Of a stretch of DNA of 64,000 nucleotides, positions 1-64,000 are shown one piece after another. Each line of letters opens with the position of its first letter. Within the stretch, counting starts at the first letter, position 1. The notes beneath the pieces are model-generated. The model had not been told where the DNA came from. It made no database searches and saw nothing but the letters and a program-made list of their open reading frames with translations. The position numbers and the translations under genes were made by a program. The DNA comes from Pleurocapsa sp. FMAR1 (GTDB lineage: Bacteria > Cyanobacteriota > Cyanobacteriia > Cyanobacteriales > Xenococcaceae): assembly GCF_963665995.1 (NCBI RefSeq), contig NZ_OY762512.1:248001-312000 (forward strand), given 5' to 3'.

Positions 1-250
1 CTATTGCGTTTCAGGTTCGATAGGAATAACCATTGCTGTTTCCAACGGTTGAGGTAGATTATCAAAATCAACGATATAGTCTCCATAACGCGCTTTGATG
101 ACCAGTCAGATAGGGACTCAAAGTAGCTAATGTTCGAGGTTTAATAACATATCTTTCAGCACTCAAAGAGCGAATAATCGAAGAAATATCAAAAGCATTC
201 TGCCAAATAATAGAATTAGCAATTAAATTTAGATACTTGAGCCTTTTCTT

Positions 251-295
251 GATGCAGTCGCTTCAACGGAGAGAATCTCCGCAACGCGCTGCATC
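251..295. repeat. Small nested palindrome in the Tn3 fossil
   Basis: Outer arms GATGCAG and CTGCATC enclose an inner hairpin CGGAGA-GAA-TCTCCG. It sits between the EQEKR and LKYLNLIANS parts of the transposase, which are contiguous in Tn3 relatives, so it reads as an insertion. Confidence 0.5.
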
Positions 296-447
296 GCTTT
301 TCTTGTTCTAAGGGGTCATTATCAGTAATCAATCCATCTTTGCCAAAAAACAGCCATTTAGAAAAACCGTTATAGGCTTCTACAATATTTATTGGTACAG
401 GAAGTAATTTGCCTTCTCAAACCCATGTCGGAGATATATTGCAATAC

Positions 448-487
448 GTCGCGTTTTTGGTGGGAAGCTTCCCACCAAAAAGCCGAC
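448..487. repeat. 40-bp palindromic repeat inserted in the Tn3 fossil
   Basis: Two 20-bp arms meet at a central GAAGCTTC. They match except for a CG versus GC dinucleotide near the outer ends. The block adds 15 codons in frame between MFL and LQYISD, motifs that adjoin in Tn3 transposases. The architecture is the same as the 42-bp palindrome at 11163-11204. Confidence 0.7.
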
Positions 488-574
488 TGTAGAAACATGG
501 TTCTGACGACTCTACCTAATTCGCGAAAAGCCTGATAAAGCCTGATAAAGCCTATTTTTACGACTATAAGTTCC

Positions 575-745
575 CGCCCTCGCCAACCAAGGGGTACCCC
601 CCGCAGGTACCTCACCCTCGACAGTTCCTTCAACGCGGGGAACCCGCGCAACGGACTGTCTCGCAACGGGGTGAAACCCCGCAACGGTTTTGCGAAACAG
701 CCTTGCAGGAGGGTTTCCCTCCGCAGAGGACTGTTGAGGGTGGCT
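575..745. repeat. GC-rich nested palindromic repeat block
   Basis: A dense run of short inverted repeats, for example GGTACC-centred arms and ACCCTCGACAGT/ACTGTTGAGGGT. It interrupts the Tn3 fossil between the LRKL and RELGRVVRT motifs. The core around CAACCAAGGGGTAC and GCAGGTACCTCA recurs at 52439-52475 in the same strand orientation. It looks like a cyanobacterial small dispersed repeat cluster, and the base composition is far richer in G+C than the surroundings. Confidence 0.65.
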
Positions 746-1217
746 CGCAATTTTCTCAAGATAGTCGAGGGCATCAATTTTCCTGCTCTGATAGATAAAA
801 CCACTCTCATTAAATCTTGCCAATGAGTTTTAATTAACTCCCAATTAATGACATCTCCAAATAAAGGTTCAAGATATTTATATTTGTCGTCAGCACTGAC
901 ACGACAAAAGGTATCGCACTATATTCCTCACCCAAGTTCAAACAGGTACAGATATGGTCAATAATAGGATGAGGGATAAACTCAAATTGACCGCACAAAA
1001 GTAGCCTAATCGCTGAAAGGTTTTGAGCATGACCAAAAAGCTAAACTGTCCTTAATAACTACAAGTTTTAGATCTGGCTAATTTAATTTCTTTTTCTGTG
1101 GAAGTGTAAAATTCGATTAATTCCTTGTTACTGGGGTTGGGTTTAAAACGAGGGTAAGCAGTACGCTCAATTGATGTAATTAAAAATTACCTTCTCATTA
1201 TGTTGAATTATAGTTTA

Positions 1218-1232
1218 TGATAACGATTATCA
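1218..1232. promoter_or_regulatory. Zur-type operator upstream of znuA
   Basis: A 7-1-7 inverted repeat TGATAACGATTATCA, 26 bp before the znuA start. It matches the cyanobacterial Zur/Fur-family pattern TGATAATnATTATCA with one changed base. Very similar boxes precede the COG0523 genes at 55381 and 56897. Repression by zinc-loaded Zur is the expected regulation. Confidence 0.75.
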
Positions 1233-1258
1233 TTTTACATCAATCGAGAGTCCAATAA

Positions 1259-2209
1259 ATGCTAATAGGTAGTCACAAGATTAAGATACCCTTCAATGTA
1301 TCTTCAGCTTTTAGAATAAAATTCTTTAAATACTCTTTAATTACGGGTTTAACTTGCTTAAGTTCTATTTTGGTAAATACCGTTGCCACAGCACAAAGTA
1401 ATTCCAGTCCCAAAATTGTCGCGACTTTTCTGCCAATCGATCTATTTACCCAAGCCGTGGTGGGAGATACGGGACAGGTAGATATTTTAATTGCTCCAGG
1501 TACAGAAGTTCACGAGTATCAAGCTACTCCAGACGATGCTAAGACCTTAGCATCAGCAGATGTTTTAGTAGAAAATGGATTGGGTATTGAAGAATTCTTG
1601 GCAGGTTTAGTAACTAATGCAGGTAATTCGCAGCTACAGCAAATTGATTCTAGTAAAGGAATAACAGTCATTAAAGAAGAAGAACCAGGAGACGATCGCG
1701 AAGAGGTAAATCCCCATGTTTGGTTAGATCCAGTGTTAGCGCAACAACAGGTAGCGACTATTCGCGATCGCTTGATTGCCATCGATCCGACTAACGCAGA
1801 TAGCTATCGTACCAATGCCGAGGCTTATATTCAACAACTAAAACAGTTAGATGGTGAATTTAAGCAAAAATTAGCACCCGTTAAAGGCTGTAATTTTATT
1901 ACTTTTCACGATGCTTTTCCTTACTTAGCCCGACGCTATGGACTCAAACAAGAAGCGATCGTCGAAATTCCCGAAGATAGTATTACGCCCAAAGATATTC
2001 AACGGGTACAACAAGCTGCTAACCAGTACAAAGTTAAAGCCTTATTAACCGAACCTGGAATTGAAGATAAACGCATTCAACAGATATCTAGTGACTTAAA
2101 CCTCCCATTAGAAGTAATCGATCCTCTAGAGTCGGGAGAAACCAATCCACAATATTATTTTCAAGTCATGCGGAGTAATTTAGCAGCTTTAGAAAGAGCG
2201 TGCAAATGA
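1259..2209 (+). CDS. znuA: Zinc ABC transporter substrate-binding protein ZnuA
   Basis: Periplasmic solute-binding protein of a cluster A-I (ZnuA/TroA) metal importer. An N-terminal hydrophobic segment (about residues 25-45, ending near ATAQ) is a signal peptide. Expected metal ligands are visible as H85 in the EVHEYQ motif, H153 in NPHVWLDP, H217 in TFHDAFPYLARR and an acidic residue after EPGIED. The long His-rich loop of many ZnuA proteins is missing and is replaced by a short acidic stretch (EEEPGDDREE, about 140-149). The 316-aa length is normal. The gene lies directly behind a Zur box and ahead of its ATPase and permease, which argues for zinc rather than manganese. Confidence 0.9.
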   Translation: MLIGSHKIKIPFNVSSAFRIKFFKYSLITGLTCLSSILVNTVATAQSNSSPKIVATFLPIDLFTQAVVGDTGQVDILIAPGTEVHEYQATPDDAKTLASADVLVENGLGIEEFLAGLVTNAGNSQLQQIDSSKGITVIKEEEPGDDREEVNPHVWLDPVLAQQQVATIRDRLIAIDPTNADSYRTNAEAYIQQLKQLDGEFKQKLAPVKGCNFITFHDAFPYLARRYGLKQEAIVEIPEDSITPKDIQRVQQAANQYKVKALLTEPGIEDKRIQQISSDLNLPLEVIDPLESGETNPQYYFQVMRSNLAALERACK

Positions 2210-2265
2210 GGGAAAGTCAAAAGTGATTGATTGTTTTTTCTGTTTTTGTAAAATCAGTAAATTAA

Positions 2266-3054
2266 ATGCGTCAAAACTTATCTGTTACCCAACCCATAGT
2301 TACGGTCAAAGATTTATCGGTGATGCGTGGGGAATACTTAGCAGTAGATCGTGTCTCTTTTGAATTATCGCCAGGTACTCATACGGCGATTATAGGTCCT
2401 AACGGTGCGGGGAAAAGTACACTAATCAAAACTATTTTAGGCTTAATTGAGGCGCGATCAGGTGAAATAAAGCTGTTTAATTGTAGTGGCAAACAGTTAA
2501 ATCGCTTGAAAACTGAAGTTGGCTATATTCCGCAAAATTTTCCTTTTGAGCGCACCTTTCCTTTAACCGTATCCGAGTTAGTGGCTTTGGGATTAAATAC
2601 TAAACAATGGTGGTACGACCGTAAACGCAAACATGGAATTATCCAACAGGCATTAGAACAGGTTCATCTAAGTAAGCAAGCTAAACAAAAAATCGGTACT
2701 CTTAGTGGAGGAGAATTAAAACGGGTATTACTGGCTTATTGTTTAGTTGTTCCCCGTCGTTTGTTGGTTCTTGATGAAGCTTTAGCAGGGGTAGATGCTA
2801 CGGGAGAAATTGAGTTTGCTACTTTGCTTAATAACCTCAAGCAAGAACAAAACTGGACAATTTTGGAGGTTTCCCACGATTTGGATTTAGTTAGTAAATA
2901 TTGCGACTCAGTTATTTGTTTAAACAGTCGCTTACTTTACCAAGGTTCACCTAAAAGCACCCTAACACCTGAAAACCTTCTGCAAATATACGGCTCTTTA
3001 GTTAGTCCTACCTGTCATCATCATGAACCTACCAGACGTACTGAGTCTATTTAG
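2266..3054 (+). CDS. znuC: Zinc ABC transporter ATP-binding protein ZnuC
   Basis: Cytoplasmic ATPase that powers the zinc importer. Walker A GPNGAGKST lies near residue 43, the signature LSGGELKR near 145 and Walker B LLVLDEAL near 165, followed by the H-loop SHD. The C-terminus is histidine-rich (CHHHEP), as in several zinc transporter ATPases. It follows znuA by 56 bp, and its last 32 bp overlap the start of the permease gene in another frame, so translation is probably coupled. The 262-aa length is typical. Confidence 0.9.
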   Translation: MRQNLSVTQPIVTVKDLSVMRGEYLAVDRVSFELSPGTHTAIIGPNGAGKSTLIKTILGLIEARSGEIKLFNCSGKQLNRLKTEVGYIPQNFPFERTFPLTVSELVALGLNTKQWWYDRKRKHGIIQQALEQVHLSKQAKQKIGTLSGGELKRVLLAYCLVVPRRLLVLDEALAGVDATGEIEFATLLNNLKQEQNWTILEVSHDLDLVSKYCDSVICLNSRLLYQGSPKSTLTPENLLQIYGSLVSPTCHHHEPTRRTESI

Positions 3055-3838
3055 TTTACCTTTTATGCACCGGGCAATCCTGGGAGGCGTGCTGTTTGGT
3101 ATTTTGGGGGGAATCTTAGGCAGCTTTTTAATCCTGCGTCGTCTATCTTTGTTTGGGGATACGGTGGGACATTCGGCAATGTTGGGGGTAGTTTTAGCTG
3201 CTTTATTGCAACTTCCCTCTACTTGGACGTTGATCGGTTTTACTGTCGCTTTTGGCTTGGGAGTTATTTATTTAATCGACAGAACCGATTTAGCTAGCGA
3301 TACAGTTTTGTGTATTTCCCTATCGGGTTCGGTAGCTTTGGGAACGATTGGCTTTAGTTATTTAAAAGGATATCGGGGTAATTTATTGTCGATTTTATTT
3401 GGCGATATTCTTGCAATTAGTAATACTGATTTAATTTTATTATTAGTACTTTTAGCTGTAACTTTAGCTTACTTAATCATCAGTTTACCAGACCAAATCC
3501 TCTTAACCCTGAACAGCGATTTAGCTATAGTTAAAGGCGTACCAGTTCGTAGGCATCGCTATTTTTTTATCGTTCTTTTAGCAATCACTATTGCCCTAAC
3601 TATTCGTGCCGTTGGTATCTTACTCGTCAATGGTTTTTTAGTTATTCCTGCTGCTAGTGCCAGATTAATTTGTCAGCAGTTTGTGCCGTTTTTGGCTACT
3701 GCTGCTGGTATGGGTGCAGCCAGTGGGGTAATGGGAATGGTGATTTCTGGGGCGTTCGATCTGCCCAGTGGTCCAAGTATTGTTTTGGTTCAGTTATTTG
3801 GGTTTTTGGTAGTGGCTTTATGCTGTCGGCGAGGTTAA
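3023..3838 (+). CDS. znuB: Zinc ABC transporter permease ZnuB
   Basis: Integral membrane permease of the ABC-3 family, with about eight hydrophobic helices across 271 aa. The family features GDTVGHSAMLGV near the N-terminus, GDILAIS in the middle and NGFLVIPAASARL towards the C-terminus are present. The start is the ATG at 3023 inside the end of znuC; this gives the usual family length. It completes a znuA-znuC-znuB operon under one Zur box. No strong terminator is visible after it. Confidence 0.9.
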   Translation: MNLPDVLSLFSLPFMHRAILGGVLFGILGGILGSFLILRRLSLFGDTVGHSAMLGVVLAALLQLPSTWTLIGFTVAFGLGVIYLIDRTDLASDTVLCISLSGSVALGTIGFSYLKGYRGNLLSILFGDILAISNTDLILLLVLLAVTLAYLIISLPDQILLTLNSDLAIVKGVPVRRHRYFFIVLLAITIALTIRAVGILLVNGFLVIPAASARLICQQFVPFLATAAGMGAASGVMGMVISGAFDLPSGPSIVLVQLFGFLVVALCCRRG

Positions 3839-4036
3839 AGATTTTGGGTTTAGATTATCAAGAGTCGAGAGGACTTTTTACGCCTCTACTGCTGCTTATT
3901 ATGAAAAAAGATGTAGCGTTTAATCCAATGAATATAAGTTTTTTATTATCATTCAATATTTCTGGAAAAACGTCAGTATAATAATGTTTATTAGTGATTC
4001 AATTCAACACACTAGGGCGTTTGATAAATAATCCTC

Positions 4037-4744
4037 ATGCTTAAATTCATGTTCACACTTACGCAAGTGTTGATAGGTATTTATTGGGCTGGCGAGATTG
4101 CCAGACAGAATACTTATATAGATAACTTCGTTTCATCTCTTGAAAGTGGCTACAGATATTTTAATCAAAATATCAAGGAAATAAAAATAGTCAACAATCT
4201 GATAGCTGTTCGCAAATTATATGGTTGGCTTACTATTATCAATTTCTTATTCCTCGTTATCTTTCACTATTTCTTCTCAAGTAGTATTGGACTGATTTCA
4301 TTTTGGTCTATTGCTTTCATTCTCTGCCTTTTTGGATGGTTTTCGTTAAAGTGGTGTCTTGAGCATAAGAAAACAGTTTCTGAGTTCAAATTACAAATCT
4401 TTTATATAACATTCAGCCCTTTTGCGTTAAGTATATTGTGTTTTGTAACAGATAACCAAATTATGCAGCTCATTGTAGAACCTTTGCGAGAAAGTCTAAT
4501 TCAGATGGGTCTCTCGTTTCCAACACATCCTATTCTCTGTGGAGCATTGCTTTCTACTTTTGTAGGATTTATATTCTTCATATATTATATCTCTACATGG
4601 TTTTTCAGCGTTCCTATAGCATTTATATCAACATTAATCATTGCTACTCCAGTATTTGTCGCTCGCTTCATCCATTTAATCTCCCCAAATCAGCCTTTTT
4701 TCGGTTTTACAGCTATTCTTTTTGCCGTTATTTCTTTTCTTTAG
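4037..4744 (+). CDS. Hypothetical multi-pass membrane protein
   Basis: A 235-aa protein that I do not recognise. It has an N-terminal amphipathic region and then about five to six hydrophobic segments (around residues 60-80, 88-105, 118-138, 165-190, 193-212, 218-235). There is no visible catalytic motif. It is AT-rich with long Ile/Phe/Ser-rich helices. It is not in an operon with znuB (198-bp gap). Its last codons abut a fragment of a different gene (4744-4935), so the C-terminus may have been altered by that junction. Confidence 0.6.
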   Translation: MLKFMFTLTQVLIGIYWAGEIARQNTYIDNFVSSLESGYRYFNQNIKEIKIVNNLIAVRKLYGWLTIINFLFLVIFHYFFSSSIGLISFWSIAFILCLFGWFSLKWCLEHKKTVSEFKLQIFYITFSPFALSILCFVTDNQIMQLIVEPLRESLIQMGLSFPTHPILCGALLSTFVGFIFFIYYISTWFFSVPIAFISTLIIATPVFVARFIHLISPNQPFFGFTAILFAVISFL

Positions 4745-4935
4745 GTAGATGTCTCTTGACTCATAACCGTGTTGATTTCGAGAGATTGCATCTTCAGTAT
4801 ATGAAGGAAAATCAAAAACATTCTGGGATTATAATTGTTCCTCAGAAAAATCTCTATGAAATTGCGAGGCGTATCGGTGTTTTAGTAAGTGCGTTAAAAG
4901 TTGAAGAAATTAATAATCAATTATTGTATGCTTAA
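4744..4935 (+). pseudogene. DUF5615 PIN-like protein, C-terminal fragment
   Basis: The frame reads GRCLLTHNRVDFERLHLQ, then a conserved GIIIVPQKN and YEIARRIGVL tail. This is the C-terminal half of cyanobacterial DUF5615 PIN-like (putative toxin RNase) proteins, which usually begin with a D-containing N-terminal strand. The N-terminal half is missing; upstream sequence in this frame is the membrane-protein gene read out of frame. No start codon precedes the conserved part. Confidence 0.6.
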
Positions 4936-5071
4936 TTGTTTTGTTGTAGCGCGATCGCCTGTAATTTATAGAGCAGTTAAAAAAGCGATCGCACTTTGTC
5001 TAAATAACCGAATCAAGAAATACGATAACAAAGATATAATCTAACAGTATCAAAGATTTAACCATTAAATT

Positions 5072-5278
5072 ATGAGCTTTAGCGATGTATTAGAAACAAT
5101 TAAAAACCTTTCATTAGAAGAAAAGCAAGAAATCCAAGCTTTATTATCTCAATATCTTCGTGAAGAGCGACGAGAAGAAATATATAACAATTATCAAAAA
5201 AGCATTAGTGAGGAGCAAAAAGGCGAATTAAACTTTTCCTCAAACATTGATGAATTGAAACAACTGATAGAAGATTAA
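5072..5278 (+). CDS. Small antitoxin-like protein of a RelBE-type pair
   Basis: A 68-aa acidic, helical protein starting MSFSDVLETIKNL. Its N-terminal part resembles cyanobacterial antitoxins that precede RelE-fold toxins (LSLEEKQEIQALL followed by a charged linker and an acidic tail). Its TAA overlaps the ATG of the toxin gene (TAATG at 5276-5280), the coupling normal for toxin-antitoxin operons. It would be expected to bind and neutralise the toxin and autoregulate, but the toxin is interrupted. Confidence 0.65.
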   Translation: MSFSDVLETIKNLSLEEKQEIQALLSQYLREERREEIYNNYQKSISEEQKGELNFSSNIDELKQLIED

Positions 5279-5547
5279 TGATTAAAGTTAGCTTTAGTTC
5301 ATCTTTTCGGCGGGTATTCAAAAAAAGAATTAAAGGCAATACAGAGTTAGAATCTTGATTTTGGACAAAACTAGAGGTATTTACTAATAACCCCTTCGAG
5401 CCAAGTCTGAGAACTCATAAGTTATCGGGAAAAATGAAAGATTTATGGAGCTTCAGTATAGAGTACGATCAACGAGTTATATTTTACTTTACAGACGAGG
5501 GAAATGTTGTTTTGATTGATATTGGCAATCATAATGAAGTTTATTAG
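5278..5547 (+). pseudogene. RelE/YafQ-type toxin with an in-frame TGA
   Basis: From the ATG at 5278 the frame encodes MIKVSFSSSFRRVFKKRIKG, then a TGA at codon 27 (5356-5358), and continues to a TAG at 5545-5547. The second part holds NNPFEPSLRTHKL, DLWSFSIEYDQRVIFYF and a final IGNHNEVY. This is the RelE-superfamily order, whose C-terminal basic and aromatic residues serve as the mRNA-cleaving site. Family members have an ordinary residue where the TGA lies, so this is most simply a nonsense mutation. Confidence 0.75.
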
Positions 5548-5616
5548 TTGATATTTCAATGGAAGCCTGGAATTTGTAAAGTAGTTAAAAGAGCGATCGC
5601 ACCTACCCAACTTAAA

Positions 5617-6690
5617 TTAGCCAAAACCTTTACCGCGCTTAGACTGTGACCAAACAATCAACTCTCCATTTTGACCGCCAGCAGTCAACTGTTGACCATC
5701 TTTACTCCAAGCTAAACAAGAAAACCCACCCCTAGCACCTTCTAAGATTTGCCCGACTTGTTTGGCTTTTGTCCACAAACCCAAGCAGCCATCATCCGCA
5801 GCAGAAGCGAGTAATAAACTATGAGGGTGAAACTCCAAAGCCTGAATTTTACTCTTATGTAAAGCTAAAACATCAGCATTCCAACCATCTTTATCGTTAG
5901 CTTCTTTTTTCCAGACGGCAATTCCTTCGATACTAGATGCTGCTAGTACAGGTTCGTTATTTAGTCGAGATTGTGACCAAGTTAAATTAGAAATCTTCCC
6001 AGGAAAACCCCGCATCACCCAAGGAATAGGTAAGCCATATTCTAAAACGGTGATGGTATTATCTAAATTACCAGAAGCTATATATTTACTATCCCCAGAC
6101 CAGGCAGTAACAATACTAGCTGAGGGCATATCGATTAGATAGGGGTCATCATCCCAATCCTTAGTAGACCATACTTTGACTCCTCCATCACCTGCGATCG
6201 CGATACTTTCGACCTTTGGTCGCCAAGCTAAATCTAAAACAGAAGAATTAGTAAAGGGTAGAGTAGTCATAACTGTTTGAGTATCTGCATCCCAAATTTG
6301 CACGTAACGACCCAAACTAAAGGCTAATTGGTTGCAAGTAGGACTCCAAGCCAATTTATCGACCCATTTCGGTGCATTATCTAAGATATAAATTCCCCCT
6401 AACCCCCCTTCCAAAAAGGTAGAAGCCATAGACCAGACTCTAACCTTGCCATCCTGTCCCCCAGCAGCTAGAAACTTGCCATTAGAGGAAAAAGCCAGAC
6501 AGTCTATCGATGTTGACCTCACAGGTAATAAACTAACCAGGCTGCCATCTTGCCATAAAACCACTTCCCCCGCAGCCGAACTAGCAGCTAATACATCGCC
6601 AGACCAAGCTACTGCTGTAACGTATTCTGAGAGACTACCCTGCCAATGTTGTTGAAATATGACTTTAGTCTTCGCACCTACACCAAACAT
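5617..6690 (-). CDS. WD40 repeat protein partnered with a COG0523 GTPase
   Basis: A 357-aa beta-propeller with about seven WD40-like units (VVLWQDG, VRVWSMAS, VQIWDADT, VKVWSTKD, LGLWTKAK, LIVWSQSK among the blade ends). It starts 13 bp inside the end of the GTPase gene, so the two formed an overlapping operon. WD40 proteins next to COG0523 genes are common in cyanobacteria; a role as assembly platform is inference. Residues FLEGGLGGIYIL (6388-6420) come from a dispersed repeat inserted in frame. Expression may suffer because the upstream GTPase gene is split by the antisense intron. Confidence 0.8.
   Translation of the reverse strand: MFGVGAKTKVIFQQHWQGSLSEYVTAVAWSGDVLAASSAAGEVVLWQDGSLVSLLPVRSTSIDCLAFSSNGKFLAAGGQDGKVRVWSMASTFLEGGLGGIYILDNAPKWVDKLAWSPTCNQLAFSLGRYVQIWDADTQTVMTTLPFTNSSVLDLAWRPKVESIAIAGDGGVKVWSTKDWDDDPYLIDMPSASIVTAWSGDSKYIASGNLDNTITVLEYGLPIPWVMRGFPGKISNLTWSQSRLNNEPVLAASSIEGIAVWKKEANDKDGWNADVLALHKSKIQALEFHPHSLLLASAADDGCLGLWTKAKQVGQILEGARGGFSCLAWSKDGQQLTAGGQNGELIVWSQSKRGKGFG
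6388..6420. repeat. C-rich dispersed repeat inserted in frame in the WD40 gene
   Basis: The + strand run AATTCCCCCTAACCCCCC followed by TTCCAAAAAGG belongs to a C-rich repeat type common between cyanobacterial genes. Here it is translated on the minus strand as a Gly/Leu-rich insert between two WD40 blades without breaking the frame. Confidence 0.55.
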
Positions 6691-6895
6691 TGCTTAAAGT
6701 CCTCTCTCAGTTCTGCCTCATCCAAATTGCGACCGATAAACACTAATTCATTCTTACGGGTTTCTCCTTCCTTCCAAGGGCGATCTGCTTTACCATCAAG
6801 CAACATATGTACTCCCTGGAAGACAAACCGTTCATCTTCCCCCGCAATATTTAAGATGCCTTTCATGCGGAAGATATCTACCCCTTTAGTTTGTA

Positions 6896-9543
6896 GTGCG
6901 ATTCGTTCGGTCGAAACCTAGTAACTAGGGGGATGACTGGCTTCTATTGAGTAACCCAACCTGGGTAAAGTTCGCACTTTTAATCCTCAATAGACGATAA
7001 CTTAGTTTCCGATATGGGTGAAAATCCCATCGCCCTAATGCGGGGTTGAAAAGCATACAGCGTCCTCACTCATAAGAGTGGTGTGAAGTTTCCCCAACAT
7101 CTGAATTGATAACTCAGATGTTGAAGCGGGAGTAAAGCGGCGGTACATGGCAACATGAACTGGTGATAATTGCTGAAAACGCCAACCCGTAGCAAAGAGT
7201 TCTATACTCGACCCTGGACTGAGGTTTATTCCAAGGAATAGGACATCGTGGAGGAGAACAAACAAAGTATTGAAACCATCTTTAAAAAGGAGCAGGGGAT
7301 ATAAGCTTGTGGATAATGCCACTCCCTGCAACCCGAAATATCGGGAAGCCATAATAAAGAAGTACACCTCTTGCAGAAGGTTGTATCGCATTTTCTGGCA
7401 TACAGGTGGATAGATACCCTCTAAAGAACTTAAACAACGGAAACTCGGAACGAAATAACCTTCTTTGCGCTCCTGAATTTACTTCAGGTAGTCAATCAAG
7501 ACAAACACTCTAGGAAACTAGGCAATAGGAAGTAAAGATGGAATAAGAAGCAAATGCCTAACCTGAAATGACAGGTAATGCTGAAAAAGAGATGGGGTAA
7601 TGCCCAGGATACGCAGACGTATTCCGCAAATTGCTGATTAAAAAAGTTGTAAGTAAACAGTTAATATGACTAATTCTAATTCGTTAAAGAATATAGAGGT
7701 ATGGGAGAAAATCGATTGGCTTAAGGTCGAACGATATGTCTACAAGCTGCAAAAACAAATTTTTAAAGCTTCAAGTCATGGCGATAAAAAGAAAGTTCGT
7801 CAGCTTCAGAAAACATTGATAAGGTTTTGGTACAACAGGCTCTTAGCTGTACGAAGGGTATCCCAGGATAATCGCGGAAAGAAGACGGCAGGGGTAGACG
7901 GAATTAAATCCCTAACACCAGTTGCTAGAATCAGACTCGCCAAACAACTCATCATAAGAGGAACTAGTAAAGCTACTCTCAGAGTATGGATACCAAAACC
8001 TGGAAAAGATGAGAAAAGACCTCTTGGGATTCCAACAATGCACGACAGAGCCTTACAAGGTGTTGTCAAAAACGCCATCGAACCTGAATGGGAGGCGATT
8101 TTTGAGCCAAATTCCTATGGGTTTCGACCAGGACGAGCCTGTCATGATGCCATTACACTAATTAGATTTTCAATTGAAAAGAAGCCCAAGTATGTACTTG
8201 ATGCGGATATTTCAAAGTGCTTTGACAAAATCGACCATGCTGCATTACTCAAAAAAATAGGGTACAAGGGTAAGGTCAGGCAACAAGTCAAAGCTTGGTT
8301 AGAATCAGGTGTAATTGACAATAAAACCTTCTTAGAAACAGAGGAAGGAACGCCCCAAGGTGGCGTAATTAGCCCTTTACTCGCAAACATAGCCTTGCAC
8401 GGATTAGAAGAACATTTAAATGAATTTGCCAAGACCATTGATATGAAAAAACCTGATGGTCGTCATCAACAGGGGTGGCAGGATAAAGTGAAATCTCTCA
8501 ACTTTATCAGATACGCAGATGATTTCGTCTTAATGCACAAGGATAAAAAAGTAATTCTAGAAGGAAAAGCAATTGTAGAAAAATGGTTATCAAAGATAGG
8601 ATTGGAACTGAAACCCTCTAAAACCAGAATCGCTCACACACTTCTACCAGAAGAAAGCGAAGACGGTAAGGCTGGTTTTAACTTTCTTGGATTTCACATT
8701 CGTACTTTCAAAGTCGGATATCATTCAAGTATCAGGTTAAGTACTGGTAAAAGACCAGGAATCAGAACCCTTATCACTCCAACTAAGGAAGCCTACAAAA
8801 AACATCAGGAAAAGCTTAGAGAAACAATCAAGAATAAAAAGATTGAAGGACAAGCAGAATTAATAGGAAAACTCAACCCTATCATTAGGGGTTGGATGAA
8901 CTACTATAAAACCTCTGATATTAGTACCGTAGGTGGACACTCTAATCAGGATAGTGACTTATATCATAAACTGAGAAGTTGGAGCAGGAGAAGATGTAAA
9001 GCGAATTGGAAAAGAGCCTACACAAAGTATTGGAATCACGTGAGTATTAGAGGAAAAATAGTCAGTCGCTTCTCAACCAAAGGAGTTAAAGGCGGACTAT
9101 ACCTTACTAAACACACCGATACACCTTGTAGCACCAAATACGTGAAAGTAAAAGGTAAAGCAAGCCCTTATGATGGAAACCTCATATACTGGGCAACCAG
9201 AATGGGTAGACATCCAGAAATGGACAGCCTAAAAGCTAGTTTATTGAAAAAACAAAAAGGGAAATGCGCCAGATGCGGACTATATATCCGCAATGGTGAT
9301 ATACAAGAAACCGACCACATAATAGCTAAAAAGCTAAATGGAAAGAATGTATATTCAAACTATCAATTACTTCACGGACATTGCCATGATGAAAAAACTG
9401 CATCTGATATCAAATTAATCAATGCAGCTAAAAAGCCTGTAAAAGACAAATAGCAGCACTTTTGAGTAGCCGTGTAAAGCGAAAGTTTTACGCACGGTTT
9501 CGGACGAGAGGGGAGAGATGGTAACATCCTCCTCGACTCTTCT
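6896..9543 (+). mobile_element. Group II intron with reverse transcriptase/maturase
   Basis: The 5' end is GTGCGATTCG at 6896, matching the group II GUGYG start. An ORF for the intron protein lies at 7666-9453. Domain V is visible at about 9464-9501 (AGCCGTG...GCGAAAG...CACGG hairpin), followed by a domain VI-like hairpin ending around 9543. Exact ends can shift by one or two bases, but cutting 6896-9543 restores the GTPase frame. The element is about 2.65 kb and full-length, with an intact protein, so it is plausibly still mobile. It lies antisense to the gene it interrupts. Confidence 0.9.
7666..9453 (+). CDS. Group II intron reverse transcriptase/maturase with HNH endonuclease
   Basis: A 595-aa multidomain intron-encoded protein. 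The reverse transcriptase region carries GIPTMHDRALQ, SYGFRPGRACHDA, EEGTPQGGVISPLLANI and the catalytic YADD (283-286). The maturase X region follows (LNPIIRGWMNYY). The C-terminal HNH domain has CARCG near 534, ETDHIIAKK and a terminal CHDEKT, giving the paired cysteines and histidines of group II HNH nucleases. It splices its own intron RNA and drives retrohoming. No stop or frameshift is seen. Confidence 0.95.
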   Translation: MTNSNSLKNIEVWEKIDWLKVERYVYKLQKQIFKASSHGDKKKVRQLQKTLIRFWYNRLLAVRRVSQDNRGKKTAGVDGIKSLTPVARIRLAKQLIIRGTSKATLRVWIPKPGKDEKRPLGIPTMHDRALQGVVKNAIEPEWEAIFEPNSYGFRPGRACHDAITLIRFSIEKKPKYVLDADISKCFDKIDHAALLKKIGYKGKVRQQVKAWLESGVIDNKTFLETEEGTPQGGVISPLLANIALHGLEEHLNEFAKTIDMKKPDGRHQQGWQDKVKSLNFIRYADDFVLMHKDKKVILEGKAIVEKWLSKIGLELKPSKTRIAHTLLPEESEDGKAGFNFLGFHIRTFKVGYHSSIRLSTGKRPGIRTLITPTKEAYKKHQEKLRETIKNKKIEGQAELIGKLNPIIRGWMNYYKTSDISTVGGHSNQDSDLYHKLRSWSRRRCKANWKRAYTKYWNHVSIRGKIVSRFSTKGVKGGLYLTKHTDTPCSTKYVKVKGKASPYDGNLIYWATRMGRHPEMDSLKASLLKKQKGKCARCGLYIRNGDIQETDHIIAKKLNGKNVYSNYQLLHGHCHDEKTASDIKLINAAKKPVKDK

Positions 9544-10322
9544 ATAGGTTACTCAACCAATCATTTAGTTTTTGTCCATCTAGTTCTCCAGATTCGACTA
9601 TGGCAAAAGATTTTACTGTCTCGTCGTGTTCGTGGGCATCTTCGTTTAAAAATTCGGGGTCGATTTCTAAAGCGCGTTCTAAATCGAATGCTTGTACTCC
9701 TAACAACGCATCCATCGATAATTCAGAATTTTGAGTGGGATAAATTTTTGCCATCCCATTCATGGCTTTTATTTTGCTTTCTAATTCTGTCAATTCTTCA
9801 GGACTAACGAGATCGGTTTTATTGAGGAGAATTACATCGGCAAAAGCAATTTGTTCCTGTGCCTCATCTGCATCCCAATGTTGCTGAATATGTTTGGCAT
9901 CGACGACGGTAACAACTGCATCTAAAGCAATCTTGTCTTTCATATCTTCATCGACAAAGAAAGTTTGAATAACGGGGGCGGGATCGGCTAAACCAGTGGT
10001 TTCGATTACTAGATGATCGAATTGATGACGACGCTTCATTAAATTGCCGATAATCCGAATCAAGTCACCACGCACCGTACAGCAAATACAGCCGTTATTC
10101 ATCTCAAAGATTTCTTCATCGGCATCAATTATCAGTTGGTTATCAATTCCCACTTCCCCAAACTCGTTAACGATGACTGCTACTTTCTTACCGTGTTCGT
10201 GGGTGAGAATGCGATTGAGGAGAGTCGTTTTTCCCGCACCCAGATAGCCAGTTAATACTGTGACGGGAACGGTGTTGCTGGTTGTCGCTACCATAATCTA
10301 ATTCCTAAGTTCTTTTAGATAA

Positions 10323-10343
10323 TGATAATCGATCTCATTCTCA
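10323..10343. promoter_or_regulatory. Possible Zur-type operator upstream of the split GTPase
   Basis: An imperfect inverted repeat with half-sites TGATAAT and ATTCTCA separated by seven bases, 29 bp before the GTPase start. The half-site matches the other Zur boxes here but the symmetry is poorer, so this is a weak call supported mainly by gene context. Confidence 0.4.
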
Positions 10344-10394
10344 AATACCCGTTTTCAATCTAAAATTAGCCTGGAAGATCATTAAACATTGATG

Positions 10395-11340
10395 CTAAAG
10401 AAAATTCTGAATGCCTTCTGTCACCGCTTCAGGATACTCCTCATAAATCCCCAACGTTCCTGCTAATCTAACTGTTTGCACTTGTTCCAATTCTGCGATC
10501 GCTTCCATTTCCGCCTTCGATTTAGGTGGTGCATTTTCTGCCAGAATAATTAATACGGGCATCGATACAGAATTCAAAAGCTGCAAGAATTCTTCTCGCT
10601 TAGTTACAGGATCGATCGCGCCAGTTACAAAAGCAGCAGGGGCATACCTCGCACCAGATTTTGAGGTTATTTGGTGTTTTTGAGCGATAAATTCGGGGGT
10701 TAATTTAGTTTCATCCACATAGACGTGGCGTTTATACATCAATCGTAGAAAAGATGGCGTAGTGTTGAGATAATACAAAGTCTGACCCAATAAAGGCGAT
10801 CGCACTAAGTTTTTAACGCCATTTCTCACCCCATCGGGTAAACCCATGACTCGTAAAGGTCCTTGCCAAGTGGGAGCAACTAAAATTAGTTGGGAAACCA
10901 GATATGGATTATCTTGAGCTAGTTGTAAAGCGTATCCTGAAGCATGACCCGCAGCAACAAGGATAATTGAGCTATTAAAAACAGATTTAGTAAAATCTGA
11001 CAACAACTGCTGAAATAATACGGGACTATAATCCACAGGGGGACATTGAGACTCGCCAAATCCCAACCAATCTAAAACCGTTACTCGATATTGTGTAGCA
11101 AGTAGATTGGCAATACCCTTCATTTCTGTGCGACTAGAAACCGTGCTAAAGGCTGGAAGTAAGGTCAGCTTTTGTGTATGAAGCTTCATACACAAAACGT
11201 GACCGTAACAGTATGGGGTTTCCTGCGCCGATGGTTTCATAGACTATTTGATATTGTTTACCTAAAAAATTCCAGTTGTAAACATTTTTTATCCCGCCAA
11301 TACTAGAATCAAGTTGAGTTGGTAAGGTTGCTTCAGTCAT
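10395..11340 (-). pseudogene. Alpha/beta hydrolase broken by a palindromic insertion
   Basis: The ATG at 11340 opens MTEATLPTQLDSSIGG and runs to YETIGAGNPILL. The rest of the hydrolase, from LLPAFSTVSSRTEM through LDWLGFGESQCP to a C-terminus at 10395, is in another frame. Between them sits a 42-bp palindrome plus a 4-bp duplication (46 bp), which shifts the frame. Removing it restores a protein of about 300 aa. The usual GxSxG nucleophile elbow is degenerate here (AAGHASGYALQ), so even the ancestral enzyme may have been an atypical member. A downstream start could still give a truncated protein. Confidence 0.8.
11163..11204. repeat. 42-bp palindromic element with 4-bp target duplication
   Basis: Two 21-bp arms meet at GAAGCTTC and differ only by a CG/GC dinucleotide near the ends (GGTCA termini). 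The insertion is flanked on both sides by GTAA (11159-11162 and 11205-11208), a clean 4-bp direct duplication. It disrupts the hydrolase gene. Confidence 0.8.
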
Positions 11341-11393
11341 AGCTATTAGTAAAGAGATATCTATCTATAATAGGATTTTAGTCAGATAGTTAA

Positions 11394-11552
11394 TTAACTT
11401 TGCAGTTGTCTTAAAGCATTGATACACACAGGGCGATCGCAACCATACAAAGCTACAGCAGCATCACTTTCTGCTTCTATAAATTCATACAGAGGATAGT
11501 TTTCATCCGAACCTTGGGGAATATTAATTAATGACGATAAATTCCGATTGCT
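11394..11552 (-). other. Conserved-looking in-frame extension after the CDF stop
   Basis: Directly after the TAG of the CDF transporter gene the same frame stays open for 51 codons (NIPQGSDENYPLYEFIEAES, then AVALYGCDRPVCINALR) to a TAA at 11394. There is no start codon in this segment. It may be a remnant of another small protein, a lost separate gene, or a C-terminal tail cut off by a new stop codon. I do not recognise the family. Confidence 0.35.
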
Positions 11553-12164
11553 CTAAATTAATTCTGCTCTTGCTTGAGTTATAACTTGTCCCGCAGATTG
11601 GGCAAAAACTACAGTGAGTAATAGCCCCAAAATGAGATCGGGTAAAAATGAGTTAGTCAATAAAACTAAGCCAGCAGTTAGCAACACTGAAGTATTGGCA
11701 ATAATGTCATTACGGGAACACAGCCAAACTGAAGACATATTAATATTGTCATTACGGTGACGAATCAACAGTAAAAAGCAGATTAAATTAGCTACCAGAG
11801 CTAAAATACCAATCTCGCCCATTAATTGAACTGTGGGGACGGTTTGAGCAAATAATTGATAGGTGGCTCTAGCAAATACAGCGATCGCCGTTAAAAACAT
11901 AATACCGCCTTTGAGCATTGCCGATCGCGCTTGGGCTTTTTTACCTTTTTGAATGACGTAAAGGCTACAGCCATAAACTAAAGCATCGCCCAGCATATCT
12001 AAGGAATCGCCTGTCAAAGATAGAGAGGCTGCTTTCATGCCTCCGCTAAACTCCACCACAAACATCACCGCATTAATTACCAGAATAATCCATAATACTT
12101 TGCTCTGGCGTTGCTGTAGCTTTTCTAATTCCTTGGCTTTATTTTGACAACAATGTTCTGCCAT
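11553..12164 (-). CDS. Cation diffusion facilitator (CDF) transporter, short form
   Basis: A 203-aa membrane protein with six predicted helices and no cytoplasmic C-terminal domain. Helix II carries SLTGDSLDMLGDALVYG, the CDF metal-site region with two aspartates, and helix V carries CSRNDIIANTSVLL. The N-terminus has a CC pair. CDF proteins export Zn2+ or Cd2+ in exchange for protons. It is followed, on the upstream side, by a CadC-like sensor gene in the same direction, and an inverted repeat lies just before its start, so metal-induced expression is likely. Confidence 0.82.
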   Translation of the reverse strand: MAEHCCQNKAKELEKLQQRQSKVLWIILVINAVMFVVEFSGGMKAASLSLTGDSLDMLGDALVYGCSLYVIQKGKKAQARSAMLKGGIMFLTAIAVFARATYQLFAQTVPTVQLMGEIGILALVANLICFLLLIRHRNDNINMSSVWLCSRNDIIANTSVLLTAGLVLLTNSFLPDLILGLLLTVVFAQSAGQVITQARAELI

Positions 12165-12179
12165 TTTTTTGCTTTAACG

Positions 12180-12197
12180 TTCAAATGATTGTTTGAA
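12180..12197. promoter_or_regulatory. Putative ArsR/SmtB-type operator before the CDF gene
   Basis: An inverted repeat TTCAAATGATTGTTTGAA (6-6-6) begins 16 bp upstream of the CDF start. Related TTCAAACGTTCAA repeats follow at 12213-12226. Position and symmetry fit an operator for the neighbouring ArsR-family sensor. Confidence 0.5.
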
Positions 12198-12293
12198 TAA
12201 AGATTATTGTATCTTCAAACGTTCAAAAGAACATTAGAATGTAACCCAAATTAAAACAATCAAAATGAGAAGACGAAATATATTGGTTATTAG

Positions 12294-12656
12294 CTACACC
12301 AACTCTTGCAAAGAATAGCTGAGGATATCGGTCACACGCCGATCTCTTAGGGAGTAGTAAGCCAATTTGCCGTCATTACGATATTTAAGTAATTTCAAAT
12401 CTCGCATTTTCCGCAAATGATGGGAAGCAGTAGCGATTTTGACATTTAACATGGCGGCAATATCGCAAACACAAAGTTCATCGCCGTTTCTGAGGGCATA
12501 AAGTATCTTAACCCGCGATCGGTCTGCTAAAGCACCAAAAATAACCGTAACTTCCTCTAAGATATCTTCTGAGGGCAAAGTTGACCGAATTTGAGTAACT
12601 AAATCGGTGTTGAAACATCGTACCTGACAAAGATCGTCTGTTTTGGTTTTACTCAC
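12294..12656 (-). CDS. ArsR/SmtB-family metal-sensing repressor, CadC-like
   Basis: A 120-aa winged-helix repressor. ALADRSRVKILYAL and ASHHLRKMRDLKLL mark the DNA-binding core. The alpha3N metal site of the CadC type is visible: Cys10 and Cys14 in the N-terminal arm (DLCQVRC) and Cys62/Cys64 in ELCVCD. The alpha5 histidine site of SmtB is not preserved (DRRVTDIL). CadC-type sensors respond to Cd2+, Pb2+ or Zn2+. The adjacent CDF exporter is the obvious target. Confidence 0.85.
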   Translation of the reverse strand: MSKTKTDDLCQVRCFNTDLVTQIRSTLPSEDILEEVTVIFGALADRSRVKILYALRNGDELCVCDIAAMLNVKIATASHHLRKMRDLKLLKYRNDGKLAYYSLRDRRVTDILSYSLQELV

Positions 12657-12920
12657 GGGTATTTTAGGATAACGGTTAAATCTATTAGTTCAATGGTACA
12701 AGATACAAGTTACCTGAGTTAGAGATGCAATCTTGCTTCGCAATATATTCTCGTTTCAGAATAAAAAGATAATCGCGTTTATTTTCTGCAAGCTCGCTAT
12801 CATTATCAAAAAGGTGATTGAATATATTTGCAGTGTTTTACTCAACAAGTATCTTAAGCATTAAAATTTAAAAGTTAAGCTGTCCATAAGATAAAAACCT
12901 ATGAACAAGAAAGGGTAGTC

Positions 12921-13310
12921 CTAAAGATGTAAGGACGTGTTGTAATGATGGACAAAATACCAGATTGCCCCGATCTGATTTTCGATTTTCTTAGAGAACG
13001 ATAGAGTCTTCCTGACTAATCGAGAAACTCTTTGTCGCATTGTGCAATTAAATCGTTCTATGTAATTGGTTTTTCTCTCTTTCCCCACCGCTTGATGGCG
13101 TTTTGAAGGAATTACCTGTTCATAGGCTTCCCAGAAGTCACTATAACAAACGGCACACTGTCGATAGACTGAGGGCAAAGATTGCCATAGCTTTCTCGCT
13201 CCATGACGACGGCGATCGCCGATATGAACCCCGACTATTTCTTTAGTTTTTGCAGCCAAAGCCAACCAAATCCATTGTTTATTGGCTTTATTACCGACAA
13301 ATGACCACAT
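12921..13310 (-). CDS. IS1 transposase InsB frame (copy 1)
   Basis: Catalytic part of the IS1-type DDE transposase: MWSFVGNK, YSDFWEAYEQV and TNYIERFNCTMRQRVSRL. It has no good start of its own. It is joined to InsA by a -1 shift on the run of nine A residues before GGAAAATT, after which the frame reads KGKLTIQCDEMWSF and includes the first aspartate. The fusion would be about 230 aa. Confidence 0.85.
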   Translation of the reverse strand: MWSFVGNKANKQWIWLALAAKTKEIVGVHIGDRRRHGARKLWQSLPSVYRQCAVCYSDFWEAYEQVIPSKRHQAVGKERKTNYIERFNCTMRQRVSRLVRKTLSFSKKIENQIGAIWYFVHHYNTSLHL

Positions 13311-13327
13311 TTCATCACACTGAATCG

Positions 13328-13648
13328 TTAATTTTCCTTTTTTTTTGTTCTCACTTTAACTTGCTGAGAAACTGATTCGTATTTAGCATTGACATAACTC
13401 TGTAACCAAGGTTCTGAAACTTCTGTAACTCGGGCAATTCCAGCTAAAGGAATCTTCTCTAAGAGTAATTTGTCAATCAAGTTTTTGGTTGGTTGGTCGA
13501 TCATTTTATTCTGTGGATTTTCCACATATTGTCTACCACAGTCGCGACATTTATAATTTTGCTTGCCATTGTGAATGTGACCGTTTTTAACAATTTGTTC
13601 TGAATTACATGATGGACAAGATGGCAAATCTACTGGCATGGAAATCAA
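13328..13648 (-). CDS. IS1 InsA DNA-binding frame (copy 1)
   Basis: A 106-aa protein with an N-terminal zinc finger (CPSCNSEQ and CRDCGRQY) and a helix-turn-helix (LAGIARVTEVSEPWLQSYV). InsA binds the IS1 ends and acts as repressor alone or as part of the InsAB transposase after frameshifting near its end. Confidence 0.85.
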   Translation of the reverse strand: MISMPVDLPSCPSCNSEQIVKNGHIHNGKQNYKCRDCGRQYVENPQNKMIDQPTKNLIDKLLLEKIPLAGIARVTEVSEPWLQSYVNAKYESVSQQVKVRTKKKEN

Positions 13649-13676
13649 ATGATCTACAATTTCCTATTTTATATCC

Positions 13677-13991
13677 TTACATCTTTAGGACTACCAAAAT
13701 CTGTAACGATACCTGAGTAGCTGCCAACGCGATAAGGTTTAGTATTCCCCCTAGTTTTCCCAGAAAATTTAAAAGCTTGCCTCCTAATGCTTTTACTTCA
13801 CCGCCAATTTTAGCTAGTTCAGCTAATAAAGCCTGTATTCTGGGGTCAAATATACCAAGTGCAGCAGTAGCTCCTAGAGCAGAAGCGGTTTGTATTATTC
13901 TGGGTTTTTCTGACTGGTCTAGCTTGCCAGAGACTTGAGCTTCTACTTTCTTTACTTCTAGCTTGGTGGCTAACGCTGTACATTCGCTCAT
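13677..13991 (-). pseudogene. Phage-region hypothetical protein truncated by IS1
   Basis: The frame opens MSECTALATKLEVKKVEAQV and is alanine- and glycine-rich with a hydrophobic C-terminal half (KLLNFLGKLGGILNLIALAA). The native part ends at 13696, where IS1 copy 1 begins; the last residues come from the IS end. It is the third gene of a minus-strand group with the genes at 14002 and 14664. The hydrophobic tail suggests a membrane or structural protein. No family recognised. Confidence 0.6.
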
Positions 13992-14001
13992 ATTTGATTA
14001 C

Positions 14002-14658
14002 CTATTTTTTAAAACTTTTCACTACTTCGCCTGTCTTTTCGTCGTAACAGCAAACGGTATTCCCGCAGCTACATTCACAAGTACCTGGAGGACATTGATT
14101 TCCGCATGAGTAAGTAACTTCAGGGCAGGTATCTTTTATTTGTTGATAAACGACATTGCTGTTTTTGAGGATTCTAAAATTACAATTAGTTGGTATTGGT
14201 TGATTGTCGGCAGCTATAAACCTTTGACTCCAGTGTCCATCATTCGAGCCTATAAAAATAGTCGCTATTTCTCCTAAAGAATCAACGACCTCTACATAAA
14301 AATCGGCAGTACGTTGACCTGCTGGTCTTGTATCGTATTTGTCTGTGCTAGGCTTATAAACATAGGTAAAAAATTTGTTGTCGGCTGGATAAGAGATAAC
14401 CCCTTTATAGACTACCTTTAGTCGCCAGGATAGAATGCCATTAAACCGATCTGAGTTGTACCTCGTGCGGTCGCTATTCCAAGTCACTACACCGTTATTA
14501 ATATTAGAAGAACGATAGACAAGGTTGTAGTAGGTATCACGCGGGTAAACGAACTGTGTGCTGAGAGTATAATCATCAGCTTTTAAAATACGCTGTTTTG
14601 CTCCGCCTGAGTACTGCCATTCAATAATAGGGTCTTCGTTATTAAGACACAAAACCAT
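14002..14658 (-). CDS. Hypothetical protein with Cys-rich C-terminus (phage region)
   Basis: A 218-aa protein rich in Tyr, Asp and Ser with an alternating beta-strand pattern (YKGVISYPADNKFFTYVYK), as in phage tail or fibre proteins. The last 45 residues hold nine cysteines (CPEVTYSCGNQCPPGTCECS and CGNTVCC), which could bind metal or form disulfides outside the cell. It lies 5 bp after the gene at 14664-15023 on the same strand. The function is unknown; a virion surface role is inference. Confidence 0.6.
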   Translation of the reverse strand: MVLCLNNEDPIIEWQYSGGAKQRILKADDYTLSTQFVYPRDTYYNLVYRSSNINNGVVTWNSDRTRYNSDRFNGILSWRLKVVYKGVISYPADNKFFTYVYKPSTDKYDTRPAGQRTADFYVEVVDSLGEIATIFIGSNDGHWSQRFIAADNQPIPTNCNFRILKNSNVVYQQIKDTCPEVTYSCGNQCPPGTCECSCGNTVCCYDEKTGEVVKSFKK

Positions 14659-14663
14659 AATAG

Positions 14664-15023
14664 TTAAACCGCATTGTCAGGGTCAAATGCTGTTGAGTCT
14701 ACCGTATAGACAGAAAACACAAATTCATTTTTAACCTGCGCAGTTTCTTGTCTGACTTCAAAGGTTTTAGGAGAAAAAGATTCAGAAGCTACAAGAGAAT
14801 TAGTTTTATCTACTACGTCTAATCCGTTAGCGTCTTTAACTGGCTTTGAATTCTGATGGATTCCAGCAACCAAAGTTGCTATCTTTTGACTGACTGTAGC
14901 AGTGGCAGGAGTGTCTAACATCCGTGTGCCGCTGGCAAACTTGAAATCAGTTAAATCAATGGTAATAGTTGAACCGCTTGAGGTAGCGTTTTCGCCTAAA
15001 ATACTAGTTAAAGTTTGAGCCAT
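14664..15023 (-). CDS. Hypothetical protein, phage region
   Basis: A 119-aa acidic protein starting MAQTLTSILGENATSSGSTI, with beta-rich, low-complexity Thr/Ser composition and a hydrophilic middle. It is the first gene of a three-gene minus-strand group transcribed away from the plus-strand phage genes at 15227 onward; the 203-bp gap must hold both promoters. It has no recognisable motif. The composition would fit a virion component, but this is a guess. Confidence 0.55.
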   Translation of the reverse strand: MAQTLTSILGENATSSGSTITIDLTDFKFASGTRMLDTPATATVSQKIATLVAGIHQNSKPVKDANGLDVVDKTNSLVASESFSPKTFEVRQETAQVKNEFVFSVYTVDSTAFDPDNAV

Positions 15024-15226
15024 AATTGTTTTTATTGTTGGTGGTTGTACAGATTGTTTTGTCAGCTTGATTGCTGTTTTTTAAACATCAAGAAAATGTT
15101 TTTTAGATTGCAAAACAGAGGCTGATAACGATACACGAGTGCTTAAAAAGAACTAGTTAGAATCTTAACACCTAAAATTAAAAGTTAGTATAAATGTATT
15201 AATCAAGACAAGCGAGGTACGAACTT

Positions 15227-16030
15227 GTGAGTAAACCAGATGTAGAAACGTTTCAAAGTTACTGTAGAACCTACTTTAATAGGGCTATAAACAAGCATTT
15301 TAGAGACGTTGACGGTAGTGACGACGCTAGTCTTAGTACGGCTGCGCCTAGACAACTAATTAAACGGATTTGTCTACATAAGGATACAGATACGATGACT
15401 CTTACTTTAGCCAGGATGTTGACTTGGTGGGTAGAAGCAGGGAACTTGTTAGATGAATATATCTATGGTATTCCTAGTACTGACTTTGAGATATCTAACA
15501 CCTATTATCCTCAAGTAAAGCTTCACTTTAGAGAAGATAAATACGAGGCTTACGATAATGACAGAAAAGTCGCTAGAAGTGAAGTAAGTTTTCGCTGGAG
15601 AGAAGAAGATTATTCAACGGTAAATATTAATCAACTGGCTACAAAAATATTAAATGACTTTGCTAAACCTGTATTTTTTTATAGAAAAGGAAGAAAAGCC
15701 TTTACCTATTGGGACAAAGAAAAAGCATATAGATTTACAGTTTATACAGATGACGGAACGGATGCTAAAAAGATAATTGAACAAGTAATTAGAATACAAG
15801 ACAACAGCGAGCCAGATTGGGATAATAACTTGAGAGAACATAAAGACGGCAAAGACTACAACGTACCTGGTAGTGTTCGAGTAATGGCCAAGCTTATACG
15901 CAAGCCAAAGAGAAGGCCGTTAGCTACAGTAAAATTTGCTTATGCAGAATTATTCATTCCTGGTACTACGCAGCCAATAGTTTTAGTAGACGCTTCAGGC
16001 TATAAAACCAAAGCTATAAAACGCGCTTGA
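15227..16030 (+). CDS. Hypothetical protein, first gene of the plus-strand phage operon
   Basis: A 267-aa protein starting at GTG 15227 (MSKPDVETFQSYCRTYFNRA). An alpha-helical N-terminal half (RQLIKRICLHKD, LARMLTWWVEAGNLLDEYI) is followed by a charged beta-rich half ending KTKAIKRA. I do not recognise it. It heads a run of closely spaced plus-strand genes that leads to the lysis genes, which in phages usually places structural or assembly genes here. Confidence 0.6.
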   Translation: MSKPDVETFQSYCRTYFNRAINKHFRDVDGSDDASLSTAAPRQLIKRICLHKDTDTMTLTLARMLTWWVEAGNLLDEYIYGIPSTDFEISNTYYPQVKLHFREDKYEAYDNDRKVARSEVSFRWREEDYSTVNINQLATKILNDFAKPVFFYRKGRKAFTYWDKEKAYRFTVYTDDGTDAKKIIEQVIRIQDNSEPDWDNNLREHKDGKDYNVPGSVRVMAKLIRKPKRRPLATVKFAYAELFIPGTTQPIVLVDASGYKTKAIKRA

Positions 16031-16130
16031 CAAACTTCGCGCCCTATAGGTCGACTATCTTGGAACACAGTTGAAAATAGGAAGAACAAGAGTTATTAAT
16101 GGATTACTAATCAACCATTTTTAAACAGCC

Positions 16131-16721
16131 ATGGGAAAACCGTATTCCGACTTAGATAAACGCGCATTTGCGATACTTAGCAATGGTGGAAACCCTGCTA
16201 CCAGTCAAGATAAAGAACTAGCAAAATACTGGGCATGGAAATTAGACCCGTCAGCTACAAGTCATGATTTAGACGCAGCTTCAGTTAGAACGACAGGCAG
16301 AAAGCTGAATTACATAGGTATTAATCCTTTTGGAATAGACATGGCAGCTAACAACTACGCCAAGGTAACCGTCACCAAAAGAACAGACGCTATTTTAACC
16401 GATGTTTTAGAAAATATTCTAAAACACGAAAAAGACCCCACAGGAAAAGTATTCTATCCTTTAAAAGGGTTTAAACCAGCGAAAGTTTATTTTCGTAGAG
16501 GCGCAGCTACTAGTCCGCGTCCTGAAACTAGCCGTATTACGGGTAGAAAGTACAAAACCTACTATCAGAAAGGAGATTTAGGCTATAGCGCACCTTTTGG
16601 TCAAGGCGTTGAATCGGATACTTTTTTATCAAAGTCAGCACAAATAAGAGGTGCTATTCAAACAGCATTTGCAGACGCTAGCTTAATTACTTTTTCTCCT
16701 GAAAAAGTAAGAGGTTCGTAA
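16131..16721 (+). CDS. Hypothetical protein, phage region
   Basis: A 196-aa basic protein (MGKPYSDLDKRAFAILSNGG) with a repeated Lys/Arg/Tyr-rich central part (SRITGRKYKTYYQKGDLGYS). It ends four bases before the next gene. There are no cysteines and no visible enzymatic motif. It may be a nucleic-acid-binding or virion protein; the position between the operon head and the lysis genes is the only support. Confidence 0.55.
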   Translation: MGKPYSDLDKRAFAILSNGGNPATSQDKELAKYWAWKLDPSATSHDLDAASVRTTGRKLNYIGINPFGIDMAANNYAKVTVTKRTDAILTDVLENILKHEKDPTGKVFYPLKGFKPAKVYFRRGAATSPRPETSRITGRKYKTYYQKGDLGYSAPFGQGVESDTFLSKSAQIRGAIQTAFADASLITFSPEKVRGS

Positions 16722-16724
16722 CTA

Positions 16725-16931
16725 GTGAACAACCTGCCAGAGTCAATAATGTTATGGTTACCTTCTTATTTAACTGAAGACGAAGAAGCAATGACTAACG
16801 TTACCAAAGCGAACGGTCTGCTTATGGACTTTTGCGATTGCGACGTTAGCTTTGACGAGTTCTCAACCATGGACGTTAACGTAGATGATTTCAGAGAGAA
16901 CCTAGATTTTTATTTAAGACAGAGAGAATAA
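16725..16931 (+). CDS. Small acidic hypothetical protein, phage region
   Basis: A 68-aa very acidic protein starting at GTG 16725 (MNNLPESIMLWLPSYLTEDE), with a DCDVSFDEF and a VDVDDF-like pattern. It is tightly spaced: 3 bp after the previous gene and 4 bp before the next. No family recognised. Confidence 0.5.
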   Translation: MNNLPESIMLWLPSYLTEDEEAMTNVTKANGLLMDFCDCDVSFDEFSTMDVNVDDFRENLDFYLRQRE

Positions 16932-16935
16932 CGTA

Positions 16936-17670
16936 ATGCCAGCAGGTCAGGACCTGATATTCTTTGATAATTCTAGGGATTGGCAGGTTGTGGCTGATGT
17001 TAGTACGTTAGCTCAGCCTTTGCCAGGCGACAGGTTTGTCCCTATCTCACCTATTGACCTTGGTGTTAGCTTGCTTTGTGACTACATAGCTGTTGTAGCT
17101 ACAACAGAAGTAGGTAAGCCTAGCTGGCAGTTTGCAGGGGATATCAGACAGGTTTACAACTTTGTACCTGGTGGCAGTAGTCCTGTGACAAGCGTTCTTC
17201 AAAGTTTACCGACACGCTTGTTTATTAATAAGTTACAGATAGTTGAAACAAATCGGATTAGTACCGATAGGTTTAGGCTTAGATATACCCCACCGTTTTG
17301 GTTTAGAAGCTGTGCGATTAGGGTGTACGAGTACACGGGAGATACGCTTAACTTTGTTGAAGATTCTTTGTTTAACATCGGTAATGCTTTGGGTGCTTTC
17401 TCTAATCAGCCAGAAAGCTTGATAGAGGCTCAGCTAACAATCATTGAAGAGTTGATAACCGATAAGTTTGCAGAATTAAGAAACAGGGAGTCTTCCCAAG
17501 TACAGCTTGATGACTTTAGAGAGTCGCAACTTAATACTCGGATTAGTCAGACAAATGCTGGGGTTTACACCTTAGCTGAGGGACTGGCTGCGATACTGCC
17601 ACCTGAACAAGGAGAGGCTTTGAGACGAGCGGTAAGTAACAGATTACAACTAGATTTAGGATTCTTGTAA
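16936..17670 (+). CDS. Hypothetical protein, phage region
   Basis: A 244-aa protein. The first 150 residues are beta-rich (WQFAGDIRQVYNFVPGG, RFRLRYTPPFWFRSCAIRVY). The rest is helical with coiled-coil character (LIEAQLTIIEELITDKFAEL). Its stop overlaps the next start (TAATG at 17668). A virion protein with a trimeric or fibre-like arrangement would fit, but there is no family match I can name. Confidence 0.55.
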   Translation: MPAGQDLIFFDNSRDWQVVADVSTLAQPLPGDRFVPISPIDLGVSLLCDYIAVVATTEVGKPSWQFAGDIRQVYNFVPGGSSPVTSVLQSLPTRLFINKLQIVETNRISTDRFRLRYTPPFWFRSCAIRVYEYTGDTLNFVEDSLFNIGNALGAFSNQPESLIEAQLTIIEELITDKFAELRNRESSQVQLDDFRESQLNTRISQTNAGVYTLAEGLAAILPPEQGEALRRAVSNRLQLDLGFL

Positions 17671-18167
17671 TGGAAAATTCAATAAAGAAAGATATTATTT
17701 TAAACGGTACGGATTCGATAACCGTATTTAAAGAAGATGGCTTGGTGTATAGGGCAAAAGACTTAGAAAGCTATACGCCGATAGTACTTAAGAATCTAAG
17801 GGCAAATATCGAACATACTTTTGACTTGGAATCAGTGTCTAGCTGTAATTATCAGGTTATTAGAATAGTAACAGATGTCAAAGCAGATGACGATGTTGTC
17901 GCCCTTGATGAGCAAACAGCTTCTAGTTACACAAGTGCAAGCGGGTTTATATCTGTTATCAGACAGGGCAAAAGGGTTTATCAACAATACTTTACGTTTA
18001 CGCAATTTGTTGGCACCTATAATGCTTTGTTTTTCGAGACAAACGACTTAATACGCGTTAAAGCATTTGAAGACACGAAGTCTATAACGCTTTACTGTCA
18101 GCCTGTTTATTTAGAAAAAACAATAATTGTACCAGAGGTGATAACAGATGAGCCTGTCATTTCATAA
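17670..18167 (+). CDS. Hypothetical protein, phage region
   Basis: A 165-aa beta-rich acidic protein (MENSIKKDIILNGTDSITVF) with regular Thr/Ser/Tyr strands and a short acidic tail. It overlaps the endolysin gene by 20 bp, so it is the last gene before lysis, where tail-tip or virion-surface genes commonly lie. No family recognised. Confidence 0.55.
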   Translation: MENSIKKDIILNGTDSITVFKEDGLVYRAKDLESYTPIVLKNLRANIEHTFDLESVSSCNYQVIRIVTDVKADDDVVALDEQTASSYTSASGFISVIRQGKRVYQQYFTFTQFVGTYNALFFETNDLIRVKAFEDTKSITLYCQPVYLEKTIIVPEVITDEPVIS

Positions 18168-18774
18168 GGCGAGAGAACGAGCGATACAAATAATATCTAG
18201 TAAAAAGAATGAGGATGGGTATCTGGATGTAGATTATTTAATCGATGATGAAGCAAGAAAAGTCTTAAACCTGCCTTCTAGACCAAAAGATGCGTTACCT
18301 TACGTTGGCTGGATGGTAGATAACAAGGACGTCAGTTTAGCACCTACTAAGACTTCTCTATTGGGAATTAATCTAATAAAGAAATACGAGGGACTAAGAA
18401 CCAATGCTTACCTGTGTCCTGCAAACGTTTGGACAATTGGCTATGGGCATACCAAGGGAGTCAAGCAAGGACAAATGATTAGTCATTTAGACGCAGAGAA
18501 GCTATTGAAAGATGACCTGACAGTCTTTGAAAAAGCTGTAGTCAAGCTTGTTAGTGTACCTCTAGGTCAGAATCAATTTGATGCACTGGTTAGCTTTGTT
18601 TTTAATGTAGGCATTAGTGCGTTTAGTGGTTCTACTTTGCTTAAGCTACTTAACCAAGGTAAGACCAGTGCAGTAGCAGAACAGTTTAGTCGTTGGGTTA
18701 ATGCTGGTGGTCAAAGGCTACCTGGTTTAGTTAACCGCAGACTAGATGAACGTGATTTATTTGTAAAACAATGA
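18148..18774 (+). CDS. Phage endolysin, lysozyme of family GH24
   Basis: A 208-aa protein whose residues 70-205 form a T4-type lysozyme. The catalytic triad spacing is visible as Glu81 (KKYEGL), Cys90 (AYLCPANVW) and Thr96 (TIGYGHT). The cysteine in place of aspartate matches the E-C-T form known from the P1 endolysin. The conserved NQFDALVSFVFNVG and NRRLDERDLF follow. It cleaves the glycan of peptidoglycan to release phage. The 70-residue N-terminal extension is not a signal peptide. It is coupled to the next gene by ATGA overlap. Confidence 0.92.
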   Translation: MSLSFHKARERAIQIISSKKNEDGYLDVDYLIDDEARKVLNLPSRPKDALPYVGWMVDNKDVSLAPTKTSLLGINLIKKYEGLRTNAYLCPANVWTIGYGHTKGVKQGQMISHLDAEKLLKDDLTVFEKAVVKLVSVPLGQNQFDALVSFVFNVGISAFSGSTLLKLLNQGKTSAVAEQFSRWVNAGGQRLPGLVNRRLDERDLFVKQ

Positions 18775-19172
18775 TTAATAAGAACTTTTCTAGACTACCT
18801 CCATTGTCATTAAACTTGCTTTCTGGGGGTGCTTTTGTTTTTATCGTCTGCTTAGGTATTCGTGTTGCCCGTGCACCTGAGGTTGGCTTAAAAGTAGCCA
18901 ATACACAATTGATTATCGGCAGTAGTGCAAACAAGCTTTCTGAAGTAGCAGTTAAACTAGATAATCAAGCTGAGATTATCAGACAGAAGGACGAGGCTTA
19001 CGAAAAGCTAAGGAAAGTATATGAAGAGTCTTTAAAAGGACAAGAAGGATACGGAAAGTTACAAGGAGCAATAGAAGAGATTCAAGAATTACCAGAAGTA
19101 AGAAATACAGAAGAATTACGAACAGAAATATTAGCTACCAAGAAAATAATCAAGCAAGTGGCTAGTGAGTAG
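18771..19172 (+). CDS. Rz-like spanin or lysis accessory membrane protein
   Basis: A 133-aa protein with one transmembrane helix near residues 12-33 (LNLLSGGAFVFIVCLGIRVA), then a long charged coiled coil (about 45-130, EIIRQKDEAYEKLRKVYEES). This is the layout of inner-membrane spanins (Rz) and of some holins. It follows the endolysin with an ATGA overlap, the usual place for spanin genes. Assignment rests on topology and position, not on sequence similarity. Confidence 0.65.
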   Translation: MINKNFSRLPPLSLNLLSGGAFVFIVCLGIRVARAPEVGLKVANTQLIIGSSANKLSEVAVKLDNQAEIIRQKDEAYEKLRKVYEESLKGQEGYGKLQGAIEEIQELPEVRNTEELRTEILATKKIIKQVASE

Positions 19173-19574
19173 ATGTGTATCTGAAAAGTCTAGTAGAAAG
19201 TCTAGTAGACTTTTAGAATACGTACTCAAAAGAAGGAACAAGCAAGGTTTTTATATAAGTATTTATTTCCCTGTGGCTACGCCCACCCGCCCCTAGTATA
19301 TTTCCCTTGAAGCAAAGCGGAATAGGGTTATTAATATAATTGCTTTTGAAATCACTAACGTCAATAGTTAGTAAATAATTATTTACATAAAAAATAATAT
19401 TTTCAATTATTTAACGAACAAGCTAATTTTTATCTAAAATTTAAGTGTTTTTACTGATGCGAGAGAAAAAAAAGGATAGTAGATGAAGTTTAAAAAGTCA
19501 AATTCACTTACCTTTGAATCAAAGCTCTGAGAGATTACTTTTAAGACTTTAGTTAACAATTGAATAGAAAAATT
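19173..19574. other. AT-rich gap after the lysis genes
   Basis: The only clear structure is a hairpin at 19197-19213 (AAAGTCT-AGT-AGACTTT) followed by weak T-rich sequence, a likely transcription terminator for the lysis operon. No supported gene is seen on either strand in the rest. Confidence 0.45.
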
Positions 19575-19886
19575 ATGCTTGATTTGGAAACTATTAGTTG
19601 GCAAGAAATGGTAGGTAATAGATATACTAAGGCTTTGCATCCTGCTATGGTTAGTAAAGCTGGATACGAAAAGGTCAAAAGCGTTCGACGTATTGGTGAC
19701 GCTGTACCAACCGCCTTTAGAGTTATTTATGACCGTCAATATGTTATTGATTACGTAGGCAGAGGAATATGCAAAACTCTATTTGTTTTAGGTAAACAAG
19801 GTGTATTAAATCTTGTTGATGAAGCATGGGACAATTACTACGGAGTCCTGGACGTTGAACAAGCTACTACCGAGGAATCTGTATAA
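19575..19886 (+). CDS. Hypothetical protein, phage region
   Basis: A roughly 103-aa protein. The ATG at 19575 (MLDLETISWQEMVGN) is preferred to the TTG at 19560. It has a basic middle (KVKSVRRIGD) and an acidic tail. Its TAA overlaps the ATG of the nuclease gene (TAATG), suggesting a coupled early operon. No family recognised. Confidence 0.5.
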   Translation: MLDLETISWQEMVGNRYTKALHPAMVSKAGYEKVKSVRRIGDAVPTAFRVIYDRQYVIDYVGRGICKTLFVLGKQGVLNLVDEAWDNYYGVLDVEQATTEESV

Positions 19887-20276
19887 TGCCAGTAAAACCA
19901 AAATACAAAGCAAAGCCTGTCATTTGGAATTCAAAAGATTGTCGTGTTGAACCTGCTGAAATAATAGAAAGCTTTCGAATAAAGGAAAGGTTTAAATTAC
20001 CTTCTCATATCTGGAGGTTTGATTCCCAGCATGAGTTTAAAGTTTATTTAGAACTCGAAAGAATGTATGGCGAACACAGGGTTTTAAGGCAAGTCCCTGT
20101 ATTGGTAATTGCACCTGGTTTCTCTTATCCAAAAGGCAAAACATGGAAAGTTGACTTTGCAATCTCTAGTGGTGCTGAAGGTGTTAAGCCTCTGCTTTAC
20201 GTAGAGGCTAAGGGTGCATTCTTAACTGAATTTGCTCTAATTTTAGGCATCCTAGAAGAATACCAGTTTAATGTTT

Positions 20277-21051
20277 GGTAGTCCTGCAGAAGTAATGATC
20301 TAGAATGAGCCTTGACATTTAAAAAGCTAGACCAATGCCAACTTGCCCAAATTGTTCTTCTGAGGAAACTGTTAAAAACGGTCACATTCACAACGGAAAA
20401 CAAAGATTTAAATGTAATGAGTGCGAGCGCCAATTTATTGAAAATCCTCAGAAAATCATGATTAGCCAAGACAAGCGCGAGCTAATTGACAGGCTCTTAT
20501 TAGAAAGAATTTCCTTGGCTGGTATTGCACGTGTGGCAATGGTTTCTGAGAGATGGCTACAAACATACGTCAATAATAAATATGCTCTGGTAGCAAGAAC
20601 AATACAAGTAACACAAAAAAAAAGGAAAGTTGACTATTCAAGGTGATGAACTCTGGTCATTTGTAGATAATAAAGGCAACAAACAATGGGTCTGGTTAGG
20701 GTTAGATGCAGATACTAAGGAAATTGTGGGAGTTTATGAGGCGCGATCGCGATGAATTAGCAGCTAGAAAACTCTGGGATTCGTTACCTTCGGTCTATCG
20801 TCAATGTGCAGTTGCTTACACTGACTTCTGGTCATCTTATGGGGCAGTATTTCCCCGTCAACGACATAGATCAGTAGGAAAAGAGACTGGTCAAACGAGT
20901 TATATTGAACGATTTAACAACACACTTAGACAACGGGTATCTCGGCTAGTTAGGAAAACCTTATCCTTTTCTAAATCCCTAGAGAATCACATAGGTGCTA
21001 TCTGGTATTTCGTACATCACTACAACTCATCATTACATCTTTAGCACTACC
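20277..21051 (+). mobile_element. IS1-family insertion sequence, copy 3 (diverged)
   Basis: 775 bp with terminal inverted repeats GGTAGTCCTGCAGAAGTAAT and its imperfect complement. It is flanked by a perfect 8-bp duplication TAATGTTT (20269-20276 and 21052-21059). It is related to but clearly diverged from copies 1 and 2, and in the opposite orientation. Its transposase gene has an extra frameshift, so it is immobile alone. Confidence 0.92.
20335..21044 (+). pseudogene. IS1 transposase frames of copy 3, frameshifted
   Basis: InsA (20335-20646, MPTCPNCSSEETVKNGHIHN) is intact. The InsB part begins GDELWSFVDNKGNKQWVWLG after the A-run frameshift site and reaches EIVGVY. It then loses the frame near the GCGCGATCGCGATGA sequence at 20741. 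The remaining catalytic half (ARKLWDSLPS, TSYIERFNNTLRQRVSRL) continues in the frame from 20706. The second shift inactivates it. Confidence 0.8.
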
Positions 21052-21197
21052 TAATGTTTTTCGCAAGCTTAAGATTGTTTTTCCTGAAAAGCTACCAGTC
21101 AGAAGCAAAGTAGCAAAGTAGCAAAGGCACTGCTTGAGTCAGATTTTAGAAAGAACTTGCTTACGTTAAAAGAATTAGAGAAATTTAGAGTATTGCC

Positions 21198-21419
21198 ATG
21201 ACACCAATAGAATCACCTTACGATGTTCGACTTGTTACCTTAATCGGTTTAGCTATCAACGCAGTTGAAACGTTAGCACTCGAACAGGATAGAGACCCAG
21301 AGACAATCATAGCAGAGTTGCTATATGTAACGAACAAGAGGCTACACGAAACAGGAGAAAAAGACTATCTGAGAAAACTATCTTCTCATTATTCTATCCT
21401 CTCAGAAGCAATCTATTAA
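21198..21419 (+). CDS. Small hypothetical protein, phage region
   Basis: A 73-aa helical acidic protein (MTPIESPYDVRLVTLIGLAI) with no recognised motif. It lies between the broken nuclease and the next small genes of the replication cluster on the same strand. Its role is unknown. Confidence 0.45.
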   Translation: MTPIESPYDVRLVTLIGLAINAVETLALEQDRDPETIIAELLYVTNKRLHETGEKDYLRKLSSHYSILSEAIY

Positions 21420-21452
21420 TCGTTTTAACGCAAACATATACCGAGAACAGTA

Positions 21453-21923
21453 ATGACAGTAAAGTATTTAGACCCCTACAAAGACGACCCCTATGGCAAA
21501 CTCAGAGGAGACAAAGCAGAAGCTTACTTTAAAATCTCGTTTGACGAGGCTAAGGTTTACTCTACAGATGATGCTTACATTGTGGCTGCTTTTATCACTA
21601 ATTATTCTGGGGTCGTTAGGAGCTTCAAAGCAAGCGACGCGCTACTGCCAGGACTATGCGCCATCCCTATCTACGGACGAGAATACGAGATAAGAGGAAA
21701 AGATGCTAACGGTAACTGGCAGGGAGTTAAATATCAACCATCTGTGTTTGAGAAGGCTTTGTATGACCATATTAAGGTGCATGAAGCTTTCTTTATTCCT
21801 CCTTCTGGTGGTATTAAAGGCGAACTTACTTTTGTACCTAACGGGATATGTGCGTCGATGGACGAGGCTGCTTTAAATGCCTTGGTGGCAACAAATGTAA
21901 ACACTCAGGTCATTGGTCATTGA
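21453..21923 (+). CDS. Hypothetical protein of the phage replication cluster
   Basis: A 156-aa protein (MTVKYLDPYKDDPYGKLRGD) with mixed alpha/beta composition and a KGELTFVPNG segment near residue 125. I do not recognise it. It precedes the helicase gene by two small steps on the same strand, which suggests a DNA-replication accessory such as a single-strand-binding or regulatory protein, but nothing in the sequence proves it. Confidence 0.5.
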   Translation: MTVKYLDPYKDDPYGKLRGDKAEAYFKISFDEAKVYSTDDAYIVAAFITNYSGVVRSFKASDALLPGLCAIPIYGREYEIRGKDANGNWQGVKYQPSVFEKALYDHIKVHEAFFIPPSGGIKGELTFVPNGICASMDEAALNALVATNVNTQVIGH

Positions 21924-22005
21924 CTTAAGTGGGAAGCTGCCAGAGTACTCAGTGCCGTTTAGTGGGGGTTTCAAGAAGAATGGTAGCGATAGCAAAGGAA
22001 TATCT

Positions 22006-22179
22006 ATGGATGAAAAAGTAGCTTTTCTCAAGAAGCTATTGATTGCAGAAATTACAGACGTTGCTTTTACTGAAAGCGATTCTTTAGGTGTTCTTACAAG
22101 ACAAATACAAGTGAGATTTGAAGATTGCGACGGTTTTGCTGATATTTACTTTGAAATGCTGATGGCAATTATTAGATAA
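22006..22179 (+). CDS. Small hypothetical protein before the phage helicase
   Basis: The ATG at 22006 (MDEKVAFLKKLLIAEITDVA) follows a good AAAGGA ribosome-binding site, so it is preferred to the TTG at 21913 that would overlap the previous gene. It gives a 57-aa acidic protein. It ends 2 bp before the helicase start, so the two are co-translated. No family recognised. Confidence 0.5.
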   Translation: MDEKVAFLKKLLIAEITDVAFTESDSLGVLTRQIQVRFEDCDGFADIYFEMLMAIIR

Positions 22180-22181
22180 CT

Positions 22182-22988
22182 ATGGCTTTTGATTACTCGG
22201 GATTATTCAAGTCTGAGGAGGGAACAGGTGACACTTGGCAAGGCTTTTATAACGATGAATTGACTTTAGCCCAAAACCTGTTAATCGCTCTAGAACAAAC
22301 AATATTTCTGCCTTATGACTTTTACGATATTATCGCTGCTTACTTCCTGTTGCCTTCTGCTTTGTGCAAGATTGTGCCTTATCTATTCCTTAACGGACAA
22401 TCGGGAAGCGGTAAGTCAACAGTTGCTAAACTGGCTGGATATTTACACGGCAGTCCAGTTAACTCTAGTAGTGATACTTTTGCTGCGATAAGGAACAGTC
22501 TTTCAAAAAGAAAAAAAGCATGGGCATACAGGCAAGGAGCAGAACCAGGGGAAGTAGGCAGTGCGGTATCTGTTGAGAAAAATATCTGTATGGTTTGGGA
22601 TGACGTAAGCGCGAGTACCTTTACCAATAGCCCTGAACTTTACAATATGTTTAAGTTCGGCTATGACAAAAGTACAGACAAGATAATTGTTTCTTCTAGA
22701 GAAACAGGGGTGAACATAGAGTTTAGATGCTTTTGTCCAAAGATATTCTCTAGCATTACACCACTGCACCTAGACGACCGCTTTAAAGAGCTAAAAAGAC
22801 GATTGATAGTAATCCCTTGTAAACGAGTAGAAGAACTTACGGACGAGCGTAAAAACGAGCTAGGGATAACTGACAATAACTGGCAAAATAAGCTGCTCGA
22901 CATTAGTAAAAAAAATATTAAAGAGTTTGACAGGCTTGTTAGGCAAAGAAGCTATGGAAAGCAAACAGGCAAGGCAGAAAGCACTTAA
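22182..22988 (+). CDS. Phage-type superfamily 3/D5-like helicase ATPase
   Basis: A 268-aa P-loop ATPase. Walker A is GQSGSGKST (72-80) and a Walker B-like MVWDDV lies near residue 128. VSSRETG and DDRFKELKRRLIVIP follow, as in primase-associated helicases. The protein is short and lacks a primase domain, so it is either a minimal helicase or one half of a split primase-helicase. It would unwind element DNA at replication. The 3' end overlaps the next gene by 35 bp. Confidence 0.75.
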   Translation: MAFDYSGLFKSEEGTGDTWQGFYNDELTLAQNLLIALEQTIFLPYDFYDIIAAYFLLPSALCKIVPYLFLNGQSGSGKSTVAKLAGYLHGSPVNSSSDTFAAIRNSLSKRKKAWAYRQGAEPGEVGSAVSVEKNICMVWDDVSASTFTNSPELYNMFKFGYDKSTDKIIVSSRETGVNIEFRCFCPKIFSSITPLHLDDRFKELKRRLIVIPCKRVEELTDERKNELGITDNNWQNKLLDISKKNIKEFDRLVRQRSYGKQTGKAEST

Positions 22989-23217
22989 GTTCTGGGAACT
23001 TAAGCACGCGATAGATGATGAGGTGGCTACTCTAGGCTGGTCTACTACAGCCTGTAGGAATGTTATCAATAAACGCTATCGGAAGCGTTCTAGGTTGCTT
23101 TTGAGCGATGAGCAGCTAGAAGACTTATTGGCTTATTTACAGGGTTTGAATGCTGGTGTAGACAGGCAGAAAGCTATTGAAAAGAAAGAGAAAAGAAAGA
23201 AGCGTAGGCATAAGTAG
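22954..23217 (+). CDS. Basic hypothetical protein after the helicase
   Basis: An 87-aa basic helical protein from the ATG at 22954 (MESKQARQKALKFWELKHAI), with a Lys/Arg-rich C-terminus (EKKEKRKKRRHK). It overlaps the helicase gene. Probably DNA-binding by charge; no family recognised. A TTG start at 22927 is possible. Confidence 0.5.
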   Translation: MESKQARQKALKFWELKHAIDDEVATLGWSTTACRNVINKRYRKRSRLLLSDEQLEDLLAYLQGLNAGVDRQKAIEKKEKRKKRRHK

Positions 23218-23221
23218 AAAA

Positions 23222-23245
23222 CGTATCACGTTTCGTATCACGTTT
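23222..23245. promoter_or_regulatory. Tandem direct repeat, putative operator of the RHH gene
   Basis: CGTATCACGTTT occurs twice head-to-tail, 30 bp before the start of the ribbon-helix-helix-like gene. Tandem 12-bp sites are a usual arrangement for RHH repressors that bind cooperatively, so autoregulation is a reasonable inference. Confidence 0.5.
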
Positions 23246-23274
23246 TAGGAATATATAAACATCAACGGAGAGCT

Positions 23275-23583
23275 ATGAGAGAAAAAGTTAAGCGACACAG
23301 GACGTTCAGCTTAGATACGGAAACAGTAAAAGTAATAGAGCGAAAGTCTATTGAAAAGAACGGCAATTACAGCAGAGCTCTAGATGCAATAGTACGAGAA
23401 TGGATAATACTTAAACGAGAAGAACCGCTTGACCTTTGGGAACTTGACCTCACGAGTACGACATTAGAACTGCGGTTAGCAGAACTTAGTGACAGCCACA
23501 TCCTACTGGGGTATGCTCTTAGTCGTCTCTGGCTTGACGTCAGAGACACGAACATAGCGATTGAAGAAGAAGAGGCTAATTAG
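23275..23583 (+). CDS. Putative ribbon-helix-helix regulator, phage region
   Basis: A 102-aa protein whose first 50 residues fit a ribbon-helix-helix fold: a short strand (HRTFSLDTETVKVIER), a turn with NGNYSRALDAIV, and a helix. The second half is acidic and helical. Paired with the gene at 23731, which has the same domain, and preceded by tandem repeats. An 18-bp palindrome AGAGGCTAATTAGCCTCT covers its stop codon (23571-23588) and may terminate transcription. Confidence 0.6.
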   Translation: MREKVKRHRTFSLDTETVKVIERKSIEKNGNYSRALDAIVREWIILKREEPLDLWELDLTSTTLELRLAELSDSHILLGYALSRLWLDVRDTNIAIEEEEAN

Positions 23584-23730
23584 CCTCTATTATAACCCCA
23601 AAGAAGCGTTTTCAAAAAGTTTCAAATCCTCTCCTATGGAGGGGGTCAAACCAACGCTTATAGCAAAAAATCAGAGCTATTTGAGTGATTTTAGGTAGAT
23701 TCGATAAATTGTACGTATTGGAGAAAAATT

Positions 23731-23988
23731 ATGGATAGAGAAAATTTTGAACCTAGAACTTTTATGATGTCAGACAGAACCGTGTCTATAATAAGCACGG
23801 TCGCTACGGATAGAGACATCAGAGCAGCTAGTGCTTTGGATTTAATAATACAAGAGTGGTTAGATTACGAAAGAGGAAAAGTGGCAAAGAAGATATCAAT
23901 AGCACGTAATTTACGCAGAATAATAGAAACTCAAAAAGAAGCAATGAGGTTGATAGATAAAATACAAGAAGAAGTAAATAGCGATTGA
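23731..23988 (+). CDS. Putative ribbon-helix-helix protein, phage region
   Basis: An 85-aa protein (MDRENFEPRTFMMSDRTVSI) with the same strand-helix-helix pattern as the gene at 23275: TFMMSDRTVSIISTVAT, ASALDLIIQEWLDY, and a basic coiled tail. It is the last gene before the phage attachment region. A regulatory or excision-related role is possible. No direct family match. Confidence 0.55.
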   Translation: MDRENFEPRTFMMSDRTVSIISTVATDRDIRAASALDLIIQEWLDYERGKVAKKISIARNLRRIIETQKEAMRLIDKIQEEVNSD

Positions 23989-24235
23989 AAACAGGCTAAT
24001 AGAGGTAAGGGAAAATAGAAATAATAAGGTACGCATGGCGGGATGTGCATAGGGCTAAAATCGCATCCTCGTGTGAGCAGAGGTCAGAGTAAATTTCAAT
24101 TCCCAGGTTTGACAGTTTGACGAGGTTGTGATATTTTACAGCCCGTCTTTTTTGTGTGCTTATTTAAGCGCTTGATAAATTGAGGTACATAAGTACTCGT
24201 TGCGCTCGTTACTAGGTTATTGCTATATTCAGTTT

Positions 24236-24253
24236 TGAGTAAGTTTTGAGTAA
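24236..24253 (+). other. Paired arm-type sites of the prophage integrase (tRNA side)
   Basis: TGAGTAA occurs at 24236-24242 and 24247-24253, spaced 11 bp, 62 bp from the tRNA-Pro 3' end. The same pair with the same 11-bp spacing lies next to the truncated integrase (61713-61730). This is the layout of integrase arm-binding sites at the two prophage ends. Confidence 0.6.
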
Positions 24254-24314
24254 AAAGCTGCTTTTGGAAAGCAGGGATAGAGGTGAAAGTTAAAGATACC
24301 GAGGTTTTACGAGG

Positions 24315-24344
24315 TATCGGGATGAAAGGATTTGAACCTTCGAC
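24315..24344 (-). repeat. Prophage attachment core in the tRNA-Pro 3' end
   Basis: The last 28 nt of the tRNA plus two bases are repeated exactly at 61795-61824, on the opposite strand. Identity stops sharply on both sides. This is the classical attachment core of tRNA-targeting tyrosine integrases. Confidence 0.75.
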
Positions 24345-24390
24345 CCCTGCTTCCCGAAAGCAGTGCGCTACCAAGCTGCGCCACATCCCG
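24317..24390 (-). tRNA. trnP: tRNA-Pro (anticodon CGG)
   Basis: A 74-nt cloverleaf on the minus strand: acceptor CGGGATG/CATCCCG, D arm GCGC...GCGC, anticodon stem CTGCT/AGCAG with loop TTCGGGA (anticodon CGG) and T arm GAAGG/CCTTT. No CCA is encoded. It is the integration target of two elements: a prophage at its 3' end, and the 11-kb element at its 5' half, which was regenerated on integration. Confidence 0.95.
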
Positions 24391-24429
24391 CATTCGCATA
24401 TATGCTAACATATAAAGCCACAATCAAGA
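24352..24429. repeat. Left attachment repeat of the 11-kb element
   Basis: A 78-bp sequence identical to 35390-35467 in the same orientation. It covers tRNA-Pro nucleotides 1-39, ending at the anticodon loop, and 39 bp upstream of the tRNA. The flanks differ on both sides. Confidence 0.92.
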
Positions 24430-24504
24430 GGTTTGAAGGATAAAGGATAAAGCCAGTTTAGTTTAATACTGTAGAGAAATTGGGTCAAATCTGGGTCAAA
24501 ACCC

Positions 24505-25669
24505 ATGTACTCAGACCCACAACAAAAGAAAGCTAAAATCGGCAAGGTGACTGTTGACTCCAATGCAAATCAATATAGGTTGAGGTTTACCTATCCCAAA
24601 GGAAAACGCAATCAAATCCGACTAGACTGCAACTGGAATGAAGCACTCCGAATAGCCCAAATTATCGATCGCGACATTCAACTTAATGATGTCGATCTGT
24701 CGTATGCGCGTTACTCTGCCAAATATGCACAAAAGATCTCAGTAGTAGATAAACCTCTTAATCTATTGGACTTATGGGAAACCTATAAACAACTTTCAAA
24801 AAACCGTGTAGCAGAAACGACTATCAAGCGGTCATGGATACCTTGGGAAAAGCATTACTTAGGAAAAACACCACCAGAATTACTAGAGATAGATAAATCA
24901 TCAGAGTTCATAGCTCACTTGCTTACTCGTTACGCTGTGGGGAGTTTAGACTCGTTCTTTAGTAACTGTCTCATGCCCTCGGTTAATCTCGCTGTCAAAA
25001 CAGGTAAAATCAAACGCAATCCTTATGCTGCTATACCTTTAGCTAAGAAAAACAAAAAGCAAATTGAGGCATACGAACCGCACGAAGTAAAAGCCATAAT
25101 ACAGGCTTTTTATGAGGATACTTATTTGAGCAAATACAGCAATAGATATCCACACTCTTACTATGCCCAAAAGATAGAGTTTATGGCTCTTACAGGTTGC
25201 CGTCCTTCAGAATGTAATGCTTTAACCTGGGATGATATCAAGCAAAAAATTGATAAGAGTTACATCAGGTTCAATAAAGCGTATTCAGTAGGTGTTTTAT
25301 TACCTCACACTATAAACACATGAAGTTAGACTATTCCCTGTCAATGACCAGCTAAATAAGCTCATAGATGCCACTATAAGGAGAAATAACCCTAATAATT
25401 TAATCTTCCCTAGTGTCACAGGCGGATACATCAATCAGAAAACCTTTAGCCGTAGATACTGGAATACCGTAACCAAAGGGTTAATAGCTGATGGTGTATT
25501 AGATAAACATTATATCAATTACTCTCTGAGACATTCATTCATCACTAGGTTAGTTAGAAGCGGTGAGGATATTGCCACCATTGCTAGAATCAGTGGCAAT
25601 TCTACCGAGACTATCGTTAACTTTTATCTATCCGCTAAAAGAGACGGTTTTGAGATACCTGAACTTTAA
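24505..25669 (+). pseudogene. Tyrosine integrase of the 11-kb element, frameshifted
   Basis: The first frame (24505-25323) carries the core-binding domain and the first catalytic arginine in LTGCRPSECNALTWDD. It stops after LLPHTINT. Shifted by one base, the sequence continues EVRLFPVNDQLNKLIDATI to NYSLRHSFITRLVRSGEDIA and the tyrosine in IVNFYLSAK, ending at 25669. All catalytic residues are therefore present but in two frames. The indel lies around 25310-25330. Its position next to the attachment repeat identifies it as the element's integrase. Confidence 0.8.
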
Positions 25670-25688
25670 GCCTTATCCACAAATTAAA

Positions 25689-25708
25689 AACCGCCAACCG
25701 AGGCGGTT
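25689..25708. terminator. Bidirectional terminator between integrase and primase-helicase
   Basis: Stem AACCGCC / GGCGGTT with a 6-base loop, flanked by A-rich sequence on the left and TTAATTAAT on the right. It can end transcription from both convergent genes. Confidence 0.7.
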
Positions 25709-25715
25709 AATTAAT

Positions 25716-28571
25716 CTATTTAGCGATCGCTTTTCCAATTGTAAGTTTTTCAAGTTCTGCATCAGGAGTGTTCCTGAACTGCCTTACACTAGATGCTAGA
25801 AACATTTCGTTCTCAAGCATTTCCTCTATTGGCTGGGAATTACCCGTGTCTTGGTAGAACAGAATAAAAAGCTTAGTAGTTTGCAGGTCAAAATTGTTTC
25901 CCTCTAGCTTCTTTTGTACAAAAGCTTCAAGTTCAGTCTGCGCACTCTGTCGTTCATTATCGCTGCATCTTGCTTGATCTGAGTTCTCAATACAGCTTTG
26001 TATAGTTGAGATGGTACTATTACGCTCTGTGGTTTGTTCATTTCTTTGTACTAGCTCTTCCTTAATAATGGTTTCAGCAACGTTTGTAGCTGTTTCTAGT
26101 TCCTCTATTTTAACACTGGCGATCGCTAATGTCTCTGTATCTCTTTGTTCTATTAATTCTTGGCTGCTTATAATCTTTGACTGAAGCAAAGGGAAATGTG
26201 CAATTACTGTGGCGATCGCTTCAGTTCTTACTAGCCTAGCGCGTCCCACAGCTTGCTCTTGTTGAGCATTAATAGCTTCGAGTTGAAACTGAAGCAAGTC
26301 TTTATCCTCAAACGAATGTAGTCCAAAGCGGTAATTATTAAAAGTTACTAGTTGGTTTTTAATTAGTCTCAAACTGCGACCTTTCAGGGAAAAACCCGCA
26401 CCTACAAACTGTTTAATTAAAGCTTGATGAGGTAGTTTTAATTCACCAACAAAAGATATATTCTGACCTGTGAGATGGTTATAACCTTCTACATTGCCGT
26501 GATGACATTTACTATCGGCTTTGAAGTGCTTTTTAAATTCTTTGTGAGTAATTACAATATCATCAGCAACTAATTTCTGTAAATTATTGAAGTCTTCAAG
26601 CTTTCTAAGCTGAGTCTTAGAAGTCTTAACATCTACAACTTGCCGTATTTTGCCCTTTAAAGCAACTGTTGGCGTTTCGAGTACTTTTACCCTATCACCA
26701 TATTTCTGCTTTAATATATCGTTTCTAGGGGTTGCAGAAAGTTGAATATAGTTATTAGTCAAAGGTAAAACATCTTTATCAACATAGAATGTGAATTGCC
26801 CTTTTTCTAACTTCAAAACTCTGGTTGCACTATATAAAACTGCGACATCAAGGTTTAAAGAATAAGTATAAATTGACTTTTCAATATCTGAAAAGTCAGG
26901 GTTGATGTGAGTAATGTCTAAAGTTGAGAATTCTTTCATCACTTCCAGTTCACCCACTAACTTTTTACCCCAAAAGTCTATGCGATCGCTTGAATGAGCA
27001 ATATTAGTGATATCACCTATATTTAAATCTACTGAGTGATAAAGACTATTCGTAAAATCTTCGTCAATAATAATCGGTATTCCTCTAAAGGCTTTAGCAC
27101 GATATAATAAGAAGTCATGAGTAACTAGTTTTGGTAACTCACACTCAGAACTACATAGTTCTTTGTTGACTGCAAGATATTCCCTTATGTGTTCTCTCAC
27201 ACCTTTATCGACATCATTAGTAGCCTCAACCAAACCGTCAAATTGAATGTAAGTTGGTTTAACCCCATACGCTTTAGCATGAGTATCCATTTTTAAGATG
27301 GTACTGTCGTGTTTTGATGGGTAACGGCTTGTCCCAAAATTAGCTAACTCAGTCAGAATTTGATATACAACACTGTTCAAGCCACAAGCGTAAAGCTTAT
27401 TAAAGAACTTTGTAAGTGCTTCAGGAAGTTTTAACTCAATTTGCTTTTTGTAAGTAAGACCTTTCAATTCGCCAGCAAAATCATCCTTCAAGGTATGGGT
27501 CTTGAAGGCTATAACACAATTATTCAAGCGACCGCTTTTCAGGTTCTCAAGAACTAACCTAGTTTTACCAATTCCAGTATCGGCATTGTTGCTATATATT
27601 GAGCCATCAATGACGGCGGTTAAAGCACTATTAAAGTTATTCTTGAGTATTTCATAGGCTTCATCGGCAGGGATGGTTACAGGCTGTTTTAAACGTAATA
27701 CAGAAGATGTTCTAAGTAGTTCAAATAAATGTCCTTTTTTGACCTTCATCTGACGGGCGATCGCCACAAAGTTTTTGATATTTGCTAGTCTTCCACCAGC
27801 TTCAAGATAGTCTGAATGTAGATATTCTTGATAGACTTTTTCACCACCTTTAAAACCTGCTAAATTAACTGCAATTTCAAAATATTCTTCAGAGGTTAAC
27901 TTTTCTTGGGCAATAAACCGAGAAAATAGTAAATTTTGGGTTTTAGCGAACGAGATATCAATGTTTTCAGCCAATATTTTTTGCTCATTTTCAAACTCTG
28001 TATCGGTTGCTGTATATAGGTCAAAGGTACTTTCAGAGAGTGTTTTTGTACTATTTGGGGGGTGCAAAAGTTGTTTCTCTATATATATATAAGAGAAACG
28101 TCTTTGAGGGGTATCAATTGTTCCAAATTCGTCTTTGAAAACGCTGAAAATACTTGCTGGTACTAACGTGCAGCGTTTCAAAATGAGAGTGTCAATTTCG
28201 TCTACATCCTTGAATTCTCGTTGTCCCTCTGTTGCAAAAAACTGTTTCCAGTCGGCTACAAATATCTCGAATGTCTGACCAAGTTTGTCGCGCAATTTGG
28301 AAATGAACTCGATAGTTTTTAATATTTTGTTAAATACATCTGTGTTGTTAAAACAACCAGCATCTACAGCCAAGATATAACGGCTCGGTTTGAGTGCTTT
28401 TAATGTCTCTTCAATTTGCCAAGGTGTTGATGGTGTTCCAGTAGAATTGGCAGCAACAACATTAATATTGTGTTTATGACTCGCGATAAGCGGTTTTAAC
28501 GTACCTTCACACTCCCACAAGTCTTGTCCAATTTCATAAGAAGCGATCGCATTCTGCATTGGTAGTTCCAA
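25716..28571 (-). CDS. Plasmid-type primase-helicase (DUF3854-like)
   Basis: 951 aa from a TTG at 28571, but the frame stays open upstream to about 28780 without a start codon. N-terminal residues about 60-130 contain ILAVDAGCFNN and IFVADWKQF...KDVDEID, resembling the Toprim-like DUF3854 domain of cyanobacterial replication proteins. A helicase domain follows: Walker A ADTGIGKTRLVL near 333, a DEDF box (PIIIDEDF) and an arginine-finger motif QEQAVGRARLVRT near 775. It probably initiates element replication. One base less in the CCCC run at 28767-28770 would join it to the upstream ATG at 28830 (see the N-terminal piece). Confidence 0.78.
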   Translation of the reverse strand: MELPMQNAIASYEIGQDLWECEGTLKPLIASHKHNINVVAANSTGTPSTPWQIEETLKALKPSRYILAVDAGCFNNTDVFNKILKTIEFISKLRDKLGQTFEIFVADWKQFFATEGQREFKDVDEIDTLILKRCTLVPASIFSVFKDEFGTIDTPQRRFSYIYIEKQLLHPPNSTKTLSESTFDLYTATDTEFENEQKILAENIDISFAKTQNLLFSRFIAQEKLTSEEYFEIAVNLAGFKGGEKVYQEYLHSDYLEAGGRLANIKNFVAIARQMKVKKGHLFELLRTSSVLRLKQPVTIPADEAYEILKNNFNSALTAVIDGSIYSNNADTGIGKTRLVLENLKSGRLNNCVIAFKTHTLKDDFAGELKGLTYKKQIELKLPEALTKFFNKLYACGLNSVVYQILTELANFGTSRYPSKHDSTILKMDTHAKAYGVKPTYIQFDGLVEATNDVDKGVREHIREYLAVNKELCSSECELPKLVTHDFLLYRAKAFRGIPIIIDEDFTNSLYHSVDLNIGDITNIAHSSDRIDFWGKKLVGELEVMKEFSTLDITHINPDFSDIEKSIYTYSLNLDVAVLYSATRVLKLEKGQFTFYVDKDVLPLTNNYIQLSATPRNDILKQKYGDRVKVLETPTVALKGKIRQVVDVKTSKTQLRKLEDFNNLQKLVADDIVITHKEFKKHFKADSKCHHGNVEGYNHLTGQNISFVGELKLPHQALIKQFVGAGFSLKGRSLRLIKNQLVTFNNYRFGLHSFEDKDLLQFQLEAINAQQEQAVGRARLVRTEAIATVIAHFPLLQSKIISSQELIEQRDTETLAIASVKIEELETATNVAETIIKEELVQRNEQTTERNSTISTIQSCIENSDQARCSDNERQSAQTELEAFVQKKLEGNNFDLQTTKLFILFYQDTGNSQPIEEMLENEMFLASSVRQFRNTPDAELEKLTIGKAIAK

Positions 28572-28761
28572 TGTCTTAAGTGGTGTGATGATGGCTGCAT
28601 TATTAACAACTTTATCTTGGCTATCACTGTGAGCATTCCAAGTATATTTAGGGGCATCTTTACTAAAATTCTTAGGTTGATGACCTATTACCGTGCCATC
28701 GTAAAAGTAAATGGGGATATTAATAGCATTACCCCATGCGCTATGAAAGACCTTGCTTGTC

Positions 28762-28830
28762 TTAGTGGGGTGTTTCTACTGCCTTTTGTGCCTGTATTTG
28801 TTCTTGTAATGTCTGCATTAAGAATTTCAT
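28762..28830 (-). pseudogene. Out-of-frame N-terminal piece of the primase-helicase
   Basis: ATG at 28830 overlaps the RHH stop (ATGA) and opens MKFLMQTLQEQIQAQKAVET, then meets TAA after PH. Skipping one C in the CCCC run gives ETPTKTSKVFHSAWGNAINI and continues into the 951-aa frame through YFYDGTVIGHQPKNF. The long open, start-less upstream frame supports this as the true N-terminus separated by a one-base shift. Confidence 0.55.
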
Positions 28831-28982
28831 GCTACTACCTCCGCTTGTTCTAGATATTGAGCTATCAGCATTCTTATAATTCCCGCACCAGTCGCACCTT
28901 TTGATGTAGCGATCGCACTTAACTTTTCGTATTCACGCTCATCAACTCTAATTGACTTGTTTATTAATTTTGGTTTTTGCAT
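28827..28982 (-). CDS. Small ribbon-helix-helix protein before the primase
   Basis: A 51-aa protein, MQKPKLINKSIRVDEREYEK then LSAIATSKGATGAGIIRMLI. The strand with alternating residues followed by two helices is a CopG/Arc-type RHH fold. It overlaps the start of the primase-helicase N-terminal piece by ATGA, so the two are translationally coupled. Such proteins in plasmids repress replication genes or control copy number. The gene was too short for routine ORF lists. Confidence 0.7.
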   Translation of the reverse strand: MQKPKLINKSIRVDEREYEKLSAIATSKGATGAGIIRMLIAQYLEQAEVVA

Positions 28983-29092
28983 TGTTTTGTCTCTCTAAAA
29001 ATTACTTTGTCTTACTTAATAATGACCAAGCGTTTTGAGAAAAGTTATAGTTGTAATTTAAATAGTTAAAAGAGATAGAGCTATGGTTGGTA

Positions 29093-29608
29093 TTACATTA
29101 AATGGTCAATACCTACGTTTTTGGCGTATTGTTGAAACTCAGGACTGTTCATTTCGGCTATCATCTCAGCTTCAGTAAGACCTAGAATTGCAGCCACATC
29201 ACCTAACATCAATTTGCCGTTAAAGAGCTTTAACTTGGTATTTGTGCCTGGGATAGACATCATTTGAGTTTTATGGTCAATACTGCCTTTAATTCCTTCG
29301 TCCAGCATCTTGCTTTGTAGCCGACTACCTGCAACATTACCTTCATGGCTTAATATCCACATCGCTCTGTTAACACCTTTGCCATCTATATAGAAAGCAG
29401 TTTCGTCATGTTGGTCAATACAAGCATAGACCTGCACATCCTCATATCTTCTATTAGCTGGCTGGTCGCAGTGCTTATTCAAGTCAGCTAGTTTTAGCAG
29501 GTCTAAATTATTGGCAGTATTTCTAGCTATTTTGACCGTTGCTCCGTGAAAGTCTACAGTTTTTGACTTAATGCTTATTGCTGGTGCAAAACCTTTTGAT
29601 GTTTTCAT
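29093..29608 (-). CDS. Hypothetical protein of the 11-kb element
   Basis: A 171-aa protein (MKTSKGFAPAISIKSKTVDF) with a mixed alpha/beta core and a HGATVKIARNTANNLDLLKL segment. A C-terminal helical part reads LGLTEAEMIAEMNSPEFQQY. I do not recognise it. It lies between the primase-RHH pair and the J-domain gene on the same strand, with a 110-bp gap to the RHH, so it may be part of the replication and maintenance region. Confidence 0.55.
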   Translation of the reverse strand: MKTSKGFAPAISIKSKTVDFHGATVKIARNTANNLDLLKLADLNKHCDQPANRRYEDVQVYACIDQHDETAFYIDGKGVNRAMWILSHEGNVAGSRLQSKMLDEGIKGSIDHKTQMMSIPGTNTKLKLFNGKLMLGDVAAILGLTEAEMIAEMNSPEFQQYAKNVGIDHLM

Positions 29609-29660
29609 AGTTAAATAGTTTTAATTAGGTGGTTAAAGTGCTTAGTCACTCCGCACTTAG

Positions 29661-30311
29661 TTAATGAAACGACGATGCAGGAAACGGCAGTTTAGCAGCG
29701 ATCGCTTTAGTCAATTCTTCTTGAGTTATTGTCAGTGTCGGGTTATATTTCTCGTCCCAACCATTCAACAAACCGACGTAGGCACTCTTCAGGAAAGCAA
29801 AGCGTTGGGATGCTATATCAGAAGGGTAAGAACTCGCATCTGGATGCTCTTTAACCCTTAGCTTCCTGTAATTCGATACCAACATATCTTTAGTGGTTGG
29901 CTGCCCAAATACTTTGAATATAGGAGTCTCTTGACGACCATTTAGAGGTTTACCTGCTTTAAGTAAAGCGATCGCCTTCTCCTGCTTTTTAATTGTTTCT
30001 TTGGCACTGACTAATTCTTGCTTTACTGTTTCTAATTCAGCCTCTAATTGGCTTGGCTCAACATAGCTATCTAATTCGATGGATGCAGCAATTTGAGCGA
30101 ATTGAAGTTTATCTTGGGTAATTCTTAAATTCAAGTCGTGTTGATGCGCTAGCGACTTGATAGCTTGCCTTGACCATAATTGCTTGATATAGCCATAGAA
30201 CTCAAGTAAAGAGTCTACAGTCGTTTGATAACGTAGTGGTGCTGTAGCGAGTTCTAGTAGTTGTTCTGAAGTGTATTGAATTGGCATTAGACTTAGTTGA
30301 TGATGGTGCAT
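29661..30311 (-). CDS. J-domain (DnaJ-like) protein of the 11-kb element
   Basis: A 216-aa protein with a helical N-terminal domain, a coiled coil (about 88-118) and a C-terminal J domain: YRKLRVKEHPDASSYPSD carries the diagnostic HPD (156-158), followed by FAFLKSAYVGLLNGWDEK. J domains stimulate Hsp70 ATPase and deliver clients. On a replicating element this suggests recruitment of host DnaK to remodel a replication initiator, as DnaJ does for phage lambda and P1; that is inference. The start may be at MPIQYTSEQ (30287). Confidence 0.75.
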   Translation of the reverse strand: MHHHQLSLMPIQYTSEQLLELATAPLRYQTTVDSLLEFYGYIKQLWSRQAIKSLAHQHDLNLRITQDKLQFAQIAASIELDSYVEPSQLEAELETVKQELVSAKETIKKQEKAIALLKAGKPLNGRQETPIFKVFGQPTTKDMLVSNYRKLRVKEHPDASSYPSDIASQRFAFLKSAYVGLLNGWDEKYNPTLTITQEELTKAIAAKLPFPASSFH

Positions 30312-30361
30312 TGCTCTTAAATGTGTAGGTGGTGGTGAGATAAAGCTATTGCACAGAGGTA

Positions 30362-30766
30362 TTAACCGTCTATCCAGCTATTAACCTCGTCTTCGCTAGC
30401 AATTAAACGCATATTAGTTTGTTCGTCTCTGGCTGCCGATAACTGAGCTTGTAAGTCAATTGGCTTTAGCGACCATTCAAGTTGTAATGGTTCAGATACA
30501 ACACTATTAGCTTCAGCAGTTAATATCTTCTCTGAAAGGTGTTCGGCTACAGAGGCTTGATGTTGGGTAGCGATCGCCATTAGTGAGTTTTGGATATCAA
30601 CTATTGCCTCATTTCTCGCTTGACTTAACTTGCTTTCTAACTTTGCACTAAACATCTTCTCAGTGGCTTGAATTATCGCTTGCTTTTCGTTGCTAGCTAT
30701 ATTGTCGGTTAAAGCTTCTATGGCTTGGGATAGTTGGTTAGCGGTCGAATTTACTTGGTTATTCAT
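30362..30766 (-). CDS. Coiled-coil hypothetical protein of the 11-kb element
   Basis: A 134-aa acidic, almost entirely helical protein (MNNQVNSTANQLSQAIEALT) rich in Gln, Ala and Glu, with heptad-like spacing. It is preceded by a copy of an AT-rich motif with AGCACTATGCTATTGCTA on the minus strand, shared with two other genes of the element. No family recognised. Confidence 0.55.
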   Translation of the reverse strand: MNNQVNSTANQLSQAIEALTDNIASNEKQAIIQATEKMFSAKLESKLSQARNEAIVDIQNSLMAIATQHQASVAEHLSEKILTAEANSVVSEPLQLEWSLKPIDLQAQLSAARDEQTNMRLIASEDEVNSWIDG

Positions 30767-30845
30767 AATTGTTTATAGTTTTTATTTATTTTACTACTAT
30801 AGCAATAGCATAGTGCTATAGTAACTAGTATTTATACTGAACTTT

Positions 30846-30870
30846 AAAAAAAACCCTCTTAATTGAGGGC
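30846..30870 (-). terminator. Rho-independent terminator after the frameshift gene
   Basis: On the minus strand, GCCCTC AATTAA GAGGG is followed by a run of eight T. It begins immediately after the TAA of the -1 extension at 30871, which supports that extension being the real end of the gene. Confidence 0.8.
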
Positions 30871-31118
30871 TTAAAGTAAAACTATCTTTTTCCAATTTGT
30901 CTTGCCTGTTGGCTCGTAGCCTATTTTCTCCCAGTAATGTTTCTTACTCTTCTTCCGATATTGTTTAACTGTGTCAAGCTTGGCATCACGAAAAAACTTC
31001 TCTTTAATTTGCTCGTTGGTTAAAACGCTATCGCTTTCAGGGGTGTCTGTCTGTTCCTGAGCATCTTTTAATGTACCTTTCTGCTTATCCTTGAACGGTT
31101 CAATTAGACCTGGACGGG
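30871..31118 (-). other. -1 frame extension after a slippery heptamer
   Basis: After slipping on A AAA AAG the frame reads ARPGLIEPFKDKQKGTLKDA, then a linker rich in T, E, D and S, and a basic C-terminal domain (KKHYWEKIGYEPTGKTNWKK), ending at 30871 directly before a strong terminator. The basic domain would add DNA-binding ability. It has no start codon of its own at its head. Either programmed frameshifting or a one-base mutation explains it. Confidence 0.6.
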
Positions 31119-31400
31119 CTTTTTTAGCTCTTCTACCTCACTGCTAAGGTTAGCGACTTTCTTATTAACCATCTTTTCGACCATTGCCTCAATGTCGGCT
31201 GCTTTGGGTTGGACATTAGTTATGTTAAGGTCGGCAACTCCTATTAGATATCCAGCTTTCTTTGATGCTTCTATCCAATTCGTTACGGCGATCGCTAGTG
31301 ATATTGGTTGACCAGAAGGTGTTAGGACTCCTTCGCAAAGTTTTTTAAGATCTGCTTTCAGCCCTTCTTTTAAATTTAAATTTAATTGCTCTCTTGACAT
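31104..31400 (-). CDS. Element protein with a -1 frameshift site (zero frame)
   Basis: The start MSREQLNLNLKEGLKADLKK at 31400 is preferred to 31460, because the upstream codons are made of a repeated regulatory motif. The N-terminal half resembles an RHH or plasmid-partition accessory helix pattern. In the zero frame it ends VEELKKPVQV. The sequence A AAA AAG at 31125-31119 is in the correct phase for -1 slippage, and the -1 frame continues for about 83 codons. See the extension entry. Confidence 0.65.
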   Translation of the reverse strand: MSREQLNLNLKEGLKADLKKLCEGVLTPSGQPISLAIAVTNWIEASKKAGYLIGVADLNITNVQPKAADIEAMVEKMVNKKVANLSSEVEELKKPVQV

Positions 31401-31480
31401 GGAGGTTTTAGGGGTTAATTTACCTTTATATTGTAGCAATAGAATAGTGCTAGTCAACATAGTAGAAATACTTAACTATT

Positions 31481-31496
31481 TGTGATCGCGATCACA
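31481..31496. promoter_or_regulatory. CRP-type palindrome TGTGATCGCGATCACA
   Basis: A perfect 16-bp palindrome with the half-sites TGTGA-N6-TCACA, the binding pattern of cAMP receptor proteins including cyanobacterial SyCRP1. It lies between two divergent genes of the element (31400 on the minus strand, 31599 on the plus strand). Confidence 0.6.
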
Positions 31497-31598
31497 GACA
31501 TAGCACTACAATAGCAATAGAATAGTAAGCATAAGAGAAGGGCAGTTTTCCCGCTAAGAAACACCTGCCCTCTCAGTCCACTTACTTAATGAACCAAG

Positions 31599-32063
31599 AT
31601 GAGTTTAACAAATTTGAGAATTGCCAACTATTTAGAACTAGAAACAACTTGCAATATGGAGCGAGTCAGAGAATTCCAGTATGTTTATCTGATTGTGTTT
31701 ACCAAAGAATTAAAACGTAGACCAATATTCGTTTCTAAGAAAGCGATCGCACCAGTCAGAGAAAAGCCAATTCTAAGAGCAAAACCTATCACTCCTGTCT
31801 TTGTCTCTGTACCTGAAACTAGGGAAGCAATCTATACCGTTCTTAAGGTGTGGGATAACGGCAGTTCTTATCGTGGCGATCACGTCCACAGCGTTTTGAT
31901 AATTGAGCGTGGGTCAAGACGCGCTCCATTCTGGGCTTCAGTCTTTGAGAAACAATGTATAGACCGAGGTGACGTTTTGAGGAAAAGCGATAACGGTCGC
32001 TTAGTCAAAGTCCAAGGTGCTGATGAACTAGAACATTCCATCTATCTAGGAGCTTCAAGATGA
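31599..32063 (+). CDS. Hypothetical protein of the 11-kb element
   Basis: A 154-aa basic protein (MSLTNLRIANYLELETTCNM) with a central Pro/Arg-rich linker (KPILRAKPITPVFV) and a C-terminal globular part that reads RGSRRAPFWASVFEKQCIDR. No family recognised. Its stop overlaps the next start by 4 bp. The promoter region holds the CRP-type palindrome and the element's recurring AT-rich motif. Confidence 0.55.
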   Translation: MSLTNLRIANYLELETTCNMERVREFQYVYLIVFTKELKRRPIFVSKKAIAPVREKPILRAKPITPVFVSVPETREAIYTVLKVWDNGSSYRGDHVHSVLIIERGSRRAPFWASVFEKQCIDRGDVLRKSDNGRLVKVQGADELEHSIYLGASR

Positions 32064-32269
32064 AAACTACTAAATTCATTGAATTAATGCCTCAAATAGA
32101 CCGCGTTTTTATTTTTGTACCGACAGAAACAGGTTATTCTATTTGTCTTCAAGTCGGCAAGGAAGACATACTCAAAGAAATAAAAAAACAACCTAAATTA
32201 ACAGCTTTGGGCGTGTCAATACAAAGATATGAGTACCAAGAAAAAATAGATGTATATCTGAGTCTTTAA
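32060..32269 (+). CDS. Small hypothetical protein of the 11-kb element
   Basis: A 69-aa protein (MKTTKFIELMPQIDRVFIFV) with alternating strands and a basic middle. It overlaps the previous gene by ATGA, so the pair is co-translated. A hairpin at 32287-32309 follows it. No family recognised. Confidence 0.5.
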   Translation: MKTTKFIELMPQIDRVFIFVPTETGYSICLQVGKEDILKEIKKQPKLTALGVSIQRYEYQEKIDVYLSL

Positions 32270-32651
32270 GAAAACGAGGTTTGACATTCCCGCTTCTCTG
32301 GTGCGGGAACTCTCAGAATTAGCCAATTTTAGTCACCTTTAATTCTCAAATGGCTACTTATGCCAATTAAGAATTATCGTGGCTAATAGGGGCAATTCTG
32401 TCGTGCTATTGAGCTATTAGGGTAATTGCCTCTGAGTGACTAGCTGTTGGAAAACGAGGGATAAAATAACCTATATTCGGTCATCACAAAGCCTATATAT
32501 ACTATAGGGGATGTGATACCTTGGAAAATGTTAATGTGTATGGGTTATAGCGTTTTCTTCTCTTTTATATAAATAGTTAAGCTAAATAGTTAATTTAGAA
32601 TAGAAGACCATTAAAAAACCACCTTGAGTTAGGTGATTTTAAGTAGTTAAA
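32270..32651. other. Gap between convergent genes of the element
   Basis: Holds a terminator-like hairpin for the plus-strand pair (TTCCCGC/GCGGGAA, 32287-32309), an AT-rich middle with several partly repeated GGCTAAT/ATTAGCC words that could belong to an origin, and a minus-strand terminator at the right end. No gene is supported. Confidence 0.4.
32613..32640 (-). terminator. Terminator of the minus-strand gene group at 32652-33834
   Basis: On the minus strand, ATCACCT AACTCA AGGTGGT is followed by TTTTTT. It lies 12 bp after the stop of the 32-aa ORF at 32652. Confidence 0.65.
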
Positions 32652-32750
32652 TTAGCGTTTCTTCTTCTTCTCTGGTGGGATATCCAGGTTCAAAGATAAT
32701 TGCCCTGGTACAGTCTTAGGAGATCTTTGCTTTCTAGTTTTTGTTGGCAT
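32652..32750 (-). CDS. 32-aa basic small protein
   Basis: MPTKTRKQRSPKTVPGQLSL followed by NLDIPPEKKKKR. It overlaps the end of the preceding gene by 17 bp, and a strong terminator follows directly, so it is positioned as the last gene of the minus-strand group. Highly basic, perhaps nucleic-acid-binding. Support is positional only. Confidence 0.45.
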   Translation of the reverse strand: MPTKTRKQRSPKTVPGQLSLNLDIPPEKKKKR

Positions 32751-33213
32751 TAGTTCTTGAGTCAAGATAATGTTGCCTAGCTTCTTCTAGAGACATCCCT
32801 TTTGTATTTGGAGTATACTTGTTTCTTCTGCTATCCTCATACAGGTCTCTAGCAACCGCGATCGCTGCGTGGTTATCTGTCTTTGCTGCCGATTCCTGCG
32901 TGTCACGATAGTCTAGAAAGCTGAGGTTAAAATCGAAAGGATTGGAGTTGAACATATTACTTTCTGTTTTTGGTTGGTTAGTTAATGAATCAATTTTGAC
33001 TAGTTCTCTAGTACTATCTGCGCGATCTAACAAAGGCAAGCCTAGTAATTTTCTAAACCTCTTTAATTCAGCTTCATGATCGTAGTTTTCACTGCCGATC
33101 TCAGCTAGGCGATCGTAACGGTAGATGCTATAGTCTAGTGCTACTCTCTCTTGCTCTGTTAAAGCTGCGATTTTAGCTGCACTTAAGCCACGAGTGACAA
33201 TTGGCTGGTACAT
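32734..33213 (-). CDS. Hypothetical protein of the 11-kb element
   Basis: A 159-aa hydrophilic, acidic protein (MYQPIVTRGLSAAKIAALTE) with predicted helices and a flexible Asn/Asp/Ser-rich middle. It starts at the base next to the stop of the upstream gene, so it is co-translated with it. No motif recognised. Confidence 0.5.
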   Translation of the reverse strand: MYQPIVTRGLSAAKIAALTEQERVALDYSIYRYDRLAEIGSENYDHEAELKRFRKLLGLPLLDRADSTRELVKIDSLTNQPKTESNMFNSNPFDFNLSFLDYRDTQESAAKTDNHAAIAVARDLYEDSRRNKYTPNTKGMSLEEARQHYLDSRTNANKN

Positions 33214-33834
33214 TTAAATTTCCTCCGCTTCAATTTTTTTAGAACTAACAAAGGAATATTTCAAACGCTCTTCAATAATTGGTTTTATACCAGCTTCCAT
33301 CTCTGCCCTGGTAAAAGACCCAATTTGTTCACGGTTTAAAGTACCTTCGACCGAGTAAAGTTTTGGGTTATTCAAGCCATCAGTCCTAAACCCTAAACCA
33401 GTTTCTTTAGCAGCTTCGTTTAATGTAGCTCTAAGTTTTTTATCAATGTTCATGACCAACTTGCAAGCGGTACGATATGCTCCTGCGATTGTTTCCAACT
33501 CATCGCAGTATTTAGCTGCTAGTGCTTCGTTTTCTAACTTGGCTTGTACTAGGCTCTCACCTTCTAGCGTGGTTAATTTCGCTTCCTGGTTTCGTATCTT
33601 TAGATTGATTTTAACCTTTTGTTTTTTAAGGTTTGAATTATTGTGTTGAACCAAGTCTATTAAAGTATCGATTTCGTCTTCATCTTGGCAATTCTCGATT
33701 TTTAGCTCATTGGCTTCTATTTCAGCTTGAGTATTATCTAACTCGTCTTTTAATGTTGCGATCGCTATTTTAATTGCATCGATTTCTTTCAGTATTTGGC
33801 TTAATTTCATTTGAATTAATTTAGTAAGTTTCAT
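33214..33834 (-). CDS. Coiled-coil hypothetical protein of the 11-kb element
   Basis: A 206-aa protein, mostly one long coiled coil over residues 8-110 (ILKEIDAIKIAIATLKDELD), then a small C-terminal domain (GLGFRTDGLNNPKLYSVEGT, SFTRAEMEAGIKPIIEERLK). The start may be at the internal ATG at 33810. It is followed without a gap by the gene at 33213. No family recognised. Confidence 0.5.
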   Translation of the reverse strand: MKLTKLIQMKLSQILKEIDAIKIAIATLKDELDNTQAEIEANELKIENCQDEDEIDTLIDLVQHNNSNLKKQKVKINLKIRNQEAKLTTLEGESLVQAKLENEALAAKYCDELETIAGAYRTACKLVMNIDKKLRATLNEAAKETGLGFRTDGLNNPKLYSVEGTLNREQIGSFTRAEMEAGIKPIIEERLKYSFVSSKKIEAEEI

Positions 33835-33857
33835 CTATACAAATAATGAATAAGAAA

Positions 33858-33884
33858 AAACCGCCTCTATGACAAAGACGGTTT
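33858..33884 (-). terminator. Terminator downstream of the gene at 33977
   Basis: On the minus strand, AAACCGTCTTTGTCATAGAG pairs back through GGCGGTTTTTT: arms AAACCG and CGGTTT with a run of T at the end. Confidence 0.55.
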
Positions 33885-33976
33885 AGATGAAACTAATATG
33901 AGACACGAAAAACAAATTTAAATTCAAATAGAGAATGACTAACTGGTATGTCCAGTCTAATTAATAATAAACTTGC

Positions 33977-34237
33977 TTAATTAAGGTGTTTCCTCATCTC
34001 ATCTGAAAACGCGATCGCTAGTTCCTCTGATGACATAGTATAGATATCCTTACCGTTTATGATAATTGGCTCGTGATGTTCAGACATCTTAGCGTTAAAT
34101 TCAGCCTCTAGCTCTTCTTTGGACATCGCTGCATATCTATCTTTAATAGCTTGTTCCGTTTCCATTTCCTTCTTGGTTTTAATATCCTTGGTTAGTTCTT
34201 TTAAACGGTTTAATTGATACTTATTTAGCTTTAGCAT
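33977..34237 (-). CDS. Small charged hypothetical protein
   Basis: An 86-aa highly charged helical protein (MLKLNKYQLNRLKELTKDIK) with two similar segments, MSKEELEAEFNAKMSEH and MSSEELAIAFSDEMRKH, that look like an internal duplication. It lies 29 bp after the HTH gene on the same strand, so the two may form an operon. No family recognised. Confidence 0.5.
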   Translation of the reverse strand: MLKLNKYQLNRLKELTKDIKTKKEMETEQAIKDRYAAMSKEELEAEFNAKMSEHHEPIIINGKDIYTMSSEELAIAFSDEMRKHLN

Positions 34238-34266
34238 TTTTTTAATTCACGTTCTCACTCATGGTT

Positions 34267-34650
34267 TTATTCCTCATCTAATTTTTGTCGTATTTCTGCT
34301 AGTTGTTCGTGCATATCCAGGTATTCAAAGTTACCAGTGCTATCAAGAGCCAGTTTTACGATTCTGATAACATCTTTGCTTTCTGTCTGAGGTTCTTTGA
34401 TGATTGCTAATAACCGCGTTACCCCAATATCCAAGACTTCGTGAAAACGCATTAACTGATGTCTCAAGTTAGCAGTAGAAACTTGTCTGAGGTGTTTCTT
34501 AAACTCAGTTTGATGTCCCCACCTATTTAAAGTACATGGGTTAACATCTAGCTCTTTGGCAGTATCACCGACACTAGTTCCCGTAGAAAGCAAAGTGATC
34601 GCCTGTAGCTGCTTTGGGGATAATGCAATGTTTTCTGTAATTTCGTGCAT
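34267..34650 (-). CDS. Helix-turn-helix protein, terminase-small-subunit-like
   Basis: A 127-aa protein. Residues 10-45 read LSPKQLQAITLLSTGTSVGD then TAKELDVNPCTLNRWG, a helix-turn-helix as in phage terminase small subunits and some transposon DNA-binding proteins. The rest is helical (NLRHQLMRFHEVLDIGVTRL). No large terminase is seen nearby, so a packaging role is doubtful and a regulator is equally possible. It is divergent from the HNH gene at 34775. Confidence 0.6.
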   Translation of the reverse strand: MHEITENIALSPKQLQAITLLSTGTSVGDTAKELDVNPCTLNRWGHQTEFKKHLRQVSTANLRHQLMRFHEVLDIGVTRLLAIIKEPQTESKDVIRIVKLALDSTGNFEYLDMHEQLAEIRQKLDEE

Positions 34651-34774
34651 TTTCTTGCATTTTTAAGTACAGTTAATAATGGTTTCTTATTTCTAAATAT
34701 TTAGGTGATTGCACTAATACCGTTTTGTAGTCTTTAAAGTTACATTTGTAGAGTAGTACAGACAAATGTGAACA

Positions 34775-35236
34775 ATGGAAGTTTGGAAAGACATTGAAGA
34801 GTTCCCAGGTTATCAAGTTAGTAGCTTAGGTAACGTGCGTAGTAAGGGCAAACTACTTAAACCCTACAATTGTAAAAAGAACTACCTATCCGTTGGTTTA
34901 TGCAAAGATGGTAAAAGACGCATTGTTAAAGTACACCGTTTAGTTATGGAAGCATTTCACGGTAGGAGCGACTTATCTGTTGACCACATAAACGGCAATT
35001 CTCTAGATAACAAGCTTTGTAACCTGCGATATCTTTCTAGCAAGGAAAACACTAGCATTGCGAGAAAAGGTAGGAAATGCAGCAACACTAAATTAAAGAA
35101 GGTTGATGTAATTCAAATCAAGCAGCTTCTCCAGACTAGAAAAAAAACTCAACCTGAAATAGCATTACAATTTAGTGTAAGTCTAAGAACTGTAGAGTAT
35201 ATTTCCTCTGGAAAAACCTGGAAGAACACAGTTTAG
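34775..35236 (+). CDS. HNH homing-type endonuclease (NUMOD4 + HNH)
   Basis: A 153-aa protein. An N-terminal NUMOD4 motif (EVWKDIEEFPGYQVSSLGNV) is followed by the HNH core, VHRLVMEAFHG and DHINGNSLDNKLCNLRYLS, then a C-terminal DNA-binding helix-turn-helix (KTQPEIALQFSVSLRTVEYI). Such free-standing HNH genes spread by cutting allelic sites. It sits just inside the right end of the 11-kb element and is not within an intron. Confidence 0.88.
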   Translation: MEVWKDIEEFPGYQVSSLGNVRSKGKLLKPYNCKKNYLSVGLCKDGKRRIVKVHRLVMEAFHGRSDLSVDHINGNSLDNKLCNLRYLSSKENTSIARKGRKCSNTKLKKVDVIQIKQLLQTRKKTQPEIALQFSVSLRTVEYISSGKTWKNTV

Positions 35237-35389
35237 ATACAACTAGATAAAGACACTATAAAATTGCTAAATTGGGTCAAATCTGGGTCATAATACACTA
35301 AGTAATTTCACAACCCAGATAACCCAAATCTCTAAACCTTTGTTATGACTTGGCTTTACCGTTACTGGACAGTTGGATAACACTGTGTC

Positions 35390-35467
35390 TCCCGAAAGCA
35401 GTGCGCTACCAAGCTGCGCCACATCCCGCATTCGCATATATGCTAACATATAAAGCCACAATCAAGA
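35390..35467. repeat. Right attachment repeat with orphan tRNA-Pro 5' half
   Basis: An exact copy of 24352-24429. It carries nucleotides 1-39 of tRNA-Pro and the 39 bp upstream, but the tRNA 3' half is absent; after the anticodon loop the sequence becomes unrelated. Confidence 0.92.
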
Positions 35468-35510
35468 AGACTGTGAGATGTAGTCAATCTCTCATCCCGA
35501 TCCCTTAGAC

Positions 35511-36125
35511 TTACTTGTGATCGGCTACCGAACGCCAAATACCAACTAAAATTCCCTGAACATCAACATTATTAGCTTCTACCTTAATTGGTTCATATTT
35601 TTGATTAGCAGGTTTGAGGATCACTTTTTCCTGTTCTTGATAAAAATGTTTCAAAGTTGTACCGTATCCAGAAACTCTAGCAGCCACAATATCGCCATTT
35701 TTGATTTCTGTTGAGGATGAAAGCGATCGCATGATCGCATAGTCACCTTCATTAATTAAATCTTCGATCATACTATCTCCCACGACACGCAATACGTAGC
35801 AATCTGATTGAGAAAATAGATCTGATAAATCTAACCTGTTTTTTTCATCGTTAAAAGGTTCAACTAAACCTCCGGCTGCAATCTCACCCTCAATTGATAA
35901 CCCCTTATCAGGTTGATGCAATATTCTTATAGTCCGAGCTTTCCCGTCAGTCCAATTAATGTAACCTTTGTTTCGTAATCTTTCTAAACGACTTTGAACA
36001 GGGGCAGGCGATCGCAAATTCATCGCTTTCATCATCTGTCTAATAGACGGCGCATATTGAGTAGATTTGATATATTCCACCAGCCAGTCATAAAGTTCCT
36101 TTTGCGCGGGAGTAAGACTTTCCAT
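35511..36125 (-). CDS. lexA: LexA repressor
   Basis: A 204-aa winged-helix repressor with S24-type autoprotease. The N-terminal HTH spans about residues 5-60 (APSIRQMMKAMNLRS). The cleavage bond Ala84-Gly85 (EIAAGGLVEP) and the catalytic Ser118 (VVGDSM) and Lys159 (TTLKHF) are all present, so self-cleavage should work, unlike the LexA of some cyanobacteria that lost these residues. A consensus cyanobacterial LexA box lies 75 bp upstream, consistent with autoregulation. It sits just outside the 11-kb element and is probably core genome. Confidence 0.93.
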   Translation of the reverse strand: MESLTPAQKELYDWLVEYIKSTQYAPSIRQMMKAMNLRSPAPVQSRLERLRNKGYINWTDGKARTIRILHQPDKGLSIEGEIAAGGLVEPFNDEKNRLDLSDLFSQSDCYVLRVVGDSMIEDLINEGDYAIMRSLSSSTEIKNGDIVAARVSGYGTTLKHFYQEQEKVILKPANQKYEPIKVEANNVDVQGILVGIWRSVADHK

Positions 36126-36199
36126 TACTTTTATTATCTAGGGTATGTTTGTGAGGACAAGCATTTGGCAATTACAGACAAAGCTTGGTATGTCCATTC

Positions 36200-36213
36200 A
36201 GAACATAGGTACT
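36200..36213 (-). promoter_or_regulatory. LexA box upstream of lexA
   Basis: Minus-strand AGTACCTATGTTCT fits the published cyanobacterial consensus RGTACNNNDGTWCB at every position. Confidence 0.7.
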
Positions 36214-36296
36214 AAATATTAGAAACTATTGACCCTAGCAAAGTCAAGTATCGTGAGATGAAAGTTTAAAGCGCATTAATAGTTTACATTCATTGT

Positions 36297-36587
36297 TTAA
36301 AACCTTGCTGGGGCATGAGAAACCATCCAGGGTCTATTACTAGTGGAGCTTTGATATCTTGGCTTAGCGGGTTCTTTTTGTTCTTGTTTAACTACTCTCG
36401 GTTCAGAAGATTGTGCTCTGGCGATCGCCGATAAACTTCCTGAATTAAGATTGATATTAGGAGCAGAAAATATTTTTATAGCAGCTTGGTTACAATCAGG
36501 ACAATCTATAGGTGCGTTATATTTGTCCATGCTGCGCCAAGCTTCAAATTCTCCACAGGTGCTACAGCGATATTCGTATAGGGGCAT
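36297..36587 (-). CDS. FmdB-family zinc ribbon protein
   Basis: A 96-aa protein that starts MPLYEYRCSTCGEFEAWRSM and has CPDCNQAAIKIFSAP, the two CxxC pairs of the FmdB-type putative regulatory zinc ribbon. The C-terminal half is low-complexity with Ser/Pro/Arg. FmdB homologues are often linked to amidase genes; here formamidase starts 138 bp away on the same strand, upstream of it. Its regulatory role is inferred from family association only. Confidence 0.85.
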   Translation of the reverse strand: MPLYEYRCSTCGEFEAWRSMDKYNAPIDCPDCNQAAIKIFSAPNINLNSGSLSAIARAQSSEPRVVKQEQKEPAKPRYQSSTSNRPWMVSHAPARF

Positions 36588-36633
36588 TTTCTCAATGGAT
36601 AATAGATAATAGACAATTGATAATTAATAGTAG

Positions 36634-36688
36634 GGTGGGCAAGGGTTTTGTTTGAACTTTTCAAATTGAAAAAATACTTTTGCCCACC
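36634..36688. repeat. GGTGGGC/GCCCACC inverted-repeat element
   Basis: Nine-base arms GGTGGGCAA and TTGCCCACC about 37 bp apart, with a smaller hairpin in the middle, followed by TTTTTAAT. A related element with the same arms is at 40112-40165. It may double as a terminator for formamidase. Confidence 0.5.
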
Positions 36689-36724
36689 TTTTTAATCGGG
36701 TATACTTAACCTGCCAAAATATCT

Positions 36725-37912
36725 TTATGTCGGGACAATACTCTTGTCAAAGATGGCAGTAGGTAATGCTATGGTACAGCAAGCGTTAGGCACATCGACA
36801 ATACCGCTAATTCTACCTTCGACAGGGGCACAACTAAGCAAAAGATATGCTTGTTCTCCTGTGAAGCCGAATTTTTTTAGATAATTAATTGCATTCAAGC
36901 AGGCGTTTCGATAGGAAACATGAGCGTCTAGGTAATATTGTTCGCCGCTAAACTCATCAACCGAAATACCCTCAAAGATTAAATATTCCGAATAATGGGG
37001 TTCAACAGGACCAGGTTTGAAAATGGGGTTAACCATTGCATATTTTTCCACACCCCCTTTGATAATATCTACGTGGAGGTCAATATAGCCCGACATTTCG
37101 ATCGCACCACAGAATGATATTTCTCCATCCCCTTGAGAAAAATGAATATCACCCATCGATAAGTTTGCCCCATCTACATATACAGGAAAGTATATTTTTG
37201 AACCTTTGGATAAGTTTTTGATATCGCAGTTTCCACCATGTTCTCTTGGTGGCACGGTGCGGGCAGCTTCGGCTGCTACGCGCTCAAATTCAGAACCCGA
37301 CAAAGTACCTAATACTGCCTCCTCTGGGTTAGGTAAAGCTGCTAAATCTGGTATTTCTGGTTTCCAAGGCGGTCCGCCTTTTTCCACTAAAGCTCTTTCT
37401 CGTTTATTCCATGTTTGCAATAATTCCATCGATGGGGCGCAACCAATCAAGCCAGGATGAGTAATACCTGCAAAGCGTACTCCAGGAATATGACGCGAAC
37501 TAGTATATATTCCCTGTATATCCCAACAGGCTTTAGCTGCTTGAGGATAATGATCGGTCAAAAAACCACCGCCGTTATCTCGCGAGAAAATCCCAGTGAA
37601 GCCCCACTCATCTCCAGGCAAAGTACCAATATCTAGCAAGTCTACAACTAGGATATCTCCTGGTTGGGCTCCTTCTACTCGAATTGGACCACTAAGCATA
37701 TGGACTTTTCTGAGATCCACCTTCTCTATGTCGCTGGGGTCATCGTTATTACTAATTTGACCGTCCGTCCAGTCTTTACATTCGATGCGGAAGACATCAC
37801 CAGGCTTAACAGAAACAACCGCAGGGATATCAGGATGCCAACGATTATGACCAGGAACATCCTGCTTTGCCATTGGTTTGGTCAGGTCAATTTTGAAGAG
37901 AGTTTCTGGCAT
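36725..37912 (-). CDS. fmdA: Formamidase (acetamidase/formamidase family)
   Basis: About 395 aa when started at MPETLFKIDLTKPMAKQDVP (37912), the usual family N-terminus; the longer frame to 37960 adds 16 unlikely residues. Family features include HNRWHPDIP, VRIEC-like FRIECKDWTDGQI, HPGLIGCAPS and GGNCDIKNLSKGSK. It hydrolyses formamide (and short amides) to ammonia and the acid. It is divergent from urtABCDE across an 812-bp region with two NtcA boxes, fitting nitrogen-scavenging control. Active-site residues are not assigned here. Confidence 0.92.
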   Translation of the reverse strand: MPETLFKIDLTKPMAKQDVPGHNRWHPDIPAVVSVKPGDVFRIECKDWTDGQISNNDDPSDIEKVDLRKVHMLSGPIRVEGAQPGDILVVDLLDIGTLPGDEWGFTGIFSRDNGGGFLTDHYPQAAKACWDIQGIYTSSRHIPGVRFAGITHPGLIGCAPSMELLQTWNKRERALVEKGGPPWKPEIPDLAALPNPEEAVLGTLSGSEFERVAAEAARTVPPREHGGNCDIKNLSKGSKIYFPVYVDGANLSMGDIHFSQGDGEISFCGAIEMSGYIDLHVDIIKGGVEKYAMVNPIFKPGPVEPHYSEYLIFEGISVDEFSGEQYYLDAHVSYRNACLNAINYLKKFGFTGEQAYLLLSCAPVEGRISGIVDVPNACCTIALPTAIFDKSIVPT

Positions 37913-38119
37913 TTTATTCTGCTCTTTACTAATAAGTGTATAGAAGAGGAAATCTGACAAATGTGATTCCTCAAAACTAAAGATTGCAGCTAGGAACTAT
38001 AGGACTTTTTAACAATCTTTTGATATTTTCGTGTAAATAATTTCGTTAAAAAGAGAAATCATTTGAATAACAAAAACGGACTTATTTAGGAATATTGGAC
38101 TATTTGCAGAATATTAAAA

Positions 38120-38133
38120 GTAACAATAGCTAC
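38120..38133. promoter_or_regulatory. NtcA-type box, formamidase side
   Basis: GTAACAATAGCTAC fits GTA-N8-TAC. The palindromic motif lies 207 bp before the formamidase start and 390 bp from the second box. A matching -10 is less clear than for the urtA-side box. Confidence 0.5.
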
Positions 38134-38522
38134 AAAATGAATTTTATCTCCAGTTTAATAAATAATTAAATATTGCAACTGCCTAAATTGTCTTGGATGT
38201 TATTTATAGATAGTATTAATGATTTAAAAATAATTAATAAAGCTGCTTGCCATACATGATTTAGTATGATGCAGTAACTTTTATAGCCAATGATGTGTAA
38301 AAAATAAAAACTATTGAGATATTGTTAAAAAATATGTAGCCTTTCCATCTGAATCTTAATTTTAGAGCAAAATAATTACTCAAAACGATTAAAGTTTAAA
38401 TGCTTAGTGCTTAGTTACAGTATTAAGATTCTCGAAGATTTACTTTTAAAATAACCAAAATCAGCACTAGCTAGTCTACCCAATTATGATAATTGGAGCA
38501 AATTAGAGAAGACGTTAATTAT

Positions 38523-38564
38523 GTATTCAATTTTACAAAACAAATAGGAAGACAAGTTTATTCT
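38523..38564 (+). promoter_or_regulatory. Consensus NtcA-activated promoter of urtABCDE
   Basis: GTATTCAATTTTAC (GTA-N8-TAC, 38523-38536) is followed after exactly 22 bp by TATTCT (38559-38564), matching the -10 form TAN3T. This is the canonical class II NtcA promoter. It predicts a transcript start near 38571, about 155 bp before the urtA ATG. Confidence 0.85.
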
Positions 38565-38724
38565 TCAGTAAAGCAAAAACTAATAATCTAAAATCCCTAA
38601 TACCTTATATACGATCTTTACGAGCTTTTATGAGCTAAAAAAAGAGATGTTTTTCATTTGCTTCTGCAATTAAATTTATTTATTGCAACTATCTTCAATT
38701 TCATTCAGTAGAAAAGACAAACAC

Positions 38725-40098
38725 ATGAACAAAAAGTATCAACCTCCCACTTTTGGGGGTCTAAGTCGCCGTAAATTTATTCAATATAGTTCATTAGCTG
38801 TAGGTACAGGCATCTTAGCTGCCTGTACTGGTGGTGGGACTTCTAGCACAGGAGACGAAGACTTAGGAGAAAATCCAATCAAAGTGGGAGTAATGTACTC
38901 TACTACTGGAACGATCGCGATTGTTGAAAAATCTTTACAAGATGCTACTTTTCTAGCTCTAGAACAGATTAATACCGATACTGGTCCCTGGAAAGGTAAA
39001 GGAGTCGGTATTGAAGGCAGAAAAATTCAGAAGGTGGTAGTTAACCCCAACTCGGACTGGGATTTGTATAACCAGATGTCAAAACGCCTCATCGACGAAG
39101 ATAAAGTAACCTGTGTTCTTGGTTGCTATACCTCTGCAAGTCGCAAATCAGTATTGCCAGTATTTGAAGAAAAAGATACTATTCTTTATTATCCTGTTTA
39201 CTATGAAGGTAACGAATGTAGCTCTGATGTTTTCTATTCAGGGGCTGCACCAAACCAACAAATTACCGATTCTATTCCCTATAGTTACAAAAATTTTGGA
39301 CCTAAAGGATTTTTCATTGGTTCAGACTATATTTATCCTAAAGAAAGTAATCGTATAGCTAAAGCCCAACTAGAAGAAATTGGCGGTCAAGTCGTCGGTG
39401 ATGAATATTCTCCCCTCGGAACTACAGAATTTATCACCATTATCAATAAAATTAAACAGGCTAAACCTGACTTCGTTCTCAGTAACTTAGTTGGAGACAG
39501 TATTCCCGCTTTCTATCGTCAGTATAAAGACGCAGGGATTACCGCCGACCAAGTACCAATCATGGCTTATCCCACTACCGAAGAAGAAATACAGGCGATG
39601 GGTTCTGAATATGCTCAAGGTCACTATACTAGCTTCAACTATTTCCAAAGCGTAGACACCCCAGAAAATAAAGCTTTCGTCGAACAGTTTAAAGCAAAAT
39701 TTGGCGATAATCGAGTCACTAATGGGGTAATGGAAGCTGCATACATTCAAACCTTCTTCATGGCACAGGCTATGGCAGACGTACTCAAGAAAAAAGGAGA
39801 AATAAATACCCAAACTTTGAGAGAAGCTACTAGAACGCAGGAATTTAATGCACCTCAAGGTTTAGTTAAAGTCGATCCCGAAAACTTTCACACCTATCTC
39901 TATTCGCGGATTGGTAAGTGGAACGCCGAGGGACAAGCGGATATTGTCTTTTCTACACCCTCAGCAGTCAAACCAATTCCTTGGAGTCAAGTTCTTTATA
40001 AAGGTCGTGAGTGCGTTCATCCAACTCCTGACGATCGCAGTAACTCAACTAAAGAGACAGGAAAAGAGTTAGGAGTTAAGTATTTAGAAAAATCTTAG
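38725..40098 (+). CDS. urtA: Urea ABC transporter substrate-binding protein UrtA
   Basis: About 457 aa from the ATG at 38725 (MNKKYQPPTFGGLSRRKF); the TTG at 38683 is less likely. It has a twin-arginine signal (SRRKFIQY) followed by a lipobox LAAC with Cys34, so it is a Tat-exported lipoprotein. The mature part is a type I periplasmic binding protein (IKVGVMYSTTGTIAIVEKSL, VGCYTSASRKSVLPVFE-like region). It captures urea for the membrane complex encoded downstream. It is driven by an NtcA promoter. Confidence 0.95.
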   Translation: MNKKYQPPTFGGLSRRKFIQYSSLAVGTGILAACTGGGTSSTGDEDLGENPIKVGVMYSTTGTIAIVEKSLQDATFLALEQINTDTGPWKGKGVGIEGRKIQKVVVNPNSDWDLYNQMSKRLIDEDKVTCVLGCYTSASRKSVLPVFEEKDTILYYPVYYEGNECSSDVFYSGAAPNQQITDSIPYSYKNFGPKGFFIGSDYIYPKESNRIAKAQLEEIGGQVVGDEYSPLGTTEFITIINKIKQAKPDFVLSNLVGDSIPAFYRQYKDAGITADQVPIMAYPTTEEEIQAMGSEYAQGHYTSFNYFQSVDTPENKAFVEQFKAKFGDNRVTNGVMEAAYIQTFFMAQAMADVLKKKGEINTQTLREATRTQEFNAPQGLVKVDPENFHTYLYSRIGKWNAEGQADIVFSTPSAVKPIPWSQVLYKGRECVHPTPDDRSNSTKETGKELGVKYLEKS

Positions 40099-40111
40099 AA
40101 CAGTATCGTAG

Positions 40112-40165
40112 GGTGGGCGTGGTCATCAACTACAGCAGAAAAAGATTCTTTAGATAATGCCCACC
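40112..40165. repeat. GGTGGGC/GCCCACC inverted-repeat element between urtA and urtB
   Basis: Arms GGTGGGC and GCCCACC frame about 40 bp that contains a small hairpin. It is the same type as 36634-36688, and may attenuate transcription between urtA and the rest of the operon. Confidence 0.5.
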
Positions 40166-40202
40166 ATCGCAATCAGTAATTAATAATTAGTAATCAGTAA
40201 TT

Positions 40203-41156
40203 ATGTATTCGCTTTATTATTTGGCGCAAGAAGCCGCAACTCAAGAACCGACTGGAGCATTCAGCTTGGTTGCTTTGGGCAATCAGCTAGTTAATGGGAT
40301 TGGTATTGTCGGAATTCTATTGCTGACTGGATTGGGTTTGGCAATTACCTTTGGGGTGATGCGAATCATTAACCTCGCACACGGTGAATTTATCATGCTG
40401 GGGGCTTATGTCACTTTCATGATGCAGGATGCTTTTGGCATGGACTTACTGCTGACTATTCCCTTCTCTTTTCTAATTACTGGAGCAATTGGGGCGTTGG
40501 TAGAGCTTACTATTATCAGGCGATTATATGGTCGTCCTTTAGAAACTCTGCTGGCTACCTGGGGATTAAGTATTGTCTTGCAGGGGATAATTAAGCTGAT
40601 TTTTACCGCCCAGCTAAAGTATGTAAAATCTCCACCCTATATCTCTGGTAATTTAACCTTGCTCAAAGATGCTCAAGGTTCTCCTGCGATCGCAATTTCC
40701 TATTATCGACTATTTATTGTGGTTGTAGCGATCGCCTTACTGGTTTTAACAGGCTATTTGCTCAATAAAACCGATTTGGGTCGGCAGGTAAGAGCAGTAA
40801 CTCAAAACCGAGAAATGGCAAAGTGTTTGGGGGTAAATACTAGCTTGGTAGATATGATAACCTTTGCCTATGGTTGTGGTCTAGCGGGCGTGGCGGGAAC
40901 GGTTATTTCTTCGCTTAAAAGTGTTTCTCCGCCTATGGGACAAGATTACTTAATCGATGCCTGGATGACGGTGGTAACGGGAGGAGTAGATAAGTTAGTT
41001 GGTGTTCTAGCTGGTGCTTTTGTGATCGGCGAATCTAGTTCAGGTATTGCTTATCTACTTAACGATCCTACAGCCAGGGTAATCGTCCTCGCAGCAGTGA
41101 TCATTCTTATTCGCTATAAGCCTGAAGGTCTATTTACCATTCAAAAACGCGGGTGA
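40203..41156 (+). CDS. urtB: Urea ABC transporter permease UrtB
   Basis: A 317-aa branched-chain amino acid-type (LivH) permease with about eight hydrophobic segments. GVMRIINLAHGEFIMLGAY near the N-terminus and RAVTQNREMAKCLGVNT, the cytoplasmic loop that contacts the ATPases, are typical. It forms the membrane channel with UrtC. It is second in the urt operon, 104 bp after urtA. Confidence 0.95.
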   Translation: MYSLYYLAQEAATQEPTGAFSLVALGNQLVNGIGIVGILLLTGLGLAITFGVMRIINLAHGEFIMLGAYVTFMMQDAFGMDLLLTIPFSFLITGAIGALVELTIIRRLYGRPLETLLATWGLSIVLQGIIKLIFTAQLKYVKSPPYISGNLTLLKDAQGSPAIAISYYRLFIVVVAIALLVLTGYLLNKTDLGRQVRAVTQNREMAKCLGVNTSLVDMITFAYGCGLAGVAGTVISSLKSVSPPMGQDYLIDAWMTVVTGGVDKLVGVLAGAFVIGESSSGIAYLLNDPTARVIVLAAVIILIRYKPEGLFTIQKRG

Positions 41157-41158
41157 AT

Positions 41159-41193
41159 CAATTAACAATTAACAATTAACAATTAACAATTAA
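41159..41193. repeat. Short tandem 7-bp repeat
   Basis: About five copies of AATTAAC in tandem in the urtB-urtC gap, followed by TAATCAGTAATCA, which also occurs before urtB. This is the short tandemly repeated heptamer class seen in cyanobacteria. Confidence 0.7.
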
Positions 41194-41209
41194 TTAGTAA
41201 TCAGTAATC

Positions 41210-42277
41210 ATGGCAGAGTCAACTATTGGTATTGCAACGCGATCGCGAACTCCCACAAGGTTAGCTATTATTACAGCGATCTGCTTTTTGGTTATGGCAG
41301 TTTTGCCTTTAATTGTCGGTGATTTTCAGGTATCTTTGCTATCAAAACTATTGCTATATGGTGCATTAGCTATCTCTCTAGATTTAGTCTGGGGATTTAC
41401 TGGGATTCTTAGTTTTGCTCATGGGGTATTTTTTACCCTGGGGGGTTATGCCATGGCGTATTACCTCAAGCTAAATCTTTCCGCCTCAGCTAATACCTAC
41501 GGGGGAAATTTACCAGATTTTATGGTCTGGAATGGCTTAAAGGAATTACCCTGGTTTATCGCGCCTTTAAAGTATTTCCCTATAGCTGCCCTTGCTATGG
41601 TCTTAGTCCCTGCGGCGTTTGCTTATCTAATCGGCTGGTTTATCTTTCGCTCTAAGGTAAGCGGTGTTTATATCACAATTATTACTTTGGCTATATCCTC
41701 AGCCTTAACCACCTTTTTTATCAGTCAACAGGCATATACAGGCGGGACGAACGGCATTACTGATGTATCCAAACTTAGCGTTTTTGGCACAGATATTCCC
41801 CTGAGTGGCATTTATTGGATGATTTTGCTGTTTACTACCTTTGTGTTGGTGGGTAGCTGGTGGCTGACTCAATCTAACTTTGGTTTAATCTTGCGCTCAA
41901 TTCAAGAGAACGAAAATCGTATCTCCTATTTGGGCTATGACGTAGCTAGCTTCAAGATCTTTATCTGGACACTTTCTGCTGGTATTGCTGGTATTGCAGG
42001 GGGTTTATTTGTTCCTCTCAATCGCTTTATTTCTCCTGTTTATCTGGCAGTGGCTTTTGGGACGCAGGTAGTTATCTGGGTAGCTATTGGTGGCAGGGGT
42101 ACTTTAGTTGGACCTTTGATCGCTGCCATTCTTTTAGGTCAAATTCAAAATTCTGCCGAACAAGTTACTCAAGACTGGCAATTGTTTGTAGGGATATTGC
42201 TATTGATTGTCGTATTATTTATTCCTGATGGATTGGTAGGTTCTGTTACAAAATTGTTCAATAAGAAGAAGGTATAA
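41210..42277 (+). CDS. urtC: Urea ABC transporter permease UrtC
   Basis: A 355-aa LivM-type permease with nine to ten hydrophobic segments. SLDLVWGFTGILSFAHGVFF and ENENRISYLGYDVASFKIFI are family hallmarks, the latter being the ATPase-contacting loop. It pairs with UrtB to form the urea path. It lies in the urt operon between urtB and the two ATPase genes. Confidence 0.95.
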   Translation: MAESTIGIATRSRTPTRLAIITAICFLVMAVLPLIVGDFQVSLLSKLLLYGALAISLDLVWGFTGILSFAHGVFFTLGGYAMAYYLKLNLSASANTYGGNLPDFMVWNGLKELPWFIAPLKYFPIAALAMVLVPAAFAYLIGWFIFRSKVSGVYITIITLAISSALTTFFISQQAYTGGTNGITDVSKLSVFGTDIPLSGIYWMILLFTTFVLVGSWWLTQSNFGLILRSIQENENRISYLGYDVASFKIFIWTLSAGIAGIAGGLFVPLNRFISPVYLAVAFGTQVVIWVAIGGRGTLVGPLIAAILLGQIQNSAEQVTQDWQLFVGILLLIVVLFIPDGLVGSVTKLFNKKKV

Positions 42278-42357
42278 CGTAGGTAATTATTCATTAAATG
42301 TATTGGTCAATTATCTTCATGTTTGGACGAGTTAACCGCTAATAGTAAAAACTAATT

Positions 42358-43113
42358 ATGGAACCCATCTTATCAGTCAAAAATTTGCAGGTAGTCTTTT
42401 CTGGTTTTAAAGCCTTGAAAGGAGTAAATTTAGAAGTAGGCGATCGCGAAATTGTGACGATCATTGGTCCTAACGGTGCAGGTAAAAGCACTCTTTTGGA
42501 TGCGATCGTTTGCAAGTCTCCTGTAGCAGAAGGAAATGTTTATTTTCAAGGTAAAGACATCACCAATAAAAATCCCTATGAAATTGCCAAAATGGGTATC
42601 GGGCGAAAATTTCAAAACCCCAACGTTTATAATGAATTAACCGTATTTGAAAACATTTTATTGGCATTAAAAGGCAAGCGAGGAATTGTTAGTGCGATAA
42701 CTGCCAAATTGACTTCGGGTAAGAAAGATAAAATTATCGATGTACTCGATCGCATCGGTTTATTGAATTACGCTAGCGAAACAGTCGGCTCATTATCTCA
42801 CGGTCAAAAACAGTGGGTAGAAATTGGCATGGTAATCGCTCAAGAACCTAGTTTAGTATTATTAGATGAACCCACTGCCGGAATGACCCCCGAAGAAACC
42901 CACGCCACGGGAGAAATAATCAAAACTTTGGCACAAAATTATGCTGTAGTTGCGATCGAACATGATATGGAATTTGTTAAACAAATCGCTGAAAGAATTA
43001 TCGTACTGCATCAAGGCGCAAAGTTAGCCGAAGGTACTGTACAAGAAATTCAAAACAATTCCCAAGTAATTGAAGTTTATTTAGGAAGGGAAAAAATCGA
43101 TGTCGCTGCTTGA
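42358..43113 (+). CDS. urtD: Urea ABC transporter ATPase UrtD
   Basis: A 251-aa ATPase of the LivG type. Walker A GPNGAGKST lies near residue 37, the signature LSHGQKQW near 143 and Walker B SLVLLDEPT near 160, with H-loop EHDMEF. Its last 14 bp overlap urtE, so expression is coupled. It powers urea uptake together with UrtE. Confidence 0.95.
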   Translation: MEPILSVKNLQVVFSGFKALKGVNLEVGDREIVTIIGPNGAGKSTLLDAIVCKSPVAEGNVYFQGKDITNKNPYEIAKMGIGRKFQNPNVYNELTVFENILLALKGKRGIVSAITAKLTSGKKDKIIDVLDRIGLLNYASETVGSLSHGQKQWVEIGMVIAQEPSLVLLDEPTAGMTPEETHATGEIIKTLAQNYAVVAIEHDMEFVKQIAERIIVLHQGAKLAEGTVQEIQNNSQVIEVYLGREKIDVAA

Positions 43114-43801
43114 ACTCAACAATCTTACCGCTGGCTATGGGCAAACTCCCGTGTTGTTCAATATTGACATGACTATCAATAAAGGAGATATGGTCGGTCT
43201 TTTAGGACGTAATGGTGTGGGCAAAACTACGCTCTTACGCAGCATTATTGGCTTAAATAAATTAACTAAAGGCAGCCTTTCTTTTGATAATAAAGATATT
43301 ACCAAAGCACCTACCTATAAGCGATCGCGTTACGGTATTGCCTACATTCCCCAAGGAAGAGAAATTATTCCCTATCTTTCTGTACTAGATAATCTTAAGT
43401 TGGGCTTTAGTGCTAGTGGCAAAAGCAGCAAAAGAATCCCCTCCGAGATCTTTGAATTTTTCCCGATGCTTAAAGAACATTTACCCCGTCAAGGAGGATT
43501 ACTTAGTGGTGGACAACAACAGCAGTTAGCCATTGCCAGAGGCTTAATGTGCAATCCTAAAATTATGCTTTTGGACGAACCCACCGAAGGAATTCAACCC
43601 TCTATTGTGCAGGAAATTGAGGATACCTTAAGAAGAATCAACCGTGAAAAAGGCATTACCGTAATTGTCGTCGAACAGAAGATTGACTTTATCCGCCAGT
43701 TAGCCCAAAGATTTTTTATTATGGACAAAGGCGCGATCGTTGCTAGAGGAACAACCCCTGAATTGTCGGATTCTTTAGTGCATCGATATCTTACTGTTTA
43801 A
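43100..43801 (+). CDS. urtE: Urea ABC transporter ATPase UrtE
   Basis: A 233-aa ATPase of the LivF type. Walker A GRNGVGKTT lies near residue 37, the signature LSGGQQQQ near 136 and Walker B IMLLDEPTEG near 155. It completes the five-gene transporter; the operon has no missing part. The 3' flank is a fragment of an unrelated kinase gene, so the original downstream neighbourhood is lost. Confidence 0.95.
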   Translation: MSLLELNNLTAGYGQTPVLFNIDMTINKGDMVGLLGRNGVGKTTLLRSIIGLNKLTKGSLSFDNKDITKAPTYKRSRYGIAYIPQGREIIPYLSVLDNLKLGFSASGKSSKRIPSEIFEFFPMLKEHLPRQGGLLSGGQQQQLAIARGLMCNPKIMLLDEPTEGIQPSIVQEIEDTLRRINREKGITVIVVEQKIDFIRQLAQRFFIMDKGAIVARGTTPELSDSLVHRYLTV

Positions 43802-43805
43802 TTAT

Positions 43806-43965
43806 GAACATCATCATCGCGATGATGGCAAAATTACCATTTTTGCCGAAGAAAGTCAGGAGTTTTATCGGTTTTCAGTAGCAGATGATGGGATGGGAAT
43901 TGCTGCTGAACATCAAGAGAAAGTCTTTACTATTTTTCACACTATCGCCTCAAAAACTACTTAGA
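43806..43965 (+). pseudogene. Histidine kinase ATPase fragment
   Basis: The frame EHHHRDDGKITIFAEESQEF then VADDGMGIAAEHQEK matches the N and G1 boxes of HATPase_c domains. A one-base change in an A-run at 43920 shifts the frame; the rest reads VFTIFHTIASK in the other frame, as expected for phytochrome-type kinases. Only about 50 codons remain. A second unrelated tail (GHADRPNWLAEKVIYDLERD, ending at 44085) follows and I do not recognise its family. Confidence 0.65.
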
Positions 43966-44238
43966 TTGGTACACAATAAGCAAACTGCAAACCGTCTTTT
44001 AAGAGGTACAATGTTGGGTCATGCCGATCGTCCTAACTGGTTGGCTGAAAAAGTTATCTATGATTTAGAACGCGATCGCTTGTAGTCAGGCGATCGCTTT
44101 GAATTACCAGAAAATACCTACATGAAGTTTAAAGTTGCAACTAAAACTAATAAATATTAATCGAAATCACGTATTTCTCTGTATAGCTTAAGGCAAATAG
44201 GCGGGAACGCTATCTATATCAGTTATTGGACTAGATAT

Positions 44239-47025
44239 ATGGTAGCCACACCCCAAAGTCTGAATGAGTTTGTTAATTATCGCTTGCAATACATTTCAGG
44301 TAAAGAACGAAGTCAAGCGCAGCTATTTTTAGATAGATTTTTTCAGGCTTTTGGACATCAGGGTGCGTTACAGGCTGGCGCAGAATACGAAGTTGCCATA
44401 AAAAAGGGAAGTAAGAAAGGTAAAACAGGCTTTGCCGATCTAGTTTGGAAACCTCGTGTCTTAATTGAGATGAAGACGCAAGGGGAAGACTTAGGTAAAC
44501 ATTATCGTCAGGCTTTTAATTATTGGACAAGAATTGTTCCTAATCGTCCACGCTACGTAATGCTGTGCAACTTTGATCAGTTTTGGATTTACGATTTCGA
44601 TAATCAAGTTGATGAACCTGTTGATGTTATCGAACTTCTGAAATTACCAGAAAGAGCATCTGCTTTTGGCTTTATGGGGTTGGAAGAGAAAAATTCCATC
44701 TTCCAAAATAATCAGGTAGAGGTAACTAAAGAAACTGCCCGTAAAATGGGCGAACTGTGCGAAATCCTCAAGCAAAGAGGTAAAAGAGAAGGTTTTGATA
44801 CTTTAGCTGCTCAAAGATTGGTTTTACAGTGTGTCTTAGCCATGTTCGCCGAAGATCGTGGCTTGCTTCCTCAAGATATGTTTATTAGCTGCATTCAAGA
44901 TTGTCTTAAAGGCAAAAGTTCCTATGATGTTTTGGGTGGTTTATTTCAAGAAATGAATCGACCAGGAATTGCCCCTGCTGGTCAATACAAGGGAGTAGAC
45001 TATTTTAATGGTGGTTTATTTGCCACAATTCACCCGATTGAATTAACTAAAGAAGAATTAAACTATCTCGATGCAGCAGCGCGAGAAGACTGGAAACAGA
45101 TTCGCCCTGCCATCTTTGGCAATATTTTTGAAGGTACTGCTAATCAAAAAGAACGTCATGCTCATGGGATGCACTTCACTTCCGAAGCCGACATCATGAA
45201 AATTGTGAAGCCAACGATTAGCAATTATTGGGAAGCCAAGATAGAAGCTGCTAATACTATTGCCGAACTAAATTCTTTACAGTTAGAACTACAAAATTAT
45301 CGCGTACTAGACCCTGCTTGTGGTTCAGGAAATTTTTTATATCTGGCGTATCAAGAGTTAAAAGAAATCGAAAAGTCCCTACTAGATAAAATATCTGACC
45401 GCCGTAGATCCGAAACTGGTAAACAACAAACACAAATAGGATTAGTTACCCCGTTGCAGTTTTACGGGATGGATATCAATCCCTTTGCGGTGGAGTTGGC
45501 GAAAGTGACTTTAACTATTGCTAAAAAAGTTGCGATCGATAAATTAAGTTTAACCGAAAGAGAATTACCCCTCGATACTTTGGATAATAATATTGTCTGC
45601 CAAGATGCTTTATTTACTTCTTGGGTAAAAGCGGATGCAATTATCGGCAATCCTCCATTTTTAGGCGGGAAAAATATAAGAAGAGATTTGGGAGATGAAT
45701 ATGTAGAGAAAGTTTTTAAACAGTTTCCTAATGTAAAAGATGTCGATTTTTGTAGTTATTGGTTTCGGTTGGCACACGATAATATCTGTAGGGGCGATTC
45801 GCGAATCGCCCTTACATCGGAAACCGCCCTTACCCCAGCAGGAAGAGTTGGTCTAGTCGGCACAAATTCCATCAGTCAGGGAAAAAGCCGTAAAGCAACA
45901 TTAGATTATGTAACCAATGAAGGTGGACATATACACGAAGCAATTTCGACTCAACCTTGGTCGGGTGAAGCCAAAGTTCATGTCAGTATTGTTAACTGGA
46001 GTTTTGTACAACCTAAGCGATATTTTCTAGATGATCGAGAAGTTAATTTTATTAATTCTTCTTTGCAACCACACATTGATGTGTCTAGTGCAAAAACTTT
46101 ACAAGCAAATAAAAATAAATGCTTCCAAGGTGTAATTCCTGTTGGCAAAGATTTTATTGTTACTGAAGAACAAGTTAAAGAATGGATTGCCAAGGATAGT
46201 AAAAATGAGCAGGTTTTGAAATTATTTTCAATGGGTTCTAATCTGGCTCAAAATGTTAATGGAAAGCCTGACAGATGGATTATTGATTTTAGCAATATGG
46301 ATCTAGAAAACGCTAATGATTATAAATTGCCTTTAGAACATCTAAAAATTTATGTAAAACCAGAAAGGCAGAAAAATAGAGAAGCCGTAATGAGAGAAAA
46401 ATGGTGGCGATACAAAAGAACAAATGAAGCAATGAGAAAAGCGATCGCACCGCTATCTTATTATTTTACAGTACCAAGAGTTTCTAAGTGGGCTGTCTTT
46501 CTTCCCGCACCTCTTAACTGGCTACCAGGAGATAAATCAGTAGTTGTTGCTTCTGAAGATTATTATGTTTTAGGTATTCTTTTATCCAATGTTCATCGTC
46601 TTTGGATGGAAGCAAAAAAATCAACTTTAAAAGCAGATATCGCTTATACGCATCAGACTTGTTTTGAAACCTTTCCTTTCCCACAAACTCCCTGTAAGGG
46701 CGAACGGCCGTTCGCCCCTACGGATAATATAATTCAACAAATCCGCGCTAAAACTCTTGAACTCCATGAATATAGAACGCAACAGATGGAAAAGAAACAA
46801 TGGGGTATTACTAAACTTTATAATGAATACTTTCACGAACCAGCCAGCAAACTTTATCAGCTACATCAACAGTTAGATAAGTTAGTTATGCAGGCTTATA
46901 ACTTTAAAGCTGACGATAACATCCTGGAAAAACTTTTAGAGTTAAATCTTGAATTAGCTGAAAAAGAAAAGCAAGGAAAAATAGTTATTGGTGCGGAGTC
47001 TCTTTTTGTAAACAAAATTGATTAA
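44239..47025 (+). CDS. Type IIL restriction-modification enzyme (MmeI-like)
   Basis: A 928-aa single-chain enzyme. The N-terminal nuclease shows Asp67, Glu77 and Lys79 in GFADLVWKPRVLIEMKT. The gamma-class N6-adenine methyltransferase follows, with motif I LDPACGSGNFLY near 358 and motif IV IIGNPPFLGG near 470. A C-terminal target-recognition domain completes the MmeI layout. It both methylates and cuts at one specific site. Two 30-bp palindromes are inserted in frame (RGDSRIAL at 45787, KGERPFAP at 46693). The frame is intact, but activity may be affected. Confidence 0.9.
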   Translation: MVATPQSLNEFVNYRLQYISGKERSQAQLFLDRFFQAFGHQGALQAGAEYEVAIKKGSKKGKTGFADLVWKPRVLIEMKTQGEDLGKHYRQAFNYWTRIVPNRPRYVMLCNFDQFWIYDFDNQVDEPVDVIELLKLPERASAFGFMGLEEKNSIFQNNQVEVTKETARKMGELCEILKQRGKREGFDTLAAQRLVLQCVLAMFAEDRGLLPQDMFISCIQDCLKGKSSYDVLGGLFQEMNRPGIAPAGQYKGVDYFNGGLFATIHPIELTKEELNYLDAAAREDWKQIRPAIFGNIFEGTANQKERHAHGMHFTSEADIMKIVKPTISNYWEAKIEAANTIAELNSLQLELQNYRVLDPACGSGNFLYLAYQELKEIEKSLLDKISDRRRSETGKQQTQIGLVTPLQFYGMDINPFAVELAKVTLTIAKKVAIDKLSLTERELPLDTLDNNIVCQDALFTSWVKADAIIGNPPFLGGKNIRRDLGDEYVEKVFKQFPNVKDVDFCSYWFRLAHDNICRGDSRIALTSETALTPAGRVGLVGTNSISQGKSRKATLDYVTNEGGHIHEAISTQPWSGEAKVHVSIVNWSFVQPKRYFLDDREVNFINSSLQPHIDVSSAKTLQANKNKCFQGVIPVGKDFIVTEEQVKEWIAKDSKNEQVLKLFSMGSNLAQNVNGKPDRWIIDFSNMDLENANDYKLPLEHLKIYVKPERQKNREAVMREKWWRYKRTNEAMRKAIAPLSYYFTVPRVSKWAVFLPAPLNWLPGDKSVVVASEDYYVLGILLSNVHRLWMEAKKSTLKADIAYTHQTCFETFPFPQTPCKGERPFAPTDNIIQQIRAKTLELHEYRTQQMEKKQWGITKLYNEYFHEPASKLYQLHQQLDKLVMQAYNFKADDNILEKLLELNLELAEKEKQGKIVIGAESLFVNKID
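45787..45816. repeat. 30-bp palindrome inserted in frame in the methylase
   Basis: TGTAGGGGCGATTCG with its complement arm; one mismatch in the whole palindrome. The same outer arms (TGTA[A/G]GGGCGA) occur at 46693 with a different centre. It is a dispersed cyanobacterial palindrome type. Confidence 0.8.
46693..46722. repeat. Second 30-bp palindrome in the methylase gene
   Basis: TGTAAGGGCGAACGG with a complementary arm ending CCTACG. The outer arms are those of the 45787 repeat, and the central ten bases differ. It is read in frame as KGERPFAPT near the C-terminus. Confidence 0.8.
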
Positions 47026-47063
47026 AGTCTGATTTTTATATTTAAATTCAATTTTTAATTAGT

Positions 47064-47729
47064 TTGACTATTTTTGTTCCAGCATACTTTTGCTGCGATC
47101 GCCGTCCGAATCTTTCAGATGAATTTATCAACGATTTTGCTCAACGTCTCAAGCTTGAATTTATTCCTGATGGCAAAGGAGATAGAGTTAAAACTTTTGC
47201 ACCAGAAGATGTATTTGCTTATATGTATGCGGTTTTTCATTCTCCAACTTATCGCGATCGCTATAGTGAATTTCTAAAAACAGATTTTCCGCGTCTTCCC
47301 TTAACTAGCCAACCTAAATTATTTAAAAAGTTATGCGACTTGGGAGATAGGCTAATCGAATTGCACTTAATGGAAAAACATGGCGAAGAGATTACTAGCT
47401 ATCCTGTAGAAGGCGATAATGTCGTGGATAAAGTTCGTTACGGTCTCCCCCAAGCCCCTTTTAAAAAGGGGGAGAAGAAAGCGGAGTTAGGCAAAGTTTG
47501 GATTAATAAAACCCAGTATTTTGATGGCGTATCGCCAGAAGTTTGGGATTTCTATATTGGAGGCTATCAAGTTTGTGATAAATGGCTCAAAGATCGTAAA
47601 GGCAGAACTTTAAGCTACGAGGATTTGATTCACTATCAAAATACTGTCTCGGCAATTTCTGAAACTATCAAGCTAATGGAGAGTATCAATCAAACTATTG
47701 AGCAATTTGGTGGCTTTCCTATAATATAA
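47064..47729 (+). pseudogene. Type ISP restriction enzyme, C-terminal fragment
   Basis: About 220 codons with LSDEFINDFAQRLKLEF, TFAPEDVFAYMYAVFHSPTY, LLTSQPKLF-like and WDFYIGGYQVCDKWLKDRKG. These are the C-terminal specificity-domain motifs of type ISP (LlaBIII-like) enzymes, which are normally over 1000 aa. The helicase, nuclease and methylase domains are absent, and there is no proper start (TTG at 47064). A dispersed repeat adds LPQAPFKKGEK in frame. It lies 38 bp after the MmeI-like gene, so this is a worn defence locus. Confidence 0.8.
47445..47474. repeat. CTCCCC...GGGGGAG repeat inserted in frame
   Basis: Compound inverted repeat: outer CTCCCC/GGGGAG and inner CCCCTTTT/AAAAGGGG. It is read in frame inside the type ISP fragment. 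Confidence 0.65.
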
Positions 47730-47735
47730 ATCAGT

Positions 47736-47888
47736 TTAAAATTCTCCAAAATAATTATTTGTCATTATTGTTTGCAGATTGACTAAATTATCATCAGGAA
47801 TAGGAAACTCTTGTTGCATTGCTTTGACTGATTTTTGATACCAATCTGAACAATATTGATGCACATTCTTCGATGCACCCTTACTAAT
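47736..47888 (-). pseudogene. Unidentified gene remnant
   Basis: A minus-strand frame of about 50 codons without a start (SKGASKNVHQYCSDWYQKSV then KAMQQEFPIPDDNLVNLQTI) ending in TAA at 47736. It has protein-like composition but I do not recognise it. Its upstream part is cut by the palindrome at 47907-47945. Confidence 0.35.
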
Positions 47889-47906
47889 GTCACTAGAGAA
47901 CAATTC

Positions 47907-47945
47907 GGGCGGTCAACAGCGTGAATTTATTTCACGCTTACGCCC
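47907..47945. repeat. Nested palindromic repeat
   Basis: Outer arms GGGCG/CGCCC and an inner perfect hairpin GCGTGAA-TTTAT-TTCACGC, 39 bp in all. Another type of small dispersed palindrome, at the edge of a gene remnant. Confidence 0.6.
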
Positions 47946-48177
47946 TCACAAAATTACTAATGCAGCCAGCGATCGCGAGTTAATTTTGATTTGGCTTGGG
48001 GGCAAATCGGATGGCGACCAATTTCAATCACTATAAAATCTATAAGTTGAAATTAAAAAGCGGTTTTTTTGGTAGTACATTTATAATTGATGCCTTGAAA
48101 CTCTAATTACGCCCTAAGCTTAACTATCGCTTGCTCGCTAAGATAAAAGACAATACTCTAATCGTTTAGTCATCATA

Positions 48178-49569
48178 ATGCTAACAACACAAGTCAACCC
48201 ATATCTTGATGGTAATTTTGCACCAGTACATCAAGAAATCACTTCAGACACACTGGAAATAATTGGAGAACTACCGCCCTCTTTGTCAGGGATGTTCCTG
48301 CGTAATGGTCCTAACCCCCAATTCTCACCTATCGGTCAGTATCATTGGTTTGACGGGGATGGCATGATACATGGCGTTCGGATTCACAATGGACAAGCCA
48401 GCTATCAAAACCGTTATGTACGTACTAAAGGATGGCAGATTGAACATGAGGCAGGTAAAGCAATCTGGAGTGGTTTATTAGAACCTCCACAAATGGATAA
48501 TCCTTATGGTCCTACTAAAAATGCGGCTAATACGGCCTTAGTCTGGCACGCTGGAACCATGTTGGCAACGTGGGAGGGAGGTGCGCCTCATGCTATAGAT
48601 ATTCCAACACTAGATACCTTTGGCGAGTATACCTATGATGGCAAGTTGGCATCTTCTTTTACTGCACATCCCAAGATAGACCCGATGACGGGAGAAATGA
48701 TGTTTTTTGGTTACTCTTTTGCTCCACCTTACCTACAATATGGAGTGGTTTCTTCTACAGGGGAACTATTGCAAACAGTACCCATTGAGCTACCGATGGC
48801 AGTAATGATGCACGATTTTGCGATTACGGAAAACTATACTATTTTTATGGATCTACCCCTAACTTTTAGCCAATCAAGAATGCAACGGGGAGAACTACCA
48901 TTAATGTTTGAAAGTGAGAAGCCCAGCCGCTTTGGGATCGTAAACCGCCACGGTGACAACAGCAATATTCGTTGGTTTGAAACTCCTGCTTGCTATGTTT
49001 TTCACACTTTAAATGCTTACGAAGAGGGAGATGAAGTAGTGTTGATAGCTTGTCGCATGGATTCTACTAACGTGTTGATGTCTCAAGATTCAGCATCCGC
49101 TCCATCGAATAGTATTCCAAGATTACATCAATGGCGTTTTAACCTTAATACTGGAACTACCAGTGAAACTATGCTCGATGATGTAGCCACAGATTTCCCC
49201 CGTGTAAATGAAAACTTTTTAGGAAGACAAACCCGATACGGCTATGCAGGTAGGATGGTAGAGGGTTCTATGCCTTTGTTTGATGGAATCGTCAAGTATG
49301 ACTTGAAATCTAACAAGTCCCAGACTCATAAATTAGGAGCGGGACGTTACGGTGGCGAAGCGGTGTTTGCACCACGCCCAGATGGTCAAGATGAGGATGA
49401 TGGTTGGTTGATTACTTTTGTCCGCGATCGCACTGAAGAAACCTCAGAACTAGTGGTTATAAATGCCCAAGATGTTACCTCCGAACCAGTAGCAAGGGTG
49501 TTAATTCCACAGCGTGTACCCTACGGTTTTCATGGTGCTTGGATTAGCGAAGCACAGCTCAACGCTTAA
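48178..49569 (+). CDS. Carotenoid cleavage oxygenase
   Basis: A 463-aa protein of the RPE65/CCD family of non-heme iron oxygenases. The N-terminal GMFLRNGPNPQF and HWFDGDGMIHG motifs are present. The four iron-binding histidines are visible in FTAHPKIDP, MMHDFAITENYT, VFHTLNAYEEGD and PYGFHGAWI. Such enzymes cleave carotenoids or apocarotenoids at specific double bonds. The substrate and cleavage site cannot be read from the sequence. It is a single gene with no operon partner, and its codon use is ordinary for the window. Confidence 0.93.
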   Translation: MLTTQVNPYLDGNFAPVHQEITSDTLEIIGELPPSLSGMFLRNGPNPQFSPIGQYHWFDGDGMIHGVRIHNGQASYQNRYVRTKGWQIEHEAGKAIWSGLLEPPQMDNPYGPTKNAANTALVWHAGTMLATWEGGAPHAIDIPTLDTFGEYTYDGKLASSFTAHPKIDPMTGEMMFFGYSFAPPYLQYGVVSSTGELLQTVPIELPMAVMMHDFAITENYTIFMDLPLTFSQSRMQRGELPLMFESEKPSRFGIVNRHGDNSNIRWFETPACYVFHTLNAYEEGDEVVLIACRMDSTNVLMSQDSASAPSNSIPRLHQWRFNLNTGTTSETMLDDVATDFPRVNENFLGRQTRYGYAGRMVEGSMPLFDGIVKYDLKSNKSQTHKLGAGRYGGEAVFAPRPDGQDEDDGWLITFVRDRTEETSELVVINAQDVTSEPVARVLIPQRVPYGFHGAWISEAQLNA

Positions 49570-49615
49570 GAAGGGGAATTAAGAATTATTGACCTCTCAT
49601 TTTGTTCGAGAGTCT

Positions 49616-49963
49616 TTACTCTTTCTTAATTAAATGAAACAGCTTCCGCACCGACTCGTTTTGCCTAATCTCAATCTCAGTTGACTGCTCAATAGTGCGA
49701 TCGCGTTTATCTTCCATACCTAATATCTGATTTGTAGTACCCTGCCCAAACTTATAGCCAATCCTCATTACTTCTCTTTGCTATTCTAAAGTTTCTAAGT
49801 TTGATGTGAGTAGTTTGAGTTGGCGTTGGGCAGCTTGGTAATCGAAGAGAAGACTTAATACTTCATCTTTAATCTTTAGTTTCTCCTCTTCTTGCTGCCT
49901 TTCAAACTCTGCCTTAGCTGCCAACAAGTCTATAATTGTGATTTCCAGCTCGGCGATCGCTCG
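49616..49963 (-). pseudogene. Coiled-coil gene fragment, possibly TolC-like
   Basis: Minus-strand frame AELEITIIDLLAAKAEFERQ, DEVLSLLFDYQAAQRQLKLL, then a TAG (49781-49783), then REVMRIGYKFGQGTTNQILG to VRKLFHLIKKE. The pattern (long helices, a Y-x-x-G step) resembles outer-membrane efflux (TolC) repeats. No start is present and a stop interrupts it. The family is uncertain. Confidence 0.45.
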
Positions 49964-49984
49964 TCAAGAATATTGTTACATAAC

Positions 49985-50013
49985 TTGACAAAGTATTAAT
50001 ACTTAGCTATATT
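49985..50013 (+). promoter_or_regulatory. psbA promoter
   Basis: A perfect -35 TTGACA (49985-49990), 17 bp, then -10 TATATT (50008-50013). The leader to the ATG at 50114 would be about 94 nt. Confidence 0.85.
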
Positions 50014-50113
50014 GATTACATAGACAAAAGAGACACATTATTTTTTACCTCGTTTCTAAGTCTGGTTCTAGAAATAGAACACCAATATATATACACACGC
50101 AATCATAAAACAA

Positions 50114-51196
50114 ATGACAACCACTCTACAACAAACCCAAACCCAGAATAGCTGGGAAAGGTTCTGTCAGTGGATCACCAGCACCAACAACCGCATTTAT
50201 GTCGGTTGGTTCGGCGTCTTGATGATTCCTACACTACTTGCAGCAACAACCTGTTTCCTAATCGCCTTCGTCGCAGCACCACCAGTAGACATCGATGGTA
50301 TCAGAGAGCCTGTAGCAGGTTCCTTGCTTTACGGAAACAACATAATTTCTGGTGCAGTAGTACCTAGTTCTAACGCCATTGGACTTCACTTCTACCCAAT
50401 TTGGGAAGCAGCCTCACTTGACGAGTGGCTGTATAACGGTGGACCATACCAACTGATTGTCTTTCACTTCCTAATCGGCGTATTCTCATACCTCGGTCGT
50501 CAGTGGGAACTATCATTCCGTTTAGGAATGCGTCCTTGGATATGTGTAGCCTACTCAGCACCAGTATCAGCAGCCACAGCAGTATTTCTAATCTATCCAC
50601 TAGGACAAGGAAGCTTCAGTGATGGAATGCCTCTTGGTATCTCTGGAACATTCAACTTCATGTTGGTATTCCAAGCAGAACACAATATTCTGATGCACCC
50701 CTTCCATATGTTAGGAGTAGCAGGAGTATTCGGTGGAGCATTATTCTCTGCCATGCACGGTTCACTAGTAACATCGTCCTTAGTACGTGAAACAACTGAA
50801 ACCGAATCACAAAACTACGGATACAAATTCGGACAAGAAGAAGAAACATACAACATCGTCGCAGCCCACGGCTACTTCGGTCGTCTAATCTTCCAATACG
50901 CATCCTTTAACAACTCCAGAGCCTTGCACTTCTTCTTAGGAGCATGGCCAGTGATTGGAATCTGGTTAACAGCAATGGGAATATCCACCATGGCGTTCAA
51001 CCTAAATGGATTCAACTTCAACCAGTCGGTAATGGATTCACAAGGACGTGTAGTCAACACTTGGGCAGACATCTTAAACCGAGCTAACCTGGGTTTTGAG
51101 GTAATGCACGAACGTAACGCTCACAACTTCCCGCTTGATTTAGCAAGTGGCGCTCGAGCTCCTGTAGCATTAACTGCACCTGCAATTAACGGGTAA
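50114..51196 (+). CDS. psbA: Photosystem II D1 protein
   Basis: A 360-aa D1 reaction-centre protein. All key residues are in place: Tyr161, Asp170, Glu189, His190, His198, His215, Ser264, His272, His332, Glu333, His337, Asp342 and the processing site after Ala344. Position 130 is Gln, the low-light (D1:1-like) form, rather than the Glu of high-light forms. Gly80, Phe158 and Thr286 show that it is not the divergent D1' form. Codons favour C-ending synonyms more than the neighbours, as for highly expressed genes. It has its own promoter and terminator. Confidence 0.98.
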
Positions 51197-51234
51197 TAAT
51201 AAAATAGAGTTAGATAACTCTCAAAGAATTTAGT

Positions 51235-51276
51235 AAAAAGCGTTCTCGCCTTGATAAAGTAACGAGAACGCTTTTT
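51235..51276 (+). terminator. psbA terminator
   Basis: Stem of 14 bp, AAAAAGCGTTCTCG and CGAGAACGCTTTTT, with a 14-base loop, 39 bp after the psbA stop. Confidence 0.92.
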
Positions 51277-51330
51277 GCTTTCAAGAATACTCAGCTATAA
51301 ATATAAAGTTCATCTCCTAGAATTATCATC

Positions 51331-51474
51331 ATGTTTTTAATCTGTTTACTGTTAATCGGTTTGATCGCGAGCGCAACTGTTACCGATACTGAACTTTCTA
51401 CTGTTGAGCTTGCAGAATTTATCCCTGTTCATGTTCGCCTAGACAAGGCAGACAGCTTGAGAAAGTTTGGCTAA
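51331..51474 (+). CDS. Small secreted or membrane peptide, uncertain
   Basis: A 47-aa frame (MFLICLLLIGLIASATVTDT) that begins with a signal-like hydrophobic stretch and continues with a short charged tail. No clear ribosome-binding site and no family match; it may be chance. Confidence 0.3.
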   Translation: MFLICLLLIGLIASATVTDTELSTVELAEFIPVHVRLDKADSLRKFG

Positions 51475-51492
51475 GACTGTATTACCTCAATC

Positions 51493-51780
51493 TCAACTGT
51501 CCCTACTGCATACTGTTCTCTCACTTATGGCGATTGCACTATCCAAACTACAATAACTAAACTTCAAACTACTCCCACTCAAAACAGCAGTAGTTATCTG
51601 ATTAGGTTCAATAGGTATCTTGACATCTTCTGGGAAATCTACCGTTAGTTCTCCGTTTGAATAGATGTCTGCATCTTTATCAGCCTGCTGTAGTTCTTGT
51701 AGAGGCTGTACGGCACTTTCATCATTGAAACTAAGATTTATTATTTTAGTCTTGGCAGCTTCGTCTACTTCAATAGTCAC
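51493..51780 (-). CDS. Hypothetical protein cut off by an IS5-type element
   Basis: A 95-aa acidic protein with a GTG start at 51780 (MTIEVDEAAKTKIINLSFND). The frame is open upstream (KTGEQIITRKV) right up to the IS edge at 51810, so the true N-terminus has probably been removed. The C-terminus reads YCSLDSAIAISERTV. No family recognised. Confidence 0.45.
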   Translation of the reverse strand: MTIEVDEAAKTKIINLSFNDESAVQPLQELQQADKDADIYSNGELTVDFPEDVKIPIEPNQITTAVLSGSSLKFSYCSLDSAIAISERTVCSRDS

Positions 51781-51828
51781 TTTTCTTGTAATTATCTGCT
51801 CGCCAGTCTTATAGAACCCATTTGAGAT

Positions 51829-52864
51829 CTAATTGAAGGCAAGTCTTTTGAGTGAAAGTCGAATAAAACAAAGATTAATTTTAGCGTTAGCATGACTCAA
51901 GGTGCGTTCAAAATTCTTAACTAGACTTTTACATCTTTCCATCCAAGCATTAGATCTTTCTATGACCCATCGAGTTTTAACTGGTACAAACCCTGATTTT
52001 CCCTCTGCTTTCTTTTGGGACTTTGATGGCTTGGGAGATAACTCAAATTTGATCTTGGTCATTATGGCAGGATAAATCTTGATTAGCTCTGTGGTCAATT
52101 TATCTGGATGATATCCGTTGTCGAGAAGAATAGTTATTTTGGGAATGTTGACTGGTTTAGATTTGAAATAATCAATGTTGTTTTTCAACATCTCTAACAA
52201 TCCAGCATCGTCAGATAAACTAGCACGAGTACAATGAGTAAAGAAGCGGATGCGACCCCGCGCCGCCGACAGGCGCAAGGGAAGGCGCACCAAGCGGGGA
52301 AATCCCAAAGTATCTACCGCCAGATGTCTTTTAATGCCCAAGCGTGGATTTATAAAAGCAAAATCCTTTACTCTCAATGCTTGCATTACAGGTATTTTGA
52401 CGAGCGACCCCCGCGCATGGTTCAACAGTTTGCTCGCCCTCGACAACCAAGGGGTACTCCCCGCAGGTACCTCAACGGGGGTTCCCCCCGCAACGCAACT
52501 GTCTCACCGCGCCGCCGAAAGGCGCAAGGGAAGGCGCGAGTTTGACTGCCTGAGAGTCAATCATTATTAGAGTTGTCCATTTGGTTTTTTTTTGGCTTTT
52601 TCTCGCACTTTGCTGTGCAATATCATCATAATTTCCTCAATTACTCCTTGCTCTCGCCATTGTTTATAATGCCAAAAGACTGTTGAATATGGCGGTAAGT
52701 CTTTGGGTAAATCACACTCCTCTGCATCCATTTTTTAGCTGATAGAAAATCCCGTCTAGAATTTCTCTTTTACTCCATGTCGGCGGTTTGGTTTTCTTTT
52801 TCTTCGGTAGCAGGGGTTCGATAATTTCCCACTCCTTATCCGTTAAGCTGCTTGAATAAGTCAT
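51829..52864 (-). pseudogene. IS5-family transposase, broken
   Basis: Starts at 52864 with MTYSSSLTDKEWEIIEPLLP and WSKREILDGIFYQLKNG, the IS5/IS1031-type N-terminus. The catalytic part lies at 51829-52446 (IKRHLAVDTLGFP, ILLDNGYHPDKL, and WVIERSNAWMERCKSL), with the first aspartate region disrupted. The gene is split by in-frame stops and by repeat insertions (about 52251-52300 and 52430-52545), so it cannot make a working enzyme. Confidence 0.8.
52235..52545. repeat. GC-rich repeat blocks inside the IS5 transposase
   Basis: Two blocks: one around 52251-52300 (GCGCCGCCGACAGGCGCAAG) and one at 52430-52545 that shares CAACCAAGGGGTACTCCCCG-type sequence with 575-745. A shared GCGCAAGGGAAGGCGC motif ends both blocks. 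Confidence 0.6.
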
Positions 52865-52909
52865 CCTATTTGATCTTCTTTTTTATAAAGATACCAAATG
52901 GGTTCTATA

Positions 52910-53847
52910 GTAGTGAAGCAAGACCTAATAAACAAAAAGCCATAGAATTTTTTACCAAAGCTATCAAGATTGAGCCAAAATCTGCGGAGGCTTATAAAAG
53001 TCGAGGTTCTGCCTATCAAGATCTCAAAAATTATTCAAAGGCGATCGCCGATCAGAATAAAGCAATTAAAATTGAGCCAAAACCTGGATATTATTTTGAT
53101 CTTGCTTTACTTTACAGAGATGACTTAAAAGATTACCAATCTGCACTCTCGACTTTTACCAGAGCCATTGCTGTTTACCCCGATTCTGGTTTTTACGATC
53201 TTCGTGCTAGCGTATATGTAGCAATGAAGGATTATCAGAAAGCGATCGCTGACTACACTAAAGCCATCAAAAATAGCCCTGAATCGAACAGTTACTTAGG
53301 TCGGGGTCAAGCGTATTTTTTCTTGGAAAACTACAAATTAGCCATAGCTGATTTTACTAAAGCGATTAAACTCTTTCCCGAATATACTGATGCTTACTAC
53401 AATCGAGGTCTTACTCATACTTTTTTAGAAGACTATCCAGCAGCAATTAAGGATCTCACCAAAGCCATTGAAATCTGCAATAAAGATGAATCTGAAAATT
53501 GCACTGAGTATCAACCTACATATACACAACTTTATTTTGAGCGTAGTGCTAATTACTTTAGTTTAGAACAATATCCTCAAGCACTTGCTGACTTGAATAA
53601 AGTTATTTCATTTGAGCCTAAAAATGCTGATGCATATACCCTGCGTGGTATGACTTACAAAAGTCTAAAAGGCGATCAACAAGCCCAAGAAAATTGGCAA
53701 ACCGCAGCCAAACTTTATAAACAACAAGGAAAATTACAATCAATGCTCAAAACTGCTCAAACAGAAGCGCAAATAAGTAAAAAACAGGGAAGGATAGAAG
53801 ATTATCAAATGATTCAACAAGTTATAGAAGTATTTAAGCAATTTTAA
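52910..53847 (+). pseudogene. TPR-repeat protein lacking its 5' end
   Basis: About 310 codons of tandem tetratricopeptide repeats: KAIEFFTKAIKIEPKSAEAY, KAIADYTKAIKNSPES, LAIADFTKAIKLFPEYTDAY and more, with the usual 34-residue period (seven or eight units). TPRs mediate protein contacts. Codons before 52910 belong to the IS5 end, so the native N-terminus and promoter are gone. A fused start at 52852 inside the IS might still give a protein. Confidence 0.75.
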
Positions 53848-53971
53848 TAAACTGCTATTTGTCTAACCGAGCGATTAGCGATACATACCAAGAGGAAAAA
53901 AGTAAATACTATGGTTTGCTTGAAACGTGATGTTAACCTTGTCCAAGAAATTTGGATGGTTTTAAGCTGAC

Positions 53972-54126
53972 GACTATGCCCAAAACAACTCGACAATTGC
54001 TCCAGAACATCTAATGCTGGGAATTTTAGACTTAGGTAAAGATGTTGCTGTTGAATTATTATGAGATTTAGCAGTAGACACAGAAGCATTTCGTTCGCAT
54101 CTAATCGAAGCACTATACGGAAAATG
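53972..54126 (+). pseudogene. Clp N-domain fragment
   Basis: The frame DYAQNNSTIAPEHLMLGILD then LGKDVAVELL, TGA, DLAVDTEAFRSHLIEALYG matches one Clp N-terminal repeat (PEHLLLG...). Only one repeat remains, with an in-frame stop. Confidence 0.5.
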
Positions 54127-54255
54127 AACTCTGACTTATTCAACGAGTTTTAAGAAATGTCTATCACGTTTACACGTAACTATGATGTGGGAGAATTTAA
54201 AGAAAAGCGATGAGTCAGTACCTATACCCATCTCTACAAATGACACGATAATCAA

Positions 54256-54364
54256 TTAAGCAAACGTAGGGTTGTGCCGAATCAAACTCATAAACTCCTG
54301 GCGGGTTTTGGCATCATCAGCGAATATACCTCTGACTGCAAAGAGTAGAAGTCCAAAGGTTAAA
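54256..54364 (-). pseudogene. GTP cyclohydrolase I (FolE) C-terminal fragment
   Basis: Minus-strand RGIFADDAKTRQEFMSLIRH and NPTFA then TAA resemble the C-terminal helix of FolE (LGxFRxDxxTRxEFLxLI). It lies directly downstream of the COG0523 gene at 54365. In many bacteria a FolE paralogue belongs to the zinc-starvation regulon with COG0523 proteins. Confidence 0.5.
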
Positions 54365-55381
54365 TTAAACAGTAACGGAAGTAGCCAAACAGTTACTTAG
54401 CTGTTGGTGGAGTTTATCGGTATCTAAATGACGACCAATAAAGACTAACTGGTTAACAGGAGGAGTAGACCAAGGTTCGGACTTGATATCGTTGCGCTGT
54501 CCGCACAGTTGGAAGATGTGACGTAATTGGCTTCCTGCAAACCAAACAATTCCTTTAGCACGAAATACTTCTAGGGGAAGTCCATCGTTTAAAAACTTGT
54601 TAAATTTATAGACATCAAAGGGTTTATCGCTTTGAAAGGACATAGAAATAAAACCATCGGCTTCTAGGTGATGGGAATGATGGTGATGTTTGTGGTCTTC
54701 TTCTGCAATGTAATTATCTGTCAACACCTCGATTGGGTATGCCGAGGAAACCTCGGCACCCCTCTCGGTCACAGTTAAACCCACATCTAAGATTAACGGT
54801 AGGGGTACTTGAGCGTATTGAGTATAAATAATCCTGGGATTTTTTTTGATAGATGCAATGTAGGTTTCTAATGCGGTTAATTGTTTCTGGTTGACTAAAT
54901 CGGTTTTATTTAATAGCAGGATATCTGCGTAGGTAATCTGCTTAAATGCCACCTCGCTCTCAAAATGTTCTGGGGTAAAGGTTTCGGCATCTACTAGGGT
55001 AATAACCGAGTCGAGGCGAGTAAAATCGCGAAAATCCGTACCAATAAAAGTCAAAATAATTGGTAACGGGTCAGCCACTCCAGTAGTTTCGATAATTAGA
55101 CGCTCTACTTTTTCTTCCCTTGCTAGTATTTTTGTTACTGCTTCTACTAAGCCTTCGTTAATGGTGCAGCAAATACAACCGTTACTCAATTCCACCATGT
55201 CATCGTCATAAGAAACCAAGAGTTGAGCATCGATATTGATATCGCCAAACTCATTAACTAACACTGCAACTTTTGAGTTGTGATTATTTTGCAGAATTTG
55301 ATTAAGCAAGGTGGTTTTACCACTACCGAGAAAGCCTGTAATTATGGTGACTGGTAATTCTGGCAGGGAAGTCTCTAGCAT
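54365..55381 (-). CDS. COG0523 (CobW/YjiA-type) metal-chaperone GTPase, copy 2
   Basis: A 338-aa G3E GTPase. Walker A GFLGSGKTTLL is near residue 16, the metal-binding GCICC motif near 68, ETTGVADPLP near 98 and NKTD near 157. A His-rich stretch (HKHHHHSHH, near 230) and the CobW C-terminal domain ending LVFIGRHLDTDKLHQ follow. It should load or insert zinc under limitation, with a Zur box 39 bp upstream. A hairpin repeat adds ERGAEVSSAYP in frame (54736-54762). Confidence 0.92.
   Translation of the reverse strand: MLETSLPELPVTIITGFLGSGKTTLLNQILQNNHNSKVAVLVNEFGDINIDAQLLVSYDDDMVELSNGCICCTINEGLVEAVTKILAREEKVERLIIETTGVADPLPIILTFIGTDFRDFTRLDSVITLVDAETFTPEHFESEVAFKQITYADILLLNKTDLVNQKQLTALETYIASIKKNPRIIYTQYAQVPLPLILDVGLTVTERGAEVSSAYPIEVLTDNYIAEEDHKHHHHSHHLEADGFISMSFQSDKPFDVYKFNKFLNDGLPLEVFRAKGIVWFAGSQLRHIFQLCGQRNDIKSEPWSTPPVNQLVFIGRHLDTDKLHQQLSNCLATSVTV
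54736..54762. repeat. GCCGAGG hairpin inserted in frame in COG0523 copy 2
   Basis: GGGT-A-TGCCGAGG, loop AAA, CCTCGGCA-CCC. It lies where copy 3 has no equivalent residues, just after the shared GLT motif. Confidence 0.65.
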
Positions 55382-55419
55382 GGTAAAAAAAGTATGTTTT
55401 GTCTAATGTTTATTTATTA

Positions 55420-55434
55420 TAATGATAATCATTA
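55420..55434. promoter_or_regulatory. Zur box upstream of COG0523 copy 2
   Basis: TAATGATAATCATTA, a perfect 7-1-7 inverted repeat, 38 bp before the ATG of the GTPase gene. Confidence 0.75.
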
Positions 55435-55551
55435 TTGAAAAACAAGAGCGATCGCTCTTAGTGATTTTTCTTCGTTATTGGCTCAAGGAAGATTATTGAT
55501 AAGCCTCGCTCTTTTTGATGTCTTATAAATTCTCAATTTTGACTTATATTC

Positions 55552-55806
55552 ATGACTCAAATTCTTAACCGTTTGCCAGATAAATACGAGTTAAACATTC
55601 TTTGTCACTATCGAAACAACACTTCTACTGTACAAATCATTCGTATTACTAATATTATTAATTGGTATTTTGAACGAGTAATTTTCCCTGGAGAATTGCT
55701 TTTATTTAAAGCATTGCCTGAAGCCCTTTTAGAAATTTATAGCAGCGATAAAATTACCACAATGTTAAGAGATCGCCTTGTTTGCGCTCGCCTGAAGATA
55801 AAGTGA
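55552..55806 (+). CDS. DUF1830 protein
   Basis: An 84-aa protein (MTQILNRLPDKYELNILCHY, IQIIRITNIINWYFERVIF-type core, then PGELLLFKALPEALLEIYSS). This fits DUF1830, a small family largely limited to cyanobacteria with unknown function. It is transcribed divergently from COG0523 copy 2 across the Zur box (186 bp away) and convergently with copy 3, so it may share zinc control. Confidence 0.75.
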   Translation: MTQILNRLPDKYELNILCHYRNNTSTVQIIRITNIINWYFERVIFPGELLLFKALPEALLEIYSSDKITTMLRDRLVCARLKIK

Positions 55807-55859
55807 AGGTCTTCTTTGACAATCAAGATAAATATATAACTGTTGTATTTCAGCTACAG

Positions 55860-56897
55860 TTACCAGGGTAAGTTGGGCAGACCAAACTTATTTTTAATTA
55901 TTAAACCAGCTAAACAGTCATTAAGCTGTTCTTTAATTAAAGACTCATCTAAATTACGCCCGATTAAAACAATTTCGTTTTTTGGTTGACTCGTCCAATC
56001 ATCAGATTGAAGATCGTAACGTGGCCCACTGAGTTGAAAAATATTTCGCGTGGGACTTTCTATAAACCATAATATTCCTTTGGCTCGAAATACGTTATTT
56101 GGTAAATGTTCGGTTAAAAAATGGGTAAATTTTTCAAGTTCAAAAGGGCGATCGCTTTGGAAAGAAACAAAACTAAAACCATCATTTGCTAAATGATTAT
56201 TAAAAGATGAGCGATCGCGTCGAAACTTGGAAATTTTATCCTGATAACGATCTTCTTGAGTTAAACCAATATCTAAAATTAGCGGTAAAGGTACTTTGCC
56301 ATATTCGCTCTGTAAAATTCTAAATTCTGGCTTAATATCACCTATAAATGCTTCTAATTCGGTAATTTTTGCTTCACTGGCTAAATCAATTTTATTAATG
56401 ATAACCAGATCGCCATATCTAATTTGACTAAAAGCAGCATCGCTCTCAAAATGTTTCCCATCAAAAGCTGCTGCATCGACCACTGTAATCACCGCATCAA
56501 GGCGAGTTAAGAACTTTAATTCTGTAGAGAGAAAAGTCAAAATAATTGGTAATGGATCGGCGATTCCTGTAGTTTCAATTACCAAATAGTCTATTGCTTC
56601 TCGTTCTAAAACCCGATAAACCGCATCTACTAAACTGTCATTAATCGTACAGCAGATACAACCATTATCAAGCTCTAGCATATTCGATTCTACCGATATT
56701 AGTAGTTGCTCATCGATATTAATATCGCCAAATTCATTGACTAAAACAGCTACTTTTAAATTATCTTTATTTTGTAAGATTCGATTGAGTAAGGTAGTTT
56801 TGCCACTACCTAAAAAACCAGTAATGATCGTTACAGGCATTCCCGTTTTAGGTAGGGATGGCAAGGCATCGGACAGGGTAAAGTTTGGACGAGTCAT
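55860..56897 (-). CDS. COG0523 (CobW/YjiA-type) metal-chaperone GTPase, copy 3
   Basis: A 345-aa G3E GTPase. Walker A GFLGSGKTTLLNRIL is near residue 27, GCICCTIND near 79, ETTGIADPLPIILTF near 108 and NKIDL near 168. The CobW C-terminal domain ends IVLIGRNLDESLIKEQL. There is no His-rich insert. It is closely related to copy 2 and lies just upstream on the same strand, with its own perfect Zur box. The role is metal delivery under zinc limitation. Confidence 0.92.
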   Translation of the reverse strand: MTRPNFTLSDALPSLPKTGMPVTIITGFLGSGKTTLLNRILQNKDNLKVAVLVNEFGDINIDEQLLISVESNMLELDNGCICCTINDSLVDAVYRVLEREAIDYLVIETTGIADPLPIILTFLSTELKFLTRLDAVITVVDAAAFDGKHFESDAAFSQIRYGDLVIINKIDLASEAKITELEAFIGDIKPEFRILQSEYGKVPLPLILDIGLTQEDRYQDKISKFRRDRSSFNNHLANDGFSFVSFQSDRPFELEKFTHFLTEHLPNNVFRAKGILWFIESPTRNIFQLSGPRYDLQSDDWTSQPKNEIVLIGRNLDESLIKEQLNDCLAGLIIKNKFGLPNLPW

Positions 56898-56929
56898 ATT
56901 TTTTGGGTAATTCGTCTCTAATTTTATAT

Positions 56930-56944
56930 GATAATGATTATCAT
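56930..56944. promoter_or_regulatory. Zur box upstream of COG0523 copy 3
   Basis: TGATAATGATTATCA, a perfect 7-1-7 inverted repeat, 32 bp before the ATG. Confidence 0.8.
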
Positions 56945-57034
56945 TTTACCTCGTTCTAAAAAATCTGCGCGATTAATCTAGTGTTGATATGCGATCGCAC
57001 TTTAGCTCAACACTTAGACTTGCCATAATCACAA

Positions 57035-57230
57035 TCAACCAACACAAGCATTCAGTAAGTCCCTTAATCTCTCCTTTTCTAAATTCTGTCCAATAAAAAC
57101 TAATTGATTTTTCGGTATACCTCTCTATCAATCGTCTTCAATTCCAAAGCGTTGACCACTAAGATGAAAGATATGACAAGCGGGGTTCTGTTTTGTTTTT
57201 TGCAACAGAACCAATTATTTCGCTGTCGCT
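57035..57230 (-). pseudogene. COG0523 C-terminal fossil
   Basis: Minus-strand pieces CHIFHLSGQRFGIEDD and NQLVFIGQNLEKERLRDLLN match the C-terminal domain of the two neighbouring GTPases (IFQLSGPRYD, LIGRNLDESLIKEQLND). Frame breaks and a hairpin repeat GGTTCTGTT/AACAGAACC (57184-57212) interrupt it. The rest of the gene is gone. Confidence 0.7.
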
Positions 57231-57368
57231 GAGGCTCGGTGCGAATCCTCTACGTCTGATTTTTTGACCTTAAAATTAATAGCGCGATGCACCTAACAAC
57301 AATTTATGGTACACCGCGCTTAATATTAACTAATTTAGAATTTAATTTATCCTAATCTTTGACTGGAA

Positions 57369-57836
57369 TTAATCGATAGGAGATAGTTCAAAAACATCAT
57401 GACTACCGCCTCGAAGTACTGATTCAGTATGTTTTCCACGATAGCGTTTACCTTGAATAGTTTTGATCGCACCCCAAACCGCACCCAAAGAATAGGTACA
57501 TTTACGAGGGCTACCTTGTTCTTCTCCGGCAGAACAAACAGTCTCGTGAGCATATACTTTAATCATGTCTCCAGTATCTTCGATTTTATCGACTTTACAA
57601 AGACGAGTTCCATTTTCACCCAAAGCATGGTCTAGTTTGCTAGCAAGATCTTCTAAAGAAGGATTAGAATCTGCTAAACCCAATTCGGTAACTAGGTTTT
57701 TGCCTCTAGTACGTCCCGCCGAAACCAGAGCGATCGCCGTAGCTTTTTCGCCCAAGGCTTCTTCCATCCCCGTGATTACGCCTTTAAAACAAACAATACT
57801 GACAAAACCACCTAGCTTTTCTCTTACGTTTGGCAT
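57369..57836 (-). CDS. Hypothetical protein of the Roadblock/GTPase module
   Basis: A 155-aa protein (MPNVREKLGGFVSIVCFKGV) with a GEKATAIALVSAGRTRGKNL segment and two cysteines in the second half (HETVCSAGEE, RKCTYS). The pattern recalls 4-vinyl-reductase-like (V4R) small-molecule domains, but I am not sure. It follows the Roadblock gene by 55 bp on the same strand and probably belongs to the same signalling operon. Confidence 0.65.
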   Translation of the reverse strand: MPNVREKLGGFVSIVCFKGVITGMEEALGEKATAIALVSAGRTRGKNLVTELGLADSNPSLEDLASKLDHALGENGTRLCKVDKIEDTGDMIKVYAHETVCSAGEEQGSPRKCTYSLGAVWGAIKTIQGKRYRGKHTESVLRGGSHDVFELSPID

Positions 57837-57891
57837 TGGTTATTCTCCTTAATTTTTAACTCTGATTAATTTCAATTTCTATCTACTGCAA

Positions 57892-58260
57892 CTAGCTCAT
57901 CATGGGAGCTAAATCTTTAACAATTCGCTTAATTTCCAAGAATAATAGTCCTTGTTTTACTTCCTTACTGGCTAAAACTAATAGAACTGCGTCTTCACCG
58001 CAAGAAACCATGACGCTATAGCCTTTTTCGCCTTCTACTACAATTCGATCTACTATTCCTCTAGACAATTCTTGTCCGATTCTTTCTCCTAAAGAAAGCA
58101 TCGCAGCAGACATAGCAGCAGTTCTTTCTTCGTCCATGTTGCCAGGAAGAACAGCAGTCAGAGATAAACCATCTGGTGTTACCAAGGCAGCACCCTGAAT
58201 ATCTGGGGTGGCTGTAACAAATTTTTGCACCATTTCGGTCAGCATTGATACTTGAGCCAT
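57892..58260 (-). CDS. Roadblock/LC7 domain protein (MglB-like)
   Basis: A 122-aa Roadblock/LC7 fold (PDIQGAALVTPDGLSLTAVL, then LSLGERIGQELSRGIVDRIV and GEDAVLLVLASKEVKQGL). In bacteria such proteins act as regulators of small Ras-like GTPases, such as MglB for MglA, controlling polarity or motility. The GTPase gene upstream on the same strand is the expected partner. Confidence 0.88.
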   Translation of the reverse strand: MAQVSMLTEMVQKFVTATPDIQGAALVTPDGLSLTAVLPGNMDEERTAAMSAAMLSLGERIGQELSRGIVDRIVVEGEKGYSVMVSCGEDAVLLVLASKEVKQGLLFLEIKRIVKDLAPMMS

Positions 58261-58577
58261 TGTGTTTCCTCTTTCTTGAATATTTAAATAATTACTAGTT
58301 TGTATTACAAAATAAAATAAGGTGGTAATAAAATACCACTTATTTTCTGGTATTCCTTAAATAAAGCGTTATGTTTATTCAAAAAAATGCTTATGCTTAT
58401 AGTTCCCAATATTGTCAGTAGAATTAACAATTAGTAAAAAAACTGAAAATAAATAAGATACTTGTCGATCGCGATTTAAATTATTACCAAAATATTTAAA
58501 AGCCTTTAAATATAAAAGCCCTTTTCCAAAAAATATAGATTAATAAACCATGTAATTTGAGCAATAAAAATAGTTAG
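58261..58577. other. Gap in the Roadblock/GTPase module with a hairpin
   Basis: AT-rich. The hairpin at about 58314-58346 (AAATAAGGTGGTA/TACCACTTATTTT) may terminate or attenuate transcription after the GTPase gene. Nothing else is supported. Confidence 0.45.
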
Positions 58578-59117
58578 TTAAACTGCCGACACTAACATTA
58601 ACTGCTCTAATAAAACAACCAGACACTGAGCTACGGAATTAGGCTGTTCTGCATTTACCTTAATCACTGTAGGAGCATTTTTCCTGTTATTAAAACCCAA
58701 AGCTAAAAGAATATCATCTTCTTGCCAAGCACCTTCGCAGTCTGTATGAGTCAAACCTATAATCATGGGAATTTGGACTCTTTGATTCATAAAGGTCAAA
58801 ATTCGGCGCGCCCCACGAAAGTCCTTAGGACGATGAGCAGCAACCAACAGCACATATGCCTGAGCTTGTTTAATAACAATATCCCACATAAAGTCAAAGC
58901 GAGATTGTCCTGGTGTACCGTATAAATATAAAAGCTGTTCGGAATTTAAAGTTAATCGTCCAAAATCAAAAGCAACAGTAGTATTTTTTTTCAAAGAAGC
59001 TGTTTCGTCAGTAGCACGACGCTCTGTATCAACAACCTGAATTTCACTAATGGTACGAATAAAAGTTGTTTTACCCGCTCCGACATTTCCCGTAACTGCA
59101 ATTTTAAAAACTTCCAT
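58578..59117 (-). CDS. Small Ras-like GTPase (MglA/COG2229-like)
   Basis: A 179-aa GTPase. Walker A GNVGAGKTTF is near residue 10 and the switch II region YGTPGQSRFDFMWD near 67. The specificity motif is LTHTD in place of NKxD, as in the COG2229 (SRP-receptor-beta-like) group often paired with Roadblock proteins. It cycles between GDP and GTP to control localisation or motility. Its start overlaps the stop of an upstream remnant (TAATG). Confidence 0.85.
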   Translation of the reverse strand: MEVFKIAVTGNVGAGKTTFIRTISEIQVVDTERRATDETASLKKNTTVAFDFGRLTLNSEQLLYLYGTPGQSRFDFMWDIVIKQAQAYVLLVAAHRPKDFRGARRILTFMNQRVQIPMIIGLTHTDCEGAWQEDDILLALGFNNRKNAPTVIKVNAEQPNSVAQCLVVLLEQLMLVSAV

Positions 59118-59250
59118 TAAAAATTATTCCTTAAAAAACTTACTAAATTATTAATTCCAGTGGAATCGACAATTTGCAGCACAACAAATTCCCTATTTGC
59201 GATCGCCTGCGGTACATCATCCCGATCCCAACCCCCACCAGCTAAGAACC
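59117..59250 (-). pseudogene. C-terminal remnant of an upstream operon partner
   Basis: Minus-strand GGGWDRDDVPQAIANREFVV and LQIVDSTGINNLVSFLRNNF end in a TAA that overlaps the GTPase ATG. The frame closes at about 59250, where the duplicated antitoxin-like sequence begins. A larger gene in the Roadblock module has therefore lost its 5' part. The family is not identified. Confidence 0.5.
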
Positions 59251-59292
59251 TTTATTGTTAAATCCAGTTTGGCGATTGAGTGATTTTTTTGT

Positions 59293-59480
59293 GGAAAAAG
59301 CGATCGCAGTATTCTCGTAGCTAAGTTGATACAGCAAGCCCGTCCCTATACTTTTCCTGAAGTTACAAGTAACCTTATTTCTGGAAAAAGCGATCGCAGT
59401 ATTCTCGTAGCTAAGTTGATTCCCTATACTTTTCCTGAAGTTACAAGTAACCTTATTTCTGGTAGATTAGCAGGTCAAAT
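59293..59480 (+). repeat. Tandem duplication inside an antitoxin-like remnant
   Basis: Unit 1 (59293-59392, 100 bp) and unit 2 (59393-59480, 88 bp) are identical except for 12 bp missing from unit 2. They encode YTFPEVTSNLISG twice. The tail GRLAGQIQISDDFNES resembles the C-terminus of small type II antitoxins, so this is a duplicated gene fragment. Confidence 0.65.
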
Positions 59481-59547
59481 TCAAATTAGTGATGATTTTA
59501 ATGAATCGGGTGATCGCTCTTTCTATTGCGATCGCCTTCGATACTTC

Positions 59548-59658
59548 CTAAAACGTGCGTTTTAGCCATTCAATAATTAAATCCAGTACAGCGTCAGCAG
59601 ATCTGTCTACTGCCCAAGCTAAGAGAGTTGAGAAAATCAGAATTAATAATTCTTCCAT
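59548..59658 (-). CDS. 36-aa small membrane peptide, uncertain
   Basis: MEELLILIFSTLLAWAVDRS then ADAVLDLIIEWLKRTF: one hydrophobic helix followed by an amphipathic helix. Its stop lies in a hairpin CTAAAACG/CGTTTTAG that could end transcription. No family known to me. Confidence 0.35.
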   Translation of the reverse strand: MEELLILIFSTLLAWAVDRSADAVLDLIIEWLKRTF

Positions 59659-59853
59659 GAGTCTACGTTTAAATTAGGACTCTTATAGAATGCTGTAACT
59701 TATGTATTACTTGGGCTTTTAGAAGATATGACTTGCGTGTCATTTAGGTAAAACTTACGTATGCTTATGAGATCGCTACAATAATCAATAGTAATTGCTT
59801 TAAATTATGGGAAAAAAATCTCATCAAGTATTAGAGATACATATTGGGTAGTC

Positions 59854-60243
59854 CTAAAGATGTAAGGACGTGTTGTAATGATGGACAAAATACCAGATTG
59901 CCCCGATCTGATTTTCGATTTTCTTAGAGAACGATAGAGTCTTCCTGACTAATCGAGAAACTCTTTGTCGCATTGTGCAATTAAATCGTTCTATGTAATT
60001 GGTTTTTCTCTCTTTCCCCACCGCTTGATGGCGTTTTGAAGGAATTACCTGTTCATAGGCTTCCCAGAAGTCACTATAACAAACAGCACACTGTCGATAG
60101 ACTGAGGGCAAAGATTGCCATAGCTTTCTCGCTCCATGACGACGGCGATCGCCGATATGAACCCCGACTATTTCTTTAGTTTTTGCAGCCAAAGCCAACC
60201 AAATCCATTGTTTATTGGCTTTATTACCGACAAATGACCACAT
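59854..60243 (-). CDS. IS1 transposase InsB frame (copy 2)
   Basis: Same protein as in copy 1 (MWSFVGNK, YSDFWEAYEQV, YIERFNCTMRQRVSRL). It differs from it at one synonymous base near 60085. Expressed by -1 frameshift from InsA. Confidence 0.85.
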   Translation of the reverse strand: MWSFVGNKANKQWIWLALAAKTKEIVGVHIGDRRRHGARKLWQSLPSVYRQCAVCYSDFWEAYEQVIPSKRHQAVGKERKTNYIERFNCTMRQRVSRLVRKTLSFSKKIENQIGAIWYFVHHYNTSLHL

Positions 60244-60260
60244 TTCATCACACTGAATCG

Positions 60261-60581
60261 TTAATTTTCCTTTTTTTTTGTTCTCACTTTAACTTGCTGA
60301 GAAACTGATTCGTATTTAGCATTGACATAACTCTGTAACCAAGGTTCTGAAACTTCTGTAACTCGGGCAATTCCAGCTAAAGGAATCTTCTCTAAGAGTA
60401 ATTTGTCAATCAAGTTTTTGGTTGGTTGGTCGATCATTTTATTCTGTGGATTTTCCACATATTGTCTACCACAGTCGCGACATTTATAATTTTGCTTGCC
60501 ATTGTGAATGTGACCGTTTTTAACAATTTGTTCTGAATTACATGATGGACAAGATGGCAAATCTACTGGCATGGAAATCAA
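60261..60581 (-). CDS. IS1 InsA DNA-binding frame (copy 2)
   Basis: Identical in sequence to the copy 1 protein: N-terminal CPSCNSEQ zinc finger, helix-turn-helix and the A-run frameshift site before the stop. Confidence 0.85.
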   Translation of the reverse strand: MISMPVDLPSCPSCNSEQIVKNGHIHNGKQNYKCRDCGRQYVENPQNKMIDQPTKNLIDKLLLEKIPLAGIARVTEVSEPWLQSYVNAKYESVSQQVKVRTKKKEN

Positions 60582-60601
60582 ATGATCTACAATTTCCTAT
60601 T

Positions 60602-61720
60602 TTATATCCTTACATCTTTAGGACTACCCCACTTAACCAACTTTTTGCGTGCCTCTTTGGCGTAGAATTTAGTTAAAGTACTAGTGTTTTTGCTTTCAGG
60701 TTTATTGACAGGCAAAAGAGGGGTTTTGATACTTAGCTTGTCTATCAGGTTGGGATACTTGGGAGGTATCTGTGGTCTAGCCAACCTGCTACCTGTTTTA
60801 ACTGTAGTACCGATTGCTGTTTCTTCACCTATGTAGATTAGATTATCTGTGTTGCTAGCATCGTTGAGGGCAGGTATAGATAATACACCGTCTTTTGTGA
60901 CATAAGGCTCGAATAGGTTTTTAATAGCAAAGACTTCGCTTATTCTGAGAGCATAAACTATTTGAGTAGAGAACACCCATAACCAAGCTTTCCGCACATC
61001 TATTCTAGAATTCTTATGCAAGGTAGATGTAATCCCTTCTGTCCTGTCTTTCCACTCAATGAATTGTTCGAGGTCAATAGTTTGTAACTCAGTGAAATCT
61101 GTTTGGACAGTATCTAGCTCCTCAAGGACCAAAAGAATGCTTTTTTGTTTGTTGAATCTCGTAAGCTTCCTCATAGCGGAGACAGCTTCACCATAAAGCT
61201 TAGTTCCTTTTTTCCACTTGCTGATAACTTTTTCTATTTTTTGTAGGCTAATAATTTCGTTCAAAGGAAGATGTCTGTAATAATTGCCGTAAGTCACTTT
61301 CCAACTTTGAATGTGACTCGGATTATTCCTGCTTCTTTTTTTCTTTCTTCTATCGGGTCTACTCCAAAAATCATCTTCTACTTTCTTGATAGCCTCTTCA
61401 AAAGTTAGTCTGTCGTTAGCTAATTGAGATTCCTGCTTAATTTCTTTTTCATACCACTGCCAAAATTCAGATTCAGATGACAAGTCTTTTAATGCCTCTG
61501 CTACTTTGTTTGACTTTTTAAGAGCATCTACCATGCCATCTAAGGTAAACGTACAATTACACGCATAAGGCTTTCTTGCTGCATTAGTGGTCTTGAATTG
61601 TAGGTAGATATTTTGTCCTTTACGAGTCATCCCTACGCCCCTAGGGGTTTGCTTTTGGTATCTGCCAAAATCTGCTAACAGGGATTCGTACCCTATTTCG
61701 CCTGTGTAATCCTTACTCAT
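60602..61720 (-). pseudogene. Prophage tyrosine integrase truncated by IS1
   Basis: About 364 native residues (MSKDYTGEIGYESLLADFGR) up to KKLVKWG at 60629, then IS-derived residues. It has an N-terminal arm-binding region, a core-binding domain and the first catalytic arginine (IVYALRISEVFAIK). The HxxR box and the tyrosine nucleophile are missing, so it is inactive. It starts 75 bp from the tRNA-Pro 3' fragment and next to TGAGTAA arm sites, which identifies it as the integrase of the prophage whose other end is at 24315. Confidence 0.82.
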
Positions 61721-61756
61721 TTTTTACTCACTTTGCTTCTAAAGGTTAGTGAGTAA
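61713..61756 (-). other. Arm-type sites of the prophage integrase (integrase side)
   Basis: TTACTCA at 61713-61719 and 61724-61730 (11-bp spacing) and one TGAGTAA at 61750-61756. The pair and spacing match those at 24236-24253. Confidence 0.6.
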
Positions 61757-61794
61757 GCCTTGAAGCCGATGAGGCTTGGTAACTTCAGTAGGAT

Positions 61795-61824
61795 GTCGAA
61801 GGTTCAAATCCTTTCATCCCGATA
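61795..61824 (+). repeat. tRNA-Pro 3'-end fragment, distal prophage attachment site
   Basis: 30 bases identical to the 3' end of tRNA-Pro (24344-24315), including the T arm GAAGGTTCAAATCCTTT and acceptor CATCCCG. The preceding sequence does not fold as a tRNA, so this is an attachment site, not a gene. Confidence 0.8.
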
Positions 61825-61872
61825 TCGCTCTATTATTATCCAAAGTATTCAGCTATTCAACCGAACCCGATC

Positions 61873-62940
61873 TTACAAGTCGTGTCGTAAAATTGTGCCA
61901 TATTCTCCAGTAATTGAAGCTGGAAGTTCTTCTAGAGAAATTAATTCCCAGGTTGTTGCATCATAAGTGCTATAAAAAAGTTGAGCTGTTTTTAGCTCTA
62001 GGTCAACCACCGTCAGAGTTTTACGAGGTGGTAAGTCACTATTGATTAATTGCCTTGCGCCCTGTCCTAATGCTCCTGCGTTGAGCAATTCTAATTTGCC
62101 TTTCTTTCCAGGATAATAAGCATGATGATGTCCGCTGATGTAAACTTGAACTTGATTTTGTTGCAGGAGCGATCGCAATTGCGAACCGTTAGCCAAATAT
62201 TCTCCTGGCTTATTTTTAGCTGTAGCGACAGGATAAAGAGGTAAATGTCCAATAGCAACTCGTGCTGCTGCCTGTTTAGCTTTGGGACTAGCTAATGTTT
62301 TCTTGACCCAAGCTAGCTGCTGCTGGTCAATATTTTGGCTAGAGGCATCCCAGACTAAAAAGAATATATCATTTTGCTCGAAACTGTAGTGAAAAGGAAA
62401 CTCGGCACGATCTACAAAATTCAAACCTAGTTGATGCTGATGTTGATGCCAATAAGCCTGAGCGAGATCTCTTTCCTGCTTAAAAATTAAAGTCTGCTCT
62501 TTGACTGCTCCAGAGCCATCATGATTACCAATAGTAAAGCCAAAAGGAACTTTATCCTGGCGCAGAGGTGCAGCAACACGATCGTCAAAAGCCTGCCACA
62601 TTGCTTCAATTTGCGATCGCGTCAAAGAAGCTTTTTGTCCTGCAATCATGTCCCCACCACATAAAACTAGATCAGGTTGCCATTGGGGAATTAAAGCGAT
62701 CGCTTTTTCTACTTCAGGTTCATATTCAGTTGAGCCATATTGACTATTAAGATCGCTAATAACTACAATCCGAAAGTCTTTGCGGGGTGGTAAATATAAG
62801 CTTTTAGTCAGACTTGCACCAGCAGGCTCTATGGCTAGGAAAAATTTAATTCGACTTTGATTATTTATAATACAGTTAAAGCACAGACTTAGGATCAAGC
62901 CCCAGATTAATAGCCAAATCAATCGTTTATAATTGCTCAT
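61873..62940 (-). CDS. Calcineurin-like metallophosphoesterase, membrane-anchored
   Basis: A 355-aa protein. An N-terminal membrane anchor (LIWLLIWGLILSLCFNCII) is followed by the five metallophosphoesterase motifs: VVISDLNSQYG, LCGGDMIAG, GFTIGNHDG, AIGHLPLY and YISGHHHAYY. In the first motif the usual second ligand histidine (DxH) is Asn, a variant seen in part of the family that may weaken one metal site. The substrate is not predictable. It begins just outside the prophage end and is probably core genome. Confidence 0.88.
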   Translation of the reverse strand: MSNYKRLIWLLIWGLILSLCFNCIINNQSRIKFFLAIEPAGASLTKSLYLPPRKDFRIVVISDLNSQYGSTEYEPEVEKAIALIPQWQPDLVLCGGDMIAGQKASLTRSQIEAMWQAFDDRVAAPLRQDKVPFGFTIGNHDGSGAVKEQTLIFKQERDLAQAYWHQHQHQLGLNFVDRAEFPFHYSFEQNDIFFLVWDASSQNIDQQQLAWVKKTLASPKAKQAAARVAIGHLPLYPVATAKNKPGEYLANGSQLRSLLQQNQVQVYISGHHHAYYPGKKGKLELLNAGALGQGARQLINSDLPPRKTLTVVDLELKTAQLFYSTYDATTWELISLEELPASITGEYGTILRHDL

Positions 62941-63170
62941 TCTTAAAAGGCTCTAGTCTACAGGCTTGAATATTTAGCTAAAATCTTAGCCGTCTGCTCA
63001 ATTAAAATCAATCAATACGAAATTAAATGGTATTTACTAGCCCCTAAATCTGGTGAAGGCGAAGGCTTAAGTCCTAAATGTTTATATTTGACAGATATTT
63101 TTTGGTCATCTGGGTAATTTAGGAGTAAATCACTCGTTTTTCTACCAATTTAAACCAACAAGCTTAGAAT

Positions 63171-63965
63171 ATGTCACAGCTTTGGATATCAACAGAAGGA
63201 CAGCAGCCGATAGTTGCTGTAGCTCTTCACGACGGTCATTATGTGCGCTCACAAGTGGAGCAATTGTTAGCTATTAGCGCAGACGAGCGCCAGCGAGAAG
63301 AAGATCCCTTTACGGCTGCCTGGACAGAAATTGCCGAGACGCGTCTGGTTGTTTTGCGATCGCGTTTTGAAGTCGATCTTAATCGTCCTCGCCATCGGGC
63401 TATTTACCTCAAGCCTGAAGATTCTTGGGGATTGCAGGTTTGGAAAGAACAACCGCCTCAAGACTTGATTGAACAGACTTTAGCCGAATATGATGCTTTC
63501 TATGCCAAAGTTGGTCAAATCTGTCAGACATTAGAACAACGCTACGGACGCTTTGTGATTTACGATATCCATACCTATAATCACTACCGTCAAGGAATGC
63601 ACGCTTCCCCTGCTGAGGAATTATATAACCCAGAGATTAATCTAGGCACGGGGACTCTTGACCGAGAATATTGGCAACCTGTGGTGGAGCGGTTTATCTA
63701 TGACATGAGACACTTTGATTTTTTAGGCAGGCAGTTGGATGTTCGAGAAAACGTCAAGTTTGCAGGCGGGCATTTTGCTAAGTGGATTCATACGCATTTT
63801 CCTGATTCTGCCTGCGTATTATCTGTTGAAGTCAAAAAGTTTTTTATGAGCGAATGGACTCATCAGCTAGACTTAGCCAAAATGTCAGCCGTACATCAAG
63901 CGTTGAAAAGTTCTGTATCAGGAGTTTTAGAGGAATTACAGCACTTATCTAAAGTATCTGCTTAA
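63171..63965 (+). CDS. N-formylglutamate amidohydrolase family protein
   Basis: A 264-aa protein. The N-terminal VALHDGHYVRSQV, EVDLNRPRHRAIY and IYDIHTYNHYRQG carry the histidines, aspartate and arginines typical of the N-formylglutamate amidohydrolase fold, which binds zinc and cleaves N-formyl-Glu or related amides. NVKFAGGHFAKWI lies towards the C-terminus. The true substrate in cyanobacteria is uncertain. The gene ends 35 bp before the window edge, and any partner lies outside. Confidence 0.85.
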   Translation: MSQLWISTEGQQPIVAVALHDGHYVRSQVEQLLAISADERQREEDPFTAAWTEIAETRLVVLRSRFEVDLNRPRHRAIYLKPEDSWGLQVWKEQPPQDLIEQTLAEYDAFYAKVGQICQTLEQRYGRFVIYDIHTYNHYRQGMHASPAEELYNPEINLGTGTLDREYWQPVVERFIYDMRHFDFLGRQLDVRENVKFAGGHFAKWIHTHFPDSACVLSVEVKKFFMSEWTHQLDLAKMSAVHQALKSSVSGVLEELQHLSKVSA

Positions 63966-64000
63966 ACTTTTATTTACTCAATTTAAGCCAGTAGTTAAAA

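What the first reader, a model, noticed from the sequence alone, without database searches (positions are those of the whole stretch)
12914..61824. One prophage split into two pieces 37 kb apart, with IS1 at both broken ends
The tRNA-Pro 3' end (24315-24344) and a 30-bp fragment at 61795-61824 are identical but inverted. Next to each lies a pair of TGAGTAA sites with the same 11-bp spacing (24236/24247 and 61713/61724), about 62-65 bp from the core. This is the symmetry expected of the two ends of one integrase-mobilised prophage. The phage-like genes at 13696-24316 stop at IS1 copy 1, and the integrase stops at IS1 copy 2. Flipping 13696-59846 on paper brings the pieces together as a normal prophage. 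The two IS copies are direct, not inverted, and lack target duplications, so simple recombination between them does not explain it; further IS copies or several steps are needed.
Basis: partly seen in the sequence, partly recalled or inferred. Interest (0 to 1): 0.75.

Follow-up and report, generated by a model that had tools for sequence, protein, structure and literature searches.

The report
Mobile element split by insertion sequences
A tRNA-targeting mobile element in a cyanobacterial chromosome has been broken in two and partly deleted, most likely by IS1 insertion sequences, and its intact relatives form a family of cyanobacterial elements with no match in the phage collections searched.

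Summary
A 30-bp tRNA-Pro 3' end lies at 24315-24344 and, inverted, at 61795-61824. Each adjoins two TGAGTAA sites spaced 11 bp. Two 782-bp IS1 copies stand in direct orientation without target duplications. That both pieces come from one element is well supported. The same genome carries a 15-kb sibling at tRNA-Leu with the same integrase family, gene order and end layout. Of 17 tRNA-Pro(CGG) loci examined, only three have the paired sites; all three have a family integrase beside a tRNA-Pro fragment in their genome.

Corrections: flipping does not restore a normal prophage. About 3.4 kb is gone (integrase C-terminus, a small gene, most of an ~800-aa gene); searches of the genome found that stretch only in the sibling. 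The predicted lexA/tRNA-Pro/phosphoesterase neighbourhood was not seen in relatives. "Prophage" is unproven: an endolysin is the only clear phage-type gene. The conserved module (~800, 267, ~190, ~160-244 aa) is widespread in cyanobacteria; its 267-aa marker had no match in phage records, IMG/VR pattern scans or PHROGs.

Likeliest route (inferred): inversion between inverted IS1 copies, then deletion between direct copies. One relative weakly supports the outer junction. Two other IS1 copies carry 8-bp flanks of the window copies, suggesting IS circles.

The parts
12914..13695 (-). IS1-family copy 1 (782 bp; transposase on the minus strand)
   Evidence: IS1 domain tested on the copy-2 protein
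13696..13991 (-). N-terminal ~99 codons of the ~800-aa module gene F1, cut by IS copy 1
   Evidence: match to residues 1-99 of the 777-aa G002 protein; clustering
14002..14658 (-). family gene F9, unknown function
14664..15023 (-). family gene F5 (related to F7), unknown function
15227..16030 (+). family gene F0 (267 aa), module marker found in 97 of 388 genomes searched
   Evidence: model
16131..16721 (+). family gene F3 (196 aa)
   Evidence: model
16725..16931 (+). family gene F6 (68 aa)
16936..17670 (+). family gene F2 (244 aa)
18148..18774 (+). phage-lysozyme endolysin
20277..21051 (+). second, diverged IS1-type copy with 8-bp target duplication TAATGTTT, interrupting the gene at 19886
22182..22988 (+). 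shortened P-loop gene (268 aa; 397 aa in the sibling)
24236..24253 (+). arm-site pair TGAGTAA x2, 11-bp spacing, tRNA-side end
24315..24344 (-). core: tRNA-Pro 3' end, element side
24317..24390 (-). intact tRNA-Pro(CGG)
59254..59305 (+). match to the 3' end of a gene that in relative G007 lies next to the arsR gene of the left flank
59847..60628 (-). IS1-family copy 2 (782 bp), direct to copy 1
60629..61720 (-). tyrosine-integrase gene, cut by IS copy 2 after about residue 367 of 470; its last codons are read in the IS
61713..61730 (-). arm-site pair TGAGTAA x2, 11-bp spacing, integrase-side end; one site overlaps the start codon
61750..61756 (+). third, inverted TGAGTAA site, seen at the same place in most relatives
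61795..61824 (+). core: detached tRNA-Pro 3' fragment

Best explanation
One roughly 15-kb integrative element of a cyanobacterial family sat in the 3' end of tRNA-Pro, with its integrase at the far end beside the displaced tRNA fragment. IS1 copies then broke it. Two-step route (inferred): an IS1 copy in gene F1 and an inverted copy in the chromosome recombined and inverted 13.7-59.8 kb. A second recombination, between direct IS1 copies at the new right junction and in the integrase gene, deleted about 3.4 kb of the element. This leaves direct copies with no target duplications and an integrase without its catalytic end, so the element should not excise by itself. Shown: one family, one gene order, matching ends, missing piece. 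Inferred: the order and number of steps, and that both pieces came from a single copy.
For:: the sibling at 4384.7-4399.9 kb of the same genome has integrase, then homologues of the window genes 14.0-24.3 kb in the same order up to tRNA-Leu; G002 has integrase followed by homologues of the genes at 13.7, 14.0, 14.7 and 15.2 kb; before 15 of 16 integrase genes examined (two of them from the window's own genome) a tRNA-like 3' end lies about 75-105 bp upstream; the arm pair stands at the tRNA side of the window, sibling (tRNA-Leu), G008 tRNA-Val, G002 and G013 tRNA-Pro; of 17 tRNA-Pro(CGG) loci it is found in 3 (window, G002, G013), which are genomes with an integrase beside a tRNA-Pro fragment, and in none of the other 14 (one with only 40 bp held); arms are TGAGTAA at both ends of the window element and TGAGCA-type at both ends of the sibling; the missing stretch is not in the window and was found in the genome only in the sibling; in G007 the left-flank genes (arsR, cation efflux) directly follow a gene whose 3' end matches 59254-59305, the outer junction that the inversion predicts.
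Against: No strain with the unrearranged order was found. The outer-junction evidence is one 52-bp match (84.6%) in one of five relatives that carry the left-flank genes; the fetched flanks (about 0.7-1 kb) of the other four gave no match to that gene. Of the 14 relatives two (G008, G009) have both flanking genes, each time on different contigs (G009 is in about 940 contigs). No IS copy preserves the predicted intermediate, and the extra copies that the route needs are assumed. The G013 case is tangled: the sequence beyond the tRNA end is the same at both places there and a second, distant integrase lies beside it.
Confidence: 0.75

Rival explanations
1. Two elements of the same family and same target stood in tandem at tRNA-Pro; the 10.6-kb piece is from one and the integrase end from the other, and the rest was lost.
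For: G002 carries two family integrases and the window genome two elements, so repeated acquisition happens.
Against: Needs two further losses. The lengths roughly add up to one sibling-sized element: 10.6 + 1.2 + about 3.4 kb, of which about 0.8 kb is a later IS, against about 15.2 kb in the sibling.
Confidence: 0.15
2. Assembly error: the flanks of two of the nine near-identical IS1 copies were joined wrongly.
For: Nine copies at about 100% identity.
Against: Single-contig 5.43-Mb genome; the two copies differ at one base; the missing 3.4 kb was found nowhere but in the sibling, which a mere mis-join would not cause.
Confidence: 0.06
3. Inversion through an inverted pair, followed by in-situ flipping of one IS copy (IS polarity inversion) plus an unrelated deletion.
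For: The appearance of in-situ flipping is reported for the IS1-family element ISKpn14 (PMC5001619, passage seen).
Against: Needs a separate deletion for the missing 3.4 kb; the inversion-plus-deletion route explains orientation and loss together.
Confidence: 0.2

Closest known systems
Split prophages produced by genome rearrangement (Helicobacter pylori; PMC11321410, passages seen)
   Same: Mobile-element pieces scattered by rearrangements including inversions, with pieces often missing
   Different: Here IS1 copies mark both breaks and the original ends can be matched by core and arm sites; host and element family differ
Tycheposons and the picocyanobacterial tRNA-linked integrases (PMC10187409, passages seen; the tycheposon paper itself not seen)
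   Same: Tyrosine recombinase beside a tRNA gene in cyanobacteria; groups of related integrases linked to different tRNAs
   Different: Not compared by sequence here. This family carries a conserved module of unknown genes and a fixed arm pair overlapping the integrase start
Phage satellites / P4-type integrative elements (recalled)
   Same: Size near 15 kb, tRNA site; VapE-like or DnaB-like genes near the module in three relatives tested
   Different: No packaging or capsid-hijack gene recognised; unknown 4-5-gene module; plasmid form with ParA/ParB in one case
IS1-family rearrangements and circles (Turlan and Chandler 1995, Shiga 1999: only reference-list entries seen; content recalled)
   Same: Copies carrying 8 bp of another copy's flank resemble products of circles with a short spacer
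   Different: Cyanobacterial IS; inferred only from present-day flanks

Membership tests
tRNA-targeted tyrosine-integrase element | Intact tRNA at one end and an identical 3' fragment at the other | tested here: met
   (30 bp); sibling 27 bp at tRNA-Leu; G008 tRNA-Val
tRNA-targeted tyrosine-integrase element | Integrase with R..H..R..Y catalytic residues | tested here: not met
   The window copy ends near residue 367 of 470, before the HADR/SLGH..Y stretch seen by eye in relatives; it is a broken member. The remnant matched nothing in Pfam or PHROGs; the full sibling copy matches PHROG integrase phrog_1 (E 1.3e-6)
Same element family as the sibling at 4384.7-4399.9 kb | Shared gene order over the element | tested here: met
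Temperate phage (prophage) | Recognisable capsid, portal, terminase or tail genes | tested here: inconclusive
   Of 14 window proteins from 13.7-24.0 kb plus the integrase remnant only an endolysin matched. Full F1 proteins of the sibling and relatives give weak PHROG hits to a minor head protein (E 1.4e-4), tail fibres (best E 1.6e-6) and a tail lysin (3.1e-4), in coiled-coil, collagen-like or glycine-rich stretches. No F0 relative in phage records or IMG/VR scans
Temperate phage (prophage) | Particles or DNA packaging | not testable with these tools
   needs culture
IS1 family | DDE_Tnp_IS1 transposase, two reading frames, ~8-bp target duplications | tested here: met
   Pfam E 1.8e-21; two frames; 8-bp duplications at L003, L007, L009
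Simple IS-pair inversion | Flanking copies in inverted orientation | tested here: not met
   copies are direct

The most novel reading that the evidence does not exclude
The broken element belongs to a widespread, undescribed lineage of cyanobacterial mobile elements: a conserved module (about 800 aa, 267 aa, about 190 aa or tandem ~120-aa paralogues, about 75 aa, about 160-244 aa) that may build a particle of unknown type. In the window's branch it travels with integrases that keep a fixed arm-site layout while the tRNA target changes between relatives, with one arm site overlapping the integrase start codon so that arm binding could also repress the gene.
Probability: 0.45. Interest if true: 0.65.

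Novelty: new variant of a known kind. Interest (0 to 1): 0.45.

Why it matters
A split prophage is known biology, but here the break can be read precisely, because the same genome keeps a sibling in the original gene order as a yardstick. It also exposes a common cyanobacterial element family: its marker protein occurs in 97 of 388 genomes searched (own included, E <= 0.001), yet tblastn found no match in 50,697 phage records and pattern scans none in IMG/VR. If the module makes particles, cyanobacteria carry a virus or satellite lineage that these collections miss. The integrases give a natural series in which arm sites stay constant and the tRNA target changes, a ready test of how tyrosine integrases switch targets.

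Tried and rejected
A single recombination between the two window IS copies: rejected, they are direct. IS replicative inversion from one copy: rejected on recalled mechanism, as it should leave inverted copies. A former joining of the left flank (260.9 kb) to the flank at 5136.9 kb, suggested by the shared 8-mer CAAGAAAG (chance 0.0031): first taken as a sign of a 553-kb rearrangement, then dropped, because L008 and L005 each look like insertions carrying 8 bp of another copy's flank. Cross-matches of this kind are unlikely by chance (at least one: 0.0058; two or more: 0 of 20,000 random draws). That test was made after seeing the matches, and the L002/L003 match was left out because those copies share more than 1 kb of flank.

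Finding the ancestral neighbour through phosphoesterase, lexA, GTPase and cation-efflux genes in relatives gave only the weak G007 junction. The F0 and F3 structure models (pLDDT 85.0 and 79.6) found no PDB match with E <= 0.001. The best viral match of F0, A0A510E869, has E 1.5e-3, probability 1.00 and TM-score 0.38 and was not identified. F3 was not searched against the viral library; F1 and F2 were not modelled. A pattern scan of the genome collection with F2 found no relative, although F2 relatives exist: pattern scans miss diverged members, so the empty viral-contig scans are weak negatives. tblastn against phages used F0 of the window, F0 of one relative and the integrase only. Literature searches listed no paper that I recognised as describing this family; only listings were read, apart from passages in four papers.

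Rows left out: of the 20 integrase loci returned, fourteen were examined for ends, with L097 and L103 added; L085, L088, L091, L092, L095 and L096 were not given to (L085 shows a similar end).
Full report
Setting. The window is G000:C1:248001-312000, part of a single-contig 5.43-Mb genome. Named loci that carry the element's 267-aa gene are nearly all cyanobacterial (43 of 44 by title; one record is titled Candidatus Gracilibacteria).

Observation. All stated features were found at the stated places: the 30-bp inverted identity, tRNA-Pro, the two TGAGTAA pairs with 11-bp spacing, and two direct 782-bp IS1 copies. TGAGTAA itself is common in the window, and the loose pair pattern is not significant there; its meaning comes from relatives.

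One element, two pieces. The same genome holds a sibling element between a 27-bp tRNA-Leu 3' fragment (near 4384.7 kb) and intact tRNA-Leu (near 4399.9 kb). Its order is integrase, small gene, 793-aa gene, then homologues of the window genes from 14.0 to 24.3 kb, then the tRNA; DNA identities are 79-91% in the main blocks and 67% in the integrase. Relative G002 has an integrase followed by homologues of window genes at 13.7, 14.0, 14.7 and 15.2 kb, at 34-76% protein identity. So the integrase at 60.6-61.7 kb and the block at 13.7-24.3 kb belong to one gene order seen intact elsewhere.

Ends. Before 15 of 16 integrase genes examined a tRNA-like 3' end lies about 75-105 bp upstream (by pattern and eye; the exception is L087). 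In 13 of 16 a TGAG[T/C]A pair stands at the same two positions; the other three (L082, L083, L087) show a variant heptamer repeated at the same spacing by eye. At the tRNA side the pair is present in the window, the sibling, G008 tRNA-Val, G002 tRNA-Pro and G013 tRNA-Pro. A systematic check of 17 tRNA-Pro(CGG) loci found it within 200 bp downstream in 3 (window, G002, G013; same distance in each) and in none of the other 14, one of which holds only 40 bp; random 200-bp stretches have such a pair in 136 of 20,000. G010 and G012, two of the 14, have no family integrase at E <= 0.001. The heptamer type agrees between the two ends of the window element (TGAGTAA) and of the sibling (TGAGCA-type). 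One arm site overlaps the integrase start codon (ATG-AGT-AAG in the window; GTG-AGT-AAG by eye in several relatives), so autoregulation is an inference. By eye, the 15 tRNA ends fall into about nine kinds; only Pro, Val and Leu were tied to a tRNA gene by ARAGORN. Integrases 52-90% identical to the window's thus sit at different tRNAs; the 90% case covers only 85 residues, and the closest long match at another tRNA is about 66% (G008, tRNA-Val).

What is missing. The window integrase matches residues 1-367 of a 470-aa relative; F1 keeps about 99 of about 790 residues. On the sibling's scale about 3.4 kb lies between these points. Searches of the genome with sibling DNA, F1 and the integrase C-terminus found only the sibling, apart from pieces already known in the window. 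The flip on paper therefore gives a deleted element. Further damage: a diverged IS1-type copy with its own 8-bp duplication at 20277-21051 interrupts one gene, and the genes at 21453-22179 and 22182-22988 are split or shortened against the sibling.

How it was split. Direct copies without duplications exclude one recombination event between them. An inversion between inverted copies followed by a deletion between direct copies accounts for orientation, absent duplications and the missing 3.4 kb together; this is inference. The inner junction is supported by the sibling and G002. The outer junction (left flank next to the 59.8-kb end) has one weak support: in G007 the arsR and cation-efflux genes (window 11.55-12.7 kb) follow a gene whose 3' end matches window 59254-59305 (52 bp, 84.6%, E 3.4e-9 among the fetched loci). 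The other four relatives with those genes (G004, G005, G008, G009) gave no match to that gene in the fetched flanks, and in the two relatives with both flanking genes (G008, G009) these lie on different contigs.

Other IS copies. L008 carries CAAGAAAG, the 8 bp left of window copy 1, at its right end, between what look like 8-bp repeats AAATGTCC. L005 carries ACATATTG, the 8 bp left of copy 2, at its left end, between TAAAAAT repeats. Random 8-mers give two such matches in 0 of 20,000 draws. This fits insertion from IS circles with an 8-bp spacer, known for IS1 from recalled literature; only the citations were seen.

What the element is. Of 14 element proteins from 13.7-24.0 kb and the integrase remnant, scanned in both Pfam and PHROGs, one matched, an endolysin (at least five smaller reading frames were not scanned). 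For a phage origin speak the endolysin and weak PHROG hits of full F1 proteins of the sibling and two relatives to a minor head protein (E 1.4e-4), tail fibres (best E 1.6e-6) and a tail lysin (E 3.1e-4), all in low-complexity-type stretches. The 267-aa protein F0 occurs in 97 of 388 genomes of the order, own included, many matches being weak, in 44 loci of the named genome collection and on two plasmids of one Nostocales strain, one of 15.6 kb with ParA, ParB and an integrase. In one genome (G341) two loci share a 7.2-kb stretch at 99.99% identity, a sign of recent movement. Among 60 loci with F0 (window and sibling included, some cut by contig ends), F1 lies within 1.5 kb in 53, an F3-position protein within 0.6 kb in 51, F2 within 2.2 kb in 45, and F1 and F2 both in 42. 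A DnaB-like helicase lies near the module in one locus tested and VapE-like proteins in two. No match in phage records for F0 or the integrase, none in IMG/VR pattern scans, no significant PDB fold match for F0 or F3. The safest name is an integrative element of unknown transfer mode; phage, satellite and plasmid remain open.

Verdict. The prophage label, the clean flip and the predicted relative are not confirmed. The splitting itself is ordinary for IS-rich genomes; the element family is the more interesting result.

Noticed in passing
24352-24429 and 35390-35467: A 78-bp direct repeat holding the 5' half of tRNA-Pro bounds a second island (24.4-35.5 kb) with its own integrase gene (24505-25323, apparently continued in another frame at 25316-25666). 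The same tRNA was entered from both sides.
   Followed up: partly
G000:C1:4384699-4399933 (L097, L098): Sibling element at tRNA-Leu in the same genome; its lysozyme gene is split into two frames (21716-22069 and 21972-22367 counted from 4372000).
   Followed up: yes
L005, L008: Two IS1 copies carry 8 bp of the flank of window copies 2 and 1, suggesting circle-type transposition in a cyanobacterial IS1.
   Followed up: partly
L002, L003, L007: IS copies L002 and L003 share about 1.4 kb of left flank, part of which also matches the right flank of L007: a larger repeat of the genome around IS1 copies.
   Followed up: no
L193, L194 (G341): Two copies of the module, 7.2 kb at 99.99% identity, in one genome: a likely recently active element.
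   Followed up: partly
59285-59462: Short interleaved direct repeats of about 42-46 bp (90 and 78 bp apart) between the GTPase gene and IS copy 2.
   Followed up: no
L250 9827-14821: A 1664-aa plasmid protein with a MACPF-like stretch on the 15.6-kb plasmid that carries the module.
   Followed up: no
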